From contig CP092874.1 in NCBI GenBank assembly GCA_030710605.1, positions 25,688,282-25,752,281 of the forward strand: 64,000 bases of DNA, written 5' to 3'. The notes beneath the pieces were generated by a model. That model was not told the origin of the DNA. It worked only from the letters and a program-made list of their open reading frames with translations, and did not search any database. This stretch comes from Cordylochernes scorpioides. Its lineage: Eukaryota > Arthropoda > Arachnida > Pseudoscorpiones > Chernetidae. The translations under genes were made by a program, and so were the position numbers. Of the stretch, positions 1 to 64,000 are shown in pieces (position 1 is the first letter of the stretch; each line of letters starts with the position of its first letter).

Positions 1-215
1 CCAGGGATACAGGATGAGCAGTGTTTGTACTCCATGTTAGGAGCGACTGCACATGGTGTCTGTTCCTCATGTCAGAGGTGGCCATTTCTTTTAGAGCTAA
101 GTCAGCCTGCCACTAAGTTTTAGAGCTAAGTCAGGCCTAACCTGCCTCTTCCCTAACAGAGATCCTGTCCCTAGCCTCTCCAGCCTGGTCATAGTGGTTT
201 ATTAATTTCACCAAT
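1..215. repeat. Dispersed repeat A, copy 1
   Basis: The first 120 bases match 9986-10095 closely (shared segments such as GAGCAGTGTTT, CTCCATGTTAGGAG and GGCCATTTCTTTT). No coding potential is seen. The class is unknown; it may be the untranslated part of a retroelement. Confidence 0.6.
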
Positions 216-256
216 TTAACATAACACAAACGAAATGCCACTACAAAGACATTAAG

Positions 257-367
257 AACAAATTTCAACGGTTACTATTAGAATCTCTTGTTTCCAATGA
301 ATATAACAGCATAAACAGAAAAATAGATTTACCATCACAATACCGACATCTCAGAAGAAATCAATAA
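257..367 (+). pseudogene. Penelope-like element, GIY-YIG endonuclease C-terminus
   Basis: An open frame ending in TAA encodes 36 residues containing KFQRLLLESL and SINRKIDLP. It aligns with the C-terminal ends of the two longer Penelope endonuclease fragments in this window (for example KYQRLLIES and SINRCIEIP near 34500). Only the tail survives. A Copia element is inserted 23 bp after the stop, and the PLE 3' region resumes at 4841, where a hammerhead-like motif follows. Confidence 0.7.
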
Positions 368-390
368 ATCAATTTTATAGGTTCTGGATG

Positions 391-623
391 TGTAAGAGAA
401 TTAGAGGCTGGATCTCAGAAAGTATGTTTAATTATCAATTATTTATATTAAGATGACAAGGAACAAAGAGAGTTAAAAAGGTAAGCGCAGTGGTAGTCAA
501 CAAGCAAATCTGAAATATTATACAGGTACGGCCGGCCGGAGTGTGGCGCCAGGTCACGTGATGTCTGGGGGAAGCTGGCGTTGTTGCTAAGCGATAGCCG
601 ACATGCGAAGTTACTTTCCAACA
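391..623 (-). repeat. Copia 3' LTR
   Basis: 233 bp, TG...CA ends, apparently identical to 4603-4835. On the minus strand this is the downstream LTR, preceded by a purine-rich tract (AGGTGGGAG). Confidence 0.93.
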
Positions 624-639
624 CTCCCACCTAACGAGC

Positions 640-846
640 ACTTTGTTGTTTCAAACAGTCCAAGTTGGCTTCTTAGTCTTCTATACTTTTCTGGAGGTAA
701 AGCTTTCGTAAATATGTCTGCAGCTTGATCATTGGAGCAGACATAAAGAAGGTCAATTGCATGTTTTTGAAAATTATCTCTGATAAAGTGATACGAAATA
801 TCAATATGTTTAGTTCTTTTGTGGTATTCTGGGTTGTGAACAAGTC
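640..846 (-). pseudogene. Copia RNase H C-terminus, out of frame
   Basis: Past a T run near 870-880 the Copia reading frame continues in a different frame with typical RNase H tail residues (short matches HNPEYHKRTKHID and DIFTKALPPEKY). The shift separates it from the main RT/RNase H frame. The homopolymer position means an assembly error is as likely as a true mutation. Confidence 0.75.
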
Positions 847-2463
847 TTATGCAGCTTTGATTGTCGCAAAAAATTGTTGTAGGCTACATTGTTCTTGATG
901 TAGCTCGCGTAGAAGTTGTCTCAGCCAAATTGCTTCTTTTGTTGCTTTGGAAGCCGCAATATATTCAGATTCTGTTGTTGACAGAGACACACAATTCTGT
1001 TTTTGACTGCACCAAGAAATAGGTCCATTATTCAACATGAACACATATCCGGTGGTTGATTTTCTTGTGTCTAGGTCTCCAGCAAAATCAGCATCGGAAA
1101 AACCTATCAGAGATGTAGTGCAGGAACTCCCACCAAAACAAATACCGATGTTTTTCCTAGCTTTTAAGTATCCAAATATTTTCTTTACTGCGGTCCAATG
1201 TGAAGGTCCTGGGTTGTTCATAAATTGGCTAACCCTGCTGACTGCGTAGGCAATATTAGGTCTAGTTCCAGTCATGAGGTACATTAAACTACCAATTGTT
1301 TGTCTGTATGGAATCTTGTTCATTTCTTCAATTTCCTGATCATCCTTTGGACACATCTCTTTTGTTAGTTTTGAGTAAGGATCAGAAGGTACAGATTGTA
1401 ACTTAATTTCAAGAAGGTTGTAATGTTCAAGTGTTCTTTCAATGTATGAGGCTTGATGTAGAAATAACATTTTAGTTGTTCTATCTCGATATATTTGTAG
1501 GCCAAGGAAATAATCGGCAGTAAAAGTTTTTATTTCAAAATTAGAATTTAAGTACTGTACTATATCATCTAAATGTTGTTTATTTACACTGCAGATTAAG
1601 CAATCATCTACATATATTGCAAGTAATATGTAAGCCTGTTTACATTTCATTGTATAGACACATGAATCTGATATGCTAGGTTTGAGATCAAACTTAATTA
1701 AAAACTCATGAAATTTCTTGTTCCACATTCTGGGGGATTGCTTAAGACCATAGATGCTTTTCTGAAGAGAGCAAACATGATTTGGAAAATCTGGGTTTTC
1801 ATAACCTTGGGGTTGTTCCATGTAAAGTTCTTCTTCCAAATCACCATACAAGAAGGCAGATTTTACATCTAATTGAATCATTTCCATATCAAATAATGAA
1901 CAAAGTGATAAGATTGTTCTAATTGAATCAAATTTTACTACTGGAGAAAAAGTTTCACCATAATCAAGTCCTGGTTTTTGTAAATAACCTTTCGCAACTA
2001 GTCTAGCCTTAAACATTTTATTTGATCCATCTGCATTTTGCTTTATTTTGTATACCCACTTGCATGCAATAGCTTTTCTGTCTGATGGTAGTGTCACATA
2101 AGTCCATGTTTGATTTTTCATCAAGGAATTGAATTCATCGTCCATAGCTAGTTTCCACTGTTTTGAGTTTTGTCCTACAATTGCATCTTCATAGTTCAAT
2201 GGTTCTTGGTCATGGACATAACAAGCATATGAAATAGCTCTTGTACAGCTGGTTGATGTTTGTTCCTTTTCTCTGATTCTATTCCTGAGAGGGTATCGAC
2301 ATGATTCTTCTGGTTTGAAACTGGTATTTGTGTTATCAACACTTTCTTCACTATATATAGTTACCTGCTCTTGTTGGTTATCCTGAATATTTTCTGATGT
2401 ATTAGCTTCAGTAAATATTACATCTCTGCTTATGATAATTTTTCTAGCAATAGGATCCCACAT
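847..2463 (-). CDS. Copia polyprotein, RT and RNase H part
   Basis: 538 codons in the same frame as the upstream gag-integrase part and separated from it by one TAA codon. The N-terminus carries the Copia link region (RKIIISRDVIF). Reverse transcriptase follows, with SAFLYGDLEEELYM and the catalytic YVDD box (AIYVDDCLICS). RNase H shows GFSDADFAGD and STTGYVF, then TESEYIAASKA. Translation runs out of frame at the T run near 870-880. It copies the element RNA into cDNA inside virus-like particles in the cytoplasm. The start at ATG 2463 is only the first ATG after the stop and is not a natural start. Confidence 0.9.
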   Translation of the reverse strand: MWDPIARKIIISRDVIFTEANTSENIQDNQQEQVTIYSEESVDNTNTSFKPEESCRYPLRNRIREKEQTSTSCTRAISYACYVHDQEPLNYEDAIVGQNSKQWKLAMDDEFNSLMKNQTWTYVTLPSDRKAIACKWVYKIKQNADGSNKMFKARLVAKGYLQKPGLDYGETFSPVVKFDSIRTILSLCSLFDMEMIQLDVKSAFLYGDLEEELYMEQPQGYENPDFPNHVCSLQKSIYGLKQSPRMWNKKFHEFLIKFDLKPSISDSCVYTMKCKQAYILLAIYVDDCLICSVNKQHLDDIVQYLNSNFEIKTFTADYFLGLQIYRDRTTKMLFLHQASYIERTLEHYNLLEIKLQSVPSDPYSKLTKEMCPKDDQEIEEMNKIPYRQTIGSLMYLMTGTRPNIAYAVSRVSQFMNNPGPSHWTAVKKIFGYLKARKNIGICFGGSSCTTSLIGFSDADFAGDLDTRKSTTGYVFMLNNGPISWCSQKQNCVSLSTTESEYIAASKATKEAIWLRQLLRELHQEQCSLQQFFATIKAA

Positions 2464-2466
2464 TCT

Positions 2467-4590
2467 TTAATTTTTGTTAGTTTCAGTATATCCAACAAAA
2501 AATGTACGAATACTCTTTTTGTCTAATTTCTTTCTGTTATCTTTTGGTATATGCACATAAGCGTTACATCCAAAAGTTTTCAAATGTAAGATGGAGGGTT
2601 TTCTCTTGTACCATATTTCATAAGGTGTAGAATTTCCCAATACTTTAGTAGTACATCTATTTAAGAGATAGACTGCTGTGTTTACGGCTTCAGCCCACAG
2701 TTCAAGCGGCATTTTTCTTCCATGTAACAAGCATCTAGCTGATTCAACTATTGTTCTGTTATCTCTTTCAGAAATTCCATTCTGTTCTGGGGTATATGGA
2801 GCAGTGAGTTCATGAACAATTCCTAGAGATTTTAGATAATCAGAAAAATTCTTATTTAAGAATTCTGTGCCATTATCTGTTCTGAATCTTTTTATTTTAT
2901 TTCCAGTTTCAGTCCTAACTCTTTTTACAAATTCTTTAAATTTCTCAAGTACATCTGATTTATGCCTAATGAAGTAGGCCCCTCTAAATCTTGAAAAATC
3001 ATCCTTGAATGATACAAAATATAATGATCCACCTGGTGATCTTTTACTCATTGGTCCACAAACATCTGAATAGATCAGCTCTCCTGGATAGGTCGAATTT
3101 GGACTTGTTGACGCGTGAAAAACTTTTCTATTTTGTTTTCCATAGATGCATGCTTCACATAGTAAAGAATCAGGCTTTTCTCTAATTTTAATGTCTTCTT
3201 CAAAAACATTATTTTCAAACATTTGGGTTAATTTTATAGGATTTACATGACCCATTCTTTGATGCCATATATCTAGACTTAACTGAGCAACATGAGTTTG
3301 TGAAGATTGCTTTGCTTTAATAAAAATTCTATAAAGATTTGAATTGTCCTTTATTCCAGTAACTAGCACTTTCGAATTTTTAGTCAATTTTATCTGATTT
3401 CCTTTACAAATGAGCGTCAAACCATGTTTTGTTGCAGTAGATATTGAGAAAAGATTGGTCTCCAATTCAGGTATATAGAGAACATCCAAAAGAGTTGCAT
3501 TAATTTTCTGACTATCAACATAAGAGAGAATATCAATATTTCCCTTACCTTTTGCATAGATCTTCTTTCCATCTCCAAGGCACACAGGATGAACACCTTC
3601 TGGTATTTCTTCGAACGTAGAGAACCATTCTCTTCTGAAAGTCATGTGATCCGTTGCTCCAGAATCTGCAATCCAGGAATCCTTTGTTTCAGCGAGGAAG
3701 GCACTTGTCTCAGCTGAAAAGGCACAGCTATCATCTCTGGCTGAAGAACTTGGCTGTTGTCCTTTTTGTTCTTCCTTTCTTTTATAGCATTCTTTCCACC
3801 AATGTCCTTTTTTCTTGCAATAACCACAGTGTGTGTTCTTCTTTTTATCTTTAATGGATTGTTGATGCTGCTGTTGTTTGTTGGAAGCTGTTGAATTTCT
3901 TTTGAACTTTGAAAAAGTCACCAAGGCATTATCTGGTTTAAAATTTCCTGAAGAATCCCAATGATCCTGTAAGCTTTCTTCTTTCAGTAATCTTGCCGTC
4001 AAGTTTTCTAAAGTCTTTTCTTCTGATGAAACTGAATCCCACGCTGTTATGAAATTCTTGTATTTATCAGGCAAGCTGCAAATTATCTTTGTAATTAGGG
4101 CAACATCAGAGATTGGCTCACCTAGATCTTTCATTTGTTGTGCCAGAGTTTCAACTTTGGAAATGTGAGAAGCAATGTTATCATTTGGATTCATTTTATA
4201 TTCGAAAAATCTTTGTTGCAGCAAATATTTGTTTGTTTCAGATTTCAGTTCATATATTGTTGATAATTTATTCCACATTTCTGCTGAAGTCTGGCAATTA
4301 ACAATCTGTTGAAGATATTTAAACTCTAGAGCAGTAGTGATCAGCATTTTGGATTTTGCATCTTTCTTTTTCCAGTTAGAGAATTTTGCAATATCCTCTA
4401 TTTCAGGTTTTACTTCAGAGCCATCAGTTATACTGAGAAGATCTTTTGCTTCTAGAATAATCTTCATTTGAAATTTCCATAGATGAAAATTATCGCCGTT
4501 GAATTTTTGAATTTGTGGAAGTTCAGTTGTCATCTTGAGCAAGCAAACGAATTTCAGCTTAGATAAACAAAAATATTTGATACCAACCAA
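2467..4590 (-). CDS. Copia polyprotein, Gag-protease-integrase part
   Basis: 707 codons. Gag begins with PQIQKFNGDNFHLWKFQMK, typical of Copia gag. A CCHC zinc knuckle lies near residue 255 (CGYCKKKGHWWKEC). The aspartic protease follows with ADSGATDHMT near residue 311. The pre-integrase region has the WHQRMGHVN box and a CEAC pair, and the integrase core has D (YSDVCGP), D (RTDNGTEF) and E (EQNGISERDNR), a DD35E-type arrangement. It ends at a single TAA, after which the same frame continues as RT/RNase H. That stop could be a point mutation, a sequencing error or a read-through site; the first seems most likely. Confidence 0.93.
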   Translation of the reverse strand: MVGIKYFCLSKLKFVCLLKMTTELPQIQKFNGDNFHLWKFQMKIILEAKDLLSITDGSEVKPEIEDIAKFSNWKKKDAKSKMLITTALEFKYLQQIVNCQTSAEMWNKLSTIYELKSETNKYLLQQRFFEYKMNPNDNIASHISKVETLAQQMKDLGEPISDVALITKIICSLPDKYKNFITAWDSVSSEEKTLENLTARLLKEESLQDHWDSSGNFKPDNALVTFSKFKRNSTASNKQQQHQQSIKDKKKNTHCGYCKKKGHWWKECYKRKEEQKGQQPSSSARDDSCAFSAETSAFLAETKDSWIADSGATDHMTFRREWFSTFEEIPEGVHPVCLGDGKKIYAKGKGNIDILSYVDSQKINATLLDVLYIPELETNLFSISTATKHGLTLICKGNQIKLTKNSKVLVTGIKDNSNLYRIFIKAKQSSQTHVAQLSLDIWHQRMGHVNPIKLTQMFENNVFEEDIKIREKPDSLLCEACIYGKQNRKVFHASTSPNSTYPGELIYSDVCGPMSKRSPGGSLYFVSFKDDFSRFRGAYFIRHKSDVLEKFKEFVKRVRTETGNKIKRFRTDNGTEFLNKNFSDYLKSLGIVHELTAPYTPEQNGISERDNRTIVESARCLLHGRKMPLELWAEAVNTAVYLLNRCTTKVLGNSTPYEIWYKRKPSILHLKTFGCNAYVHIPKDNRKKLDKKSIRTFFVGYTETNKN

Positions 4591-4602
4591 GCTCTGCTGC
4601 CA

Positions 4603-4835
4603 TGTAAGAGAATTAGAGGCTGGATCTCAGAAAGTATGTTTAATTATCAATTATTTATATTAAGATGACAAGGAACAAAGAGAGTTAAAAAGGTAAGCGC
4701 AGTGGTAGTCAACAAGCAAATCTGAAATATTATACAGGTACGGCCGGCCGGAGTGTGGCGCCAGGTCACGTGATGTCTGGGGGAAGCTGGCGTTGTTGCT
4801 AAGCGATAGCCGACATGCGAAGTTACTTTCCAACA
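4603..4835 (-). repeat. Copia 5' LTR
   Basis: 233 bp, the upstream LTR on the minus strand. It contains the GC-rich segment GGCCGGCCGGAGTGTGG also present in the other LTR. Confidence 0.93.
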
Positions 4836-4840
4836 GGATG

Positions 4841-5488
4841 CCCTAAAAATTAAAATAGATATATCCCATAAAATAGTTAAAATAGTTAAATTATAAACCA
4901 ATTAAAAAATTTCAGTTATAAATATCCACGCGGCGTGCGTTTGTTTTTTGTAAATATTTCTGGTTGGATCAAGTCGATATTATAGTAAGCCCGTTGAAGA
5001 GTGATTAAAGCTTGAAAGCTAGCGTTTTTTTAAATTAAAAAGATTCTCATTGTGAGAATATATATGTATTTGTAATTTTAATACTTTTTTCACAATTTTA
5101 TCATGGATAGTGGTTTATATATATTCCGCTTTACGCGGCCATTGGGCCTCAAAAATCATTTTATTTTGGTTATCAGCCCCGTAAACAAAGATGTTTCCGA
5201 TAGAATAACAATAAAATAAAATGTTTAATATAGGAATAACGAGCAAGCAATTATTTCTCTTCATATAAAAACTTAACAAGTGGACTTCAGGAATTGGTTT
5301 AACCATGGAGATAAGTACCATCACCACGAGTATTTTTATTAACAATTTCTGATAAACCATCAACGCGTTTATTTTTTAATCTGTCGATTTCTTTGAGAGG
5401 TTAGGTAACAAGTTGAAAACTTAGAAATAATATAATTTATTGAAAAAATAGTACAAATATAATATCGTACTTGTATAAGGTGCATAAA
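4841..5488 (+). repeat. Penelope 3' region and unclassified AT-rich sequence
   Basis: This continues the PLE sequence interrupted by Copia: position 4841 follows directly on the target site at 390. A hammerhead-like motif lies at 4991. The rest (5022-5488) is AT-rich, with a short minus-strand open stretch (5115-5363) matching nothing I recognise. Confidence 0.5.
4991..5021 (+). ncRNA. Hammerhead-like motif, class II, degenerate
   Basis: CCGTTGAAG ... CTTGAAAGCTAGC. GAAAGCT is kept; the stem II bases are AAG/CTT with a long loop, and flanking GC/GC can form the base of stem I. Subtracting the Copia insert, it lies about 174 bp downstream of the PLE endonuclease stop at 367, as in the other PLE copies. 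Confidence 0.4.
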
Positions 5489-5766
5489 TTAAGAAAAAGG
5501 CATCTTCTTATCGTGCAACTGAAAGTTGTATGACTTAATGACCAATTTTTTGGTACAATTTTGAGGTACAGCTTGCACCACGCTGATGAGGGTCAAACAG
5601 CCCAAAACGCGTCCGTGGTTAGCTTTTCTTGAAATAATCAAGAATGGGTATTTGGCCAATTCTGGAATAATTTAAAAATCAACGAGAATAGTTGATATTT
5701 ATTCCGATAGATGGCGCAAGCCATCAGCAACTTTCAGTTGCACGATAAGGAGAAGCCTTTTTCTTA
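5489..5766. repeat. Long palindrome 1
   Basis: AAGAAAAAGGCATCT...CTTATCGTGCAACTG at the left is mirrored by CAGTTGCACGATAAGG...GCCTTTTTCTT at the right. The middle holds a class I hammerhead motif. Same family as 40377-40627 and 43809-44104. Confidence 0.8.
5576..5619 (+). ncRNA. Hammerhead ribozyme-like motif, class I
   Basis: Stem I CCACG/CGTGG closes the core CTGATGA, stem II GGGT/GCCC with a CAAACA loop, then AAAACGCGTC. The expected GAAA is AAAA, so catalysis is doubtful. ACGCGT can form a very short stem III, and GTC would be the cleavage triplet. Its place in a Penelope-type palindrome fits the known association of hammerheads with Penelope-like elements. Confidence 0.65.
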
Positions 5767-5791
5767 AATAATTTATTGAGTTTATTTTATA

Positions 5792-5878
5792 CTAGCCGAA
5801 TGACCCGGGCAACGCCCGTGTTTTACCCGATTGAATGTTTTGATTCAAATATTATTTGTTACAATTATAATTTGGCGC
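5792..5878 (-). mobile_element. Helitron 3' terminus, truncated
   Basis: Read on the minus strand, it ends with a hairpin (CGGGCGTTGCCCG), TCATTCGG and CTAG followed by T, the Helitron 3' end plan. It matches the ends at 46316 and 48594. The 5' end is missing. Confidence 0.65.
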
Positions 5879-5879
5879 C

Positions 5880-6026
5880 TTAAATAAATGCATATATTAG
5901 TTAATAACTATAGCCTATGTGCTTTATCTGTCTATATACTGTTGGCTTCCGTAGGCGTCTCATACTGGGAAAAAGAAAGAGAGGATTCCATTTAGTTATT
6001 AACTAATATATGCATTTATTTTTTAA
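5880..6026. mobile_element. MITE with about 30-bp terminal inverted repeats
   Basis: TAAATAAATGCATATATTAG at the left is mirrored by CTAATATATGCATTTATTT at the right, around about 85 bp of non-coding sequence. It is a short non-autonomous DNA transposon or fold-back, class unknown. The sequence from here to CRP1 exon 4 includes a G run at 6076-6085 and no other feature. Confidence 0.65.
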
Positions 6027-6233
6027 GGAGCGACCCGCTCCAACACAATAGTTACAAAAACGAAAAAGCGAGTGGGGGGGGGGGCAAAGGTGGCGTGATC
6101 GTAGCCAACCAATAGGAGGGCGCCATTCCAAAAAAAAAAGCAAACGGTGACAGAGATGACTGATGAAGAATGACGCTCGTAACTGTATATAGAATTTGTT
6201 TAATGTTCAATGTATTAATTCTGTGGGTTTCAG

Positions 6234-6305
6234 TTTTGCCGACTTAGAAGAGGAACTTTCGAAACAGTACCTGCAGTTGATGGAGCTCCTTGTACTCGGG
6301 GACAA
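6234..6305 (+). CDS. CRP1 exon 4 (secreted cysteine-rich peptide, partial)
   Basis: A 72-nt phase-0 exon between TTTCAG and GTAAGT. It encodes FCRLRRGTFETVPAVDGAPC and then TRGQ. The same exon, the same length and phase, occurs at 14918 (minus), 42306 and 57319, with the DGA[PT]C core kept each time. Upstream exons 1-3 would lie before this window. The DGAPC...VC-x2-G-x-C plan resembles cysteine-rich ends of some secreted arthropod peptides and of ADAM-type cysteine-rich modules; I do not recognise the exact family. The downstream intron holds a satellite array and ends at exon 5 (10280). Confidence 0.75.
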
Positions 6306-6399
6306 GTAAGTTTATTGAATTTATTAATCCTATTTGTATGATGAAATACAGTTAAACCTGTCTATAGCACCCTCTATAAATAGCGCCTCCCTCTCTATA

Positions 6400-8990
6400 G
6401 CGCCCGATTTTAAATACGTAGTTTATTTCTCCGAAGGAAGACAAAACGTTTTTGTTGAAACGTTGAGAAAATGAAAAAACTCTAACTGAACGAAGTATCT
6501 ATTTTTCACAGAAATATAGAGAAATTATTATGGAGTTATTGTAAAGAGAAAATGGAAAAGTAGGAAATTTCCAAACAGATATATAGTTAAACCTGTCTAT
6601 AGCGCCCCCTTCTATATAGCGCCTTACTTTCTATAGCGTTCGATTTTTAATACGTAGTACGATGCGATTTACATTAAAAGTGACCTGTCTATAACACTCC
6701 CTCTCTATAGCGTTCGATTTTTAATACGTAGTACGATGCGATTTACATTAAAAGTGACCTGTCTATAGCACTCCCTCTCTATAGCACCCGATTTTAAATA
6801 CGTAGTAGGATGCGATTTACATTAAAAGTGACCTGTCTATACACCCCCTCTCTATAGCGCCCGATTTTAAATACGTAGTACGATGCGATTTACATTAAAA
6901 GTGACCTGTCTATAGCACTCCCTCTCTATAGCGTCCAATTTTAAATACGTAGTACGATGCGATTTACATTAAAAGTGACCTGTCTATAGCACTCCCTCTC
7001 TATAGCGCCCGATTTTAAATACGTGTACGATGCGATTTACATTAAAAGTGACCTGTCTATAGCACTCCCTCTCTATAGCGTCCAATTTTAAATACGTAGT
7101 ACGATGCGATTTACATTAAAAGTGACCTGTCTATTGCACCCCCTCTCTATAGCGCCCGATTTTAAATACGTAGTACGATGCGATTTACATTAAAAGTGAC
7201 CTGTCTATAGCACTCCCTCTCTATAGCGCCCGATTTTAAATACGTAGTACGATGGGATTTACATTAAAAGTGACCTGTCTATAGCACTCCCTCTCTATAG
7301 CGCCCGATTTTAAATACGTAGTACGATGCGATTTACATTAAAAGTGACCTGTCTATAGCACTCCCTCTCTATAGCGCCCGATTTTAAATACGTAGTACGA
7401 TGGGATTTACATTAAAAGTGACCTGTCTATAGCACTTCCTCTCTATTGCGTCCAATTTTAAATACGTAGTACGATGCGATTTAATTAAAAGTGACCTGTC
7501 TATAGCACTCCCTCTCTATAGCACCCGATTTTAATTACGTAGAACGATGCGATTTACATTAAAAGTGACCTGTCTATAGCACTCCCTCTCTATAGCGCCG
7601 ATTTTAAATACGTAGTACGATGCGATTTACATTAAAAGTGACCTGTCTATAGCACTCCCTCTCTATAGCGTCCAATTTTAAATACGTAGTACGATGCGAT
7701 TTACATTAAAAGTGACCTGTCTATAGCACTCCCTCTCTATAGCGTCCAATTTTAAATACGTAGTACGATGCGATTTACATTAAAAGTGACCTGTCTATAG
7801 CACTCCCTCTCTATAGCGTCCAATTTTAAATACGTAGTACGATGCGATTTACATTAAAAGTGACCTGTCTATAGCACTCCCTCTCTATAGCGCCCGATTT
7901 TAAATACGTAGTACGATGCGATTTACATTAAAAGTGACCTGTCTATAGCGCTTCTCTAAATAGCGCCCGATTTTAAATACGCAGTACGATGCGATTTACA
8001 TTAAAAATGACCTGTCTATAGCACTCCCTCTCTATAGCGTCCAATTTTAAATACGTAGTACGATGCGATTTACATTAAAAATGACCTGTCTATAGCACTC
8101 CCTCTCTATAGCACCCGATTTTAAATACGTAGTACGATGCGATTTACATTAAAAGTGACCTGTCTATAGCACTCCCTCTCTATAGCGCCCGATTTTAAAT
8201 ACGTAGTACGATGCGATTTACCTTAAAAGTGACCTTTCTATAGCGCTCCCTCTAAATAGCACCTTCCTCTCTATGGTGTCCGATTTTAAATACGTAGTAC
8301 GATGCGATTTACATTAAAAGTGACCTGTCTATAGCACTCCCTCTCTATAGCGTCCAATTTTAAATACGTAGTACGATGCGATTTACATTAAAAATGACCT
8401 GTCTGTAGCACTCCCTCTCTATAGCACCCGATTTTAAATACGTAGTACGATGCGATTTACATTAAAAGTGACCTGTCTATAGCACTCCCTCTCTATAGCG
8501 CCCGATTTTAAATACGTAGTACGATGCGATTTACCTTAAAAGTGACCTATCTATAGCGCTCCCTCTAAATAGCACCTTCCTCTCTATGGTGTCCGATTTT
8601 AAATACGTAGTACGATGCGATTTACATTAAAAGTGACCTGTCTATAGCACTCCCTCTCTATAGCGCCCGATTTTAAATACGTAGTACGATGCGATTTACA
8701 TTAAAAGTGACCTGTCTATAACACTCCCTCTCTATAGCGTCAAATTTTAAATACGTAGTACGATGCGATTTACATTAAAAGTGACCTGTCTATAGCACTC
8801 CCTCTCTATAGCGCCCGATTTTAAATACGTAGTACGATGCGATTTACATTAAAAGTGACCTGTCTATAGCACTCCCTCTCTATAGCGTCAAATTTAAATA
8901 CGTAGTACGATGTGATTTACATTAAAAGTGACCTGTCTATAGCACCCCCCTCTCTATAGCACCCTATTTTGGTGAGTCCCAAGAGATGGC
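6400..8990 (+). repeat. Satellite A, 74-bp unit, about 35 copies
   Basis: Unit hallmarks: GTGACCTGTCTATAGCACTC, CCTCTCTATAGCG and ACGTAGTACGATGCGATTT. Variants alternate between GCGCCCGATT and GCGTCCAATT. A composite variant containing CTAAATAGCACCTTCC appears near 8240 and again near 8550, a higher-order repeat of about four units. It lies inside intron 4 of CRP1. Confidence 0.92.
6428..6470 (+). ncRNA. Hammerhead-like motif, class III, degenerate
   Basis: CTCCGAAGGAAGAC ... GTTGAAACGTTGAGA. The 3' half GAAACGTTGAGA matches the intact class III motif at 35720; the CUGACGA half is altered to CCGAAGGA. It sits within the satellite-bearing MITE, between its first two units. Confidence 0.4.
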
Positions 8991-9012
8991 ACTATAGACA
9001 GGTTTAACTGTA

Positions 9013-9593
9013 CTTATAATTGTATATTCCATTTTGTTTAGTTAAACACTGACTTTCACATAAGCACCTATCCTTAAGATTTACTATTTTATTTTAATCT
9101 AAAAAGACAAAGGTCGCCTCTCCCGTCAAAATAGACGTCAAAACCAGGCGCCATCTATTGACCGTCACCGCAAACTAGCGGCTTCGGGTCGGTGACATAG
9201 CCACAACATCACCAATTTCCATCTATAATTTATTTTGTCTTATTTCAGTAATTTTATTATAGAGATTTCACTGTTATATATAGAGTAGTCATCCCAATAG
9301 GTAGATATGGTCGAATTACATATTGTCTGATAGAAATATATATGATGCATTAGCGCGTGATCTGTTATGACAAATTTGATCTTGGTATTAATGGTAGATT
9401 AAACTAGCGAAACCGCTGTGAGGGTTCACCACTGATGAGCCAATCCCTCCCATTATTTTATCATTGGCAATAAGAGCCTAGTAGTAAATTGATTTATTTT
9501 TGAAAATAATCATAAGTGTCAAAAATTGTTTAAAATTTTCATGATAGAAATTTCTTGTCACAGTTGTTATTAATAAAAGACAATTAGCTGATG
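9013..9593. repeat. CRP1 intron 4: dispersed repeats
   Basis: 9096-9210 (GTCAAAATAGACGTCAAAAC, GGTCGGTGACA.AGCCACAAC) matches 42430-42690 in CRP3, so the two introns share ancestry. 9350-9545 is a copy of dispersed family F with GCGAAACCGCTG and CACTGATGAGCC. No coding region is seen. Confidence 0.6.
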
Positions 9594-9626
9594 GAAACGT
9601 TTCTTTTTTTATGTATAACGGCAATA

Positions 9627-9658
9627 CAAGCTTTCGGGCTCAACAGCCCTTCGACAGG
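9627..9658 (-). ncRNA. Hammerhead-like motif, class II
   Basis: Minus strand: CTGTCGAAGGGC, loop TGTTGA, GCCCGAAAGCTTG. Stem II is GGGC/GCCC. Confidence 0.5.
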
Positions 9659-9672
9659 ATTAGCGTAGTTAT

Positions 9673-9705
9673 ACCTGGCGAAGGACTGTTGAGCCCTAAA
9701 GCTTG
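9673..9705 (+). ncRNA. Hammerhead-like motif, class II, decayed
   Basis: CTGGCGAAGGACTGTTG then AGCCCTAAAGCTTG. The mirror copy of 9627-9658; GAAA is changed to TAAA and stem II is broken. Confidence 0.4.
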
Positions 9706-9984
9706 TATTGCCGATATACATAAAAAAGAAACGTTTCCCTCAGCGAATTGTCTTTTATTAATAATACTACCGGAAGGATTATATTAACAACAGTTGTTAT
9801 TGCTTGTATTGATTTTACTGGCATCTCTTTGGATTAAGATTTGAAATCCTCAATATATCATGTATATACCAAACTCTGCAGGTCCCAAATCCGGATAAAA
9901 AAGTAGGAGGGGGAGCAGTAACAAGCTTACTAAACAACCTGGGTTCAGCTGGCCCGGCTGATAGTACCCTGTAAGGGCTCCTGA

Positions 9985-10140
9985 TCCAGAGATACAGTAT
10001 GAGCAGTGTTTATACTCCATGTTAGGAGTGGCTGCACATGGCATCTGTTCATCATATCAGAGGCGGCCATTTCTTTTGGAGTCGGCCTGCCACTGAGTAG
10101 TACTCCCAGTCTTAATGACAAAGGCAGACGCATTCTACTT
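9985..10140. repeat. Dispersed repeat A, copy 2
   Basis: Matches the first 120 bases of the window. The stretch 9745-9984 just before it shows no feature. Confidence 0.6.
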
Positions 10141-10279
10141 CACCCAGTCATGATGTTTGTCAAATCTCAAGCTCTACAGGTTTGATATTCTGATATGATT
10201 GAGTGGAGATAAGAAAGAAGAAGAAGATGTATATACCATAATATGCCATGTTCTATTATGACATTGATTCATGTTCCAG

Positions 10280-10309
10280 GTTTGCAGAGATGGCCAATGT
10301 CCCCAGTAA
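10280..10309 (+). CDS. CRP1 exon 5 (C-terminus and stop)
   Basis: After TTCCAG the frame reads VCRDGQCPQ and stops at TAA. Phase 0 matches exon 4. A polyadenylation signal AATAAA lies at 10346-10351, within TTAATAAAT, at nearly the same distance as in CRP3 (44546) and CRP4 (59210). This marks the end of CRP1. Confidence 0.75.
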   Translation, partial: VCRDGQCPQ

Positions 10310-10489
10310 AAAGAAAATATTATTTTGTATTTTTCATGTTTGGTTAATAAATGTTCTCTAGACATTCTGTATTTCTCTACCAATTCATTTCTTAATAATT
10401 CAAACATATGTATACAATATTGGGGAAGAAGCACTGTACCCAGAAGTACTTATGGATGCTTCCATGTAAAACCAGGCCATGATAATCAT

Positions 10490-11966
10490 GGTAGGTAGAG
10501 GATTGTGACAGCTTGTACTGTAAGTACACCACATGTCTACACATGTAGTACCAGGCCATGATAACATGGTGGGTAGAGGGTAGTGACAGCTTGTACTGTA
10601 AGTACACCACATGTCTACACATGTAGTACCAGGCCATGATGGTGGGTAGAGGGTTGTGACAGCTTGTACTGTAAGTACACCACATGTCTACACATGTAGT
10701 ACCAGGCCATGATAACATGGTGGGTAGAGGGTTGTGACAGCTTGTACTGTAAGTACACCACATGTCTACACATGTAGTACCAGGCCATGATAACATGGTG
10801 GGTAGAGGGTTGTGACAGCTTGTACTGTAAGTACACCACATGTCTACACATGTAGTACCAGGCCATGATAACATGGTGGGTAGAGGGTTGTGACAGCTTG
10901 TACTGTAAGTACACCACATGTCTACACATGTAGTACCAGGCCATGATAACATGGTGGGTAGAGGGTTGTGACAGCTTGTACTGTAAGTACACCACATGTC
11001 TACACATGTAGTACCAGGCCATGATAACATGGTGGGTAGAGGGTTGTGACAGCTTGTACTGTAAGTACACCACATGTCTACACATGTAGTACCAGGCCAT
11101 GATAACATGGTAGGTAGAGGGTTGTGACAGCTTGTACTGTAAGTACACCACATGTCTACACATGTAGTACCAGGCCATGATAACATGGTGGGTAGAGGGT
11201 TGTGACAGCTTGTACTGTAAGTACACCACATGTCTACACATGTAGTACCAGGTCATGATAACATGGTGGGTAGAGGGTTGTGACAGCTTGTACTGTAAGT
11301 ACACCACATGTCTACACATGTAGTACCAGGCCATGATAACATGGTGGGTAGAGGGTTGTGACAGCTTGTACTGTAAGTACACCACATGTCTACACATGTA
11401 GTACCAGGCCATGATAACATGGTGGGTAGAGGGTTGTGACAGCTTGTACTGTAAGTACACCACATGTCTACACATGTAGTACCAGGTCATGATAACATGG
11501 TGGGTAGAGGGTTGTGACAGCTTGTACTGTAAGTACACCACATGTCTACACATGTAGTACCAGGCCATGATAACATGGTGGGTAGAGGGTTGTGACAGCT
11601 TGTACTGTAAGTACACCACATGTCTACACATGTAGTACCAGGCCATGATAACATGGTGGGTAGAGGGTTGTGACAGCTTGTACTGTAAGTACACCACATG
11701 TCTACACATGTAGTACCAGGCCATGATAACATGGTGGGTAGAGGGTTGTGACAGCTTGTACTGTAAGTACACCACATGTCTACACATGTAGTACCAGGTC
11801 ATGATAACATGGTGGGTAGAGGGTTGTGACAGCTTGTACTGTAAGTACACCACATGTCTACACATGTAGTACCAGGCCATGATAACATGGTGGGTAGAGG
11901 GTTGTGACAGCTTGTACTGTAAGTACACCACATGTCTACACATGTAGTACCAGGCTATGATAACCA
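10490..11966 (-). repeat. Satellite B, 78-bp unit, about 19 copies
   Basis: Unit hallmarks: CACATGTCTACACATGTAGT, ACCAGGCCATGATAACATGG, TGGGTAGAGGGTTGTGACAG. The unit length is a multiple of three, so open frames hundreds of codons long run through it; these are by-products. The same unit appears in opposite orientation at 63370-64000. It lies between the CRP1 and CRP2 3' ends and is homologous to the tail of the SINE family at 43046 and 49501. Confidence 0.95.
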
Positions 11967-12289
11967 TGGTAGTTGGCGATTTCTTGTATTGGGTATTTTG
12001 AAGTTAGAGGTTTGCCGGGCGGCATTCAGTGATCTTTAAAATGAGAAAGTTCGCATAGAATAGATTATCTATCTCGACGTTTCAACAAAAATATTTGGTC
12101 CTCGACAGTAAGAGAAAGCATTTAGAAAGGCTTTATAAATATGTCTGAGATTATGTGGCCATTCTCGCATTATCTTTCAAATTTAATACATCTAAATCTT
12201 CAACAAAACGTTTGTTAGTTTAATATTTTGTTTAATATTCGTGATTTGGATCTTGTATTAAACTTGAAAATGTATCAATAGATATTTTC
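11967..12289. repeat. Inter-satellite spacer, inverted copy of 62335-62620
   Basis: The segment shares TTAATATTTTGTTTAATATT, ATTATGTGGCCATTCTCGCA and TTTCAACAAAAATATTTGG with the reverse complement of 62335-62620. A class III hammerhead-like motif lies inside. Confidence 0.8.
12071..12115 (-). ncRNA. Hammerhead-like motif, class III
   Basis: Minus strand: CTGTCGAGGACCAAATATTT, then TTGTTGAAACGTCGAGA. A6 is changed to U; GAAAC is kept. A short AC/GT stem III and a TCTC.../GAGA stem I can be drawn. The inverted copy is at 62489. Confidence 0.45.
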
Positions 12290-13485
12290 TGATGCTAAAG
12301 TTGGGGTCGGGAAACTACCACCGATCACATGGTACTATGGAGGAGGACTCTACCCAGATGTATCTATAGATACTTCCTGATGTTAGAGCTGGGGTCGGGA
12401 AACTACCCCGATCTCATGGTACTATGGAGGAGGACACTACCCAGATGTATCTATAGATACTTCCTGATGTTATAGCTGGGGTCGGGAAACTACCCCGATC
12501 TCATGGTACTATGGAGGAGGACTCTATATACCCAGATGTATCAATAGATACTTCCTGATGTTAGAGCTGGGGTCGGGAAACTACCCCGAGCTCATGGTAC
12601 TATGGAGGAGGACTCTACCCAGATGTATCTATATATACTTCCTGATGTTAGAGCTGGGGTCGGGAAACTACCCCGATCACATGGTACTATGGAGGAGGAC
12701 TCTGCCCAGATGTATCTATAGATACTTCCTGATGTTAGAGCTGGGGTCGGGAAACTACCCCGATCTCATGGTACTATGGAGGAGGACTCTACCCAGATGT
12801 ATCTATAGATACTTCCTGATGTTAGAGCTGGGGTCGGGAAACTACCCCGATCTCATGGTACTATGGAGGAGGACACTACCCAGATGTATCTATAGATACT
12901 TCCTGATGTTATAGCTGGGGTCGGGAAACTACCCCGATCTCATGGTACTATGGAGGAGGACTCTATATACCCAGATGTATCAATAGATACTTCCTGATGT
13001 TAGAGCTGGGGTCGGGAAACTACCCCGAGCTCATGGTACTATGGAGGAGGACTCTACCCAGATGTATCTATATATACTTCCTGATGTTAGAGCTGGGGTC
13101 GGGAAACTACCCCGATCTCATGGTACTATGGAGGAGGACTCTACCCAGATGTATCTATAGATACTTCCTGATGTTAGAGCTGGGGTCGGGAAACTACCCC
13201 GATCTCATGGTACTATGGAGGAGGACTCTACCCAGATGTATCTATATATACTTCCTGATGTTAGAGCTGGGGTCGGGAAACTACCCCGATCTCATGGTAC
13301 TATGGAGGAGGACTCTACCCAGATGTATCTATAGATACTTCCTGATGTTAGAGCTGGGGTCGGGAAACTACCCCGATCTCATGGTACTATGGAGGAGGAC
13401 TCTACCCAGATGTATCTATAGATACTTCCTGATGTTAGAGCTGGGGTCGGGAAACTACCCCGATCTCATGGTACTATGGTGTAAG
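12290..13485 (+). repeat. Satellite C, 87-bp unit, array C1, about 14 copies
   Basis: Unit hallmarks: GATGTTAGAGCTGGGGTCGG, GAAACTACCCCGATCTCATG, GTACTATGGAGGAGGACTCT. A variant block (ATATACCCAGATGTATCAAT followed by CCCCGAGCTCATGG) recurs at about 12530 and 12967, about 437 bp apart, implying a five-unit higher-order repeat. The array begins just past the CRP2 3' end. Confidence 0.95.
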
Positions 13486-13761
13486 TTAAAAGTGTGGAGT
13501 ATATATCTAGAAAGACTTTCTCTACTTCATAGTTTGAATTTCTATTCATGATAAAATTGTGAAAAGACTTTTAAAATTACAAAATAATTACTCTCAATGA
13601 GTTTCTTACTATTTCATTATTTATAATTGTGAGGAAATATTTTGTATTTTCAAAAATAAATAGTAGATTTTGTTTTCTCTGTAAAAAAATAATAAGGCCA
13701 GCATTGCTGAATGGTTATAAACATTTATTAACCAAATATAAATTTGTTAAAAGGAATTTCT
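13486..13761 (-). other. CRP2 3' flank
   Basis: AT-rich 3' flank. The minus-strand AATAAA signal is TTTATT at 13724-13729, 33 bp past the stop codon. The stretch is inverted relative to 59178-59460. Confidence 0.6.
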
Positions 13762-13794
13762 TCATTCCCGGGGACATTGGCCAGCTTGGCAAAC
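13762..13794 (-). CDS. CRP2 exon 5
   Basis: After TTTCCAG: VCQAGQCPRE and TGA. Identical in sequence to CRP4 exon 5 (59145-59177). Confidence 0.75.
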   Translation of the reverse strand, partial: VCQAGQCPRE

Positions 13795-16700
13795 CTGGAA
13801 AATCAAAATGTTATCATTGATCATGAACTACTATTGCTTATACATGGCTAAATACAACCTAATTCATGTTACAATTGTCACTCAAAATACGGATTCATAT
13901 AGTCAAGGGATATAAATATTATTAACACATCACAATTATTATCATAAAACCAAATCTTAGCATTTACTATTAACAGATAAGTGATAGGTAAAACATTGTA
14001 AATAAAACAAGACAATTAAATCTTAGAGGTATATGCTTAATGGATAGACATTATAAAAAAAAAAAAGATATTTTCAAAATACACTCATGGACAAAATTTG
14101 AAGAAGGTTTACATTTTAGCATATATATCGGTATTCAGACAATAATTCTGAAAGATATTACAGTAATCTTTATTGAAGACACGAGATAACCAAGTGTATA
14201 TACACTCATGGACAAAACTTAAGGAAGTTGTACCTTTTACCATTTATATCAGGATTCTTACAATAACTCTGAAAGATATTACAGTAACCTTTATTGAAGA
14301 CACGAGATAACCAAGTGTATATACACTCATGGACAAAATTTAAGGAAGTTGTGCCTTTCAGCATGTATATCGGGATTCAGACAATAACTCTGAAAGATAT
14401 TACAGTGACCTTTATTGAAGACACACCAGATAACCAAGTGTGAACAACCTCTGTCTCCTTAATTAAAAAAAAATAGACGATTGGAGACATCCAATTATGA
14501 AATACCTTAAGATTTTGCAAATATTGTAAATGACGATTATTACATAAAAGAATTAATAAGTTAAAGAAAATTTTGCTGCATCTCATAAGAACTCACGTGT
14601 ATATATTTGAGGAAAAGGGGTATTTCATGATTTTGCAACTAAAAGTTGATGATGGCTAGCGCCATCTATCGGAATAAACAGCAACTAATCGTTGATTTTT
14701 AATATTTACAGAATTGTACAAATATCGTTTCTTGATTGATCAAGTAAAGCTAACCACATACACGTTTCGGGCTTTTGGTACAAGTCAAAGTGGTGTAAGC
14801 TGTACCTCAACGACCAAAAAAGTGGTCTTTGTGTATATATTTGTGTCATCCTGATTAGATAAAGAACACGGACGACGTAACAAGAGGATAAAGAAAGTCA
14901 AAAGAAACCAAACTCACCCGACCCCGAGTACAAGGAGCTCCATCAATGGCATCTACAGTTTCAAATGTTCCTCGTCTACGTGTGCAACGCTGAAACCCAC
15001 AAAGTCAGAATTAGAACTTCTAGCTACATCACAGATAGAACATGAGTAACCAATGTCATTGTTTTCTCCATTGTTAAAACTTAGATATGTATTTAAAAAA
15101 AAAATATTTGTATCAATATGGAGTAAAAATATATCAGGTCTCCAGGGAAATTTATTTTTTGACAATTAGAACACTTTTATTGACTTCTTAGTTAATATTT
15201 ATATGAAAAAGATCAAGAGAATTATATATATGTCATAATTTGTATATAATTAAATGCAACCCCGACCCACTATGTATGTATCATGTATGATTTTCAAAGA
15301 CTTAATAAAGAACAAGGTAACTGGAGGGAAGCAAGTAACATTAAGATATAGGAAGTAGATCTAAGATTGGCACGACTATTCTGGGCACCCCTGTGTCAAT
15401 ACTGCAGGGGCAGAGACCGGGCGTCTCTAGTGACCGCAGAAGTTATTTTAGCCAAGATTCACTCAATACTTCCTGACAAACAGGACGTGTCGAGTGACCA
15501 AAAGTTATAAAAGTTTGAGAGACATCCAGTACTTCCGGCAAAAACAGGACGTGTCTAATATCCTTCGAAACTATAAGCGTCAAGCCACCAAACACTTCCT
15601 GACGAAATCGGATATCCCAGGCAGGGCACAGCTTTCATCAAGGGAAGCCGCCGGCCTATCAGAAGATAGCACCTTAAGTAGGTCAACCAATAGAAAAAGA
15701 TCATGTGAGATCTCTCAACCAATCAGAGAGAAACTGACTCGTGGTGTTAAATCGAAAGACAAGAATAGTTAGTTACGCTTTGGCTCCCACGGAGGTGACA
15801 TCGGCTTTAGACCTCTCTCCCTCGGCTCATCCCACAGCTAAGTACAATCACCGCCATGTGATCAGTTAATTAACAATCAAAATCGCTCCGCCTTCTCAAG
15901 CTTTCTTCCCTCCAATCCAGTTGCCTTTTATTTTCAAACCTCACCATGTGTCCTGATTATTCCTAACTGTGTGCTTCACTTACCACTCAACGACTGCGCT
16001 TCAATCAAATATCACCATTCGCATCCAACAACAAGAAACCCGCAACGATATTGTCACAGAACGGTTAAGTCGACAGGATAAAGATTATGGAACTTAATCA
16101 GGATAAAGATTATAGAGCTTAATCAGGATGAAGATGGAAATTAACCCAGGCGCCAGCACAACAAAAGGCAATGACAAACCAAGAGAGAACGAACTGGCAA
16201 CGAGCGGAAAGAAACTGACAACGAACGAAGCGACAAGACATACCCTGGCGACGGTAATTTTAGAACTGACCGCCGCGCTACAAGGGGCGAGATCCCCGCA
16301 ACTGAAAGCGGTCTTCCGGAGCGCCACCCTCGGGACAACCGACACCCGCACCGCCGATACGTATCCGAACAACCTGACGCCCACCGAGGAATCGCCATCC
16401 GCCATGCCGTACCAGTACACACGGAAGCAACCCACGCGACACGGACCCAGTGTACCGACAACGCGTTCCACTCGAATGGAAGCAGTACAAATGACTAGAT
16501 TTCCCTTTCAATCGCGCGGACAGTGCAAAAGGTCCCGATCCGGTTCAACAGATATTCCAAGCCAGCCACACCAAGCCGAAGACGCCACAATGGAGACTTT
16601 TCGAGACTAAGGTAGGCAATCCACCCAATGACACCATCAAATTAACTTTGGACTTGTATCTGACCCGGGACCTACCATGTACCTTTCTCATTGAACCAGA

Positions 16701-19700
16701 CGCAGGTTCGAACATATTGCCGTATCATTTATACAATAGATTAAAAGCACAACTCCCCAATTTAAGTATTAAAAAACCTTCCCTTGATCTATCCCCCCTA
16801 AATAGTTTTACGAAAATAATAGGACATTTAACTTTCCCTCTGACAATAGGCCAAATAACCCGTAGAGAGAACTTCCACGTGGTAAATGCATCCTTGCCAT
16901 TTGGAGTTCTCACCTTAAAAACCCTTTATCAATATAAATTAAAACTAAATTATAATCGCGGCACTATTTTCCAACTTGGCGTCCCATTGTCTAATACTAT
17001 CTACCACTTTAAACATGTGTCAAATGAATGCAAGCACGGGCTAGGCCAAAACCTGTCCCAAAGGACTCGCACAGCACCCAAAGCTTTCACACATGGAAAC
17101 CCTTGCCTGCATTCATTGCCCAAACCCCAAATATTTACATGCCACCATTCTAATCTCACACCACACAACTTTTCACTCAACCCAATTACCAGTACTATAT
17201 GCCCACAACACATAAAGCCACTACGGCTTCAACCTACAATTCCAATAATGCCCAAAAAAGTGTCAGTACACCAACACAGCTCACCCACTTACCACACAAA
17301 ATCCATACACGCACCCATACGTCACCACGCGACAAACACACACAACCCACACAATAAACGCAACACACACGCCAAAAGACAACAACAACGACAAACAAGC
17401 GCATGCACAACCGTTAAGAATAATACAATCATCCCGTCTACACAAAACATAGAAAAAATTCACGCCACCAAACAACCACACAATCGAAAAACATTACGAT
17501 CTTTCCTAAAATCTGTAAACGTCTATAAAGAATTCATTCCAGACCACGCCCGCTTGCGGACGCCACTTATCAACCTTCTAAAAAGGGACATCATGTGGGT
17601 CTGGGATGACGAATGCCAGAAAGCGTTCACTAACCTGAAGGAAAACCTTACCACACACCCCACATTACACCTTTACCAGGAAGGTCTGCCATGCCAGGTG
17701 TACTATAATACCTCAACATTCAGCATTACAGGCGTTCTTAAACAAGTCTACCCTGATGGGAAGACATACACCGTTCAACATTTCAGCCGATCTCTACGTA
17801 GTCACGAGCGAAATTATTCAGACTTGGAACTACAATGCCTAGCCATTGTGGAAAGTGTGGATAATTTCCGCACCTATCTAAAGGACAGAAAGTTTACAAT
17901 ATTTTCTGACCATCCCGCATTGCAGTGGTTGAAAGAGATCAAAGCGCCTTCAGGCAGATTGTTTCGATGGAGGTTACGATTGTCAAGATACGAATATGAG
18001 GTCCGTAGCATAAATGGAGTACAACAATATGAAACGGGCGTTGTAACTCGTATTCCATTTTGTGGCTTTCTAGATGCGCCACTCATAAAGAGCCAACAGT
18101 CTTCTCCACCGGGAAAATCCCGCGTGACTATGGATCCCAATAAACTGCGCACCGTCTCCCGAAAAGGAGTACTTAAAACTATAGTCCCAAATTCATTTAC
18201 AACCAGACTTCTTAAGTCCGTACACACACAACACCACCACCCAAACATCTCCAAGATGACGAGACTCATCTCAGCACAATATTATTGGCAGAACATGACA
18301 CAAGACATCGCAAAACAGGTAAAAACCTGCCCCACCTGCCGATTCGCTAGAAGAATCGATGAATACAAACAACCTGCACGTAAAAATACCGACACAAGTA
18401 CCCAAACAAAACAAAATTCGTACATAACGCACAGCGTACACACAACACAAACAATGCCAAAATTACCACATCCACGTCAGAGAAAAGATCACACATCTCA
18501 ACCTAAACCAATTACCGCCGACATATCTCTCATAAAACCATTGACGATCAAGCAGGAGAACTGTAAACCTGACAACCAATTCAATCATATCACACCACTC
18601 CCTAAAGATATCAAACAGGAGAACTGCGAACCTACCAATCATTTAATTTCTACAATTAATAAGGTTCAAGCGAATATTTCAGAGTCCCCAGTTACAAAAA
18701 TGTGGACGAACATGGGGCAATATCCTATATTTCATCTGATTCTTATCCTTTGTTTGTTACTTCTGCCATACAACTGTATCCCAATTTTGTTCATTAAATA
18801 CTTGTTTATCTATGCTATGCCCGATCAGAAAATCTTCGAACTACAAGAGGTAGTTTTTAATTTAGGACAAGCATTTTTTAATTTTGGACAAACAGTTTTT
18901 CATTGTGGACAAGCAATTCTTCATTGTGGACAAGCAATTCTTCATTGTGGACAAGTATTTATAAAACTTCTCATAATTTTAGGAACCATCTTCGCAGAAA
19001 ATCTAAATAAACTCCGAAAAAGATAACAGTAACTGAAAGGTAACCAACTAGTGTCGGAGAAATCACGCTCCAAAAACAAGATCTGAGCCGCACCAAAAGT
19101 AAATAGACGGCAGGAAACGAGAATTTGAGACACCACGACGGAAGTGTAGTCCGCAGCGATAAATTCGGCCTCTGTAAACAAAGCGGAACGCCTTCGTCCG
19201 ATCTCCAATTTCATTCCCTCTCTTTTGCCCGACACACCCCACTTCCGTATCTCTAATTACAATGAGAAGATCCCCTATTGAGGTCAACTGGGAACCTCGC
19301 TATGCCACCAATTTTGATTCCGGTTCGAGTCTACATATCGATTTTTACCAACCAATTCCACATCCACGAGACAACACATAAAAATAACTCACGCATTTCT
19401 TACACCACCGACTTCTAACATTTTTTCACAACACACACACAAAGACAAAAAATTACACATAAAGGTTATATAGATTTCCATGTCTCCTGTACACAGCATA
19501 AACGCACTTGAGGGCTAGAATCACGTTTTTCACCTAAGTGTCGATACAGACGAGACAAAAAATTTATAGGACATAATTGAGCAAGTAAAACATTTATAGG
19601 ACAAAATGGAACAATCAATACATTTAGATCAGGGCATGTAGATACCAAAGGGTTCCAACCAATACATCTTATTTTTCATATCAATCATTTTATTATTTTC

Positions 19701-22700
19701 TCTCAATTAAAAGTTAAATATTTAATCAATTTATCAATTTATTCAACTTATTACCACTTTTATCATTAATTATCATTTTTTTTTTCCCAATTAGTTTATA
19801 TTATCATTTTTATTTATCAATTATCATTCTATTTACCACTTGACTTATATTGTCACAACTCAATTATCAACGAAAACACTGGTTTTCGATTAAACTAAAA
19901 ACATTAAATCACCCTTTATTGTTGAAACCTTTTTATTTTTCATTTTTCTTTTTTTCAAACACTCAACCTTGATTTCGCTCAAAAAAAAAAAAAAAAAAAA
20001 AAAACTTTATTTTATTTTTATTTTTGATTTCTCAAAAGACCTAATAGAATTCCCTCGGTCTCCATTCCCAATTCCGAGCTAGAATATAATTAGGCATTTT
20101 TCCTTTTTTTTTTCTCACCACGCACCAAGCATTCACTTTGATTTCGTTCAACTCTTATTTTTATTTTTATTTTGATTTCTCAAAAGACCTAATGAAAACC
20201 CCTTCGATTTCATTCCCAATCTCAAGTAGGATAGTAATTAGGCAATTCTTTTTTTTCACCAACGCAACAAAGCATTTTCTTTTTTTTTCATACAACAAGG
20301 CTTTTTCTTTTTTTTTGTGCAACCAAGCCTTCACTTTGATTTCATTCAACTTTTATTTTATCTTATTTTATGTTGATTTCTCAAAAGCCCTAATAGAATT
20401 CCTTCGATTTCATTCCCAATTTCGAACTAGAATATGGTTAGGCATTTTTCTTTTTTTTTTTTTTCCTCACCATTCAAACAAACACATTCAATTTTGATTT
20501 CATTCAACTATTCTTATTTCATTTTGTTTTGATTTCAAAGCACCTTATGAAATTTCCTCGATTCCTTTTTCTCAGAATTCGAGCAAAAAAGTAACTAAGC
20601 AGTTGTCTTTGTCACCATGCAACAAAATATTTTTCTTTTTCAACCAAACACATTCAATTTTGATTTCATTCAACTATTTTTATATTATTTTTATTTGATT
20701 TCAAAAGCCTTAATAAAATCCCCTCGGTTTCCATTCCCAATCCCGAGCGAAAATATGGTTAGACATTTTTCTTTTTTTTCTCACCATTCAACCAAACACA
20801 TTCAATTTTGATTTCATTCAACTATTTTATATTATTTTTATTTGATTTCAAAAGCCTTAATAGAACTCCCTCGAATTCATTTCTTAACTCGAGAAGAATT
20901 CGTTTAGGCGCATTTTCCTTTTTTTTGCCCACTATGTACCATAACATTCATTGATTTCTTACAATTAAAAAATTTTTGATTTCTATTAATTATACTCAAC
21001 CTATATCATCAACACCATTCTATTTTACTTTTATATTACCAGCAATGTTTGTATATAGCCCCTCCATACCCACAACTAATTTTCCCACAAAATTATTTTT
21101 CACTTTACAGAATTCTCTCAGGCTAACCCCTTCTTGAATTCTTCACATGTAGGGGGCGCATCTGTCATAATTTGTATATAATTAAATGCAACCCCGACCC
21201 ACTATGTATGTATCATGTATGATTTTCAAAGACTTAATAAAGAACAAGGTAACTGGAGGGAAGCAAGTAACATTAAGATATAGGAAGTAGATCTAAGATT
21301 GGCACGACTATTCTGGGCACCCCTGTGTCAATACTGCAGGGGCAGAGACCGGGCGTCTCTAGTGACCGCAGAAGTTATTTTAGCCAAGATTCACTCAATA
21401 CTTCCTGACAAACAGGACGTGTCGAGTGACCAAAAGTTATAAAAGTTTGAGAGACATCCAGTACTTCCGGCAAAAACAGGACGTGTCTAATATCCTTCGA
21501 AACTATAAGCGTCAAGCCACCAAACACTTCCTGACGAAATCGGATATCCCAGGCAGGGCACAGCTTTCATCAAGGGAAGCCGCCGGCCTATCAGAAGATA
21601 GCACCTTAAGTAGGTCAACCAATAGAAAAAGATCATGTGAGATCTCTCAACCAATCAGAGAGAAACTGACTCGTGGTGTTAAATCGAAAGACAAGAATAG
21701 TTAGTTACGCTTTGGCTCCCACGGAGGTGACATCGGCTTTAGACCTCTCTCCCTCGGCTCATCCCACAGCTAAGTACAATCACCGCCATGTGATCAGTTA
21801 ATTAACAATCAAAATCGCTCCGCCTTCTCAAGCTTTCTTCCCTCCAATCCAGTTGCCTTTTATTTTCAAACCTCACCATGTGTCCTGATTATTCCTAACT
21901 GTGTGCTTCACTTACCACTCAACGACTGCGCTTCAATCAAATATCACCATTCGCATCCAACAACAAGAAACCCGCAACGATATTGCCACATATACAATCA
22001 GCCAGGTGTTCTTCCCCACCGTGATAGTGTCCAGGCGAGTTAAAAAAATCTTTATACAGTAGAACTTGGATAATTCGAACTTCTTTAATTCGAAAACCTC
22101 TTTAATTCGAATATTTATCTTGGTCCCTAGAATTTCCTATATATATAATTTCCGTTTTTAATTCGAATTTTTGGATAATTCGAATTTTTTTATGGTCCCT
22201 TGGGGTTCGAATTATCCAAGTTCGACTGTATCAATATTGCTGAACTGTGTGCTTCCTTCAAATACACAGTGGCTTCCAGCGCGCCTACGTCACAGGACGA
22301 CGTGGCATTGAGGAGCTTCCAACCACCACCACTAGAGGCGCTGCACCTTTCCCTTCACTTCCTGTTTATGTCTTCCTTTGTTTTGGCTGCTTGCTATGTC
22401 GTGATATATTAAAACTGATATATTTCAATCTATTCTGCATCTGATTGAACCACCAATCCAACAAAATATTTAGTAAAATATCAGGTCTCCAGGGAAAAAG
22501 TATTGTAATATGGATAATTCCTTCCTCACTGTATAACAAGATATCAGAGAGGCAGAGATCCCAGAGTGAAGTTGTAGAAAGATGGATGGGTTCCACCAGC
22601 TACGGGAGGATGGCCCACATATGTGTGGACAGGACAGGCTCCACGACGGTATTCCAATGTGGGGGGATAAAGGATTTAAAAGCACGAATGTTTATTTTAT

Positions 22701-25700
22701 ACATAATACAAACTTCTACTGCCCTTACTGAGATGAACAAATATATTGGGAGAGCTTGGCTCATCAATGGTGAACCCTCCCAGCGGTTTCGCCAATTTAA
22801 TCCACCAGACCGCTTCTCATAGCTCTAATACTGTATTGGACGATTCTGCTTATATACGCAGCACTGAAGGGTGGAATCTCAGAAATTGTTTTCAAGAAAA
22901 CTATGGACATAAGCTTATAGGACAGTAGAATTACATTCAAATAGTTCAGATAGATCTGCGGTGACAGGAGACAAGTTGGCTACGGGAAGTGGGCTCCGGT
23001 CGTGTTACCGTATGGAATAACCTGGAAGACTGTGACGAGGATCCCTCTGGTGGCGGGCAATGAAGACATATGTTCCAGCCTTAAATATGCAAAATTGTTA
23101 GAATTTACTTTTGTTAATTATTGTTAAATTATGTAAATTTTAGAAATGTATATAATCTTGATTTTAGAAAATAAAGTGAGTTATTAATATATACGTGGTT
23201 GAGTCATTAGAGTTAGTGAGACGAGACAATAGCAGTTATTCAAGTTTGAAGGAGTTATAGCTCGCTGAGTCAAGAAGCATAGAATTAAAACCAGCGTTAA
23301 AATAAGAATTAGGCGGTGATTCCTCCTTAATGCCAGGAGGCCAAAGCCAGTTCGATTCATGGTCCCTCGATATCTGGATTAGGATTTGAAACAGAAGAAA
23401 TTTAGCAAAAACTCAGTGAGAATACAATTGCGAAATGTCTCGAGACGAAAGGATCCTCCAAATAAAGTTGCCAAATAAGGCGAATTGATGGATTTAATGA
23501 AACTGTGGATTCAATTATTGAGGCAGGTGAAACAATACGCTTAGAAATAATGGGTGAAGAATTAAAGGAGATCAAAGAAAAAATTGAGAAACTCTACGAC
23601 GAGCTGTTTTCTTTGGATGAAGTTGATATAGATAAAGAAAGTGAGGCATATGATGGTTCAATGAACAAGATTGGAAGCTTGAGGGTAAAAATAGAAAATG
23701 AGAGAAAACTCAAAGACAAACTGGCGGACATAAAGCCAAATGGCTCTCAGGCAAATATAAAATTGCCTCAATTTGACTTACCGATATATGATGGAGATAT
23801 GGGCAATTGGATCAACTTCAAAGAGCTATTCCTCACCACCATCGATGCACATCCAGGGTTAACTAATATACAGAAGTTACAATATTTGAATTCTGCAGTA
23901 AAAGGCGAAGCGGCCAGATTAATAAGGGGTTTCCCTTTACTAAGTGAAAATTATGGCCAAGCATGGAGTACACTGTTATCAAGATATGATAACCCGAGAG
24001 AGCTAGCTTATGCCCAGGTGTCAAAAATCTTTTCTCTCCGGGCAATTAAGAATCCATCGGCTAAGTGTCTCCATGAATTCATGGATGTTTGTAATGAAGC
24101 CATAAGAAACTTAGAAACGCTGGAATTGAAAAGAAATCAATTTGTGGATGTGATCCTGGTGCACTTCCTCCAGCAGAAGTTGAGTGAAAATCTAAGGTTG
24201 GATTGGGAACTGTCAGTGGACAACACTCTTCCTTCTTATGACAAGTTCATAGCGTTCATTTCCAGACATGCGAGAAGCATGTCTTGTGCTGTCAAGGAAT
24301 GTTCAAAAAGGGAAGAAACCACCGGATCGAGATTTCCCAAATGCCAAAGCTACGGGATGCTAATTGAGAAATCGGACACTTGCATATTATGCAAATCTAA
24401 GCATCATCCACTATACATGTGCAACTTATTTTGCAAAATGCCTTTAAAAGAAAAATTAAATGTAGTAAAAGGTCATAAATTGTGCTTCAATTGCTTGAGG
24501 AAAGGCCATTTCTCATGGAATTGTAGGCTGAACCAACGATGCAAAGTATGCAAGGGAAAGCACCACACGATGATTCATTATGATAAACCGAGCACGGAAG
24601 GCGCTTCGGCCCAAGTTGAGAACACAACTCCGAAGGAACATGAAAGTGCTATCAATTTAACTAATACTCAACAGGCAAACTGCAATGATAGCCACGTACT
24701 ACTCGCAACAGCTAGAATCAAGATAAAAAATGGACTCGGAAAGTTATGCACCTGCAGAGCCCTACTGGACAGCGGTTCCCAAGTCACCATGATAACAAAA
24801 GGATGCTGCGAAAGATTGGGACTTGTCCAAAGGAAATCAGATCGGATGATTATAGGGGTTGGAAACACACCAGTGCAGCATTCTTCATCGACAGTAAGTG
24901 TGACATTTTGTCCACTGAATAATTCTGAGGAATTCTCGGTGGAGGCAGTAGTCACGGGAGTGCTCACTTCAGAAATTCCGAACTTCAGGTTGAAAGACCC
25001 TAATTGGCCAACTTTGAAGAACCTCAAATTGGCAGACCCAGAGTTCTACATACAAGCCCCAATAGATATGATATTGGGAGCAGATATATACACTGAACTT
25101 ATGTTGAATGGCTCTATATCTCTCGGAGAAGGATTGCCAATGGCTATTAATACAAGACTAGGTTGGGTACTTCTAGGAAAACTCATGGGAACATCGGAGA
25201 GTAATACAGAAGTCTGTAACCTGAGTTTACAATCTGAACCAGAACTAGAATTCGTATTGAAAAGATTCTGGGAAACTGAATCTGTGCCGTCACCGGATCT
25301 TTGTACACAGGACGAAGATTGTGAAAGGTTATTTTCGAATAACCATGGCAGAGATAGCCATGGAAGGTATTGGGTAAAATTGCCATTCAGACAACATCGA
25401 CCGCTTCTGGGTGAATCAAGAGAAAAAGCTTTAAGAAGGTTCCTTTCGTTGGAAGGAAAATTGTGTAAGAATGTGAAATTATATGACCAATACCGGGGAT
25501 TCATGAAGGAATATGAACACTTAAACCACATGGAAAGGGTCCCAATTGCAGAAGTGAAGCGAGAATTGTGCAGATGCTATTACATGCCTCATCATCCAGT
25601 AATTAGAGAGCAATCCACTACAACAAAAATGAGAGTTGTGTTTGATGCATCAGCTAAATCTGAAAATAATGTTTCTTTAAATCAATTTTTGCACAAGGGA

Positions 25701-28700
25701 CAAAAAATTCAACAGGATGTATTTTTCATTCTCCTCAGATTCAGAACGTATCCTGTCGCCATAACTGCTGATATAGAAAAGATGTACCGCCAGATAAGAA
25801 TTCATCCAGAAGATGCGGACTATCAGAGGATATTGTGGAGACCATCGCCAGAAGAGCCTGTGGTGGACTATCGACTACTGACTGTTACCTATGGTACAAC
25901 TTCGGCTCCATTTTTGGCAATGAGAACATTACAACAGTTAGCAGAAGATGAAGGCCAAAATTATCCTGGAGCTTCTAGGGTGACCTTGAATGATTTCTAT
26001 GTCGATGATCTGCTAACAGGAGCTCAAACGATTGCTGAAGCCAAAGAACTAATAGACCAATTAAAGGACTTAATGAAAAAGGGAGGGTTTCACTTAAGAA
26101 AGTGGAATTCAAATTGCCACGAGATAGTGTCTCATGTCGAGGAAATGAACGAAGAGAAGAAAATTAACTTGGAGAAAGGAGCCATATCCAAGATTTTAGG
26201 AATTGTATGGGATCATGTACAAGATACGTTTAGAGTTAATATAACTCTTCCTGAGGAAGTTGTTACCAAGAGAGATCTTCTCTCCAATATTGCGAGGATT
26301 TTCGATCCACTTGGTTTCCTCTCACCTACTACAGTGGCTTTGAAAATAATAATGCAGGAGTTATGGAGAGGTGGGACAGGCTGGGATGAGCATATTCCGA
26401 ACGACATCAAGGAAAAGTGGAATAATTTTAGAGCCGAATTACTAAAATTAGGGGATTTGAGTATCCCAAGATACGTATGGGCATGTGAAAAGGATCAAGA
26501 TGTTCAACTCCACGGATTTTGTGACGCATCAAGTGTAGCTTATTCGGCTGTGTGCTACTTAAGAACAGTCTCTCTGGATGGACAAGTCCATATATCAATG
26601 CTTGCAGCAAAAACCAGAGTTGCCCCATGTAAGTCTCTAACTCTACCTAGATTGGAATTGTGCGCGGCTCTCCTCCTGTCTCAGCTCTACAGATCTGTTG
26701 TTGATTCATTGAAGATTGATATTGGCAGGGCATATTTGTGGTCAGACTCTCAGATCTCATTAAGTTGGATCAAATCAGATCCTAACAGATGGAGGACCTT
26801 TATACACAATAGAGTTGTGAAAATACAGCAACTGTCTGATAGAAACTCATGGCGTCACGTATCTGGGAAAGATAATCCCGCCGATTGTGCCTCTAGGGGA
26901 ATAATGCCTGCTGCGTTATCTGGACATACACTGTGGTGGCAAGGACCGACTTGGTCGAAAGATAACAACTTTGTTCAGAATCAGGATAATTGCTATGGCC
27001 GAGAATGCTATGAGGAAGAAAAAGTAGCCTTAGCTTGCCAGTCCCGAGTTTCAGTCTGTCCAGAGGTTGTAACAAAATATTCCACTTTTATCAAGACGAG
27101 GCGAATCATAGCCTGGTGTTTGAGATTCATCACTAACTGTCGGGTGTCGCTGAAGAAAAGAGAAATTGGAACATTGTCGAAGAAGGAGTTAGAAAATGCA
27201 GTGATTAGGATTATTGGATGGATTCAGAAGGACGAATTCGGAGAAGAAATGCAGGATCTAAGAAATACGGGACATGCTTCAAGAAAAAGTAGAATTTTGC
27301 AGCTTAATCCTTTTATAGATGCATCTGGGATGTTAAGAGTAGGTGGTAGGATTAAGTACGCGAATGTAAACCCTGATCAAAAATTCCCACTGTTATTACC
27401 GAAAAATCATCACTTTACCAAATTAATAATACTTCATTTTCACACGAGATATTTGCATGCTGGTCCACAGCTGGTCTTGTCTCTCATACGAAATAGTTAT
27501 TGGATCATGGGGGGGTAGAGACATTGTAAGAAGAATCATTAAACAGTGTATAACCTGCTTCAGATTCAGGGCAAAAACTGCAGTACAAATTATGGGGAAT
27601 TTGCCTGCTGATAGAGTAAATCCATCAAGACCGTTTACCAAGACTGGAGTCGATTTGGCAGGACCTTACGAACTAAAACCAAGTCTGACTAGATCGAAAG
27701 GGACGATCAAATGCTATGTGATTCTCTTTGTGTGTTTTTCGGTCAAGGCAATTCATTTGGAAATGGTGACTAGTCTCTCGACCAGTTCATTCATTGCAGC
27801 TCTCAGGAGGTTTATATCTCGTAGAGGAAAACCATCAAAAATTTACTCAGACAATGGAACGAACTTCAGAGGAACCGAAAGCTTCATGAAGAAACAATAT
27901 AAAATAATGAATTCAAAGGAAACTAAAGACTTTTTAGCAGAAGAGTTAATAGAGTGGCATTTCATTCCTCCATCAGCTCCACACTTTGGAGGACTTTGGG
28001 AGGCAAACATCAAATGCTTAAAGGGTCATCTGAGCAAGGTAATAAAGTCATCACTTTTAAATAGTGAGGAATTCATCACACTACTCTGTCAAGTTGAGGC
28101 TTGCCTTAATTCAAGACCGTTAGTAGAGTTAAGTCCCGACCCTAACGATCTTCGAGCTTTGACTCCGGGACATTTCTTGATTGGCTCCCCTCTGATTGAG
28201 GACCCAGGATTGCAAAATTATGAGCGAGTGGATTTACGGTCAAGATGGAATCTGGTACAAGGTCTGAGGAACTCGTTCTGGTCAAGATGGACAAGAGAGT
28301 ACATCAACTCTTTGCAACAGAGAAATAAATGGAGGTTGTCACAAGACAATCTGAAGCCTAATCAGTTAGTGCTAATAAAAGAAGATAACCTTCCACCTCT
28401 ACAGTGGCGTCTGGCCAGGATCCTCAAGGTATATCCGGGCTCTGACCAGAAGGTGCGAGTTGCCCAAGTTCGGGCTGCTACCGGAGTCTACCTACGACCT
28501 ATTACGAAGTTGGCTCCGCTTCCCTTCAAATCTGAACCAGGGTTCAGCGGCCGGGGGGAGTATGTTCCAGCCTTAAATATGCAAAATTGTTAGAATTTAC
28601 TTTTGTTAATTATTGTTAAATTATGTAAATTTTAGAAATGTATATAATCTTGATTTTAGAAAATAAAGTGAGTTATTAATATATACGTGGTTGAGTCATT

Positions 28701-31700
28701 AGAGTTAGTGAGACGAGACAATAGCAGTTATTCAAGTTTGAAGGAGTTATAGCTCGCTGAGTCAAGAAGCATAGAATTAAAACCAGCGTTAAAATAAGAA
28801 TTAGGCGGTGATTCCTCCTTAATGCCAGGAGGCCAAAGCCAGTTCGAATCAACATATACTGTATACATTTACTAATCTACTCTTCAAAGCTCTTATAATA
28901 AATATACCGTACTAAGCTGTATCTACAATGAACCCACATGGTTTTCTTTGAAACCTTACGCAAACGTTGACAGCTGAGAAGCGTCGTAACAGTATCTTTA
29001 AAAATATATATATATTCTCTAGCTTTCAGGTACGAACGCCCTTCTACAGGAGAAAAAAAAAGGTATAATGAACGGTACATTGTACCATCAATTGAAAAAC
29101 CCTGTACGATTTATAAATGAATAAAACAAAGCATCGAGGGCTGCGTATCTTTTATTAGAACGAATATAATACGAGCTTTCGGGCACATACGCCCTTCTAC
29201 AGGAATTAATGAAACAATAATCCAACTTGTTTGAAATAGGATTTTCTATTTCAAACTAGTTGGATTATTGTTTCATTAATTCCTGTAGAAGGGCGTATGT
29301 GCCCGAAAGCTCGTATTATATTCGTTCTAATAAAAGATACGCAGCCCTCGATGCTTTGTTTTATTCATTTATACATTGTACCATGTTTCCTCCTGTTAAG
29401 GGGTGTTCGTGCCTGAAAGCTAATAATTAAAAAGTTTTTAAAAAGATACTTTTCCCTGAAGGCCTCATATTTCTACTCAATTAGATATGTAAAAACAAAG
29501 TCGGCATATCCTGACCAGGAGCACATGTGCTTTACAGAAGGCAGAGCGCCATCTGGTGGAACAGAAATCAACTAAACATTGATTTAGCCTGTTCCCTGAT
29601 ATTTGGCCAATCCAATTTCTTGATAAATCAAGAAAAGCCATCCACGAAAGCGTTTTGAGCTGTTGGCGCTCGTCAGAGTGGAGCAGGGAACAGGTTAAAT
29701 CAATGAATAGTTGATTTCTGTTCCACCAGATGGTATTTTTATTCGAAGAGTTTAATTTAGTCCATATTGAAAGGTAAATTAGAATGTTTTCCTCTGAATG
29801 ATTAGACAAAATATGGAAAAGTTAGTCATCAGAAAGTATCGTAATTGTGATAATAATTTTACTTACTCTTTGGAAGAAGTCAATAGCTCTTTCATCTTCG
29901 GCTTCTTCTAGTTCATCCATTCTGCCTGCAGCAGTAGTGGTGGTGGTGATTGTAGCGTTTCCTAAGAAGCAACATTTCACCTTGCAGGACCTACGGATCT
30001 ATACATCGTCCCTCGTTAGTACTGTCTAGGGGTGCAGCTCATCATGTACTTACCGGGTATGCCATCAGTATTCTACGTCCATCACTTGTTTGATTACAAG
30101 CTCGTCTGGGAAACCCTGGAACACATCAAGAATTTTATCTTTTCTTATAAAAACCCACATTTATACTCATATAAACTCATAGACAAAACTTATGGATGTT
30201 GAAAGTCTTTGATAATTACCGGTTGTCTATTTTTTTTTTAAGGAAACAGAGGCAATTTTGTTCACATTTCTGGTGTGTCTTCAATAACGGTCACTGTAAT
30301 AAATTTTCAGAGTTATTATCTGAATCTCGATATACATGCTGAAAGGTACAACTTCCTTAAGTTTTGTTTGTTAAGTCTTCAATAAAGGTCACTGTAATAA
30401 ATTTTCAGAGTTATTATCTGAATCCCGATATACATGCTGAAAGGTACAACTTCCTTAAGTTTTGTTTGTTAAGTCTTCAATAAAGGTCACTGTAATAAAT
30501 TTTCAGAGTTATTATCTGAATCTCGATATACATGCTGAAAGGTACAACTTCCTTAAGTTTTGTTTGTTAAGTCTTCAATAAAGGTCACTGTAATAAATTT
30601 TCAGAGTTATTATCTGAATCTCGATATACATGCTGAAAGGTACAACTTCCTTAAGTTTTGTTTGTAAGTCTTCAATAAAGGTCACTGTAATAAATTTTCA
30701 GAGTTATTATCTGAATCTCGATATACATGCTGAAAGGTACAACTTCCTTAAGTTTTGTTTGTAAGTCTTCAATAAAGGTCACTGTAATAAATTTTCAGAG
30801 TTATTATCTGAATCTCGATATACATGCTGAAAGGTACAACTTCCTTAAGTTTTGTTTGTAAGTCTTCAATAAAGGTCACTGTAATAAATTTTCAGAGTTA
30901 TTATCTGAATCTCGATATACATGCTGAAAGGTACAACTTCCTTAAGTTTTGTTTGTAAGTCTTCAATAAAGGTCACTGTAATAAATTTTCAGAGTTATTA
31001 TCTGAATCTCGATATACATGCTGAAAGGTACAACTTCCTTAAGTTTTGTTTGTAAGTCTTCAATAAAGGTCACTGTAATACATTTTCAGAGTTATTATCT
31101 GAATCTCGATATACATGCTGAAAGGTACAACTTCCTTAAGTTTTGTTTGTAAGTCTTCAATAAAGGTCACTGTAATAAATTTTCAGAGTTATTATCTGAA
31201 TCTCGATATACATGCTGAAAGGTACAACTTCCTTAAGTTTTGTTTGTAAGTCTTCAATAAAGGTCACTGTAATAAATTTTCAGAGTTATTATCTGAATCT
31301 CGATATACATGCTGAAAGGTACAACTTCCTTAAGTTCTGTTTGTAAGTCTTCAATAAAGGTCGCTGTAATAAATTTTCAGAGTTATTATCTGAATCTCGA
31401 TATACATGCTGAAAGGTACAACTTCCTTAAGTTCTGTTTGTAAGTCTTCAATAAAGGTCACTGTAATAAATTTTCAGAGTTATTATCTGAATCTCGATAT
31501 ACATGCTGAAAGGTACAACTTCCTTAAGTTTTGTTTGTTAAGTCTTCAATAAAGGTCACTGTAATATATTTCAGAGTTATTGTCTGAATCCCGATATACA
31601 TGCTGAAAGGTACAACTTCCTTAAGTTTTGTTTGTAAGTCTTCAATAAAGGTCACTGTAATAAATTTTCAGAGTTATTATCTGAATCTCGATATACATGC

Positions 31701-33536
31701 TGAAAGATACAACTTCCTTAAGTTTTGTTTGTTAAGTCTTCAATAAAGGTCACTATAATAGCTTTCAGAGTTATTATCTGAATCTCGATATACATGCTGA
31801 AAGGTACAACTTCCTTAAGTTTTGTTTGTTAAGTCTTCAATAAAGGTCACTATAATAGCTTTCAGAGTTATTATCTGAATCTCGATATACATGCTGAAAG
31901 GTACAACTTCCTTAAGTTTTGTTTGTAAGTCTTCAATAAAGGTCACTAATAAATTTGCAGAGTTATTATATGAATCTCGATATACATGCTGAAAGGTACA
32001 ACTTCCTTAAGTTTTGTTTGTAAGTCTTCAATAAAGGTCACTGTAATAAATTTGCAGAGTTATTATCTGAATCCCGATATACATGCTGAAAGGTACAACT
32101 TCCTTAAGTTTTGTTTGTTAAGTCTTCAATAAAGGTCACTGTAATAAATTTCCAGAGTTATTATCTGAATCTCGATATACATGCTGAAAGGTACAACTTC
32201 CTTAAGTTTTGTTTGTTAAGTCTTTAATAAAGGTCACTGTAATATATTTCAGAGTTATTATCTGAATCTCGATATACATGCTGAAAGGTACAACTTCCTT
32301 TTGTCTATGAGTCTATTTTAAAATTAACACGTTTTAATTATTATACACAAACGACGTCCAAGCTCGACGTAACAAAAGGATAAAGGTGAAAGTCAGTGTT
32401 TTACTTTGATTCAAGCTGAAGAAATGCCAACCCAAGGAATAGAGTTTTCTTGAAAATAAAGATACTTCGGCCAGTAAATCTTTTTATTACCTCGACATTT
32501 CGACAAAAATCTTTTGTCCTCGTTAGGAGCAAACAAAAAACATTTGGCAAGGCGTTAAACATTATTCTTACTGACCGAAGTATCTTTATTTTCAAGAAAT
32601 ATGAATATCGGCCAGGCAGCCTTTATCTTTACGATAAGGAATAGAGTTCATGGTAAACGGATTGCGGATTTTCGACGATTTAGAAAGAGGGAATCATATA
32701 TCGCCGCAACTCTTTTTATTAACGCGATTAAGGAAGCTTTCGGGCAAGCCCTTCTTCAGCTAACTATAGCACTATACACTATAGTTAGCTGAAGAAGGGC
32801 TTGCCCGAAAGCTTCCTTAATCGCGTTAATAAAAAGAGTTGCGGCGATATATGATTCCCTCTTTCTAAGGAATAGAGTGTTTGACTATAACGTTTATTAT
32901 TGAATATATATTTCAAGAGAAAACAATAATATCAGTACAATTTTTAAAGGTAGCCATGTAAAAACAAACGATATTGATATATAGAAAAAAAATTATTTTT
33001 CTTCTGTATATATCGTTATTTCCTTTGTCTCACTGCTTTGTTCTTATGCATACCTCTGGTGAATCCTGTATAGGGTCAGTGACCCTAAATAAAGGCTTTT
33101 TGTTGTTGTTGATATATAGAAAAGTAAAAACTCTACTGACCGAAGTGTCTCTTACTTCATGAACAAAGAATACCAACCAGGCAACTTCTTATCTTCAAGA
33201 TAAAAAGAAGCAGTTAACCAACCACTTACAGTACTGCCCATTAAAATTGTTACACCATGAAAGCGACACGCTACAGACGTAAAATTTGCATGATACGAAG
33301 ATTCTGTGATATGCAAATGTTAAACTTTCAGCATTTATGAAAAATAGGTTCCGTTAGCGACACAAAGAATGTGTTGAAAAGAAGAAAGGTTTGAAATACA
33401 GAAATTGGATTTGAAAAGTATTGGGCATCACAAACCTTTTTACAGGAGTAATAGGATAAAACTTACCTTGGGACTCGACATGAGTCCAGAAGACAGCCAG
33501 GAGCAGAAAGAGGGAGAGACAGATGTAGTACTTCAT
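13762..33536 (-). CDS. CRP2, secreted cysteine-rich peptide gene (five exons)
   Basis: Five minus-strand exons: 33467-33536, 30054-30115, 29867-29980, 14918-14989 and 13762-13794. All introns are GT-AG and phases agree (1, 0, 0, 0), giving about 116 residues. Exon 1 is a classic signal peptide (MKYYICLSLFLLLAVFW, cleaved near VES-Q). The mature part has seven cysteines: ACNQ, KCC, RC, DGAPC, VC, GQC. A Thr run and an acidic Glu/Asp stretch sit in exon 3. This suggests a secreted disulfide-stabilised peptide. The odd cysteine count allows one free or inter-chain cysteine. The C-terminal spacing loosely recalls salivary or venom peptides of chelicerates, but the exact family is unrecognised. 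Intron 3 carries Gypsy and BEL elements, intron 1 satellite D. A TATA box lies at 33568-33575. Confidence 0.65.
14065..14445 (-). repeat. Satellite D family, about three units in CRP2 intron 4
   Basis: Units begin ACACTCATGGACAAAA and contain AAGATATTACAGTGACCTTT. Related to 30290-32300, 39470-40010 and 58250-58865. 13800-14064 beside it is AT-rich with nothing seen. Confidence 0.85.
14755..14800 (-). ncRNA. Hammerhead-like motif, class I, decayed
   Basis: Minus strand: CACTTTGACTTGTACC ... AGCCCGAAACGTGTATGTGG. The 3' half GCCCGAAACG is intact; the CUGACGA half is decayed. In the inverted arm the same site (57520-57934) is split by a gag-like insertion, so this copy is the unfilled site. 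Confidence 0.45.
14918..14989 (-). CDS. CRP2 exon 4
   Basis: 72 nt, phase 0, between TTTCAG and GTGAGT. Encodes RCTRRRGTFETVDAIDGAPC then TRGR. It differs from CRP4 exon 4 at two of 72 bases. Confidence 0.78.
15231..16058 (+). repeat. Gypsy 5' LTR
   Basis: 828 bp. Contains a 92-codon open frame (15494-15772) repeated identically in the 3' LTR, and AATAAAG at 15304. It ends TTGTCACA where the other LTR ends TTGCCACA. Confidence 0.92.
16128..16610 (+). CDS. Gypsy-element gag-like ORF
   Basis: 160 codons, basic and rich in Thr, Arg and Pro, with no zinc knuckle and no match I recognise. It sits where gag belongs, just inside the 5' LTR. Its TAA (16608-16610) lies within the open region of the pol-like frame, which is in the +1 frame. 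At 160 residues it is much shorter than an ordinary Gypsy gag, so it is probably truncated or replaced. Confidence 0.55.
   Translation: MKMEINPGASTTKGNDKPRENELATSGKKLTTNEATRHTLATVILELTAALQGARSPQLKAVFRSATLGTTDTRTADTYPNNLTPTEESPSAMPYQYTRKQPTRHGPSVPTTRSTRMEAVQMTRFPFQSRGQCKRSRSGSTDIPSQPHQAEDATMETFRD
16648..19026 (+). CDS. Gypsy-element pol-like ORF without RT core
   Basis: 792 codons, intact. Near residue 18 it has FLIEPDAGSNILPYH, where an aspartic protease would have D[ST]G. About residues 40-280 are Thr/His/Asn-rich with no recognisable fold, in the place of the RT palm. From about 290 comes RT thumb/RNase H (SVNVYKEFIPDHARLRTPL, HFSRSLRSHERNYSDLELQC, FSDHPALQWLKE). Residues 520-565 are an HHCC integrase zinc finger (HTQHHHP ... 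CPTCRFA). The DDE core is absent. A hydrophobic segment (about 694-728) and an F-x2-GQ repeat (FHCGQAILHCGQ, about 741-769) end the protein. There is no ATG near the start and the frame is open upstream of the gag stop, so +1 frameshifting is plausible. Confidence 0.8.
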   Translation: MDLYLTRDLPCTFLIEPDAGSNILPYHLYNRLKAQLPNLSIKKPSLDLSPLNSFTKIIGHLTFPLTIGQITRRENFHVVNASLPFGVLTLKTLYQYKLKLNYNRGTIFQLGVPLSNTIYHFKHVSNECKHGLGQNLSQRTRTAPKAFTHGNPCLHSLPKPQIFTCHHSNLTPHNFSLNPITSTICPQHIKPLRLQPTIPIMPKKVSVHQHSSPTYHTKSIHAPIRHHATNTHNPHNKRNTHAKRQQQRQTSACTTVKNNTIIPSTQNIEKIHATKQPHNRKTLRSFLKSVNVYKEFIPDHARLRTPLINLLKRDIMWVWDDECQKAFTNLKENLTTHPTLHLYQEGLPCQVYYNTSTFSITGVLKQVYPDGKTYTVQHFSRSLRSHERNYSDLELQCLAIVESVDNFRTYLKDRKFTIFSDHPALQWLKEIKAPSGRLFRWRLRLSRYEYEVRSINGVQQYETGVVTRIPFCGFLDAPLIKSQQSSPPGKSRVTMDPNKLRTVSRKGVLKTIVPNSFTTRLLKSVHTQHHHPNISKMTRLISAQYYWQNMTQDIAKQVKTCPTCRFARRIDEYKQPARKNTDTSTQTKQNSYITHSVHTTQTMPKLPHPRQRKDHTSQPKPITADISLIKPLTIKQENCKPDNQFNHITPLPKDIKQENCEPTNHLISTINKVQANISESPVTKMWTNMGQYPIFHLILILCLLLLPYNCIPILFIKYLFIYAMPDQKIFELQEVVFNLGQAFFNFGQTVFHCGQAILHCGQAILHCGQVFIKLLIILGTIFAENLNKLRKR
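19027..21162 (+). repeat. Gypsy-element 3' region with T-rich tandem repeats
   Basis: About six imperfect units of 150-200 bp between about 19920 and 20930, each with TTGATTTC(T)CAAAAG..CTAAT, CCATTCCCAAT and TTAGGCATTTTTC. Short open frames in it are low-complexity. GTAGGGGGCGCAT just before the 3' LTR is the likely polypurine tract. Confidence 0.75.
21163..21990 (+). repeat. Gypsy 3' LTR
   Basis: 828 bp, same length as the 5' LTR, at least one base difference (GCCACA end). Confidence 0.92.
22055..22230. mobile_element. Tigger/pogo-like MITE
   Basis: TACAGTAGAACTTGGATAAT at the left is mirrored by ATTATCCAAGTTCGACTGTA at the right. The inverted arm reads CTTTATATCAATATTG at the same place (near 56884), an empty site with a single TA, so a TA target duplication is shown directly. 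Confidence 0.88.
22231..22935. repeat. CRP2 intron 3, inverted copy of 55852-56880
   Basis: Contains dispersed family F (CCTCCCAGCGGTTTCGCC, TGTATTGGACGATTCTGC). The open frames seen here have no recognisable product. 22936-23065 adjoins the BEL element and has no clear match. Confidence 0.75.
23071..23359 (+). repeat. BEL 5' LTR
   Basis: 289 bp, contains AAATAAAGTG (polyadenylation signal) near 23170. Confidence 0.92.
23505..27518 (+). CDS. BEL/Pao Gag-Pol polyprotein
   Basis: 1337 codons. Gag has an N-terminal coiled coil then the Pao gag region (LPQFDLPIYDGDMGNWINFK). CCHC-like knuckles follow at about residues 292-362 (CFNCLRKGHFSWNC). The aspartic protease motif is LLDSGSQVTM (about 420). 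RT has ADIEKMYRQIRIHP and the YVDD box (NDFYVDDLLTG, about 832). RNase H begins LHGFCDASSVAYSA (about 1004). It ends at an integrase zinc-finger histidine region, where a G run shifts the frame. The first codon here is GTG; the first in-frame ATG is at 23550, and an ATG in another frame at 23436 may be the original start, so the true N-terminus is uncertain. Confidence 0.93.
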   Translation: MDSIIEAGETIRLEIMGEELKEIKEKIEKLYDELFSLDEVDIDKESEAYDGSMNKIGSLRVKIENERKLKDKLADIKPNGSQANIKLPQFDLPIYDGDMGNWINFKELFLTTIDAHPGLTNIQKLQYLNSAVKGEAARLIRGFPLLSENYGQAWSTLLSRYDNPRELAYAQVSKIFSLRAIKNPSAKCLHEFMDVCNEAIRNLETLELKRNQFVDVILVHFLQQKLSENLRLDWELSVDNTLPSYDKFIAFISRHARSMSCAVKECSKREETTGSRFPKCQSYGMLIEKSDTCILCKSKHHPLYMCNLFCKMPLKEKLNVVKGHKLCFNCLRKGHFSWNCRLNQRCKVCKGKHHTMIHYDKPSTEGASAQVENTTPKEHESAINLTNTQQANCNDSHVLLATARIKIKNGLGKLCTCRALLDSGSQVTMITKGCCERLGLVQRKSDRMIIGVGNTPVQHSSSTVSVTFCPLNNSEEFSVEAVVTGVLTSEIPNFRLKDPNWPTLKNLKLADPEFYIQAPIDMILGADIYTELMLNGSISLGEGLPMAINTRLGWVLLGKLMGTSESNTEVCNLSLQSEPELEFVLKRFWETESVPSPDLCTQDEDCERLFSNNHGRDSHGRYWVKLPFRQHRPLLGESREKALRRFLSLEGKLCKNVKLYDQYRGFMKEYEHLNHMERVPIAEVKRELCRCYYMPHHPVIREQSTTTKMRVVFDASAKSENNVSLNQFLHKGQKIQQDVFFILLRFRTYPVAITADIEKMYRQIRIHPEDADYQRILWRPSPEEPVVDYRLLTVTYGTTSAPFLAMRTLQQLAEDEGQNYPGASRVTLNDFYVDDLLTGAQTIAEAKELIDQLKDLMKKGGFHLRKWNSNCHEIVSHVEEMNEEKKINLEKGAISKILGIVWDHVQDTFRVNITLPEEVVTKRDLLSNIARIFDPLGFLSPTTVALKIIMQELWRGGTGWDEHIPNDIKEKWNNFRAELLKLGDLSIPRYVWACEKDQDVQLHGFCDASSVAYSAVCYLRTVSLDGQVHISMLAAKTRVAPCKSLTLPRLELCAALLLSQLYRSVVDSLKIDIGRAYLWSDSQISLSWIKSDPNRWRTFIHNRVVKIQQLSDRNSWRHVSGKDNPADCASRGIMPAALSGHTLWWQGPTWSKDNNFVQNQDNCYGRECYEEEKVALACQSRVSVCPEVVTKYSTFIKTRRIIAWCLRFITNCRVSLKKREIGTLSKKELENAVIRIIGWIQKDEFGEEMQDLRNTGHASRKSRILQLNPFIDASGMLRVGGRIKYANVNPDQKFPLLLPKNHHFTKLIILHFHTRYLHAGPQLVLSLIRNSYWIMGG
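27457..28593 (+). CDS. BEL/Pao integrase part
   Basis: 378 codons overlapping the end of the Gag-Pol frame. It carries the CITCFRF half of the HHCC finger, then the integrase core with D (TKTGVDLAGPY), D (YSDNGTNFRG) and E (HFGGLWEANIKC). The C-terminal DUF-like region (LVLIKEDNLPPLQWRLARI) is typical of Pao elements. It ends inside the 3' LTR. The shift relative to Gag-Pol falls in a run of seven G at 27507-27513, so a one-base indel or an assembly error explains it. Confidence 0.92.
   Translation: MLVHSWSCLSYEIVIGSWGGRDIVRRIIKQCITCFRFRAKTAVQIMGNLPADRVNPSRPFTKTGVDLAGPYELKPSLTRSKGTIKCYVILFVCFSVKAIHLEMVTSLSTSSFIAALRRFISRRGKPSKIYSDNGTNFRGTESFMKKQYKIMNSKETKDFLAEELIEWHFIPPSAPHFGGLWEANIKCLKGHLSKVIKSSLLNSEEFITLLCQVEACLNSRPLVELSPDPNDLRALTPGHFLIGSPLIEDPGLQNYERVDLRSRWNLVQGLRNSFWSRWTREYINSLQQRNKWRLSQDNLKPNQLVLIKEDNLPPLQWRLARILKVYPGSDQKVRVAQVRAATGVYLRPITKLAPLPFKSEPGFSGRGEYVPALNMQNC
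28563..28851 (+). repeat. BEL 3' LTR
   Basis: 289 bp. The integrase frame enters it for about 30 bases. Confidence 0.92.
29022..29050 (-). ncRNA. Hammerhead-like motif, class II, long stem I
   Basis: Minus strand: TTCTC-CTGTAGA-AGGGC...ACCT-GAAAGCTA-GAGAA. Stem I TTCTC/GAGAA is a perfect 5 bp. GAAA is kept. Confidence 0.55.
29174..29203 (-). ncRNA. Hammerhead-like motif, class II
   Basis: Minus strand: CTGTAGAAGGGC, loop GTATGT, GCCCGAAAGCTCG. Stem II GGGC/GCCC. Confidence 0.55.
29282..29313 (+). ncRNA. Hammerhead-like motif, class II
   Basis: The mirror of 29174-29203. With flanks, TAATTC and GTATTA give five pairs of six for stem I. Confidence 0.55.
29392..29422 (+). ncRNA. Hammerhead-like motif, class II, decayed
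   Basis: CTGTTAAGGGGTGTTCGTGC then CTGAAAGCTA. G8 is lost; GAAAGCT is kept. Confidence 0.35.
29549..29732. repeat. Long palindrome 4
   Basis: CCATCTGGTGGAACAGAAAT mirrored by ATTTCTGTTCCACCAGATGG, with a class I hammerhead motif in the middle. A single arm of the same family lies at about 42100-42240. Confidence 0.85.
29641..29682 (-). ncRNA. Hammerhead ribozyme-like motif, class I
   Basis: Minus strand: CCACT-CTGACGA-GCGCCAACAGCTC-AAAACGC-TTT-CGTGG. The CUGACGA core is intact, GAAA is AAAA, stem I CCAC/GTGG. Confidence 0.6.
29867..29980 (-). CDS. CRP2 exon 3
   Basis: 114 nt, 38 codons, phase 0. Begins VKCCFLGNA, then a Thr run, AAGRM and an acidic DELEEAEDE stretch. Acceptor TGCAAG, donor GTAAGT. 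The homologue is 40269-40364. Confidence 0.72.
30054..30115 (-). CDS. CRP2 exon 2
   Basis: 62 nt starting with two bases of a split codon. Encodes FPRRACNQTSDGRRILMAYP. The intron to exon 3 is only 73 bp and has TACTAAC, a consensus branch point. The matching intron in CRP3 is 72 bp. Confidence 0.72.
30290..32300 (-). repeat. Satellite D, 97-bp unit, about 20 copies
   Basis: Unit hallmarks: TCTTCAATAAAGGTCACTGT, ATCTCGATATACATGCTGAA, GGTACAACTTCCTTAAG. It fills most of CRP2 intron 1. Confidence 0.93.
32448..32601. repeat. Long palindrome 5
   Basis: TTCTTGAAAATAAAGATACT...CCAGTAA mirrored by TTACTGACC...AAGTATCTTTATTTTCAAGAA, with a class III motif in the middle. Confidence 0.88.
32490..32530 (-). 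ncRNA. Hammerhead-like motif, class III
   Basis: Minus strand: CTAACGAGGACAAAAGATTT then TTGTCGAAATGTCGAGG. Stem II closes with G-C where 35720 has A-T, a compensatory change. Confidence 0.5.
32681..32867. repeat. Long palindrome 6 with paired class II motifs
   Basis: TAGAAAGAGGGAATCATATA mirrored by TATATGATTCCCTCTTTCTA; arms about 85 bp around CTATAGCACTATACACTATAG. Motifs at 32734-32760 (minus) and 32788-32813 (plus) read CTGAAGAAGGGCTTGCCC then GAAAGCTT, with stem II GGGC/GCCC on a TT loop. Confidence 0.92.
33061..33112 (+). mobile_element. LINE/SINE 3' tail, copy 1
   Basis: Hairpin GGGTCAGTGACCC, then AATAAAGGC and (TTG)n. The same plan appears at 41920, 53942 and 55941. Confidence 0.6.
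33467..33536 (-). CDS. CRP2 exon 1 (signal peptide)
   Basis: 70 nt, 23 codons plus one base, donor GTAAGT. The start fits because CAGACATGAAG is shared with CRP3 exon 1 and the length is identical. Confidence 0.78.
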
Positions 33537-33567
33537 GTCTGTTGATACAGCTAAGGCACATTCTGTC

Positions 33568-33575
33568 TATATATA
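33568..33575 (-). promoter_or_regulatory. CRP2 TATA box
   Basis: TATATATA 32 bp upstream of the ATG. With a TATA-to-start-site distance near 30, the 5' UTR would be very short. CRP3 has the same layout. Confidence 0.55.
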
Positions 33576-33999
33576 CTGTTAGATAATGACATAGATTGAC
33601 GATATTGTCATCCTGTGGCAGATGTCACTTGATAGATTACACCAGGAAGTCCTAGAAATCTATTTTTTTTATCATTGCTTGAAAGAAAGACATAAAATCA
33701 CACCATATGGAGACCATTTACCAACCCTATAACCATCTTAATCAACATAATAAAAAGTGTCTTTTCTACATATTTTTTTATCATTGGCAATAGCTTTCGA
33801 GTTAAAGAAATCTTCCACAGATGTTTCTTCTAAGTATAAACATTTCAAAATAGATATTTTAAACAGTCCCTCCGCCCTTAATTTCCCCTATAATTCTCAC
33901 TTAACATATTTTTGCTAGCAGGTACACTTTATAACTCTAAATCTGCTGTAGATGTGTAAATTTGTGGTTCGCAGAAGCCACTGGCGCTCATATTTTGGA

Positions 34000-34645
34000 A
34001 AAGTAGAGATCTGGAAAAAGTTTATTAAACCTAAAAGCAACGATAAACTAATTATCATCAGGTTACCCAAAATCCTTAATCCTACGACATTTTTATCAGA
34101 CTGCAGAAAATACTAATTCAATAACTCAAAAGTCAGAAATTTCTAAAGCATTATGCATCATCCCATATTCCCTTCAATTATTATACATAGCTAGAACACT
34201 TAGAAGTTATGGTATCAAAACTATGTACAATAATTCTCCAAATTTAGGTAATATGATTAGAAACCCATTAACAAAGAATCAAGCCAATATTCCACTTAAT
34301 AGATTTTACTCCATATCATGTAATAACTGTAGTTCTAAATATGTAGGGGAGACTGGGAGAAAAGTCCATAATAGAATAGCTGAACATAATAGGAATATTA
34401 ACAATAGCTATCCAAGATCTTTAAAAGTTAAACACATAAAAGAAACAGGTCATACATTTAACTTATCTCAACCCATAGTGTATTATGACAAAATCCATAG
34501 TAAATACCAAAGACTTTTAATAGAATCTATGACAACCAAACAGCAAAAAAGCATAAACAGATGCATTGAAATACCAGAAACATTACAAAACAATATGGAC
34601 AAATACTATCCCATAGATGTAGGCAGTCTTCTATATATACCGTAA
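34000..34645 (+). pseudogene. Penelope-like element, linker and GIY-YIG endonuclease
   Basis: The clear frame (34223-34645, 140 codons) has the zinc-finger pair and GIY-YIG-type motif CNNCSSKYVGETGRKVHNR and ends SINRCIEIP. Upstream coding remains from about 34000 are out of frame or too short. PLEs integrate at ends or nicks; the RT domain is missing here. The stop is 218 bp before a class II hammerhead-like motif (34863). Confidence 0.85.
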
Positions 34646-34862
34646 TAGTTCACGAATTTATTAAATTTAATTTTAAGTCTCGAGATATCATTCAACCAGC
34701 ATGTATCATCCACCATGCACGTATATTTTCAAAAAATTTTGATTTTCAAACAGAAATAATGTAATATATTTTTTCTCTCAATATATAATAAGTATTTAAA
34801 ATATGTATATAATAACGTGTATATAAAAAATGTATTTATTATTAAGTTGTTAACGTGATAAT

Positions 34863-34893
34863 CCTGTTGAAGGACTGACAAGTCCGAAAGCTT
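34863..34893 (+). ncRNA. Hammerhead-like motif, class II, in PLE 3' region
   Basis: CTGTTGAAGGAC, loop TGACAA, GTCCGAAAGCTTG. Stem II is GGAC/GTCC, a compensatory version of the GGGC/GCCC in other copies. Confidence 0.6.
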
Positions 34894-35625
34894 GAAAATA
34901 AAAGTTGTATAAGTAACTTAGTCCTGGAAGCTTTATTTATTTTACAATAAACAATTATATTACATATTTCTGTGAAAAAATGGACACTACGGCTAGTTAG
35001 AGTTGTTATTTTGTTTATTAAATAATTTATTAGAAAAAAAAATAGTATAAACACATTTATTTTAAACAAAATAAAAAATATCAGAACTTATAAAAAAAAA
35101 GAAGTTTATTTACCTTCTTTAAAAATATTTACGTAAAGCAATTTAACAAAACAAATTTAATCCAAAAATTAAACAATCAAAATTTACATATCTCTTCATA
35201 CAATTGTTATGCCTTCTACATGCTTCGGATAAGCATTTTAAGGCATCACTCGTGTTTAGGTGTCTCCAAGCGCCCGCCCCAGTGGAGGGCCAAGGAGAGG
35301 GCTGGAGAGGCGCCGGCAGAGCCGTGGGCACCCCGGGGGAGAGGAGGGCGAGTGCGCGCCGATTATGAGGGAACCAAGGCAGCACCAAGCACAACTAAAG
35401 CGCCGCAGGCTTCAAAAATATTTAAGGGATCATTTCAGGGATCAAGATCAAGCGATCAAGACCCAGAGATCAGAAGGTCTGGCTTTTATCGTCTGGCTTT
35501 TATCGATTTACATATCTCTCGACAATATATATTTACTCTAGTCTCTAGTCAAAACCCAATAAATAAATATATACACAATTTAATTATTTTTATACGTCTG
35601 CGTAACTCTAAGTCCATTTACATCA
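34894..35625. other. Intergenic, with a GC-rich patch
   Basis: 35230-35470 is strikingly GC-rich (CGCCCGCCCCAGTGGAGGGC) in an AT-rich context. Open frames there match nothing I know. The rest is AT-rich with nothing seen. Confidence 0.4.
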
Positions 35626-35772
35626 AGAGTTTTTTGTTTTCTCAACGTTTCAACAAAAATCAGGAGAAATAAATTTAAAAATTTTAACACCTTGCCAAAT
35701 GCTTTATTTTTATTTATTTCTCCTGACGAAGACAAAAGATTTTTGTTGAAACGTTGAGAAAATAATAAACTC
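35626..35772. repeat. Long palindrome 7
   Basis: Arms with TTTTCTCAACGTTTCAACAA mirrored by TTGTTGAAACGTTGAGAAAA. The left arm has only half of the motif; the right arm has the intact class III motif. Confidence 0.85.
35720..35762 (+). ncRNA. Hammerhead ribozyme, class III, intact core
   Basis: TTTCTC-CTGACGA, stem II AGACAAAA/TTTTTGTT with one bulge, then GAAACGTT-GAGAAA. All canonical core residues (CUGANGA, GAAA) are present. Stem I TTTCTC/GAGAAA is 6 bp. Stem III is only AC/GT with no loop, the plan of the small hammerhead variants known from Penelope-like elements, which would need to dimerise. GTT is the cleavage triplet. Confidence 0.7.
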
Positions 35773-36003
35773 TAACTGGCCTAAGTGTCTATTTTTCACA
35801 GATATATGAATATCGGCCAGACAACCTCTTTCTTTAGGATAATTCTTACATAGCTAATGTTATTTACGATCTATTTTTAGGTTTGTGATCTTTTGTTGTC
35901 TATGAGTGTATATTATCTCTCTGTTGTCTATGATCTTACTCAAGGTGCCTGTGCCGGTTTACTGATTTATTATAAATTTAAAATATAAACTTATAAATGG
36001 GTG

Positions 36004-36280
36004 TACACCAATACCTCGCTTTGCGTCGTTTCGTTTTGCGTTTTTTTTTTTCGAAGTTGCGTCGCTGCTTAATTTTTACTGATTTTCACTGTGCGTCGTT
36101 AGATTTTCGAAGTTGCGTTGTTTTGAATTCGAGTCTTTAATTTTTTTGAATTTTTTCCCCTAAAATATGGCAACAGCTTTGTTTTTGATTGCGCCTTCAC
36201 ATATTTTAACTTTGCGTCGTTTCAATTTGCGTCGTGTTTTTTTGGAACGTAACTCCGACGCAAAGCGAGGTACGGGTGTA
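36004..36280. mobile_element. TA-flanked MITE
   Basis: TACACCAATACCTCGCTTTG and its inverted end (TACACCCGTACCTCGCTTTG on the other strand) bracket 277 bp rich in TTGCGTCG, with no coding capacity. Mariner-type. Confidence 0.75.
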
Positions 36281-36532
36281 TATTTATACTTTATAACAAA
36301 TTGTGGAAAATTCCCCTCACCCCCTTTGGTATTGTAATTTATTAATGGTTATATGGTTGTCAAATGGCTCTATATATTACTATTTTAAAATTATTCAATG
36401 ATAAAATGCATTTCATTTTTCTTCTTCTTTTTGTTGAGAATTGATTATGGTCATGCAATCTGTCAAATGACATCTGTGACAAGGTGACACCCTCGTCCAT
36501 CTTTGTCGATATCAAACAGTATCTTCATGTGT

Positions 36533-36540
36533 ATATATAT
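36533..36540 (+). promoter_or_regulatory. CRP3 TATA box
   Basis: TATATATA 35 bp before the ATG at 36575; same layout as CRP2. Confidence 0.55.
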
Positions 36541-36574
36541 AGATAGATAGGATGTCCAGGAATTGTCAACAGAC

Positions 36575-36644
36575 ATGAAGTCCTTCCTTTGTATCTCCAT
36601 CTTTCTGCTTCTTGCAGTCTCCTGGACCCAGGTTGATGCCTTCT
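36575..36644 (+). CDS. CRP3 exon 1 (signal peptide)
   Basis: 70 nt, phase 1 donor (TTCT/GTAAGT). Starts in CAGACATGAAGT as in CRP2. Confidence 0.78.
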
Positions 36645-39600
36645 GTAAGTTTATCTTCAACTCTCCTATACTTCAATCTGCATTAAGTATCGAAATTTTC
36701 TTGTAGGGGTGTAGACAAGGTACTTGGTTACACTTAGGACAAGAGCCTTGCACTAACTAATTTATTAAAGCATAGGTTATATAAAGATTAAAAAGGGAAA
36801 GAGAGGAAACAAAGAGGTTACATCCTCCGTAGAAGGTAAACAAACAACAGCGTCGTTAGGCTAAACTTTACAGTCAGTTGGAGAGGGGGGGGGGGGGGGG
36901 GGGAGGGGGACGTCATCCTTCCGGTCACGTGTTATACTTGAGTGGCGGCGCTGGTGTCCAACAAATTTTAACATAAAAATCATCAAAATCTTTCAACATA
37001 CAATTTGCGGAAAAGCAATGCTCGAAGCATATATATTTATTATTTGAGTTAAAAGGCGATCGATCAATTACGTTTATATAAAAGGACGTACCTGGATCTA
37101 TAAAGAAAAGAAAATATTTTTTTCTCAAAATATTTCGAGAAATTGCACTCTCTTTATCAATTTATTGTACAGTAAACTTAATTTACTGTGCAGTTCACTC
37201 TACAATAAATTGATAAAGAAGGAGCAATCTCTCGAAATATTTTGAGAAAAAAAAAAGGTTTTTTTTATTTTACAGATCCTGGTACGTATTTTTATATAAT
37301 ATTTATTATTATTTGTAATTCTACTGTCCTCAAAGCTTATATCCATAGTTCATTTAAAATACCCATTCCAAGAGTCTAGCATCAGTACAGTATAAAAGGA
37401 AAACCGAAAAATGCAATATTACAACGGTATGGTAGATTAAACTGGCGAAACCGCTGGGAGGGTTCACCACTGATGAGTCAGGCCCTCCTATTAATTTTTC
37501 CATTGCAGTAAGGACAGTAGAAAATTGATTTATTTTTAATAGAATCATAAGCGTCAAAAATAGATCAAATTTCCTACATACAAGTTGATTAAAAAATGTC
37601 TAAATTCTTTTTACTGATATTCAATCTTTATTATTGAATTTATAACTGATATTTTGGCTCTTTTTTTCCGACTAAGGTGATAGTATGTAAAATGTATTAA
37701 TAAAAAAATAGGAGATTGGCATGTCGCACACTGATTGGATCTCTCGTAATATGTCTTCTAGTTCTGGTATTTCACAGAGCGTTGTCAGCGCTGTTTTTTT
37801 TGATCCAAGGTTTTTCTACATCTGTGGATCACTAGTCAAACAAAGTGAATTCACAGAGCGTTGTCAGCTCTGGTTTTTGATCCAAGGTTTATCTACATCT
37901 GTGGATCACTAGTCAAACAAAGTGAATTCACAGATCGTTGTCAGCTCTGGTATCTGATCCAAGGTTTATCTACATCTGTGGATCACTAGTCAAACAAAGT
38001 GAATTCACAGAGCGTTGTCAGCTCTGGTTTTTGATCCAAGGTTTATCTACATCTGTGGATCACTAGTCAAACAAAGTGAATTCACAGATCGTTGTCAGCT
38101 CTGGTATCTGATCCAAGGTTTATCTACATCTGTGGATCACTAGTCAAACAAAGTGAATTCACAGAGCGTTGTCAGCTCTGGTATCTGATCCAAGGTTTTT
38201 CTACATCTGTGGATCACTAGTCAAACAAAGTGAATTCACAGAGCGTTGTCAGCTCTGGTTTTTGATCCAAGGTTTATCTACATCTGTGGATCACTAGTCA
38301 AACAAAGTGAATTCACAGATCGTTGTCAGCTCTGGTATCTGATCCAAGGTTTATCTACATCTGTGGATCACTAGTCAAACAAAGTGAATTCACAGATCGT
38401 TGTCAGCTCTGGTATCTGATCCAAGGTTTATCTACATCTGTGGATCACTAGTCAAACAAAGTGAATTACCAGAGCGTTGTCAGCTCTGGTTTTTGATCCA
38501 AGGTTTATCTACATCTGTGGATCGCTAGTCAAACAAAGTGAATTCACAGAGCGTTGTCAGCTCTGGTTTTTGATCCAAGGTTTATCTACATCTGTGGATC
38601 ACTAGTCAAACAAAGTGAATTCACAGATCGTTGTCAGCTCTGGTATCTGATCCAAGGTTTATCTACATCTGTGGATCACTAGTCAAACAAAGTGAATTAC
38701 CAGAGCGTTGTCAGCTCTGGTTTTTGATCCAAGGTTTATCTACATCTGTGGATCGCTAGTCAAACAAAGTGAATTCACAGAGCGTTGTCAGCTCTGGTTT
38801 TTGATCCAAGGTTTATCTACATCTGTGGTTCGCTAGTCAAACAAAGTGAATTCACAGAGCGCTGTCAGCTCTGGTTTTTGATCCAAGGTTTATCTACATC
38901 TTTGGTTCGCTAGTCAAACAAAGTGAATTCACAGAGCGTTGTCAGCTCTGGTTTTATATCCAAGGTTTATCTACATCTGTGGTTCGCTAGTCAAACAAAG
39001 TGAATTCACAGAGCGTTGTCAGCTCTGGTTTTTGATCCAAGGTTTATCTACATCTGTGGATCACTAGTTTAACAAGGTAAAGGGTCATACATGATTGATA
39101 TAAAGTAAATTTAAAAATATTGAATTGAAAGAAAATAGAGAAGTATATAGTAAATAAAATTAAAATTTTATCCTTTCAGTCAAAGTTTTAGGCCTCAAAA
39201 GGAGATGAGTTAGTTACTGTGCAGAGTATTAGGCTCATAGATTGTTGAGCTCTGGAAACCAAAAGGAATAATACTCTGCTAGTGATCTCTTTTGACTTGT
39301 ATATAATAAGATATATTATAATAGGAAATAAACTAATGCTTAGTTAATCTTGCCTCGTCTTGGAAAACAACACAGTTACAAGTTAAATATATCCTATTAA
39401 TTATGGTAATATATTGATTAATTATTATCTCTCTATTAAAAATATTAATAATGATAATAATCATAATAAACTCATGGACAAAACTTAAGGAAGTGGGAAG
39501 TCTTTGATATCGTTGGTTGTTTTTTATTTTATTTTTTATTTTATTTTTTTAAGGAGAGAGAGGCAATTTTGTTTATAATTGGTTATCTCGTGTGTCTTCA

Positions 39601-42600
39601 ATAAAGGTCACTGTAATATCTTTCAGAGTTATTGTCTGAATCCCGTTATACATGCTGAAAGGTACAACTTCTTTAAGTTTTTGTCCATGAGTGTATATTG
39701 GTTATCTCGTGTGTCTTCAATAAAGGTTACTATAATATATTTCAGAGTTATTGTCTGAATCCCGTTATACATGCTGAAAGGTACAAATTCCTTAAGTTTT
39801 GTCCATGAGTGTGTAAACACTTGGTTATCTCGTATGTCTACAATAAAGGTCACTGTAATATCTTTCAGAGTTATTGTCTTAATACAGATATACATGCTGA
39901 AAGGTAAAACTTCCTCAAGTTTTGTCCATGAGTGTAAATTATTGTCTGAATTCCAATGTGCATGCTGAAAATTACAACTTCCTTAATCTTTGTTTATGTG
40001 AATGTGTCTTTTTATTAAAAAAATATTCCTTTCTGACAAGAATTCACTCGAACGTTACCAAGATATGAAGCCATATCGTTCGGTGTTATACAGAAAATTG
40101 TATTATCGGTAAATATATATTTTTGGTGTTCTAGTACATGCCATACGAGCATGTAATCAAGCAAGCGCTGGTCGCATAGTGCTCTTGGCATTGCCGGTAA
40201 GTACATGATGAGCTGTACCCCTAGACAGCACTAACGATGGCCGATGTTAGGTTCCAAGATCCTGCCAGGTGAAGTGTTGCTTCTCAAGCACCCGGATCAC
40301 TACACCTTCTGTTGAAGGAAGAATGGAAGAAGAAGAAGAGAGATCAAATGACACCTTCGAAAATGTAAGTAATTCATTAAGAAAAAGGCATCTCCTTATC
40401 GTGCAACTGAAAGTTGCTAATGGCTTGCGCCATCTATCGGAATAAATATCAACTATTCTCGTTGATTTTTAATTATTCCAGAATTGGCCAAATACCCATT
40501 CTTGATTAATCAATGGCCAATTCTGGAATAATTAAAAATCAACGAGAATAGTTTATATTTATTCCGATAGATGGCGTAAGCCATTAGCAACTTTCAGTTG
40601 CACGATAAGGAGATGCCTTTTTCTTAATTTATGCACCGTATCCCAGTACAATATTACATTTGTACTATTTTTTCACATAAGTAATTCATGGTTTTAAAAA
40701 CGACATTTGAAAATTATCCCGCATGTGTTTCTTTTGAACGAAAAATCGAAATTTATTTTTAAAAAGAAATAACGATCATTTCTAACCTTAAGGATAAGAT
40801 ATGAAAGGATGAATTGTGAAGAATAATGATAAACGGAAAAATAAAAGTGTCCAGGGATGGGAATCGAACCCACAGTGTTCCGCTTACTGGGCAGATGCCA
40901 TATCCACTAGGCTACCCTGGACATATTTTTCCGTTCGTAAATATTATATAAAGTAATTTATAATATAATCATACGCCGCATTATATTGTATTATAAATTT
41001 ATGGTTTTCTTTAATAATTCTAAGTATTTTTTGCGCTAATTCTTTATATATGTTATGAATTATAATGTTTTGATGTTGAAAAGATAGAGAATTGAAGGTG
41101 AAGTCGTGAAAAAGTAAAGATAGTTATTTACTTATCAAGTAGTTTTTATTTTCAATTACTTGAAAAGAGCATTACACATTAATTATTTTTCACAGTAATA
41201 TAGAATTTATAAAACGAATCCTATATTCGTGAATTAAAAAAAAGGTAGGTTAACTATACATATTTACAATAATATTCAAAGTATTCTAAATCTATGGTCA
41301 AAAATAAAAGAATAGTCAATGATGAAAATAAAATACATCTTTTTTAAAAAATAAATTATTCGCATTTTAGATTATATGTATAATATACTAGACGGGTGAC
41401 CCGGGCTTCGCCCCAGGATTGACCCGTGTGCATATCTACCCGAGTGATATATATTTAGATACGATTTTTTTTTTTGATAATTGTTTGTTATTAGCATTAT
41501 CTATTTGTTTGCATCAGCATAATTTAATCTAATCTTTGATAGAGGGCGCTGTTCGTGAGCTAAGTAGAATAATTTGAATATATAGTTTTAATAATTGATT
41601 TATATATATTTTTTAAAATAGCCTATCGTCTTCCCCGTATTTTTTTACCTATGTATGGAAATTTTGGTTTGAATTAGTGAACTACTGCGAATTTGTATAC
41701 CGGACATACAAACAAACAAACATACAAACATTGATTTATATATATATAGATATATTTTAAGCTGTTTTTCACATGAACAGCGAATTTACTCAAACTTGGC
41801 TTTAAATACCCATTCACCCTTAAAAGACGTAATACAGAAGAACAGCCCAGCGTGTAGAAAGGTCGATGTTATTTTCTACTTTCTGTAGATAAATGTTATG
41901 ATAACTTCTGTATCTGGGAGAATCCTGTATGGGACACATGTGTCCTTAATAAAGGCTTTGTTGTTGTTTCTTTGGAATTGAAATAAAACTGATAAACCAG
42001 GAACAAATTCCCTCCATCGAAATCTTGAGAGGTCAAGTATCAAGTTACAAAACATTATATTAAAAATAAAGAAGGCATATCCTGACCACGAGCACATGTG
42101 CTTTTTATATGGCAGAGCGCCATCTAGTGGAGCAAAAATAAACTAAACGTTTATTTAGCTTGCTCCGTGATATTTGGCCAACCCAATTTCTTGATTAATT
42201 CAAGAAAAGCCATCCACGAACGCGTTTCAAAACATTATTTATCTCATTTTTTTTATAAACTGTGAGACTTACTAAATGGGTTAACCATGGCTTGATGTGT
42301 TTCAGACGTGCAAAGTTTTGAGAGGAACCTATGAAACTATACCTGCACTTGATGGAGCTACATGTGGTTTGTTCCGGGTAAGTTTGTCTCAATTATGTTT
42401 ACCTCTTTTTATAAAAATAAACGTCACCTTTCACGTCAAAATAGACGTCAAAACTATACACCATCTATTGACTAAATCCAACTAAAAGAAAAATAATTAA
42501 TTTTATAAACCAGAAATTTGAGGAATACTATGGAAGTGCTAATTTTACGATGATTTGAATATAATTTCATATTTAAACGCAATTATCCTAATTGTGGATA

Positions 42601-44508
42601 TGGCGTGTCTTTGCAACTGTTAAATAAATAAAATAAATCTATTGACCGAAAACTAGTGGCCTCCGGTCGGTGACAAAGCCACAACACCAGCTTTGGTAAA
42701 CTAAGAAGTGCTCCCCTGATGAGAGCCATTAGCCCGAAACCACGGTCTCCAGTCTCACGACGGAGTTGTGCGTTTTGGTAGTGCTGTCACGGTAGACAGT
42801 TGAGATTTCTTAGTTCACCTTGATTGAACTACAAGGACGTACATCTCCATCATGAGTTTGAGTCGTAAATCTGTTTGGAGAATAAAGAGGTTCAACCTTC
42901 CAAATATTATCATTATTCTTAAAATAAAGTCTGTTTCGATTAATTCTAATATACATCTTGTTATTGGTCAGATTTCAACCAAACATATTCATAGGTAGTT
43001 TTGATGACTTCATATTTCGTTCAAATACTTTACTAAGGGTTGTCTGGGGATCGGTGGAAGGATGGTCTAAACCGTTGGTTTTCGACTGCTACGAATCAAG
43101 TTCGATTCCCGCATTGGACACTTTTTTCTAATTAAAATTCTTTCAAAAGTCAAACCCCACCAGCAAGTGCAAGTAACTAAACGGAGCTCTGGCACATTTG
43201 TAAGTGTAAAGTCGAACTGCTTTTCACATGTGTATACGTGTGGTGCACTTACAGTAAAAGCAGTCGCCTACTTCTACCCACCATGATTACCATGGCCTGT
43301 ACCACGTGTACTAAGGATAAACAAAAAAAAAACTATGGATTGTTATAAAGTATATTACCAAAACAACCCAATATTATGGCCAAAAGAACTCTCAATGCAT
43401 TAGAAATGCCCCCAATAAACAAATTAAAACATTATATATAGCTTTATTATAAGGCACCAACGCGCTTTCTATAGATAAAAAATGAAAATTTTAAACCACG
43501 AAGGTTTCATTTATACATTAATCAAATTTCTACTGCCCTTTATTGCGATTAAAAATATTAAAAGAGCTTGGCTCATTATTGGTCAATCCTCCCAGCGTTT
43601 TCGCTAATTTAATCTACCAGACCGCTTCTTAGAGCTCTAATACTGTAATGAAAGATTCTGCTTATATATGCTACAATGAAGGGTGGAATCTTAGAAATGG
43701 TATTTAAGCGAACTATGGAAATAATGTGATTCTGTTTATTAGAAAATAAATATAAAGTGAAAAAATAGTACAAATGTGATATTGTACTGGGATAAGGTGC
43801 ATAAATTAAGAAAAAGGCATCTCCTTATCGTGCAACTGAAAGTTGCTAATGGCTTGCGCCATCTATCGGAATAAATATCAACTATTCGCGTTGATTTTTA
43901 ATTATTCCAGAATTAGACAAATACCCATTCTTGATTAATCAAGAAAAGCTAACCAAGGGCGCGTTTCTTGATTAATCAAGAATGGGTATTTGGTGAATTC
44001 TGGAATAATTAAAAATCAACGCGAATAGTTGATATTTATTCCGATAGATGGCGCAAGCCATCAGCAACTTTCAGTTGCACGATAAGGAGATGCCTTTTTC
44101 TTAAATATAAAGTATAAAATAATAATATAAACAGTAGGAATGCGTTTTTATTTTTCTGTTTATATATGCTGCATTGAAGGGTGGAATCTCAGAAATGGTA
44201 TTTGCGCAAACTATGGACATAAGCTTTTAGGACAGTAGAATTACATTCAAATATTTGTATCGAACAATGCTCTTCCGCAAACAATAAGTGTATAAAGGTT
44301 AGATATTAATTAATTATAAGGTAATAACGTATCATCTAGTAATAGATTATATTGACAATTATTTTATATTGTTTAGATCGATTTTATATTTGGATTAGGA
44401 ATTTACCATGTTTTCTTTATATAATCCATTGTTTATACCTTATATTCCTTGTTCCATACTGACATTTGCATGTTCCAGGTATGCAGAGATGGCAAGTGTC
44501 CCCAGTGA
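36575..44508 (+). CDS. CRP3, secreted cysteine-rich peptide gene (five exons)
   Basis: Exons 36575-36644, 40135-40196, 40269-40364, 42306-42377 and 44479-44508, same lengths as in CRP2 except exon 3 (96 nt) and exon 5 (30 nt), with identical phases. The product is about 109 residues. The signal peptide is MKSFLCISIFLLLAVSW; the mature part has seven cysteines (ACNQ, KCC, TCK, DGATC, VC, GKC). Likely a secreted disulfide-stabilised peptide; the precise family is not recognised. Polyadenylation signal AATAAA at 44546. Intron 1 carries satellites D and E; intron 3 has a palindrome 12 bp from its donor, a tRNA-like gene and a Helitron; intron 4 has a SINE and a palindrome. It is head to head with CRP2, 3.0 kb apart. 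Confidence 0.65.
36645..37084 (+). other. CRP3 intron 1, 5' part
   Basis: Contains a G-rich run at about 36885-36908, a strong candidate for polymerase slippage. No other feature. Confidence 0.5.
37085..37292. repeat. Long palindrome 8
   Basis: TTTTTCTCAAAATATTTCGA mirrored by TCGAAATATTTTGAGAAAAA; the outer parts GTACCTGGATCT and AGATCCTGGTAC extend it. Confidence 0.85.
37395..37560 (+). repeat. Dispersed family F copy
   Basis: CTGGCGAAACCGCTGGGAGG then CACTGATGAGTCAG. Outer pair C-G where others have T-A. Confidence 0.6.
37790..39070 (+). repeat. Satellite E, 77-bp unit, about 16 copies
   Basis: Unit hallmarks: ATCCAAGGTTTATCTACATC, TGTGGATCACTAGTCAAACA, AGTGAATTCACAGAGCGTTG. Found only in CRP3 intron 1. 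Confidence 0.93.
39470..40010 (-). repeat. Satellite D family, CRP3 intron 1
   Basis: About four degenerate units with CTTCAATAAAGGT and TTTTGTCCATGAGTGT. 39071-39469 beside it is AT-rich with no feature. Confidence 0.85.
40135..40196 (+). CDS. CRP3 exon 2
   Basis: 62 nt, phase 1 to 0. Encodes HAIRACNQASAGRIVLLALP. Acceptor TTCTAG, donor GTAAGT. Confidence 0.72.
40269..40364 (+). CDS. CRP3 exon 3
   Basis: 96 nt; VKCCFSSTRI followed by an EGRMEEEEE acidic run. Introns of 72 bp before it hold CACTAAC, a near-consensus branch point. Confidence 0.72.
40377..40627. repeat. Long palindrome 9 next to a splice donor
   Basis: A palindrome of about 250 bp (TTAAGAAAAAGGCATCTCCT ... AGGAGATGCCTTTTTCTTAA) starting 12 bp after the CRP3 exon 3 donor. 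It lacks the central hammerhead of its relatives. Confidence 0.9.
40849..40921 (-). tRNA. tRNA-like gene, anticodon AGT (Thr)
   Basis: Minus-strand fold: acceptor TCCAGGG/CCCTGGA, D arm GCC/GGC, anticodon stem TCTGC/GCGGA, T arm GTGGG/CCCAT with TTCGATT loop. A box TAGCCTAGTGG and B box GGTTCGATTCC are good, and a T run follows. The anticodon loop CCAGTAA has C where U33 is almost invariant, and the body resembles Arg tRNAs. It is flanked by an 11-bp inverted repeat (ACGGAAAAATA / TATTTTTCCGT), so it may be a mobile or pseudogene copy. Confidence 0.55.
41388..41750 (-). mobile_element. Non-autonomous Helitron, 363 bp
   Basis: Minus strand starts TCTATATATATATAAATC after A and ends with hairpin GGGGCGAAGCCC, GGGTCACCCGT and CTAG before T. 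Insertion between A and T fits Helitrons. TGTATGTCCGGTATACAAAT near its 5' end recurs at 45700. Confidence 0.75.
41920..41971 (+). mobile_element. LINE/SINE 3' tail, copy 2
   Basis: Hairpin GGACACATGTGTCC, AATAAAGGC and (TTG)n. Confidence 0.6.
42306..42377 (+). CDS. CRP3 exon 4
   Basis: 72 nt, phase 0. TCKVLRGTYETIPALDGATC then GLFR; the most divergent of the four exon 4 copies. Confidence 0.75.
42714..42760 (+). ncRNA. Possible hammerhead-like motif
   Basis: CTGATGAGAGCCATTAGCCC then GAAACCACGGTC. Both core boxes are present, but stem II is weak. It follows a GGTCGGTGACA repeat shared with 9180. Confidence 0.4.
43046..43321 (+). mobile_element. tRNA-derived SINE, copy 1
   Basis: A-box-like GGTGGAAGGATGG, B box GTTCGATTCC (43100-43109), tail with CACATGTGTA, CTACCCACCATGATTACCAT and a final AATAAAC-like A run. 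Same as 49501; tail homologous to satellite B. Confidence 0.8.
43480..43745. repeat. Dispersed family F, reverse copy
   Basis: TCCTCCCAGCGTTTTCGC, AGAGCTCTAATACTGT and TGAAGGGTGGAATCTTAGAA. Confidence 0.7.
43809..44104. repeat. Long palindrome 10
   Basis: AAGAAAAAGGCATCTCCTTA mirrored at the right. The centre retains only GGCGCGTTTC, the 3' piece of a class I hammerhead. 44105-44478 after it carries family F remnants only. Confidence 0.9.
44479..44508 (+). CDS. CRP3 exon 5
   Basis: VCRDGKCPQ and TGA after TTCCAG. Confidence 0.77.
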   Translation, partial: VCRDGKCPQ

Positions 44509-44628
44509 AGAAGAAATTTTTATTTCCGAATTTCCATATATGGTTAATAAATTTTTATGAACATTCCGCAATTATTGTAATTTTATAACAATGAAATATA
44601 TACAAACGATTTAAATTAACACGAATTC

Positions 44629-45285
44629 ATGGTACTATGGAGGAGGACTCTACCTAGATGTATCTATAGATACTTCCTGATGTTAGAGCTGGGTTCGGGA
44701 AACTACCCCGATCTCATGGTACTATGGAGGAGGACTCTACCCAGATGTATCTATAGATACTTCCTGATGTTAGAGCTGGGGTCGGGAAACTACCCCGATC
44801 TCATGGTACTATGGAGGAGGACTCTACCCAGATGTATCTATAGATACTTCCTGATGTTAGAGCTGGGGTCGGGAAACTACCCCGATCTCATGGTACTATG
44901 GAGGAGAATTCTACCCAGATGTATCTATAGATACTTCCTGATGTTAGAGCTGGGGTCGGGAAACTACCCCGATCTCATGGTACTATGGAGGAGGACTCTA
45001 CCCAGATGTATCTATAGATACTTCCTGATGTTAGAGCTGGGGTCGGGAAACTACCCCGATCTCATGGTACTATGGAGGAGAATTCTACCCAGATGTATCT
45101 ATAGATACTTCCTGATGTTAGAGCTGGGGTCGGGAAACTACCCCGATCTCATGGTACTATGGAGGAGGACTCTACCCAGATGTATCTATAGATACTTCCT
45201 GATGTTAGAGCTGGGGTCGGGAAACTACCCCGATCTCATGGTACTATGGAGGAGGACTCTACCAAGATATATCTATAGTTAAATA
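44629..45285 (+). repeat. Satellite C, array C2, about 7.5 copies
   Basis: 87-bp units, two with GGAGAATTCTACCC in place of GGAGGACTCTACCC. Begins 120 bp past the CRP3 stop. Confidence 0.95.
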
Positions 45286-45532
45286 TTATTTCGTTCTAGA
45301 GGACCTCTTGGCCGATGCCTGTACATAAACATCTTCTTTATTAAATTCCTCCAATCATATAAAGGCATCTGTGAATTTATTCACGCCGGGGATATATGCT
45401 ATATAGGGAGAAGATATGAAAACCATCATGTGATGATATATATTAAATGTTAAAACAAAATTAAATAAATAATTCACCGCAAGTTCATTAAAATATATAT
45501 TTTGATGCATCAGCGCGCCATCTTTTATGAAT

Positions 45533-45674
45533 ATTTGAAACTATTATAGACGCGTATGATTCTTTTGAAAATTAAACAATTTCTACTTAACTTACTGTAA
45601 TGGAAAATTTTCCATTGCAGTAAGGGCAGTAGAAATTGTGTAATTTTCAAAAGAATCATACGCGTCTATAATAG
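45533..45674. repeat. Long palindrome 11
   Basis: TTTGAAACTATTATAGACGC mirrored by GCGTCTATAATAGTTTCGA. The centre has TTACTGTAATGGAAAATTTT. Confidence 0.88.
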
Positions 45675-45689
45675 TTTCGAATATAAAAA

Positions 45690-46316
45690 TTAATGTTTGT
45701 TTGTATGTCCGGTATACAAATTCGCAGTAGTTCTCTAATTCAAACCAAAATTTCCATACATAGGTAAAAAATACGGGGAAGACGATAGGCTATTTTAAAA
45801 TATATAAATCAATTATTAAAACTATATATTTTTAGTCAGAAAATGATGATGACGATATTGCTGTATCATGTTTGATTATCAGATACAAAATTATATCGGG
45901 AAAAATTCCTAAAAGCAGAGACCATGGGTGAAACCAGTTCATTAATTTGTACGCAGGAACAAAATTCTAACAGAAAAACATTCATTCGAGCAGAAAACAA
46001 AAGCCAGATCATCTTTCTATAAAAATATCGCTTCTCAGACACAAAGTTTGGAGCGGGACGTTTCACAAGAGTGACATCCACGGCGCCAATTTATAATTGT
46101 AACGAATAGTATTTGAAAATCAAAATGATATAATTTTCAAATATCGTTGTGAAAATTTACATATTTATTTTTATATTTTAAAAACATACAAAGTTTGGAG
46201 CGGGACGTTTCACAAAAGTGACATCCACGGTGCCAATTTATAATTGTAACGAATAGTATTTGAATAAAAACATTTAATCGGGTAAAACCCGGGCGTTGCC
46301 CGGGTCATTCGGCTAG
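45690..46316 (+). mobile_element. Non-autonomous Helitron with internal duplication
   Basis: Starts with the same TTTGTATGTCCGGTATAC region as 41750 and ends with hairpin CCCGGGCGTTGCCCGGG, TCATTCGG, CTAG and T. A 77-bp segment (AAAGTTTGGAGCGGGACGTT...) occurs twice (46041 and 46190). The 5' boundary is approximate. Confidence 0.65.
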
Positions 46317-46374
46317 TTCATTATAAAAATATATTAATTGGAAGATTTTGAATCTAGCTCTTTCTCAACCTTTA
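46229..46374 (+). repeat. 146-bp direct repeat, left copy
   Basis: Spans the Helitron end and 58 bp beyond it. Matches 48507-48652 with one noticed difference (CCCGGG/CCTGGG). Confidence 0.92.
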
Positions 46375-46408
46375 ACCGTCTGGTGGAATACTGGTCGGAA
46401 TCAGTAAA

Positions 46409-47617
46409 ATGCTTGCAAATTATATTTACAAAATAGAAATTGAGCCTAACTGGATTTCAATTTGTTTTAAACAAACCTCTATATGTAAACTATGTATACT
46501 AGTCGCATATTTACCACCTGGTGATACTTTTAAACTCAACCTAAACAAACTATTTAGGTTTATTGAGGAAAGATTATTATGTGGCTATGAGATAATGCTG
46601 GCGGGTGACCTTAACATTCGAACGGGATCTATGGGCGGTTTTCACAATGTATTTGCGCTCCCTTCAAATATTTTCTCACAGCGTAATTCCAGTGATAAGA
46701 TGATCTCTCCAAATGCAACCCATTTTGTTGAGTTCCTCGACAATAATTTACTGACAATATTAAATGGCAGATCGATGGCAGATCAAAATGGCAATTTTAC
46801 TTACATCTCAGACCGTGGCTCTTCGGTCTTGGATTACTTTGTGGTCACCCCCTTGCTTTTGGATCTAATTGAGAACTTCCAAGTTGAATGTTCTCCATAT
46901 TCGGACCATCTCCCTATCACCTTGTCTGCCCTTATAGTGCCCGGTTCTGATCGCAGAATTACCTCATTACAGTCGATGGTGAATTACTCGAGGCATACAA
47001 ATCCAACACCTTTAACAAGTTATAGATGGACACATGATAACTCACAGTTTTTCTCGCAGGCACTAAATGAAATACACCTGAATTGGAATCACTCAATAGA
47101 TAGTACAATGAGGCTTTTAACTGATAAAATCATTGATACTATGGGCAAAGCGGGGATGCAGAGAAGATCCAAAACATTGAACCCAAATTCAAAGCCCTGG
47201 TTTGATCGAGAATGTTATCTAACAAAAAAGAATACTAAATCCCATCTTAAAATCTACATGAAATCAAAAAAAGAAACAGACCGTGTTAACTATATTTCAA
47301 AAAAGAAATTCTATGCTGCATTAATTAGAGATAAAAAGAAAAAATACTACCAATCATTGCATGTAAATTTATCAAGCAATACTCATGACTCTAAAAACTT
47401 TTGGAAAACAATAATCATTTATAAAAAAAAGAAGTTTCATTCAAGGAAACATATCGCTTCAAGAATGGCACCAATTTTACGACAAACTACTCTCATCCGA
47501 AACATCAACGGAATATATCCTTCCTATACTAAACACGCTTTCAGTGGATACAGGCTTATTGGCGGAAATTACAATGAGGGAGATAACAGAAGAAATCTCG
47601 CGTTTAAAGAACTGTAA
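46409..47617 (+). pseudogene. LINE endonuclease part, truncated
   Basis: 402 codons. Lacks the N-terminal third of an AP endonuclease but keeps MLAGDLNIRTGS and the YSDHLPITLSA box. The linker has many Lys. The frame is lost near 47600. Confidence 0.85.
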
Positions 47618-48101
47618 AGCAGCTGGAATCGACGAGGTACCGAACGAAGCAATCAAGCTCCTTCCCCACAGTTACTTGCTGTTACTCAAGGATCTATACA
47701 ACAGAATACTAAGATCAGCTGTATTCCCATCCTCCTTCTCGAAGTCTATTATCCATCCGATTTTTAAAAATGGCGATTATGATAATCCATCCAACTACCG
47801 CGGAATCTCACTGCTGAGCAATTTCGCGAAACTATTTATAGCAATACTTAGGTCCCGCCTAGTCAAATGGATTGAAACTAATGATATTATCCCAGAGAAT
47901 CATGCGGGCTTTAGGTCTGCTCACTCATGTCAAGATCACATTTTCATATTGACATCTGTAATCCAACTTGCCCTAAGGAAGAAAAGAGGTAAATGTTACT
48001 CCTATTTCGTAGACTTGAAAAAAGCTTTTGACACGGTTCCTCACGCATTGCTATGGACAAAACTAGTCCATGTCTTCATAAATGTTATTATGAAGACATG
48101 A
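47544..48101 (+). pseudogene. LINE reverse transcriptase, fingers and palm A
   Basis: 185 codons with CKAAGIDEVPNEAIK, NYRGISLLSNFAKLF, HAGFRSAHSCQDHI and FVDLKKAFDTVPH (palm A aspartate). Frameshifted near 48060. Confidence 0.85.
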
Positions 48102-48506
48102 CCGCTGCGGTTCGTTGGAACAATTCTATCACTGAATTCATTGAAATTCGTTCGGGGGTGCTCCAAGGTGACCCACTATCCCCATGCCTATTCCTGCTCT
48201 TTATTAATGATTTGATTAAAATTTTTGATGACTCGGGGTTGTCAGGAATATACTTACCCAATTTAGGAAACATACACCTCCTCCTATATGCCGACGATAT
48301 TGTTTTGATCGGCGATTCTAAAATAAACCTTCAATTGAAAATCAATATACTGAAAACCTATCTAGAAACTAACCTACTAACTCTGAACGAAAACAAGTCA
48401 AGAATAATGGTTTTCCGTAATGGAGGAAAGGTGGCGCGTTCAGAGAGATGGTATTGGGGTCAAAGTCCTTTAAGTGTTACATCAAAATATACGTACCTGG
48501 GTACCT
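48053..48506 (+). pseudogene. LINE reverse transcriptase, palm C
   Basis: SGVLQGDPLSPCLFLLFIND and LLYADDIVLIGD give the palm B and YADD boxes. It ends at the right direct repeat, so the C-terminal third is missing. Confidence 0.85.
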
Positions 48507-48652
48507 GGTGCCAATTTATAATTGTAACGAATAGTATTTGAATAAAAACATTTAATCGGGTAAAACCTGGGCGTTGCCCGGGTCATTCGGCTAGTTCATT
48601 ATAAAAATATATTAATTGGAAGATTTTGAATCTAGCTCTTTCTCAACCTTTA
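48507..48652 (+). repeat. 146-bp direct repeat, right copy
   Basis: Same as 46229-46374; contains a second Helitron terminus (CTAG at 48591-48594). The stretch 48653-49288 after it has a CAACAACAAC tract and a GC-moderate region, with no gene seen. Confidence 0.92.
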
Positions 48653-49322
48653 TGTTAAATGAATGGAAGATACATTCATTCGGTACATAACCCGGACTAC
48701 TGGAGGCACGTACGAAAGTCGCCAACTGCCAGGGTTTGTCTTCTGACTTATTGTCTATCTGTTGACATCCATCTGATGTCACTAGGCTGTTTTGTTTCTG
48801 GGATGATTCTTCAATGGTTCTTGTGACAAAAGTTACTTTTTACGGGTTATTACACACAAAAAAAAAAGGAATATACTAGGGCTTAAGGTAAATGTAACTT
48901 AATACACAGCAAAGCGTACACTCAAGATTACAACACCAACAACAACAACAAAAAAAGTAAATAAAACTAACGATTGATAAAACAAAAACAAAACAGTACT
49001 TATCTTTATTATAGTGTTGGTTGGGATAGGACTCGGGTCACATCGAGATGCGAAGAGATCCCCAGACACGGAAAAATCACGTAGAAAAACACTTTAAGCG
49101 TCTCCGCACCAATTCTCCACGCTCTGGGCCCCGTTTGCATTCCCTTAGTACCCTCTTATATAGAGACATGGCCACATTCATCCAATGAGAAGACACTAGA
49201 GATTGGTTTACTAACAACCAAAGACAACATTCTTCCCACTAAAAACTGATCAGAAAAACTGAAAATATTTGTCAATATAATTTGAAACTTGGTTGAATGT
49301 GTTAAGTCTGGAATCTCTGAAG

Positions 49323-49430
49323 ATGGAAGGTTGTTCGACTGTTCTCTTGGTGCTGGCAAGCATTGCTTTTCTAGGTTCTGGAGATGTTACCGTGTCCTGT
49401 TACAAGGTTGTCCCCAAATATTTAAACACT
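49323..49430 (+). CDS. Possible first exon with signal peptide
   Basis: ATG begins MEGCSTVLLVLASIAFLGSG followed by DVTVSCYK, a good signal peptide with a cysteine after it. A TATATA at 49158 is about 165 bp upstream. No strong donor is visible, and it is unlike CRP exon 1. It could belong to CRP4 or to another secreted gene, or be chance. Confidence 0.25.
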
Positions 49431-49500
49431 TTCAAAAAATCAAAATACCAATATTATTCACCGTTATATATAATGTCTTTATATTATGTATAAAATAATT

Positions 49501-49795
49501 GGGGGGGTCGGTGGAAGGATGGTTTAAACCGTTGGTTTTCAACCGCTACGACCCGGGTTCGATTCCCGCACTGTGCACTTTTTTCTGATTTAAAAAAAAT
49601 GCTCCAATGGCCCCCGATTCTTGCAAAAGTCCAACCCCAAAAGCGAGTGCAAGTAACCAAACCGGGCTCTGGCACATTTGTAAGTGCAAAGTCGAACTGC
49701 TTTTCACATGTGTAGACATGTGCACTTATAGTAGTTACCTACCTCTACCCACCATGATTATCATGGCCTGTACCACGTGTACTAGGGATAAGCAA
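49501..49795 (+). mobile_element. tRNA-derived SINE, copy 2
   Basis: B box GGTTCGATTCCCGC (49557-49570); tail CACATGTGTAGACATGTG and CCCACCATGATTATCATGGC, which is the satellite B sequence. Confidence 0.8.
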
Positions 49796-50640
49796 TATAT
49801 ATAAAATAATTTTATTATGTATTCTACGTAATAATATTATTCTCCAAGTAATAAGAAAAACATGAACTTCTGGGACAACCTTATATGATTGTGGAGTTGC
49901 TATGTTCTAGTTTTTTTTGGAGAATTGAGATTTAGAAGACTAGGGAATGGAGCCACTCTTCTGAGGTCTTTTGTAACGTGGTCTGTGGTGCAGAGGTGGG
50001 TTCATAGTTGGAGTACAAACTGTTTGCTTTGGGAGCACACGTACTTCCTAGGAAGGGTTGTGAAGTGTAAAGGCATGTTGGACTGAGCTGTGAAAAGCGA
50101 AGATACATTGGAGAATTGAATATATACAACAAGGCTATAATATTCTGCTGCGCCAAGGGCCTTCCGGACAATCATGAGTGGAGAGCCTCTAGCTGCCTTA
50201 TCCTGAAGTCTAGGGCTCTCAAATTCTAGGCCTCATGGACCTCCTGCCTCCACCTTCACTGTCCTCTTCTACTGGATTTCTGCACCAGCCAAGACTCTTG
50301 CCACTCACTGCCCCCAGACGCTGTTCCCTGCCAACTCTACGTTTCCTCCACCCCTGCGAGACATCTTTGCTGCCAGATCCTAGGATCCACAGGAAGTCTG
50401 CCATGGGGGTTAGAAGACCTTGCTCTAAATGGTCAATTAACCCGGAATAGAAAGAAGAAGGCTGTAATATAGTAAACAATGATAGTAAAACAAACAGAAA
50501 AAGATAAGTGAGAACAAAAAAATATATAAATAGAATCATAAGAATCATAATGAAAAGATGTTTTAGTGAGTTGGCTGATGGAATGAGAGAATTAAATTGA
50601 AAATAGAAAACGAAGGTACAGAAAGATAATAAGATTTGCT
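49796..50640. other. Intergenic
   Basis: 50140-50450 is more GC-rich than its surroundings; I see no gene. AT-rich elsewhere. Confidence 0.35.
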
Positions 50641-50679
50641 GATGTAATATATAAGGTGCTTTATTAATTTCCAGGACTG

Positions 50680-51500
50680 TTCGTATCTGAAAAAAAATAG
50701 TAAAAAGATAATATTTGAAAATATTTCTTTCCTGCCTCAAATACACCTGTACCATATTTTTTTCCAATTGTCGAAGCAGGAGATAAAATCATCTTTTGGG
50801 AGACTCCTCAAGATTGACTTCTATTCAACTTGTATCATATCAACGTTGTCAAATTTCCTTCCTTTTAACTTCAATTTTCAATTTAGGATAGATTAGAAAG
50901 TCATTGGGAGCTAAGTCGGGAGAATAGGGTGGATGAAGAAGCTGTGTGGTTAAATGCCTGGCCAAGAACTGTAAAACAATATGGACTGTGTGCATTATCA
51001 ACGTGAAGTTTCCAGTCATTGTTTTGCCATCTTTCAGGTCTTTTGAGGCGCACTGCCTCTCTTAAACGCTTAAATATTCCCAAATAAACCTCTTGCTTAT
51101 AATTATACGTCCAAAAGGAATAAACTCATGGTGAGTCAACCCGTGATTATCGAAAAATGTAACAAGCAATGTCTTGAATTTGTATTTTGAAAAATTTGAC
51201 TATCTGGAATTCAATCCTAAACATTCACATTTCTACAGATAGCCCCCAGTCTGTGAATATAAGTCTTTGATTGAAATTCTTCTGCTATCTTTGATTAATT
51301 TCTTTGTTTTGAGATTGTTTTCCTCGAAACATAGTGTTCTTGGACGCCCGGTATGTTGCCCATTGTTTACCTCTTCCCAACCTTTTTGGAAGCGTGAAAA
51401 CCATTCAAAAGTTCTTGAACATGATAAAGCAGCATTACCAAAAGCTTCTTTATTTAATTCATACGTCTCAGTAGCACTTTTTTTCAATTTAAAACAAAAC
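50680..51500 (-). pseudogene. Mariner transposase relic
   Basis: Minus-strand fragments in different frames: helix-turn-helix part (ALSCSRTFEWFSRFQKGWEE, TGRPRTL), then RLREAVRLKRPERWQNNDW, LHVDNAHSPY with the second catalytic D, and CFDNWKKIW near the C-terminus. Many stops; an old inactive DD34D mariner. Confidence 0.8.
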
Positions 51501-51750
51501 TTAAATCAGATTATCTGCTTTTAGAGAAAGCGGCCATTTTAAAAATAGAAATACAAATCGTTCAAAGGAAGTTGTTTTGTTCTTTTTGTTTTATATCGGA
51601 GCGTGCGCCAAGAGATTCGTACATTCAGTCAGGTGTGGTCAACTATGTCCAGTATTTATAACTATATAGAAAGTTGGAATCCTCTGATGAGTATAAGTAA
51701 AAGATTTGAAGCGTACGAAGATACTTTTCTTTTAAACTTTAATAAAGATT

Positions 51751-51783
51751 CAAGCTTTCGGGCGAAAACAGCCCTTCTACAGG
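51751..51783 (-). ncRNA. Hammerhead-like motif, class II, in PLE 3' region
   Basis: Minus strand: TTC-CTGTAGAAGGGC, loop TGTTTTC, GCCCGAAAGCTT-GAA. Stem I TTC/GAA, stem II GGGC/GCCC. 187 bp past the PLE stop. Confidence 0.6.
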
Positions 51784-51969
51784 AACAATAGAAAAACAAT
51801 TTCAAATAGTAACGTTTGTAAACAAATAAATGGTATCTCTATTTGGTCTTGTATTGCGTGAGTGAATCTCACACCCACGCGACCCAGACTATGATACATT
51901 GATTAAATCTGCTAAGTTGAAACTTTCCAAAGTAAAACAAACTGGCAAAGGGCAACTATGGTACACAAT

Positions 51970-52599
51970 TTATGGAAATATTGCTTTATATGCGTCAGGG
52001 ATCTCTATGTGTCGGTTAATACTATTGTGTTTCAAAGAGAGCAACGCCTCGACGACTAATCTTTTGAATTTGCTGTTGATATTAGAGTAATATGCATGTG
52101 GGTGGGATGTGTTAAAAGAATGTCCTGTTTGTCTAATATGTTGTACGATAAGGGACTTGGGTTCATTATTTCTAATGTTTCTGTGATGTTCGTCCATCCT
52201 GTCCTTGATTCGTCTGCCTGTTTCTCCTATGTATATGCTATTACAGTTTGAGCATTTCAATGAATATACGGAGTTTGTGAAAAAAGGTAGGGTAACGGGA
52301 AAACTATTCTTGGTTATGGGATTTCTGATTATTGTTTCTAATTTGGGGGTGTTGGTGTAAAAGGTACGAATACCATAGTTATTTTTTAGGAATCTAGAAA
52401 TGTTGACACTATGCGTAGAGAATGGGATGGTGCATATGGATTTATAAACTTGGCTATTAAGGTGCTGTTGGTGATTATAAAAGTGTCTGAGTATGAAATA
52501 TTTCGGGTATCCAGAGTTCATCAGGTGATCGATTACGTTTTGGGTTTCTATTTGTTTGAATTCTTGCGAAGAACAGTGTGTGAAAATGCGTTTCGACAA
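51970..52599 (-). pseudogene. Penelope-like element, GIY-YIG endonuclease
   Basis: 209 codons; YSLKCSNCNSIYIGETGRRI, RMDEHHRNIRN and a C-terminus NSINRHIEIPDAYKA. It is the longest PLE piece here, with RT missing. It was probably 5'-truncated at insertion. Confidence 0.85.
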
Positions 52600-52776
52600 G
52601 GTTTTTACGGTGTTAATCTTATGGCTAAGGCTATGTATGATTTTTCTCTAGCTCTTTTTAAAATTTTATTTTTTAACCAATCCTTGAAATTAATGAACGC
52701 ACCTTGTATATACTTTGGAATATATTGCAAAATATAATGATGATTGAAGATTAGTGTATTATATGAGATTTATCCG

Positions 52777-52803
52777 CAAGCTTTCGGACGTATGCGTCCA
52801 GGT
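52777..52803 (-). ncRNA. Hammerhead-like motif, class II, partial
   Basis: Minus strand: GGACGCATACGTCCGAAAGCTTGCGG. Stem II GGACG/CGTCC, a third compensatory version; the CUGUNGA half is missing. Confidence 0.4.
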
Positions 52804-52859
52804 CGGGCTGGGCCAGACCATCGAGGACCCCATCATCGCTTGGAGGAGGACACTATCAG

Positions 52860-53010
52860 GGTGGGGAAGAACACCTGGCTGATCTTTCTCATGTAAATAT
52901 TTCAAACTGTAACCTCTCTCCCTACTGTTGACTAGATGTCAAGAAACTGTTTTTAATTGTCAAATTGTCACTCCTCTTCAATCGTCGTCACATTTTGCTA
53001 TTTTTATTCG
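52860..53010 (+). repeat. Fragment related to 57750-57900
   Basis: GTTGACTAGATGTCAAG and TTTTAATTGTCAAATTGTCAC match the right side of the gag-bearing insert. Possibly an LTR end. The GGGTGGGGAAGAACACC piece also recurs near 56930. Confidence 0.45.
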
Positions 53011-53055
53011 AAGAGTTTAATCGTTAAATATAAAGTTCAATACATATAAAATAAA

Positions 53056-53326
53056 AGGATTTAAAAGCGCGAATGTTTCTTTTATACATAAAACGAACTT
53101 CTACTGTCCTTACTGCGATGAAAAAATATATTGGGAGGGCTTGGCTCATCAGTGGTATTAGAGCTCTGAGAAGCGGTCTGGTGGATTAAATTGGCGAAAC
53201 CGCTGGGAGGGTTCACCACTGATGAGCCAAGCCCTCCCAATATATTTTTTCATCGTAGTAAGGACAGTAGAAGTTTGTTTTATGTATAAAAGAAACATTT
53301 GCGCTTTTAAATCCTTTTATTTTATA
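53056..53326. repeat. Long palindrome 12 (family F)
   Basis: GGAGGGCTTGGCTCATCAGT mirrored by ACTGATGAGCCAAGCCCTCC, with further outer pairing to GATTTAAAAGCGC. The 56-bp centre has TTGGCGAAACC. Confidence 0.92.
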
Positions 53327-53749
53327 TGTATAGATGGCGCGTTATTGCTTTGTGATAAAGTTCAATAGTTTAAAAACTTTCCTTTTTTATAAATATATAT
53401 GTGGTATAATATAATAATAAGGTGAGGAAAGAGAAATAATGACACCACAAGTTGGAAGATGAACCCAGAAAACCAGAGAGAGAAGGGGAGAGCGCCGGGC
53501 CCGGCAACAGCCGGAGCGTTCGTGTCGAACACAATTCCCCAACTGCCCTAATAGTGCTGAGGTTCTAAGTAACGAGCCCCTTGGAATGTCCTGGTGTCTC
53601 AAATGACCGTACTTTAGCTGCCCATCTCTCTCTGGGTTGACTGTAGGTTTGCTTTATTATTTCAGGAAGAGTATATATTATGACATATATATATATATTC
53701 CTTCCTACCATTTGTACCATAGTTATTATAAGTCGCGCTTCATTGCTCG
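53327..53749. other. Intergenic
   Basis: 53430-53620 is GC-rich (GAGCGCCGGGCCCGGCAACA) and unmatched elsewhere. No gene seen. Confidence 0.35.
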
Positions 53750-53780
53750 CCTGTTGAAGGGTTTTTACCCGAAAGCTTGC
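53750..53780 (+). ncRNA. Hammerhead-like motif, class II
   Basis: GC-CTGTTGAAGGGT, loop TTTT, ACCCGAAAGCTT-GC. Stem II GGGT/ACCC. The next 35 bp (CTCGTCTTCCTTC) match the arms of the 57061 palindrome. Confidence 0.6.
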
Positions 53781-53941
53781 ACCTATGCATCAATAAAAGA
53801 AACTCGTCTTCCTTCACCATGTTTTTCGTCTAAGTTCAATTTAGTCGATTGGAAGATATTCTTTCCTTTTCTTCTTTTTCTCTTTTCTGAGCGAGGATTC
53901 AATTTCCCTTGCTTCTTATTTCTTTTTAGATTCATTTTTAA

Positions 53942-53985
53942 CAGGAGTCTGTATAAGACGGAATGTCTTAATAAAGGCTTGTGTG
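53942..53985 (+). mobile_element. LINE/SINE 3' tail, copy 3
   Basis: Hairpin AAGACGGAATGTCTT, AATAAAGGC, then (GT)n, into which the Tc1 element is inserted. Confidence 0.55.
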
Positions 53986-54139
53986 TATATACACTGCGTG
54001 ACATTGAAAATGGAACACCAAGAAATAGTGGCCAGAAAGTGATGAAACTCGGCAGACAGAGAGAGAGAGACAGGGACGAACAATAAGTGATCTTTATTTC
54101 AAAATGATAGTCATAATACAGAGCGAGAACGGCGTCGGC

Positions 54140-54832
54140 TTAGTAGCAAGTAGGACCACCGCGGACGGCGATGCACGCAGCAACACGTCTAGGTAGAGAG
54201 TCAATCAGAGTACGGATGGCGTCCTGAGGGATGGCTCTCCATTCCCTCTCAACCATTTGCCACAGTTCGTCTTCTGAACGCGGCTGTGGCAAGGCATGCA
54301 AACGGCGTCCAATGATGTCCCAGACGTGCTCGATTGGTGAGAGATCAGGAGAGTACGGTGGCCAGGGAAGCATCTGTACATCTTGCAGAGCTTGTTGGCT
54401 AATGCGAGCAGTGTGCGGTCGGGCGTTATCCTGCTGATAAAGGGCATTGGGTACCCCCTGAAGGTAGGGGAGTGTCACCGGTCGCAGCACATCATCAACG
54501 TATCGTTGGGCCGTCATAGTGCCCTGAATACGAAGTAAAGGTGACCTGGAATCATACGCGATTGCGCCCCAAGCCATGATTCCACGTTGTCGCACGGTGG
54601 GGCGTTCCACAATTGCTGCCGGATTGGACCTTTCTCCACGTCGACGCCACACGCGTACACGGCGACTATCACTGGACAAGCAGAAACGCGACTCATCTGA
54701 GAACACGACCCTGTGCCATTCCGTCATCCACGTCGATCCAGCCCGGCACCATTCCAAACGTTGGCGCCTATTCGGTGGGGTCAATGGCAGTCTTCTTAGC
54801 GGACGGCATGAGTGCAAGCCATTAGCAACCAA
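54140..54832 (-). CDS. Tc1 transposase, catalytic part
   Basis: 230 codons with the DD34E catalytic triad: VVFSDESRFCL, YQQDNARPHTA and SPDLSPIEHVWD. The N-terminal part is in a different frame, joined near 54835. It cuts and rejoins the transposon ends at TA sites, using the inverted repeats at 53990 and 55415. Confidence 0.92.
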   Translation of the reverse strand: MVANGLHSCRPLRRLPLTPPNRRQRLEWCRAGSTWMTEWHRVVFSDESRFCLSSDSRRVRVWRRRGERSNPAAIVERPTVRQRGIMAWGAIAYDSRSPLLRIQGTMTAQRYVDDVLRPVTLPYLQGVPNALYQQDNARPHTARISQQALQDVQMLPWPPYSPDLSPIEHVWDIIGRRLHALPQPRSEDELWQMVEREWRAIPQDAIRTLIDSLPRRVAACIAVRGGPTCY

Positions 54833-55170
54833 TCGACGGGAAAGGTTCTGGTCGAGATGGAATTATCTAGGGTGTCTTGCACATGTTGCAGGATGGCGGT
54901 ACCAGTGGCTTGTGGGGCCGCCACTGCTTGTCGAAGGATACGCCGATCCACACGTGCTGACGTCACTCTGGTTGCACCGACATTCCTATAAATTGACACA
55001 TTTCCTTGTTCCAACCATCTTCTCCACAGTCTGTGCACCGTGGACGCACCAAGGTGTGTATCATCTGCGATTTGACGTATGGACCAACCTGCCCTTTTCA
55101 GTCCGATCACCATGCCCCTCGTAAAAGCGTCTGTCTGCTTGAACTGCCTCGGTTTACGATGACCTGGCAT
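54796..55170 (-). CDS. Tc1 transposase, DNA-binding N-terminus
   Basis: 124 codons with paired helix-turn-helix (KRAGWSIRQIADDTHLGAST, HRLWRRWLEQG). The frame is lost near 54835 relative to the catalytic part by a one-base change, so the product would be inactive unless this is an assembly error. Confidence 0.88.
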   Translation of the reverse strand: MPGHRKPRQFKQTDAFTRGMVIGLKRAGWSIRQIADDTHLGASTVHRLWRRWLEQGNVSIYRNVGATRVTSARVDRRILRQAVAAPQATGTAILQHVQDTLDNSISTRTFPVDWLLMACTHAVR

Positions 55171-55415
55171 TCTCTGTTATTACACGTGTCTTTTGACACA
55201 AGAACAAAATTTCTACAATGATTTTCCTTGAAGAAATAACGACACGAATACTGTCCTTTCTGCAAGTTCCTTCCCTTATATCTTACTCCATGTGCGCACG
55301 AGAGCTGCGCATTTTACATCATTTGCATAACTCGGTTAGGCGCGTCTACCCTGAAATTTGCATAATTTTCTGGCCACTATATCTTGGTGTTCCATTTTCA
55401 ATGTCACGCAGTGTA

Positions 55416-55751
55416 TATTGGAATACAAGGATGGTATAGAATAGTTCATGTAATTTTTAAAATTGACCTATATAAATCGTAAAGACTAAGAATCTCTGAG
55501 TAGTAAAACTTCAAAAGTTCCTAAAGTCAGGAAATTACTCGAAGTAAGCATCATTCATTCAATATCAACGGGTTCCCTTTCCAGCATGATTAAAAGAGAT
55601 AACCTTGAAGTTATTTGCATAACAAACAAAATATTTAGCGCGAAAATTTACATATCTAGTGATCACAGCAGCTTCTCTTGTCCATTGCAGAGAATCCGTG
55701 GTATATCCATGTAGAGTAACTTCCTTTGCCTCCAATTTGCCCAGATTAATC
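55416..55751. other. Intergenic up to the assembly gap
   Basis: At 55688 the sequence CTTCTCTTGTCCATTGCAG resembles a strong 3' splice site, followed by ESVVYPCRVTSFASNLPRL open into the gap. Possible exon of a lost gene, not convincingly CRP (phase 2 where CRP exon 2 needs phase 1). Confidence 0.25.
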
Positions 55752-55851
55752 NNNNNNNNNNNNNNNNNNNNNNNNNNNNNNNNNNNNNNNNNNNNNNNNN
55801 NNNNNNNNNNNNNNNNNNNNNNNNNNNNNNNNNNNNNNNNNNNNNNNNNNN
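55752..55851. other. Assembly gap of 100 N
   Basis: Exactly 100 N, the usual placeholder for a gap of unknown size. The inverted duplication begins immediately after it. Confidence 0.98.
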
Positions 55852-55940
55852 TACTGTCCTATAAGCTTATGTCCATAGTTTTCTTGAAAACCATTTCTGA
55901 GATTCCATCCTTCAGTGTTGCGTATATAAGCAGAATCGTC

Positions 55941-56003
55941 CAATACACACACACACACACACACAAAGCCTTTATTAAGACGTTAGTCTTATACAGATTC
56001 TCC
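55941..56003 (-). mobile_element. LINE/SINE 3' tail, copy 4
   Basis: Minus strand: AAGACTAACGTCTT hairpin, AATAAAGGC and (TG)n. Confidence 0.55.
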
Positions 56004-57056
56004 GTACAAGGTGCAATAACAGGAAAAGAGCAGCACAGGAAACCAGTAGTTCCGCAACTATATACAATTATTAGTAATAAGGAAAAGTAAGATTTAATAT
56101 GAAAGGTCGACGCCATCGCCTCAAGTCTTCAATTCCATAAGCGCGGAGCAGAAATAGGGACTAAGTTATATAGTTTATATCGACTTCGTTTCTAATATTA
56201 TTGCGTGGCTACGTCATGTCTGATACTAAGTTATTTAGTTCGCCATAAATATCGTATCCAGACACAACATAATCGTCCAATACAGTATTAGAGCTCTGAG
56301 AAGCGGTCTGGTGGATTAAATTGGCGAAACCGCTGGGAGGGTTCACCATTGATGAGCCAAGCCCTCCCAATATATTTTTTAATCGCAGTAAGGACAGTAG
56401 AAGTTTGTATTATGTATAAAAGAAACATTCGTGCTTTTAAATCCTTTATCCCCCTACATTGGAACATCGTCTTGGCGCCTGTTTACCCTACACACATGTG
56501 GGCCATCCTCCTGTAGCTGATGGAGTCCATCCTTCTTTACACAACTTCACTCTGGGATCTCTGCCTCTCTGATATCTTGTTATACAGTGAGGAGAGAATT
56601 ATCCATATTACAATACTTTTTCCCTGGAGACCTGATATTTTACTAAATATTTGTTGGATCGGTGGTTCAATCAGATTCAGAATAGATTGAAATATATAAG
56701 TTTTAATATATCACGACATAACAAGCAGCCAGAACAAGGGAAGACATAAACAGGAAGTGAAGGGAAAGGTGCAGCGCCTCTAGTGGTGGTGGTTGGAAGC
56801 TCCTCAATGCCACGTCGTCCTGTGACGTAGGCGCGCTGGAAGCCACTGTGTATTTGAAGGAAGCACACAGTTCAGCAATATTGATATAAAGATTTTTTTA
56901 ACTCGCCTGGACACTATCACGGTGGGGAAGAACACCTAGCTGATTACATATAGTTCTTTCGATCCTTTTCATATAAATATTAACTAAGAAGCCAATAAAA
57001 GTGTTCTAATTGTCAAAATATACTTTTCCCTGGATACCTGATATATTTTTACTCAA

Positions 57057-57193
57057 TTTATACGATAATAACAAGGCGAAGGAAGACGAGTATCTTTATT
57101 GGTGCACCAATAAAGATACTCGTCTTCCTTCGCCTTGTTATTATCGTATAAGTTCACTCCAGGAAGAATTATTCTACTATTTTTACTCAATAT
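57057..57193. mobile_element. Fold-back insertion with an 88-bp perfect palindrome
   Basis: 57061-57148 is a perfect palindrome (44-bp arms, centre GGTGCACC). TATTTTTACTCAA occurs on both sides, a target duplication of about 13 bp. The left arm of the inverted duplication (about 15115) lacks it. Its arms match the sequence after the class II motif at 53750. Confidence 0.85.
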
Positions 57194-57318
57194 TGGTACA
57201 AAAAGAATTTTTTAAAAATACATATCTAAGTTTCAACAATGGAGAAAACAAAGACATTGGTTACCCATGTTCTATCTGTGATATTGAAAGAGACTAATTC
57301 TGACTTTGTGGGTTTCAG

Positions 57319-57390
57319 CGTTGCAGACGTAGACGAGGAACATTTGAAACTGTAGATGCCATTGATGGAGCTCCATGTACTCGGGGTCGG
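57319..57390 (+). CDS. CRP4 exon 4 (partial gene)
   Basis: 72 nt, phase 0, TTTCAG / GTAAGT. Encodes RCRRRGTFETVDAIDGAPC and TRGR. It differs from CRP2 exon 4 by two bases. Exons 1-3 were not found between 48.6 and 57.3 kb; they may be in the gap or never duplicated. Confidence 0.72.
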
Positions 57391-57519
57391 GTAAGTTTGG
57401 TTTCTTTTGACTTTCTTTAACCTATTGGTACATCATTCCTCTTCGTGTTTTTTGTCTAATCAGGATGACACAAATATATACACAAAGACTACCTTTTTTG
57501 GTCGTTGAGGCACAGCTTG

Positions 57520-57934
57520 CACCACGCTGACGATTCAAGAGAGGGATAGAAGATCAGGAAATCGTATTTGCGGCCGTTTGGCCCAATTTTAGAGAGCCTC
57601 TCCTCGCGCGACTTTCACCTAAACACAAGACTATTATGTTCCTCGACACTGCCATCGAGCATGCTCAGGACTGCGATTCTCTTATTCGCGAGGGATTGTC
57701 CGAACTCAGGGTGGTCTTAAGCTCCTGATGATATCCAGATGTCCCCTCGGTGAGGGTTCCGCCTGATGTAAATATTAAATGTAAATATTTATTTATCATT
57801 ATATTTTTTTATCCTATTTAACTTGCTCTTATAACTCTTTGTGAGTTTAAACGTTGACGAGATGTCAATGAAGTTGTTTAATTGTCAAAATTGTCACGCT
57901 GACAAGGGCCAACAGCCCGAAACGCTTACGTGGT
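57520..57934 (+). mobile_element. Gag-bearing insertion inside a hammerhead motif
   Basis: CACGCTGACGA (57524-57534) is repeated as CACGCTGACAA at 57895-57905, bracketing about 360 bp. The left arm copy (14755) is unsplit. The insert has a 60-codon open stretch (IEDQEIVFAAVWPNFREPLL, then SPKHKTIMFLDTAIEHAQDC) resembling an LTR-element gag end, then AT-rich sequence. Confidence 0.6.
57893..57934 (+). ncRNA. Hammerhead ribozyme-like motif, class I
   Basis: ACG-CTGACAA, stem II GGGC/GCCC with CAACA loop, GAAACGC and CGTGG. G8 is A, which should abolish cleavage; the upstream half-copy at 57524 has the correct GA. Stem I with CCACG is only complete with that upstream half. Confidence 0.55.
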
Positions 57935-58249
57935 TAGCTTTTCTTGATTAATCAAGAAATAGTATTTGCCCAATTCTGGAAATATTAAAAATCAACGATT
58001 AGTTGCTGTTTATTCCGATAGATGGCGCTAGCCATCATCAACTTTTAATTGTAAAATCATGAAATGCCCCTTTTTCTCAAATATATACACGTGAGTTCTT
58101 ATGGGATGCAGCAAAATTTTCTTTAACTTATTAATTCTTTTATGTAATAATCGTCATTTACAATATTTGCAAAATCTTAAGGTATTTCATAATTTGATGA
58201 CTCCGATCGTCTGTTATTTATTTATTTTTTTTTATTAAGGAGACAGAGG

Positions 58250-58865
58250 ATGTTCACACTTGGCTATCTGGTGTGTCTTCAATAAAGGTCACTGTAATAT
58301 CTTTGAGAGTTATTGTCTGAATCCCGATATACATGCTGAAAGGCACAACTTCCTTAAGTTTTGTCCATGAGTGTATATACACTTGGTTATCTGGTGTGTC
58401 TTCAATAAAGGTCACTGTAATATATTTGAGATTTATTGTCAGAATCCTGATATAAATGGTAAAAGGTACAACTTCCTTAAGTTTTGTCCATGAGTGTATA
58501 TACACTTGGTTATCTCGTGTCTTCAATAAAGGTTACTGTAATATCTTTCAGAGTTATTGTCAGAATCCTGATATAAATGGTAAAAGGTACAACTTCCTTA
58601 AGTTTTGTCCATGAGTGTATATACACTTGGTTATCTCGTGTCTTCAATAAAGGTTACTGTAATATCTTTCAGAGTTATTGTCAGAATCCTGATATAAATG
58701 GTAAAAGGTACAACTTCCTTAAGTTTTGTCCATGAGTGTATATACACTTGGTTATCTCGTGTCTTCAATAAAGGTTACTGCAATATCTTTCAGAATTATT
58801 GTCTCAATCCTTAAATACATGCTGAAAGATACAACTTCCATAGGTTTTTGTCTCCATGAGTGTAT
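58250..58865 (-). repeat. Satellite D family, CRP4 intron 4
   Basis: About five units of about 120 bp with TCTTCAATAAAGGT and TTTTGTCCATGAGTGTATAT; more than in the left arm (about three). Confidence 0.88.
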
Positions 58866-59144
58866 TTGAAGATATATTTTATTTCATTATTGTCTATCCA
58901 TTAAAAATCTAATCCTAAGATTGAATTGTCTTGTTTTATATACAATGTTTTACCTATCACTTATCTGTTAATAGTAAATGTTAAGATTTGGTTTTATGAT
59001 AATAATTGTGATGTGTTAATAATATTTATATCCCTTGACTATTAATCCGTATTTTGAGTAACAATTGTAACATGAATTAGGTTGTATTTAGCCATGTATA
59101 AGCCATAGTAGTTCATGATCAATGATAACATTTTGATTTTCCAG

Positions 59145-59177
59145 GTTTGCCAAGCTGGCCAATGTCCCCGGGAATGA
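59145..59177 (+). CDS. CRP4 exon 5
   Basis: VCQAGQCPRE and TGA; AATAAA at 59210-59215. 58866-59144 before it is AT-rich and the inverted copy of 13800-14064. Confidence 0.72.
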   Translation, partial: VCQAGQCPRE

Positions 59178-59459
59178 AGAAATTCCTTTTAACAAATTTA
59201 TATTTGGTTAATAAATGTTTATAACCATTCAGCAATGATGGCCTTATTAATTTTTTACAGAGAAAACAAACTCTACTATTTATTTTTGAAATTACAAAAT
59301 ATTTCCTAACAATTATAAATAATGATATAGTAAGAAACTCATTGATTGTAATTATTTTGTAATTTTAAGTCTTTTCACAATTTTATCATGAATAGAAACT
59401 CAAACTATATAGTAGAGAAAGTCTTTCTAGATATATACTCCACACTTTTAACTTACACC

Positions 59460-62330
59460 ATAGTACCATGAGATCGGGGTAGTTTCCCGACCCCAGCTCT
59501 AATATCAGGAAGTATCTATAGATACATCTGGGTAGAGTCCTCCTCCATAGTACCATGAGATCGGGGTAGTTTCCCGACCCCAGCTCTAACATCAGGAAGT
59601 ATCTATAGATACATCTGGGTAGAGTCCTCCTCCATAGTACCATGAGATCGGGGTAGTTTTCCGACCCCAGCTCTAACATCAGGAAGTATCTATAGATACA
59701 TCTGGGTAGAGTCCTCCTCCATAGTACCATGAGATCGGGGTAGTTTCCCGACCCCAGCTCTAACATCAGGAAGTATCTAAAGATACATCTGGGTAGAGTC
59801 CTCCTCCATAGTACCATGAGATCGGGGTAGTTTCCCGACCCCAGCTCTAATATCAGGAGGTATCTATAGATACATCTGGGTATAGAGTACTCCTCCATAG
59901 TACCATGAGATCGGGGTAGTTTCCCGACCCCAGCTCTAATATCAGGAAGTATCTATAGATACATCTGGGTAAAGTCCTCCTCCATAGTACAATGAGATCG
60001 GGGTAGTTTCCCGACCCCAGCTCTAATATCAAGAAGTATCTATAGATACATCTGGGTAGAGTCCTCCTCCATAGTACCATGAGATCGGGGTAGTTTTCCG
60101 ACCCCAGCTCTAACATCAGGAAGTATCTATTGATACATCTGGGTAGAGTCCTCCTCCATAGTACCATGAGATCTGGGTAGTTTCCCGACCCCAGCTCTAA
60201 CATCAGGAAGTATCTATAGATACATCTGGGTATAGAGTCCTCCTCCTTAGTACCATGAGATCGGGGTAGTTTCCCGACCCCAGCTCTAACATCAGGAAGT
60301 ATCTATAGATACATCTGGGCACAGAGTCCTCCTCCATAGTACCATGAGATCGGGGTAGTTTCCCGACCCCAGCTCTAATATCAGGAAGTATCTATAGATA
60401 CATCTGGGTAGAGTCCTCCTCCATAGTACCATGATATCGGGGTAGTTTCCCGACCCCAGCTCTAATATCAGGAAGTATCTATAGATACATCTGGGTAGAG
60501 TCCTCCTCCATAGTACCATGTGATCGGGGTAGTTTCCCGACCCCAGCTCTAATATCAGGAGGTATCTATAGATACATCTGGGTATAGAGTACTCCTCCAT
60601 AGTACCATGAGATCGGGGTAGTTTCCCGACCCCAGCTCTAATATCAGGAAGTATCTATTGATACATCTGGGTAGAGTCCTCCTCCATAGTACCATGAGAT
60701 CGGGGTAGTTTCCCGACCCCAGCTCTAACATCAGGAAGTATCTATTGATACATCTGGGTAGAGTCCTCCTCCATAGTACCATGAGATCGGGGTAGTTTCC
60801 CGACCCCAGCTCTAACATCAGGAAGTATCTATTGATACATCTGGGTAGAGTCCTCCTCCATAGTACCATGAGATCGGGGTAATTTCCCGACCCCAGCTCT
60901 AACATCAGGAAGTATCTATAGATACATCTGGGCACAGAGTCCTCCTCCATAGTACCATGAGATCGGGGTAGTTTCCCGACCCCAGGTCTAACATCAGGAA
61001 GTATCTATAGATACATCTGGGTAGAGTCCTCCTACATAGTACCATGAGATCGGGGTAGTTTCCCGACCCCAGCTCTAACATCAGGAAGTATCTATAGATA
61101 CATCTGGGCACACAGAGTCCTCCTCCATAGTACCATGAGATCGGGGTAGTTTCCCGACCCCAGCTCTAAAATCAGGAAGTATCTATAGATACATCTGGGT
61201 AGAGTCCTCCTCCATAGTACCATGAGATCGGGGTAATTTCCCGACCCCAGCTCTAACATCAGGAAGTATCTATTGATACATCTGGGTAGAGTCCTCCTCC
61301 ATAGTGCCATGAGATCGGGGTAGTTTCCCGACCCCAGCTCTAACATCAGGAAGTATCTATAGATACATCTGGGTAGAGTCCTCCTCCATAGTACCATGAG
61401 ATCGGGGTAGTTTCCCGACCCCAGCTCTAACATCAGGAAGTATCTATAGATACATCTGGGTAGAGTTCTCCTCCATAGTACCATGAGATCGGGGTAGTTT
61501 CCCGACCCCAGCTCTAACATCAGGAAGTATCTATAGATACATCTGGGTAGAGTCCTCCTTCATACTACCATGAGATCGGGGTAGTTTCCCGACCCCAGCT
61601 CTAACATCAGGAAGTATCTATAGATACATCTGGGCACAGAGTCCTCCTCCATAGTACCATGAGATCGGGGTAGTTTCCCGACCCCAGCTCTAACATCAGG
61701 AAGTATCTATAGATACATATGGGTAGAGTCCTCCTCCATAGTAACATGAGATCGGGGTTGTTTCCCGACCCCAGGTCTAACATCAAAAAGCATCTATAGA
61801 TACATATGGGTAGAGTCCTCCTCCATAGTACCATGAGATCGGGGTAGTTTCCCGACCCCAGCTGTAACATCAGGAAGTATCTATAGATACATATGGGTAG
61901 AGTCCTCCTCCATAGTACCATGAGATCGGGGTAGTTTCCCGACCCCAGCTCTAACATCAAAAAGCATCTATAGATACATATGGGTAGAGTCCTCCTCCAT
62001 AGTACCATGAGATCGGGGTAGTTTCCCGACCCCAGCTCTAACATCAGGAAGTATCTATAGATACATATGGGTAGAGTCCTCCTCCATAGTACCATGAGAT
62101 CGGGGTAGTTTCCCGACCCCAGCTCTAACATCAGGAAGTATCTATAGATACATCTGGGTAGAGTCCTCCTCCATAGTACCATGAGATCGGGGTAGTTTCC
62201 CGACCCCAGCTCTAACATCAGGAAGTATCTATAGATACATATGGGTAGAGTCCTCCTCCATAGTGCCATGAGATCGGGGTAGTGTCCCGACTTCAGCCTC
62301 AGCATCAGAAGGTATCTATTGATACATTTT
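59460..62330 (-). repeat. Satellite C, array C3, about 33 copies
   Basis: Reverse orientation to C1, with extra variants: CTGGGCACAGAGTCC and CTGGGTATAGAGT.CTCC insertions shift the frame. More than twice as many copies as the left arm's C1. Confidence 0.95.
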
Positions 62331-62488
62331 CAAGTTTAATACAAGATCCTAATCACTAATATTAAACAAAATATTAAACTAACAAACGTTTTGTTGAAGA
62401 TTTAGATGTATTAAATTTGAAAGTTAGTGCGAGAATGGCCACATAATCTCAGACATATTTATAACGTCTTTCTAAATGTTTTCTTTTA

Positions 62489-62527
62489 ATGTCGAGAACC
62501 AAATATTTTTGTTGAAACGTCGAGAAA
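62489..62527 (+). ncRNA. Hammerhead-like motif, class III
   Basis: TGTCGAGAACCAAATATTT then TTGTTGAAACGTCGAGA; inverted copy of 12071-12115. Confidence 0.42.
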
Positions 62528-62689
62528 GATAACCTATTCTATGGGAAGGGTCTCATTTTAAAGAACACCGAATGCCGGCCAGGCAACCTCTAACTTTAAA
62601 ATACACAATACAGGAAATCGCCAACTACCCACCATGATTATCATGGCCTGGTACTACATGTGTAGATATGTGGTGTACTTACATCCTAG

Positions 62690-63350
62690 GAACAATATAG
62701 TCATTCAACCTCTCGGTACATAAGCCGATCCTTTTTAAGTCATCTACCAAGGTGCATTCTCCATGCACCGAGCGGCCATTGGTTTGGCCCCTCGCGCCCG
62801 TCTTTATGGTCTGGCTCCATGGGGTCGACCAATCAGCCCACAGACGTCTACGAAAGTTTCATGTCTAGGTTGCTGTCCTCTCGTTTGGTCTTGGTAAACC
62901 CGCCCTACGCTTCAATAGGACTTTGGCCCTCGTACCCTTAGTTCACAGTACTCCCTGAATCTGCCAACGAATCAAGGACCTCTGAGGTACGAGTTTGACA
63001 CGGAGAACCGCGCGAAGGCGGGAGGGTGCTACTACTGCGTGTACCCCTTGGTTTTCCATGACGCGCTCGGCAAGGACTCTTACAATGGCGCACACACAGA
63101 GCGAAGACTCAAGAGTTTCAAGACTCATGGCGCCTCGCGTCAGTGAAATCACTGGCGCGAGGACAAACCACGCAGAGTCACCTCTCCACAGTCCTATCCC
63201 CGAGAGTGAGGGGGGTGGGAGCTCCGCCTTTTTCCCAGCCAACAGGTCGGTTCCAAGGCAGGGATACTTTTCCCGTTGGTGTATCTACACCTTTGAAGCA
63301 GATGGCCACCCAGACCTTTCGGTCCACAAGCCGGTGGTGTATCTACAGTA
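62690..63350. other. GC-rich insertion splitting satellite B
   Basis: A roughly 660-bp segment, richer in CpG than its surroundings (GAACCGCGCGAAGGCGGGAG), with satellite B units on both sides and nothing equivalent in the left arm. Short open frames only. Possibly a solo LTR; ends were not resolved. Confidence 0.5.
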
Positions 63351-63369
63351 GAAGCTGTCACAACCCTCT

Positions 63370-64000
63370 CCCACTATGGTTATCATGGCCTGGTACTACA
63401 TGTGTAGACATGTGGTGTACTTACAGTACAAGCTGTCACAACCCTCTACCCACCATGTTATCATGGCCTGGTACTACATGTGTAGACTTGTGGTGTACTT
63501 ACAGTACAAGCTGTCACAACCCTCTACCCACCATGTTATCATGGCCTGGTACTACATGTGTAGACTTGTGGTGTACTTACAGTACAAGCTGTCACAACCC
63601 TCTACCCACCATGTTATCATGGCCTGGTACTACAAGTGTAGACATGTGGTGTACTTACAGTACAAGCTGTCACAACCCTCTACCCACCATGTTATCATGG
63701 TCTGGTACTACATGTGTAGATATATGGTGTACTTACAGTACAAGCTGTCACAACCCTCTACCCACCATGTTATCATGGCCTGGTACTACATGTGTAGACA
63801 TGTGGTGTACTTACAGTACAAGCTGTCACAACCCTCTACCCACCATGTTATCATGGCCTGGTACTACATGTGTAGACATGTGGTGTACTTACAGTACAAG
63901 CTGTCACAACCCTCTACCCACCATGTTATCATGGCCTGGTACTACATGTGTAGACATGTGGTGTACTTACAGTACAAGCTGTCATAACCCTCTACCCACC
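63370..64000 (+). repeat. Satellite B, right arm, at least 8 copies
   Basis: Units of 78 bp in the opposite orientation to 10490-11966, continuing past the window edge. One unit also stands alone at 62620-62690, before the GC-rich insertion. Confidence 0.95.

Follow-up and report, generated by a model that had tools for sequence, protein, structure and literature searches.

A clustered family of small secreted cysteine-rich peptide genes in the pseudoscorpion Cordylochernes scorpioides, with a tail resembling an ADAMTS domain

Gene models of the four loci

The window, a stretch of 64,000 nucleotides of a Cordylochernes scorpioides chromosome (contig CP092874.1), lies within a gene cluster whose predicted products are small secreted cysteine-rich peptides (CRPs). 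The first-pass annotation had placed four loci between 6234 and 59177, and these positions proved to be where CRP1 exon 4 starts and where the CRP4 stop codon ends. As it had proposed, two of the genes, CRP2 and CRP3, are complete with five exons each, while CRP1 and CRP4 consist of 3' ends alone. CRP2 lies on the minus strand: exon 1 (33467..33536, 70 nt coding) encodes the signal peptide, exon 2 (30054..30115, 62 nt) includes the CNQ motif, exon 3 (29867..29998) encodes SCKVKCC and a linker, and exon 4 (14918..14989, 72 nt) is followed by the coding part of exon 5 with the stop codon (13762..13794). CRP3 repeats this plan on the plus strand, with the signal peptide in exon 1 (36575..36644, 70 nt coding), CNQ in exon 2 (40135..40196, 62 nt), SCQVKCC and the linker in exon 3 (40251..40364), exon 4 at 42306..42377 (72 nt) and the coding part of exon 5 with the stop codon at 44479..44508. 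The length of exon 3, 132 nt in CRP2 and 114 nt in CRP3, had not been given before. Introns and spacers are filled by transposons.

The 3' ends also lie on the plus strand. CRP1 is represented by exon 4 (6234..6305, 72 nt) and the coding part of exon 5 with its stop codon (10280..10309), with an AATAAA about 40 nt downstream; CRP4 by exon 4 (57319..57390, 72 nt) and the corresponding part of exon 5 (59145..59177). Exons 1 to 3 of CRP4 were not recognisable in the 12.8 kb separating it from CRP3 (best E 0.051), and exons 2 and 3 of CRP1 were not recognisable by tblastn (best E 0.20); CRP1 exon 1 lies outside the window, at window coordinate -7059. The window edges alone do not explain these 3' halves. 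A candidate remnant of exon 3 upstream of CRP1 exon 4 (SVDFFER, 5380-5400; E 0.20, lacking a donor) was dropped.

The check confirmed the exon lengths of 70, 62 and 72 nt together with the phases and GT-AG borders, as well as a TATA box about 35-50 bp upstream of the ATG and an AATAAA polyadenylation signal 3' of the stop codon. The branch point TACTAAC occurs in intron 2 of CRP2, but CRP3 carries CACTAAC instead. Exon 2 was located by comparing paralogs; an exon scan requiring at least two cysteines (or assigning CNQ/KCC to the wrong exon) had failed to detect exons 2 and 3. Across six complete models the predicted proteins are 111-123 residues long, of which about 89-103 residues form the mature peptide that follows the signal peptide.

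The mature peptide is predicted to have eight cysteines rather than the seven originally counted, and all 11 copies keep the additional one in frame. Exon 3 most likely starts at an upstream acceptor and is predicted to encode SC[QK]VKCC (PCQVKCC in two copies); the seven-cysteine reading, via the acceptor [CA]AG/GTG, keeps the frame but is not favoured. The tail motif DGxxC-x5-C-x4-C keeps its spacing in five of the six complete genes, the exception being copy k with x6 and x4. Between these conserved parts lies one hypervariable linker, which among four paralogs is 24% identical, compared with 93% for CQVKCCF.

Extent of the family, constraint and exchange of 3' exons

The cluster is larger than the four genes first described: at least 11 copies of exons 2 and 3 and two orphan 3' ends are spread over about 298 kb of one chromosome, and one genome-wide DNA search found no family copies elsewhere. 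The exon-4 motif, composed after the copies had been seen, matched four times in the window and never in 60 first-order Markov shuffles. Conservation is confined to the exons and the small intron 2. Among six distinct paralogs, exon 2 is 71% and exon 3 66% identical, compared with 43-44% in the 150-bp flanks. For the mature part, dN/dS ranged from 0.30 to 0.88 in all 15 pairs of the six complete genes, some of these pairs being near-duplicates. All six models follow one exon plan, keep open frames and splice borders and carry TATA and poly(A) signals; they differ in length by multiples of three. Altogether, these data bear out the proposed cluster of small secreted cysteine-rich peptide genes.

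The segment 5210..22848, in which the CRP1 and CRP2 3' exons lie, is inverted relative to a duplicate unit at 56268-75093. The segment 28852..42470, with exons 1-3 of CRP2 and exons 1-4 of CRP3, is in direct orientation to a duplicate unit to the right of the window (76901-93333). Judged from this arrangement, an inversion between two duplicated units about 48 kb apart exchanged the 3' exons of convergent genes, giving predicted chimeric peptides. Exons 1-3 of CRP3 may also be joined by splicing to the orphan cassette of CRP4, some 15 kb further downstream, which is conceivable because all exon-3/exon-4 boundaries seen are phase 0.

It had further been suggested that such genes would escape most gene finders, and within limits the searches agree. 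Neither CRP3 alone nor a five-member alignment matched anything at E<=1 in a protein database, under a length filter with which a CRP fused into a much longer model would go unnoticed. As this database includes the proteins of C. scorpioides, the CRP genes look unannotated in this species. An NCBIfam scan of the family alignment gave no match and an Rfam scan gave tRNA only. In the Pfam search with CRP2 and CRP3 (E<=10) no von Willebrand C type family was matched, as would be expected of single-domain (La1-like) arthropod peptides of that type, and the matches included no disintegrin family. Among profiles searched against the genome, Chitin_bind_4 gave 150 scored matches, as fits an arthropod; Spidroin_N gave none, a negative of little weight because its control had no match anywhere.

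Likeness of the C-terminal half to ADAMTS domains

The cysteine pattern, left unplaced by the first-pass annotation, can be assigned in part. The N-terminal half (exon 2) matches no family, but the tail resembles the disintegrin-like/cysteine-rich domain of ADAMTS proteases. Three of five paralogs matched ADAMTS_CR_2 (PF17771, an ADAM_CR domain) at E<=1, the best at 0.0039, and exons 3-5 of CRP3 did so at E 0.0024 (18.7 bits). With 17.2 bits for CRP3 and 14.7 bits for CRP2, the scores lie below the Pfam curated cut-off of 27.3 bits, and no CRP query had any Pfam match above cut-off. Profile comparison with the ADAMTS domains of this genome gave E 7.2e-5 and a probability of 62.6% over 22 columns; across the comparisons the alignable stretch was 22-37 residues. 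For CRP2, New_glue outscored ADAMTS_CR_2 (E 0.016 vs 0.044); Haemadin, Adt-1 and Salp15 were further weak Pfam matches, the last (PF12115) for one of five paralogs at E 0.12. ADAMTS-5 was one among several weak PDB matches, its tail stretch aligning free of gaps, and was not found with the family alignment or paralog k as queries.

Intron positions were compared by eye on predicted ADAMTS-type genes of the same genome. At three of the four places scoring above cut-off for PF17771, a phase-0 exon end follows the DGxxC-type cysteine by four residues; the same holds for intron 4 of the CRPs, except that copy k has five residues here. Another exon boundary, also of phase 0, occurs a little ahead of the next pair of cysteines and resembles CRP intron 2, although not residue-exactly. 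The tail intron is absent from the ADAMTS domains L034 (above cut-off) and L040 (below cut-off). The CRPs share with ADAMTS_CR_2 the tail motif, two phase-0 intron positions and a total of eight cysteines; they differ by one cysteine lost and one gained in the alignment with L034 and the C9 genes, and by a long, variable linker that contains an additional intron. Furthermore, they are stand-alone secreted peptides, as no metalloprotease or thrombospondin domain was found in the complete models. We conclude that the C-terminal half probably descended from an ADAMTS-type ADAM_CR domain.

Proposed function and origin

We consider it fairly likely that the CRPs are free-standing, secreted binding peptides derived from an ADAMTS-type protease. 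An ADAM_CR domain would have been set free from the catalytic and thrombospondin parts, and the stretch preceding the fifth cysteine would have turned into the hypervariable linker, a variable loop on a disulfide frame that could bind an extracellular or prey protein. Binding through this loop is suggested because, in ADAMTS13, variable loops of the same domain are described as substrate-binding exosites (PMC4885070). Duplication enlarges the family, and 3' exons were exchanged by an inversion between convergent copies. Secretion, as first proposed, stands; 'salivary' is less apt for a pseudoscorpion, and venom, immune and reproductive roles are each conceivable. Pedipalpal venom glands are described in pseudoscorpions (PMC8136511; PMC5983263), and a venom component of the pedipalps is the use that we tentatively favour.

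The same family may instead serve in secretions other than venom, either immune or reproductive ones (of the spermatophore, semen or female tract), with the ADAMTS-like module binding matrix or microbial proteins. The signal peptide, cysteine frame, tandem array and hypervariable linker fit this equally well, and nothing in the sequence names a tissue; nothing speaks directly against it, but the venomous members of the order raise venom somewhat. With respect to origin, an independent eight-cysteine scaffold whose tail converged on a short DGxxC-x5-C-x4-C loop would account for the sub-threshold score of every profile, the few alignable residues and the lack of any match to exon 2. We regard it as unlikely, since ADAMTS-type genes of this genome have introns of matching phase at two of the positions. 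Functionless decaying remnants or transposon-borne fragments, as the missing 5' exons of CRP1 and CRP4 and the transposons in introns and spacers could suggest, are very improbable given the open frames, splice borders and dN/dS values of the complete models, length changes in threes and the retained TATA and poly(A) signals.

The favoured reading, a freed ADAMTS-type binding module, recalls other systems. Disintegrin and DC proteins are likewise non-enzymatic, cysteine-rich metalloprotease parts, one DC protein being described with a gene of its own (PMC9028321), but they are reported to derive from ADAM/SVMP genes, not ADAMTS (PMC10561651). Tick ixostatins would be similar in presumed origin; the Salp15/ixostatin group is reported solely from hard ticks, mostly Ixodes, whereas the CRPs come from a pseudoscorpion, and a tick as the source, considered because of this likeness, was rejected. 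It is possible, if doubtful, that pseudoscorpions evolved a disintegrin-like venom arsenal from a freed ADAMTS exosite domain, a parallel to the snake (ADAM) and tick (ixostatin) cases, diversified by inversions trading 3' exon cassettes between convergent genes and perhaps by CRP3-CRP4 splicing.

If these interpretations are correct, very small exons scattered among transposons caused a gene family to be overlooked in the sequenced genome of an animal whose arachnid order has venomous members. The CRPs would then be concrete targets for work on the poorly known secretions of pseudoscorpions and another case of an ADAMTS domain freed as a secreted peptide. At the sequence level they also show how an inversion whose breakpoints fall within long introns of phase 0 can exchange parts of the proteins encoded by adjacent genes, one half for another.

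Gene structure, constraint and cysteine pattern

The four loci CRP1 to CRP4, proposed in the first-pass annotation as genes for small secreted cysteine-rich peptides, proved to be real. CRP2, on the minus strand, and CRP3, on the plus strand, both comprise five exons with GT-AG intron borders, the coding lengths including the stop being 70-62-132-72-33 nt and 70-62-114-72-30 nt, respectively, while CRP1 and CRP4 are represented inside the window by exons 4 and 5 alone. In the CRP genes a TATA box lies about 35-50 bp 5' of the ATG; downstream of the stop there is a poly(A) signal. Three lines of evidence argue against chance resemblance between the exon copies. The exon-4 motif, which was defined after the copies had been seen, occurs four times in the window and in none of 60 first-order Markov shuffles. 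Among six distinct paralogs (A, B, CRP2, CRP3, k and l), mean pairwise identity is 71% in exon 2, 74% in intron 2 and 66% in exon 3, and drops to 43-44% in the 150 bp on each side, which we judge to be about the level expected from aligning unrelated DNA. For the mature part, dN/dS among the six complete genes was 0.30-0.88 in all 15 pairs, exceeding 1 in none, these pairs including near-duplicates and thus not being independent. Altogether, we consider it nearly certain that this is a genuine gene family.

Intron 2 (40197-40250, plus strand, 54 nt in CRP3; 30053-29999, minus strand, 55 nt in CRP2; 51-61 nt over 11 copies) is as conserved as the exons, with a block around TGATGAGCTGTACCCCTAGACAG that most of the 11 copies share with almost no change, and may contain a splicing signal. 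The intron between exons 3 and 4 of CRP3 harbors a tRNA-Thr (AGT) gene or tRNA-derived element (40847-40922, minus strand).

The mature peptide had been assigned seven cysteines; eight are now favored. The most likely acceptor of exon 3 precedes the one implied by the seven-cysteine pattern by 18 nt, except in copies d and B, where the distance is 12 nt. The additional codons include an in-frame cysteine in every one of the 11 copies, roughly six of these being distinct. CRP2 and gene i keep this TGC but carry AAG where other copies have CAG, a pattern that fits coding rather than splice-site constraint. As either acceptor preserves the reading frame, eight- and seven-cysteine forms may coexist. 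The cysteine spacing is C-x16/18-C-x3-CC-x25-37-C-x17-C-x5/6-C-x4-C. Among four CRP paralogs, conservation is lowest in the 24-36 residues between cysteines 4 and 5 (24% identity), and CQVKCCF reaches 93% identity.

Extent, annotation and rearrangement of the cluster

Searching the genome with CRP3 exons 2-3 as DNA query identified at least 10 places, all on the contig of the window (C12) between 25,584,881 and 25,882,878; reading the flank of the window added an eleventh copy, l. Six copies are complete (d, CRP2, CRP3, i, j and k), exon 4 of l runs into N, and partial sequence was seen for A, B, m and n. An exon-4 query returned at least four places, all within the cluster, and missed known diverged copies, indicating its short reach. 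Two divergent exon-4-like stretches in the left flank (window coordinates -69527, minus strand, and -29286, plus strand), encoding KFC[ND]GERF...DGTSCGTPTG, possibly represent a second subfamily; no partner exons were found for them in the flank. Neither CRP3 nor A1, an alignment of five family members, matched an entry in a protein database holding C. scorpioides proteins, so the genes look unannotated, in agreement with the first-pass suggestion that most gene finders would miss such exons. This search covered targets of 0.55-1.75 times the query length sharing five-residue words, and would not reveal a gene model in which the peptide is part of a longer protein.

A unit at 5.2-42.5 kb has a duplicate located about 48 kb to its right (56.3-93.3 kb, mostly beyond the window). 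Within it, 28852-42470 matches 76901-93333 in direct orientation, whereas 5210-22848 matches 75093-56268 inverted. CRP2 and gene i agree at 261 of 264 bases in exons 1-3, and at 82 of 102 in exon 4 plus the first 30 bases of exon 5; exons 4-5 of CRP2 match CRP4 instead (103 of 105 bases), and those of CRP1 match gene i (99 of 102). Together with the inverted segment, this pattern implies that two convergent genes exchanged their 3' halves through an inversion, with the frame intact. The inversion breakpoints lie outside the exons seen.

Three LTR retrotransposons, of copia type (391-4835), gypsy-like (15228-21990) and of Pao/BEL type (23069-28851), are young, as their LTR pairs are identical at 233/233, 829/831 and 290/291 bases. 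Two are located in CRP2 intron 3 and one upstream of CRP1 exon 4, pointing to recent insertions between or inside CRP genes. Large tandem arrays, their units measuring 77-97 bp, occur in and between the genes (10463-11970, 12270-13479, 30277-32300, 37771-39075, 44627-45278, 59458-62327 and 63334-64000). GIY-YIG fragments, typical of Penelope-like elements, were found at 34052-34645 (plus) and 51970-52647 (minus), and a Tc1 transposase at 54140-54862 shows up to 99% identity to C. scorpioides proteins among the matches listed.

Probable relation to ADAMTS cysteine-rich domains

The Pfam profile PF17771 (ADAMTS_CR_2) was matched by three of five paralogs at E<=1 (best E 0.0039) and by CRP3 exons 3-5 at E 0.0024, all matches of CRP peptides being below the cut-off. 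For CRP2, New_glue scored better (E 0.016) than ADAMTS_CR_2 (E 0.044). ADAMTS-5 aligned over the CRP tail at E 0.9 (last of six matches) and E 0.43 (third of seven), amid unrelated matches; the search with paralog k had no ADAMTS among its matches, and the family alignment matched nothing in the PDB. Profile comparison with three ADAMTS-type domains of the same genome gave E 7.2e-5 (probability 62.6%, 22 columns).

Gene structure is a stronger argument for ADAMTS derivation than these scores. At E<=0.1, PF17771 matched this genome at seven places, of which four were above the cut-off; exon borders there were read by eye from the DNA sequence alone. Three of these four (L035, L036 and L037) have a phase-0 donor four residues past the DGxxC or EGxxC cysteine, the position of CRP intron 4 (five residues in copy k), whereas L034 (above the cut-off) and L040 (below it) lack an intron there. 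Moreover, L035 and L036-L039 have a phase-0 boundary that precedes the next cysteine pair by 2-5 residues, close to the position of CRP intron 2. The ADAMTS-type exons L036-L039 are repeated within 86 kb (C9:15505116-15590632), possibly forming an ADAMTS gene cluster, which is a candidate relative of the CRP source gene. Judged from sequence, the CRP family probably descends from ADAMTS, and is partly explained as ADAMTS-like stand-alone secreted peptides.

Proposed role

According to PMC4885070, the disintegrin-like domain of ADAMTS proteases is an ADAM_CR domain, whose hypervariable region and V-loop serve in ADAMTS13 as binding exosites. CRP peptides might likewise be binding peptides in which a disulfide frame carries a variable loop. 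Their secretion is predicted from the signal peptide. C. scorpioides belongs to the Chernetidae (Pseudoscorpiones), a part of the pseudoscorpion clade Iocheirata. PMC8136511 and PMC5983263 place venom glands in the pedipalpal fingers of Iocheirata, making a venom role plausible. Pseudoscorpions are not mentioned among the matches listed from the literature on disintegrins, ADAMTS and venom. In a word search of PMC5983263, 'ixostatin', the name of a Salp15-related tick peptide group, was absent, and the single 'adam' match was an author name. We put forward actual use of CRP peptides in venom as a tentative possibility; the family may be among a cysteine-rich peptide group left unresolved in PMC5983263.
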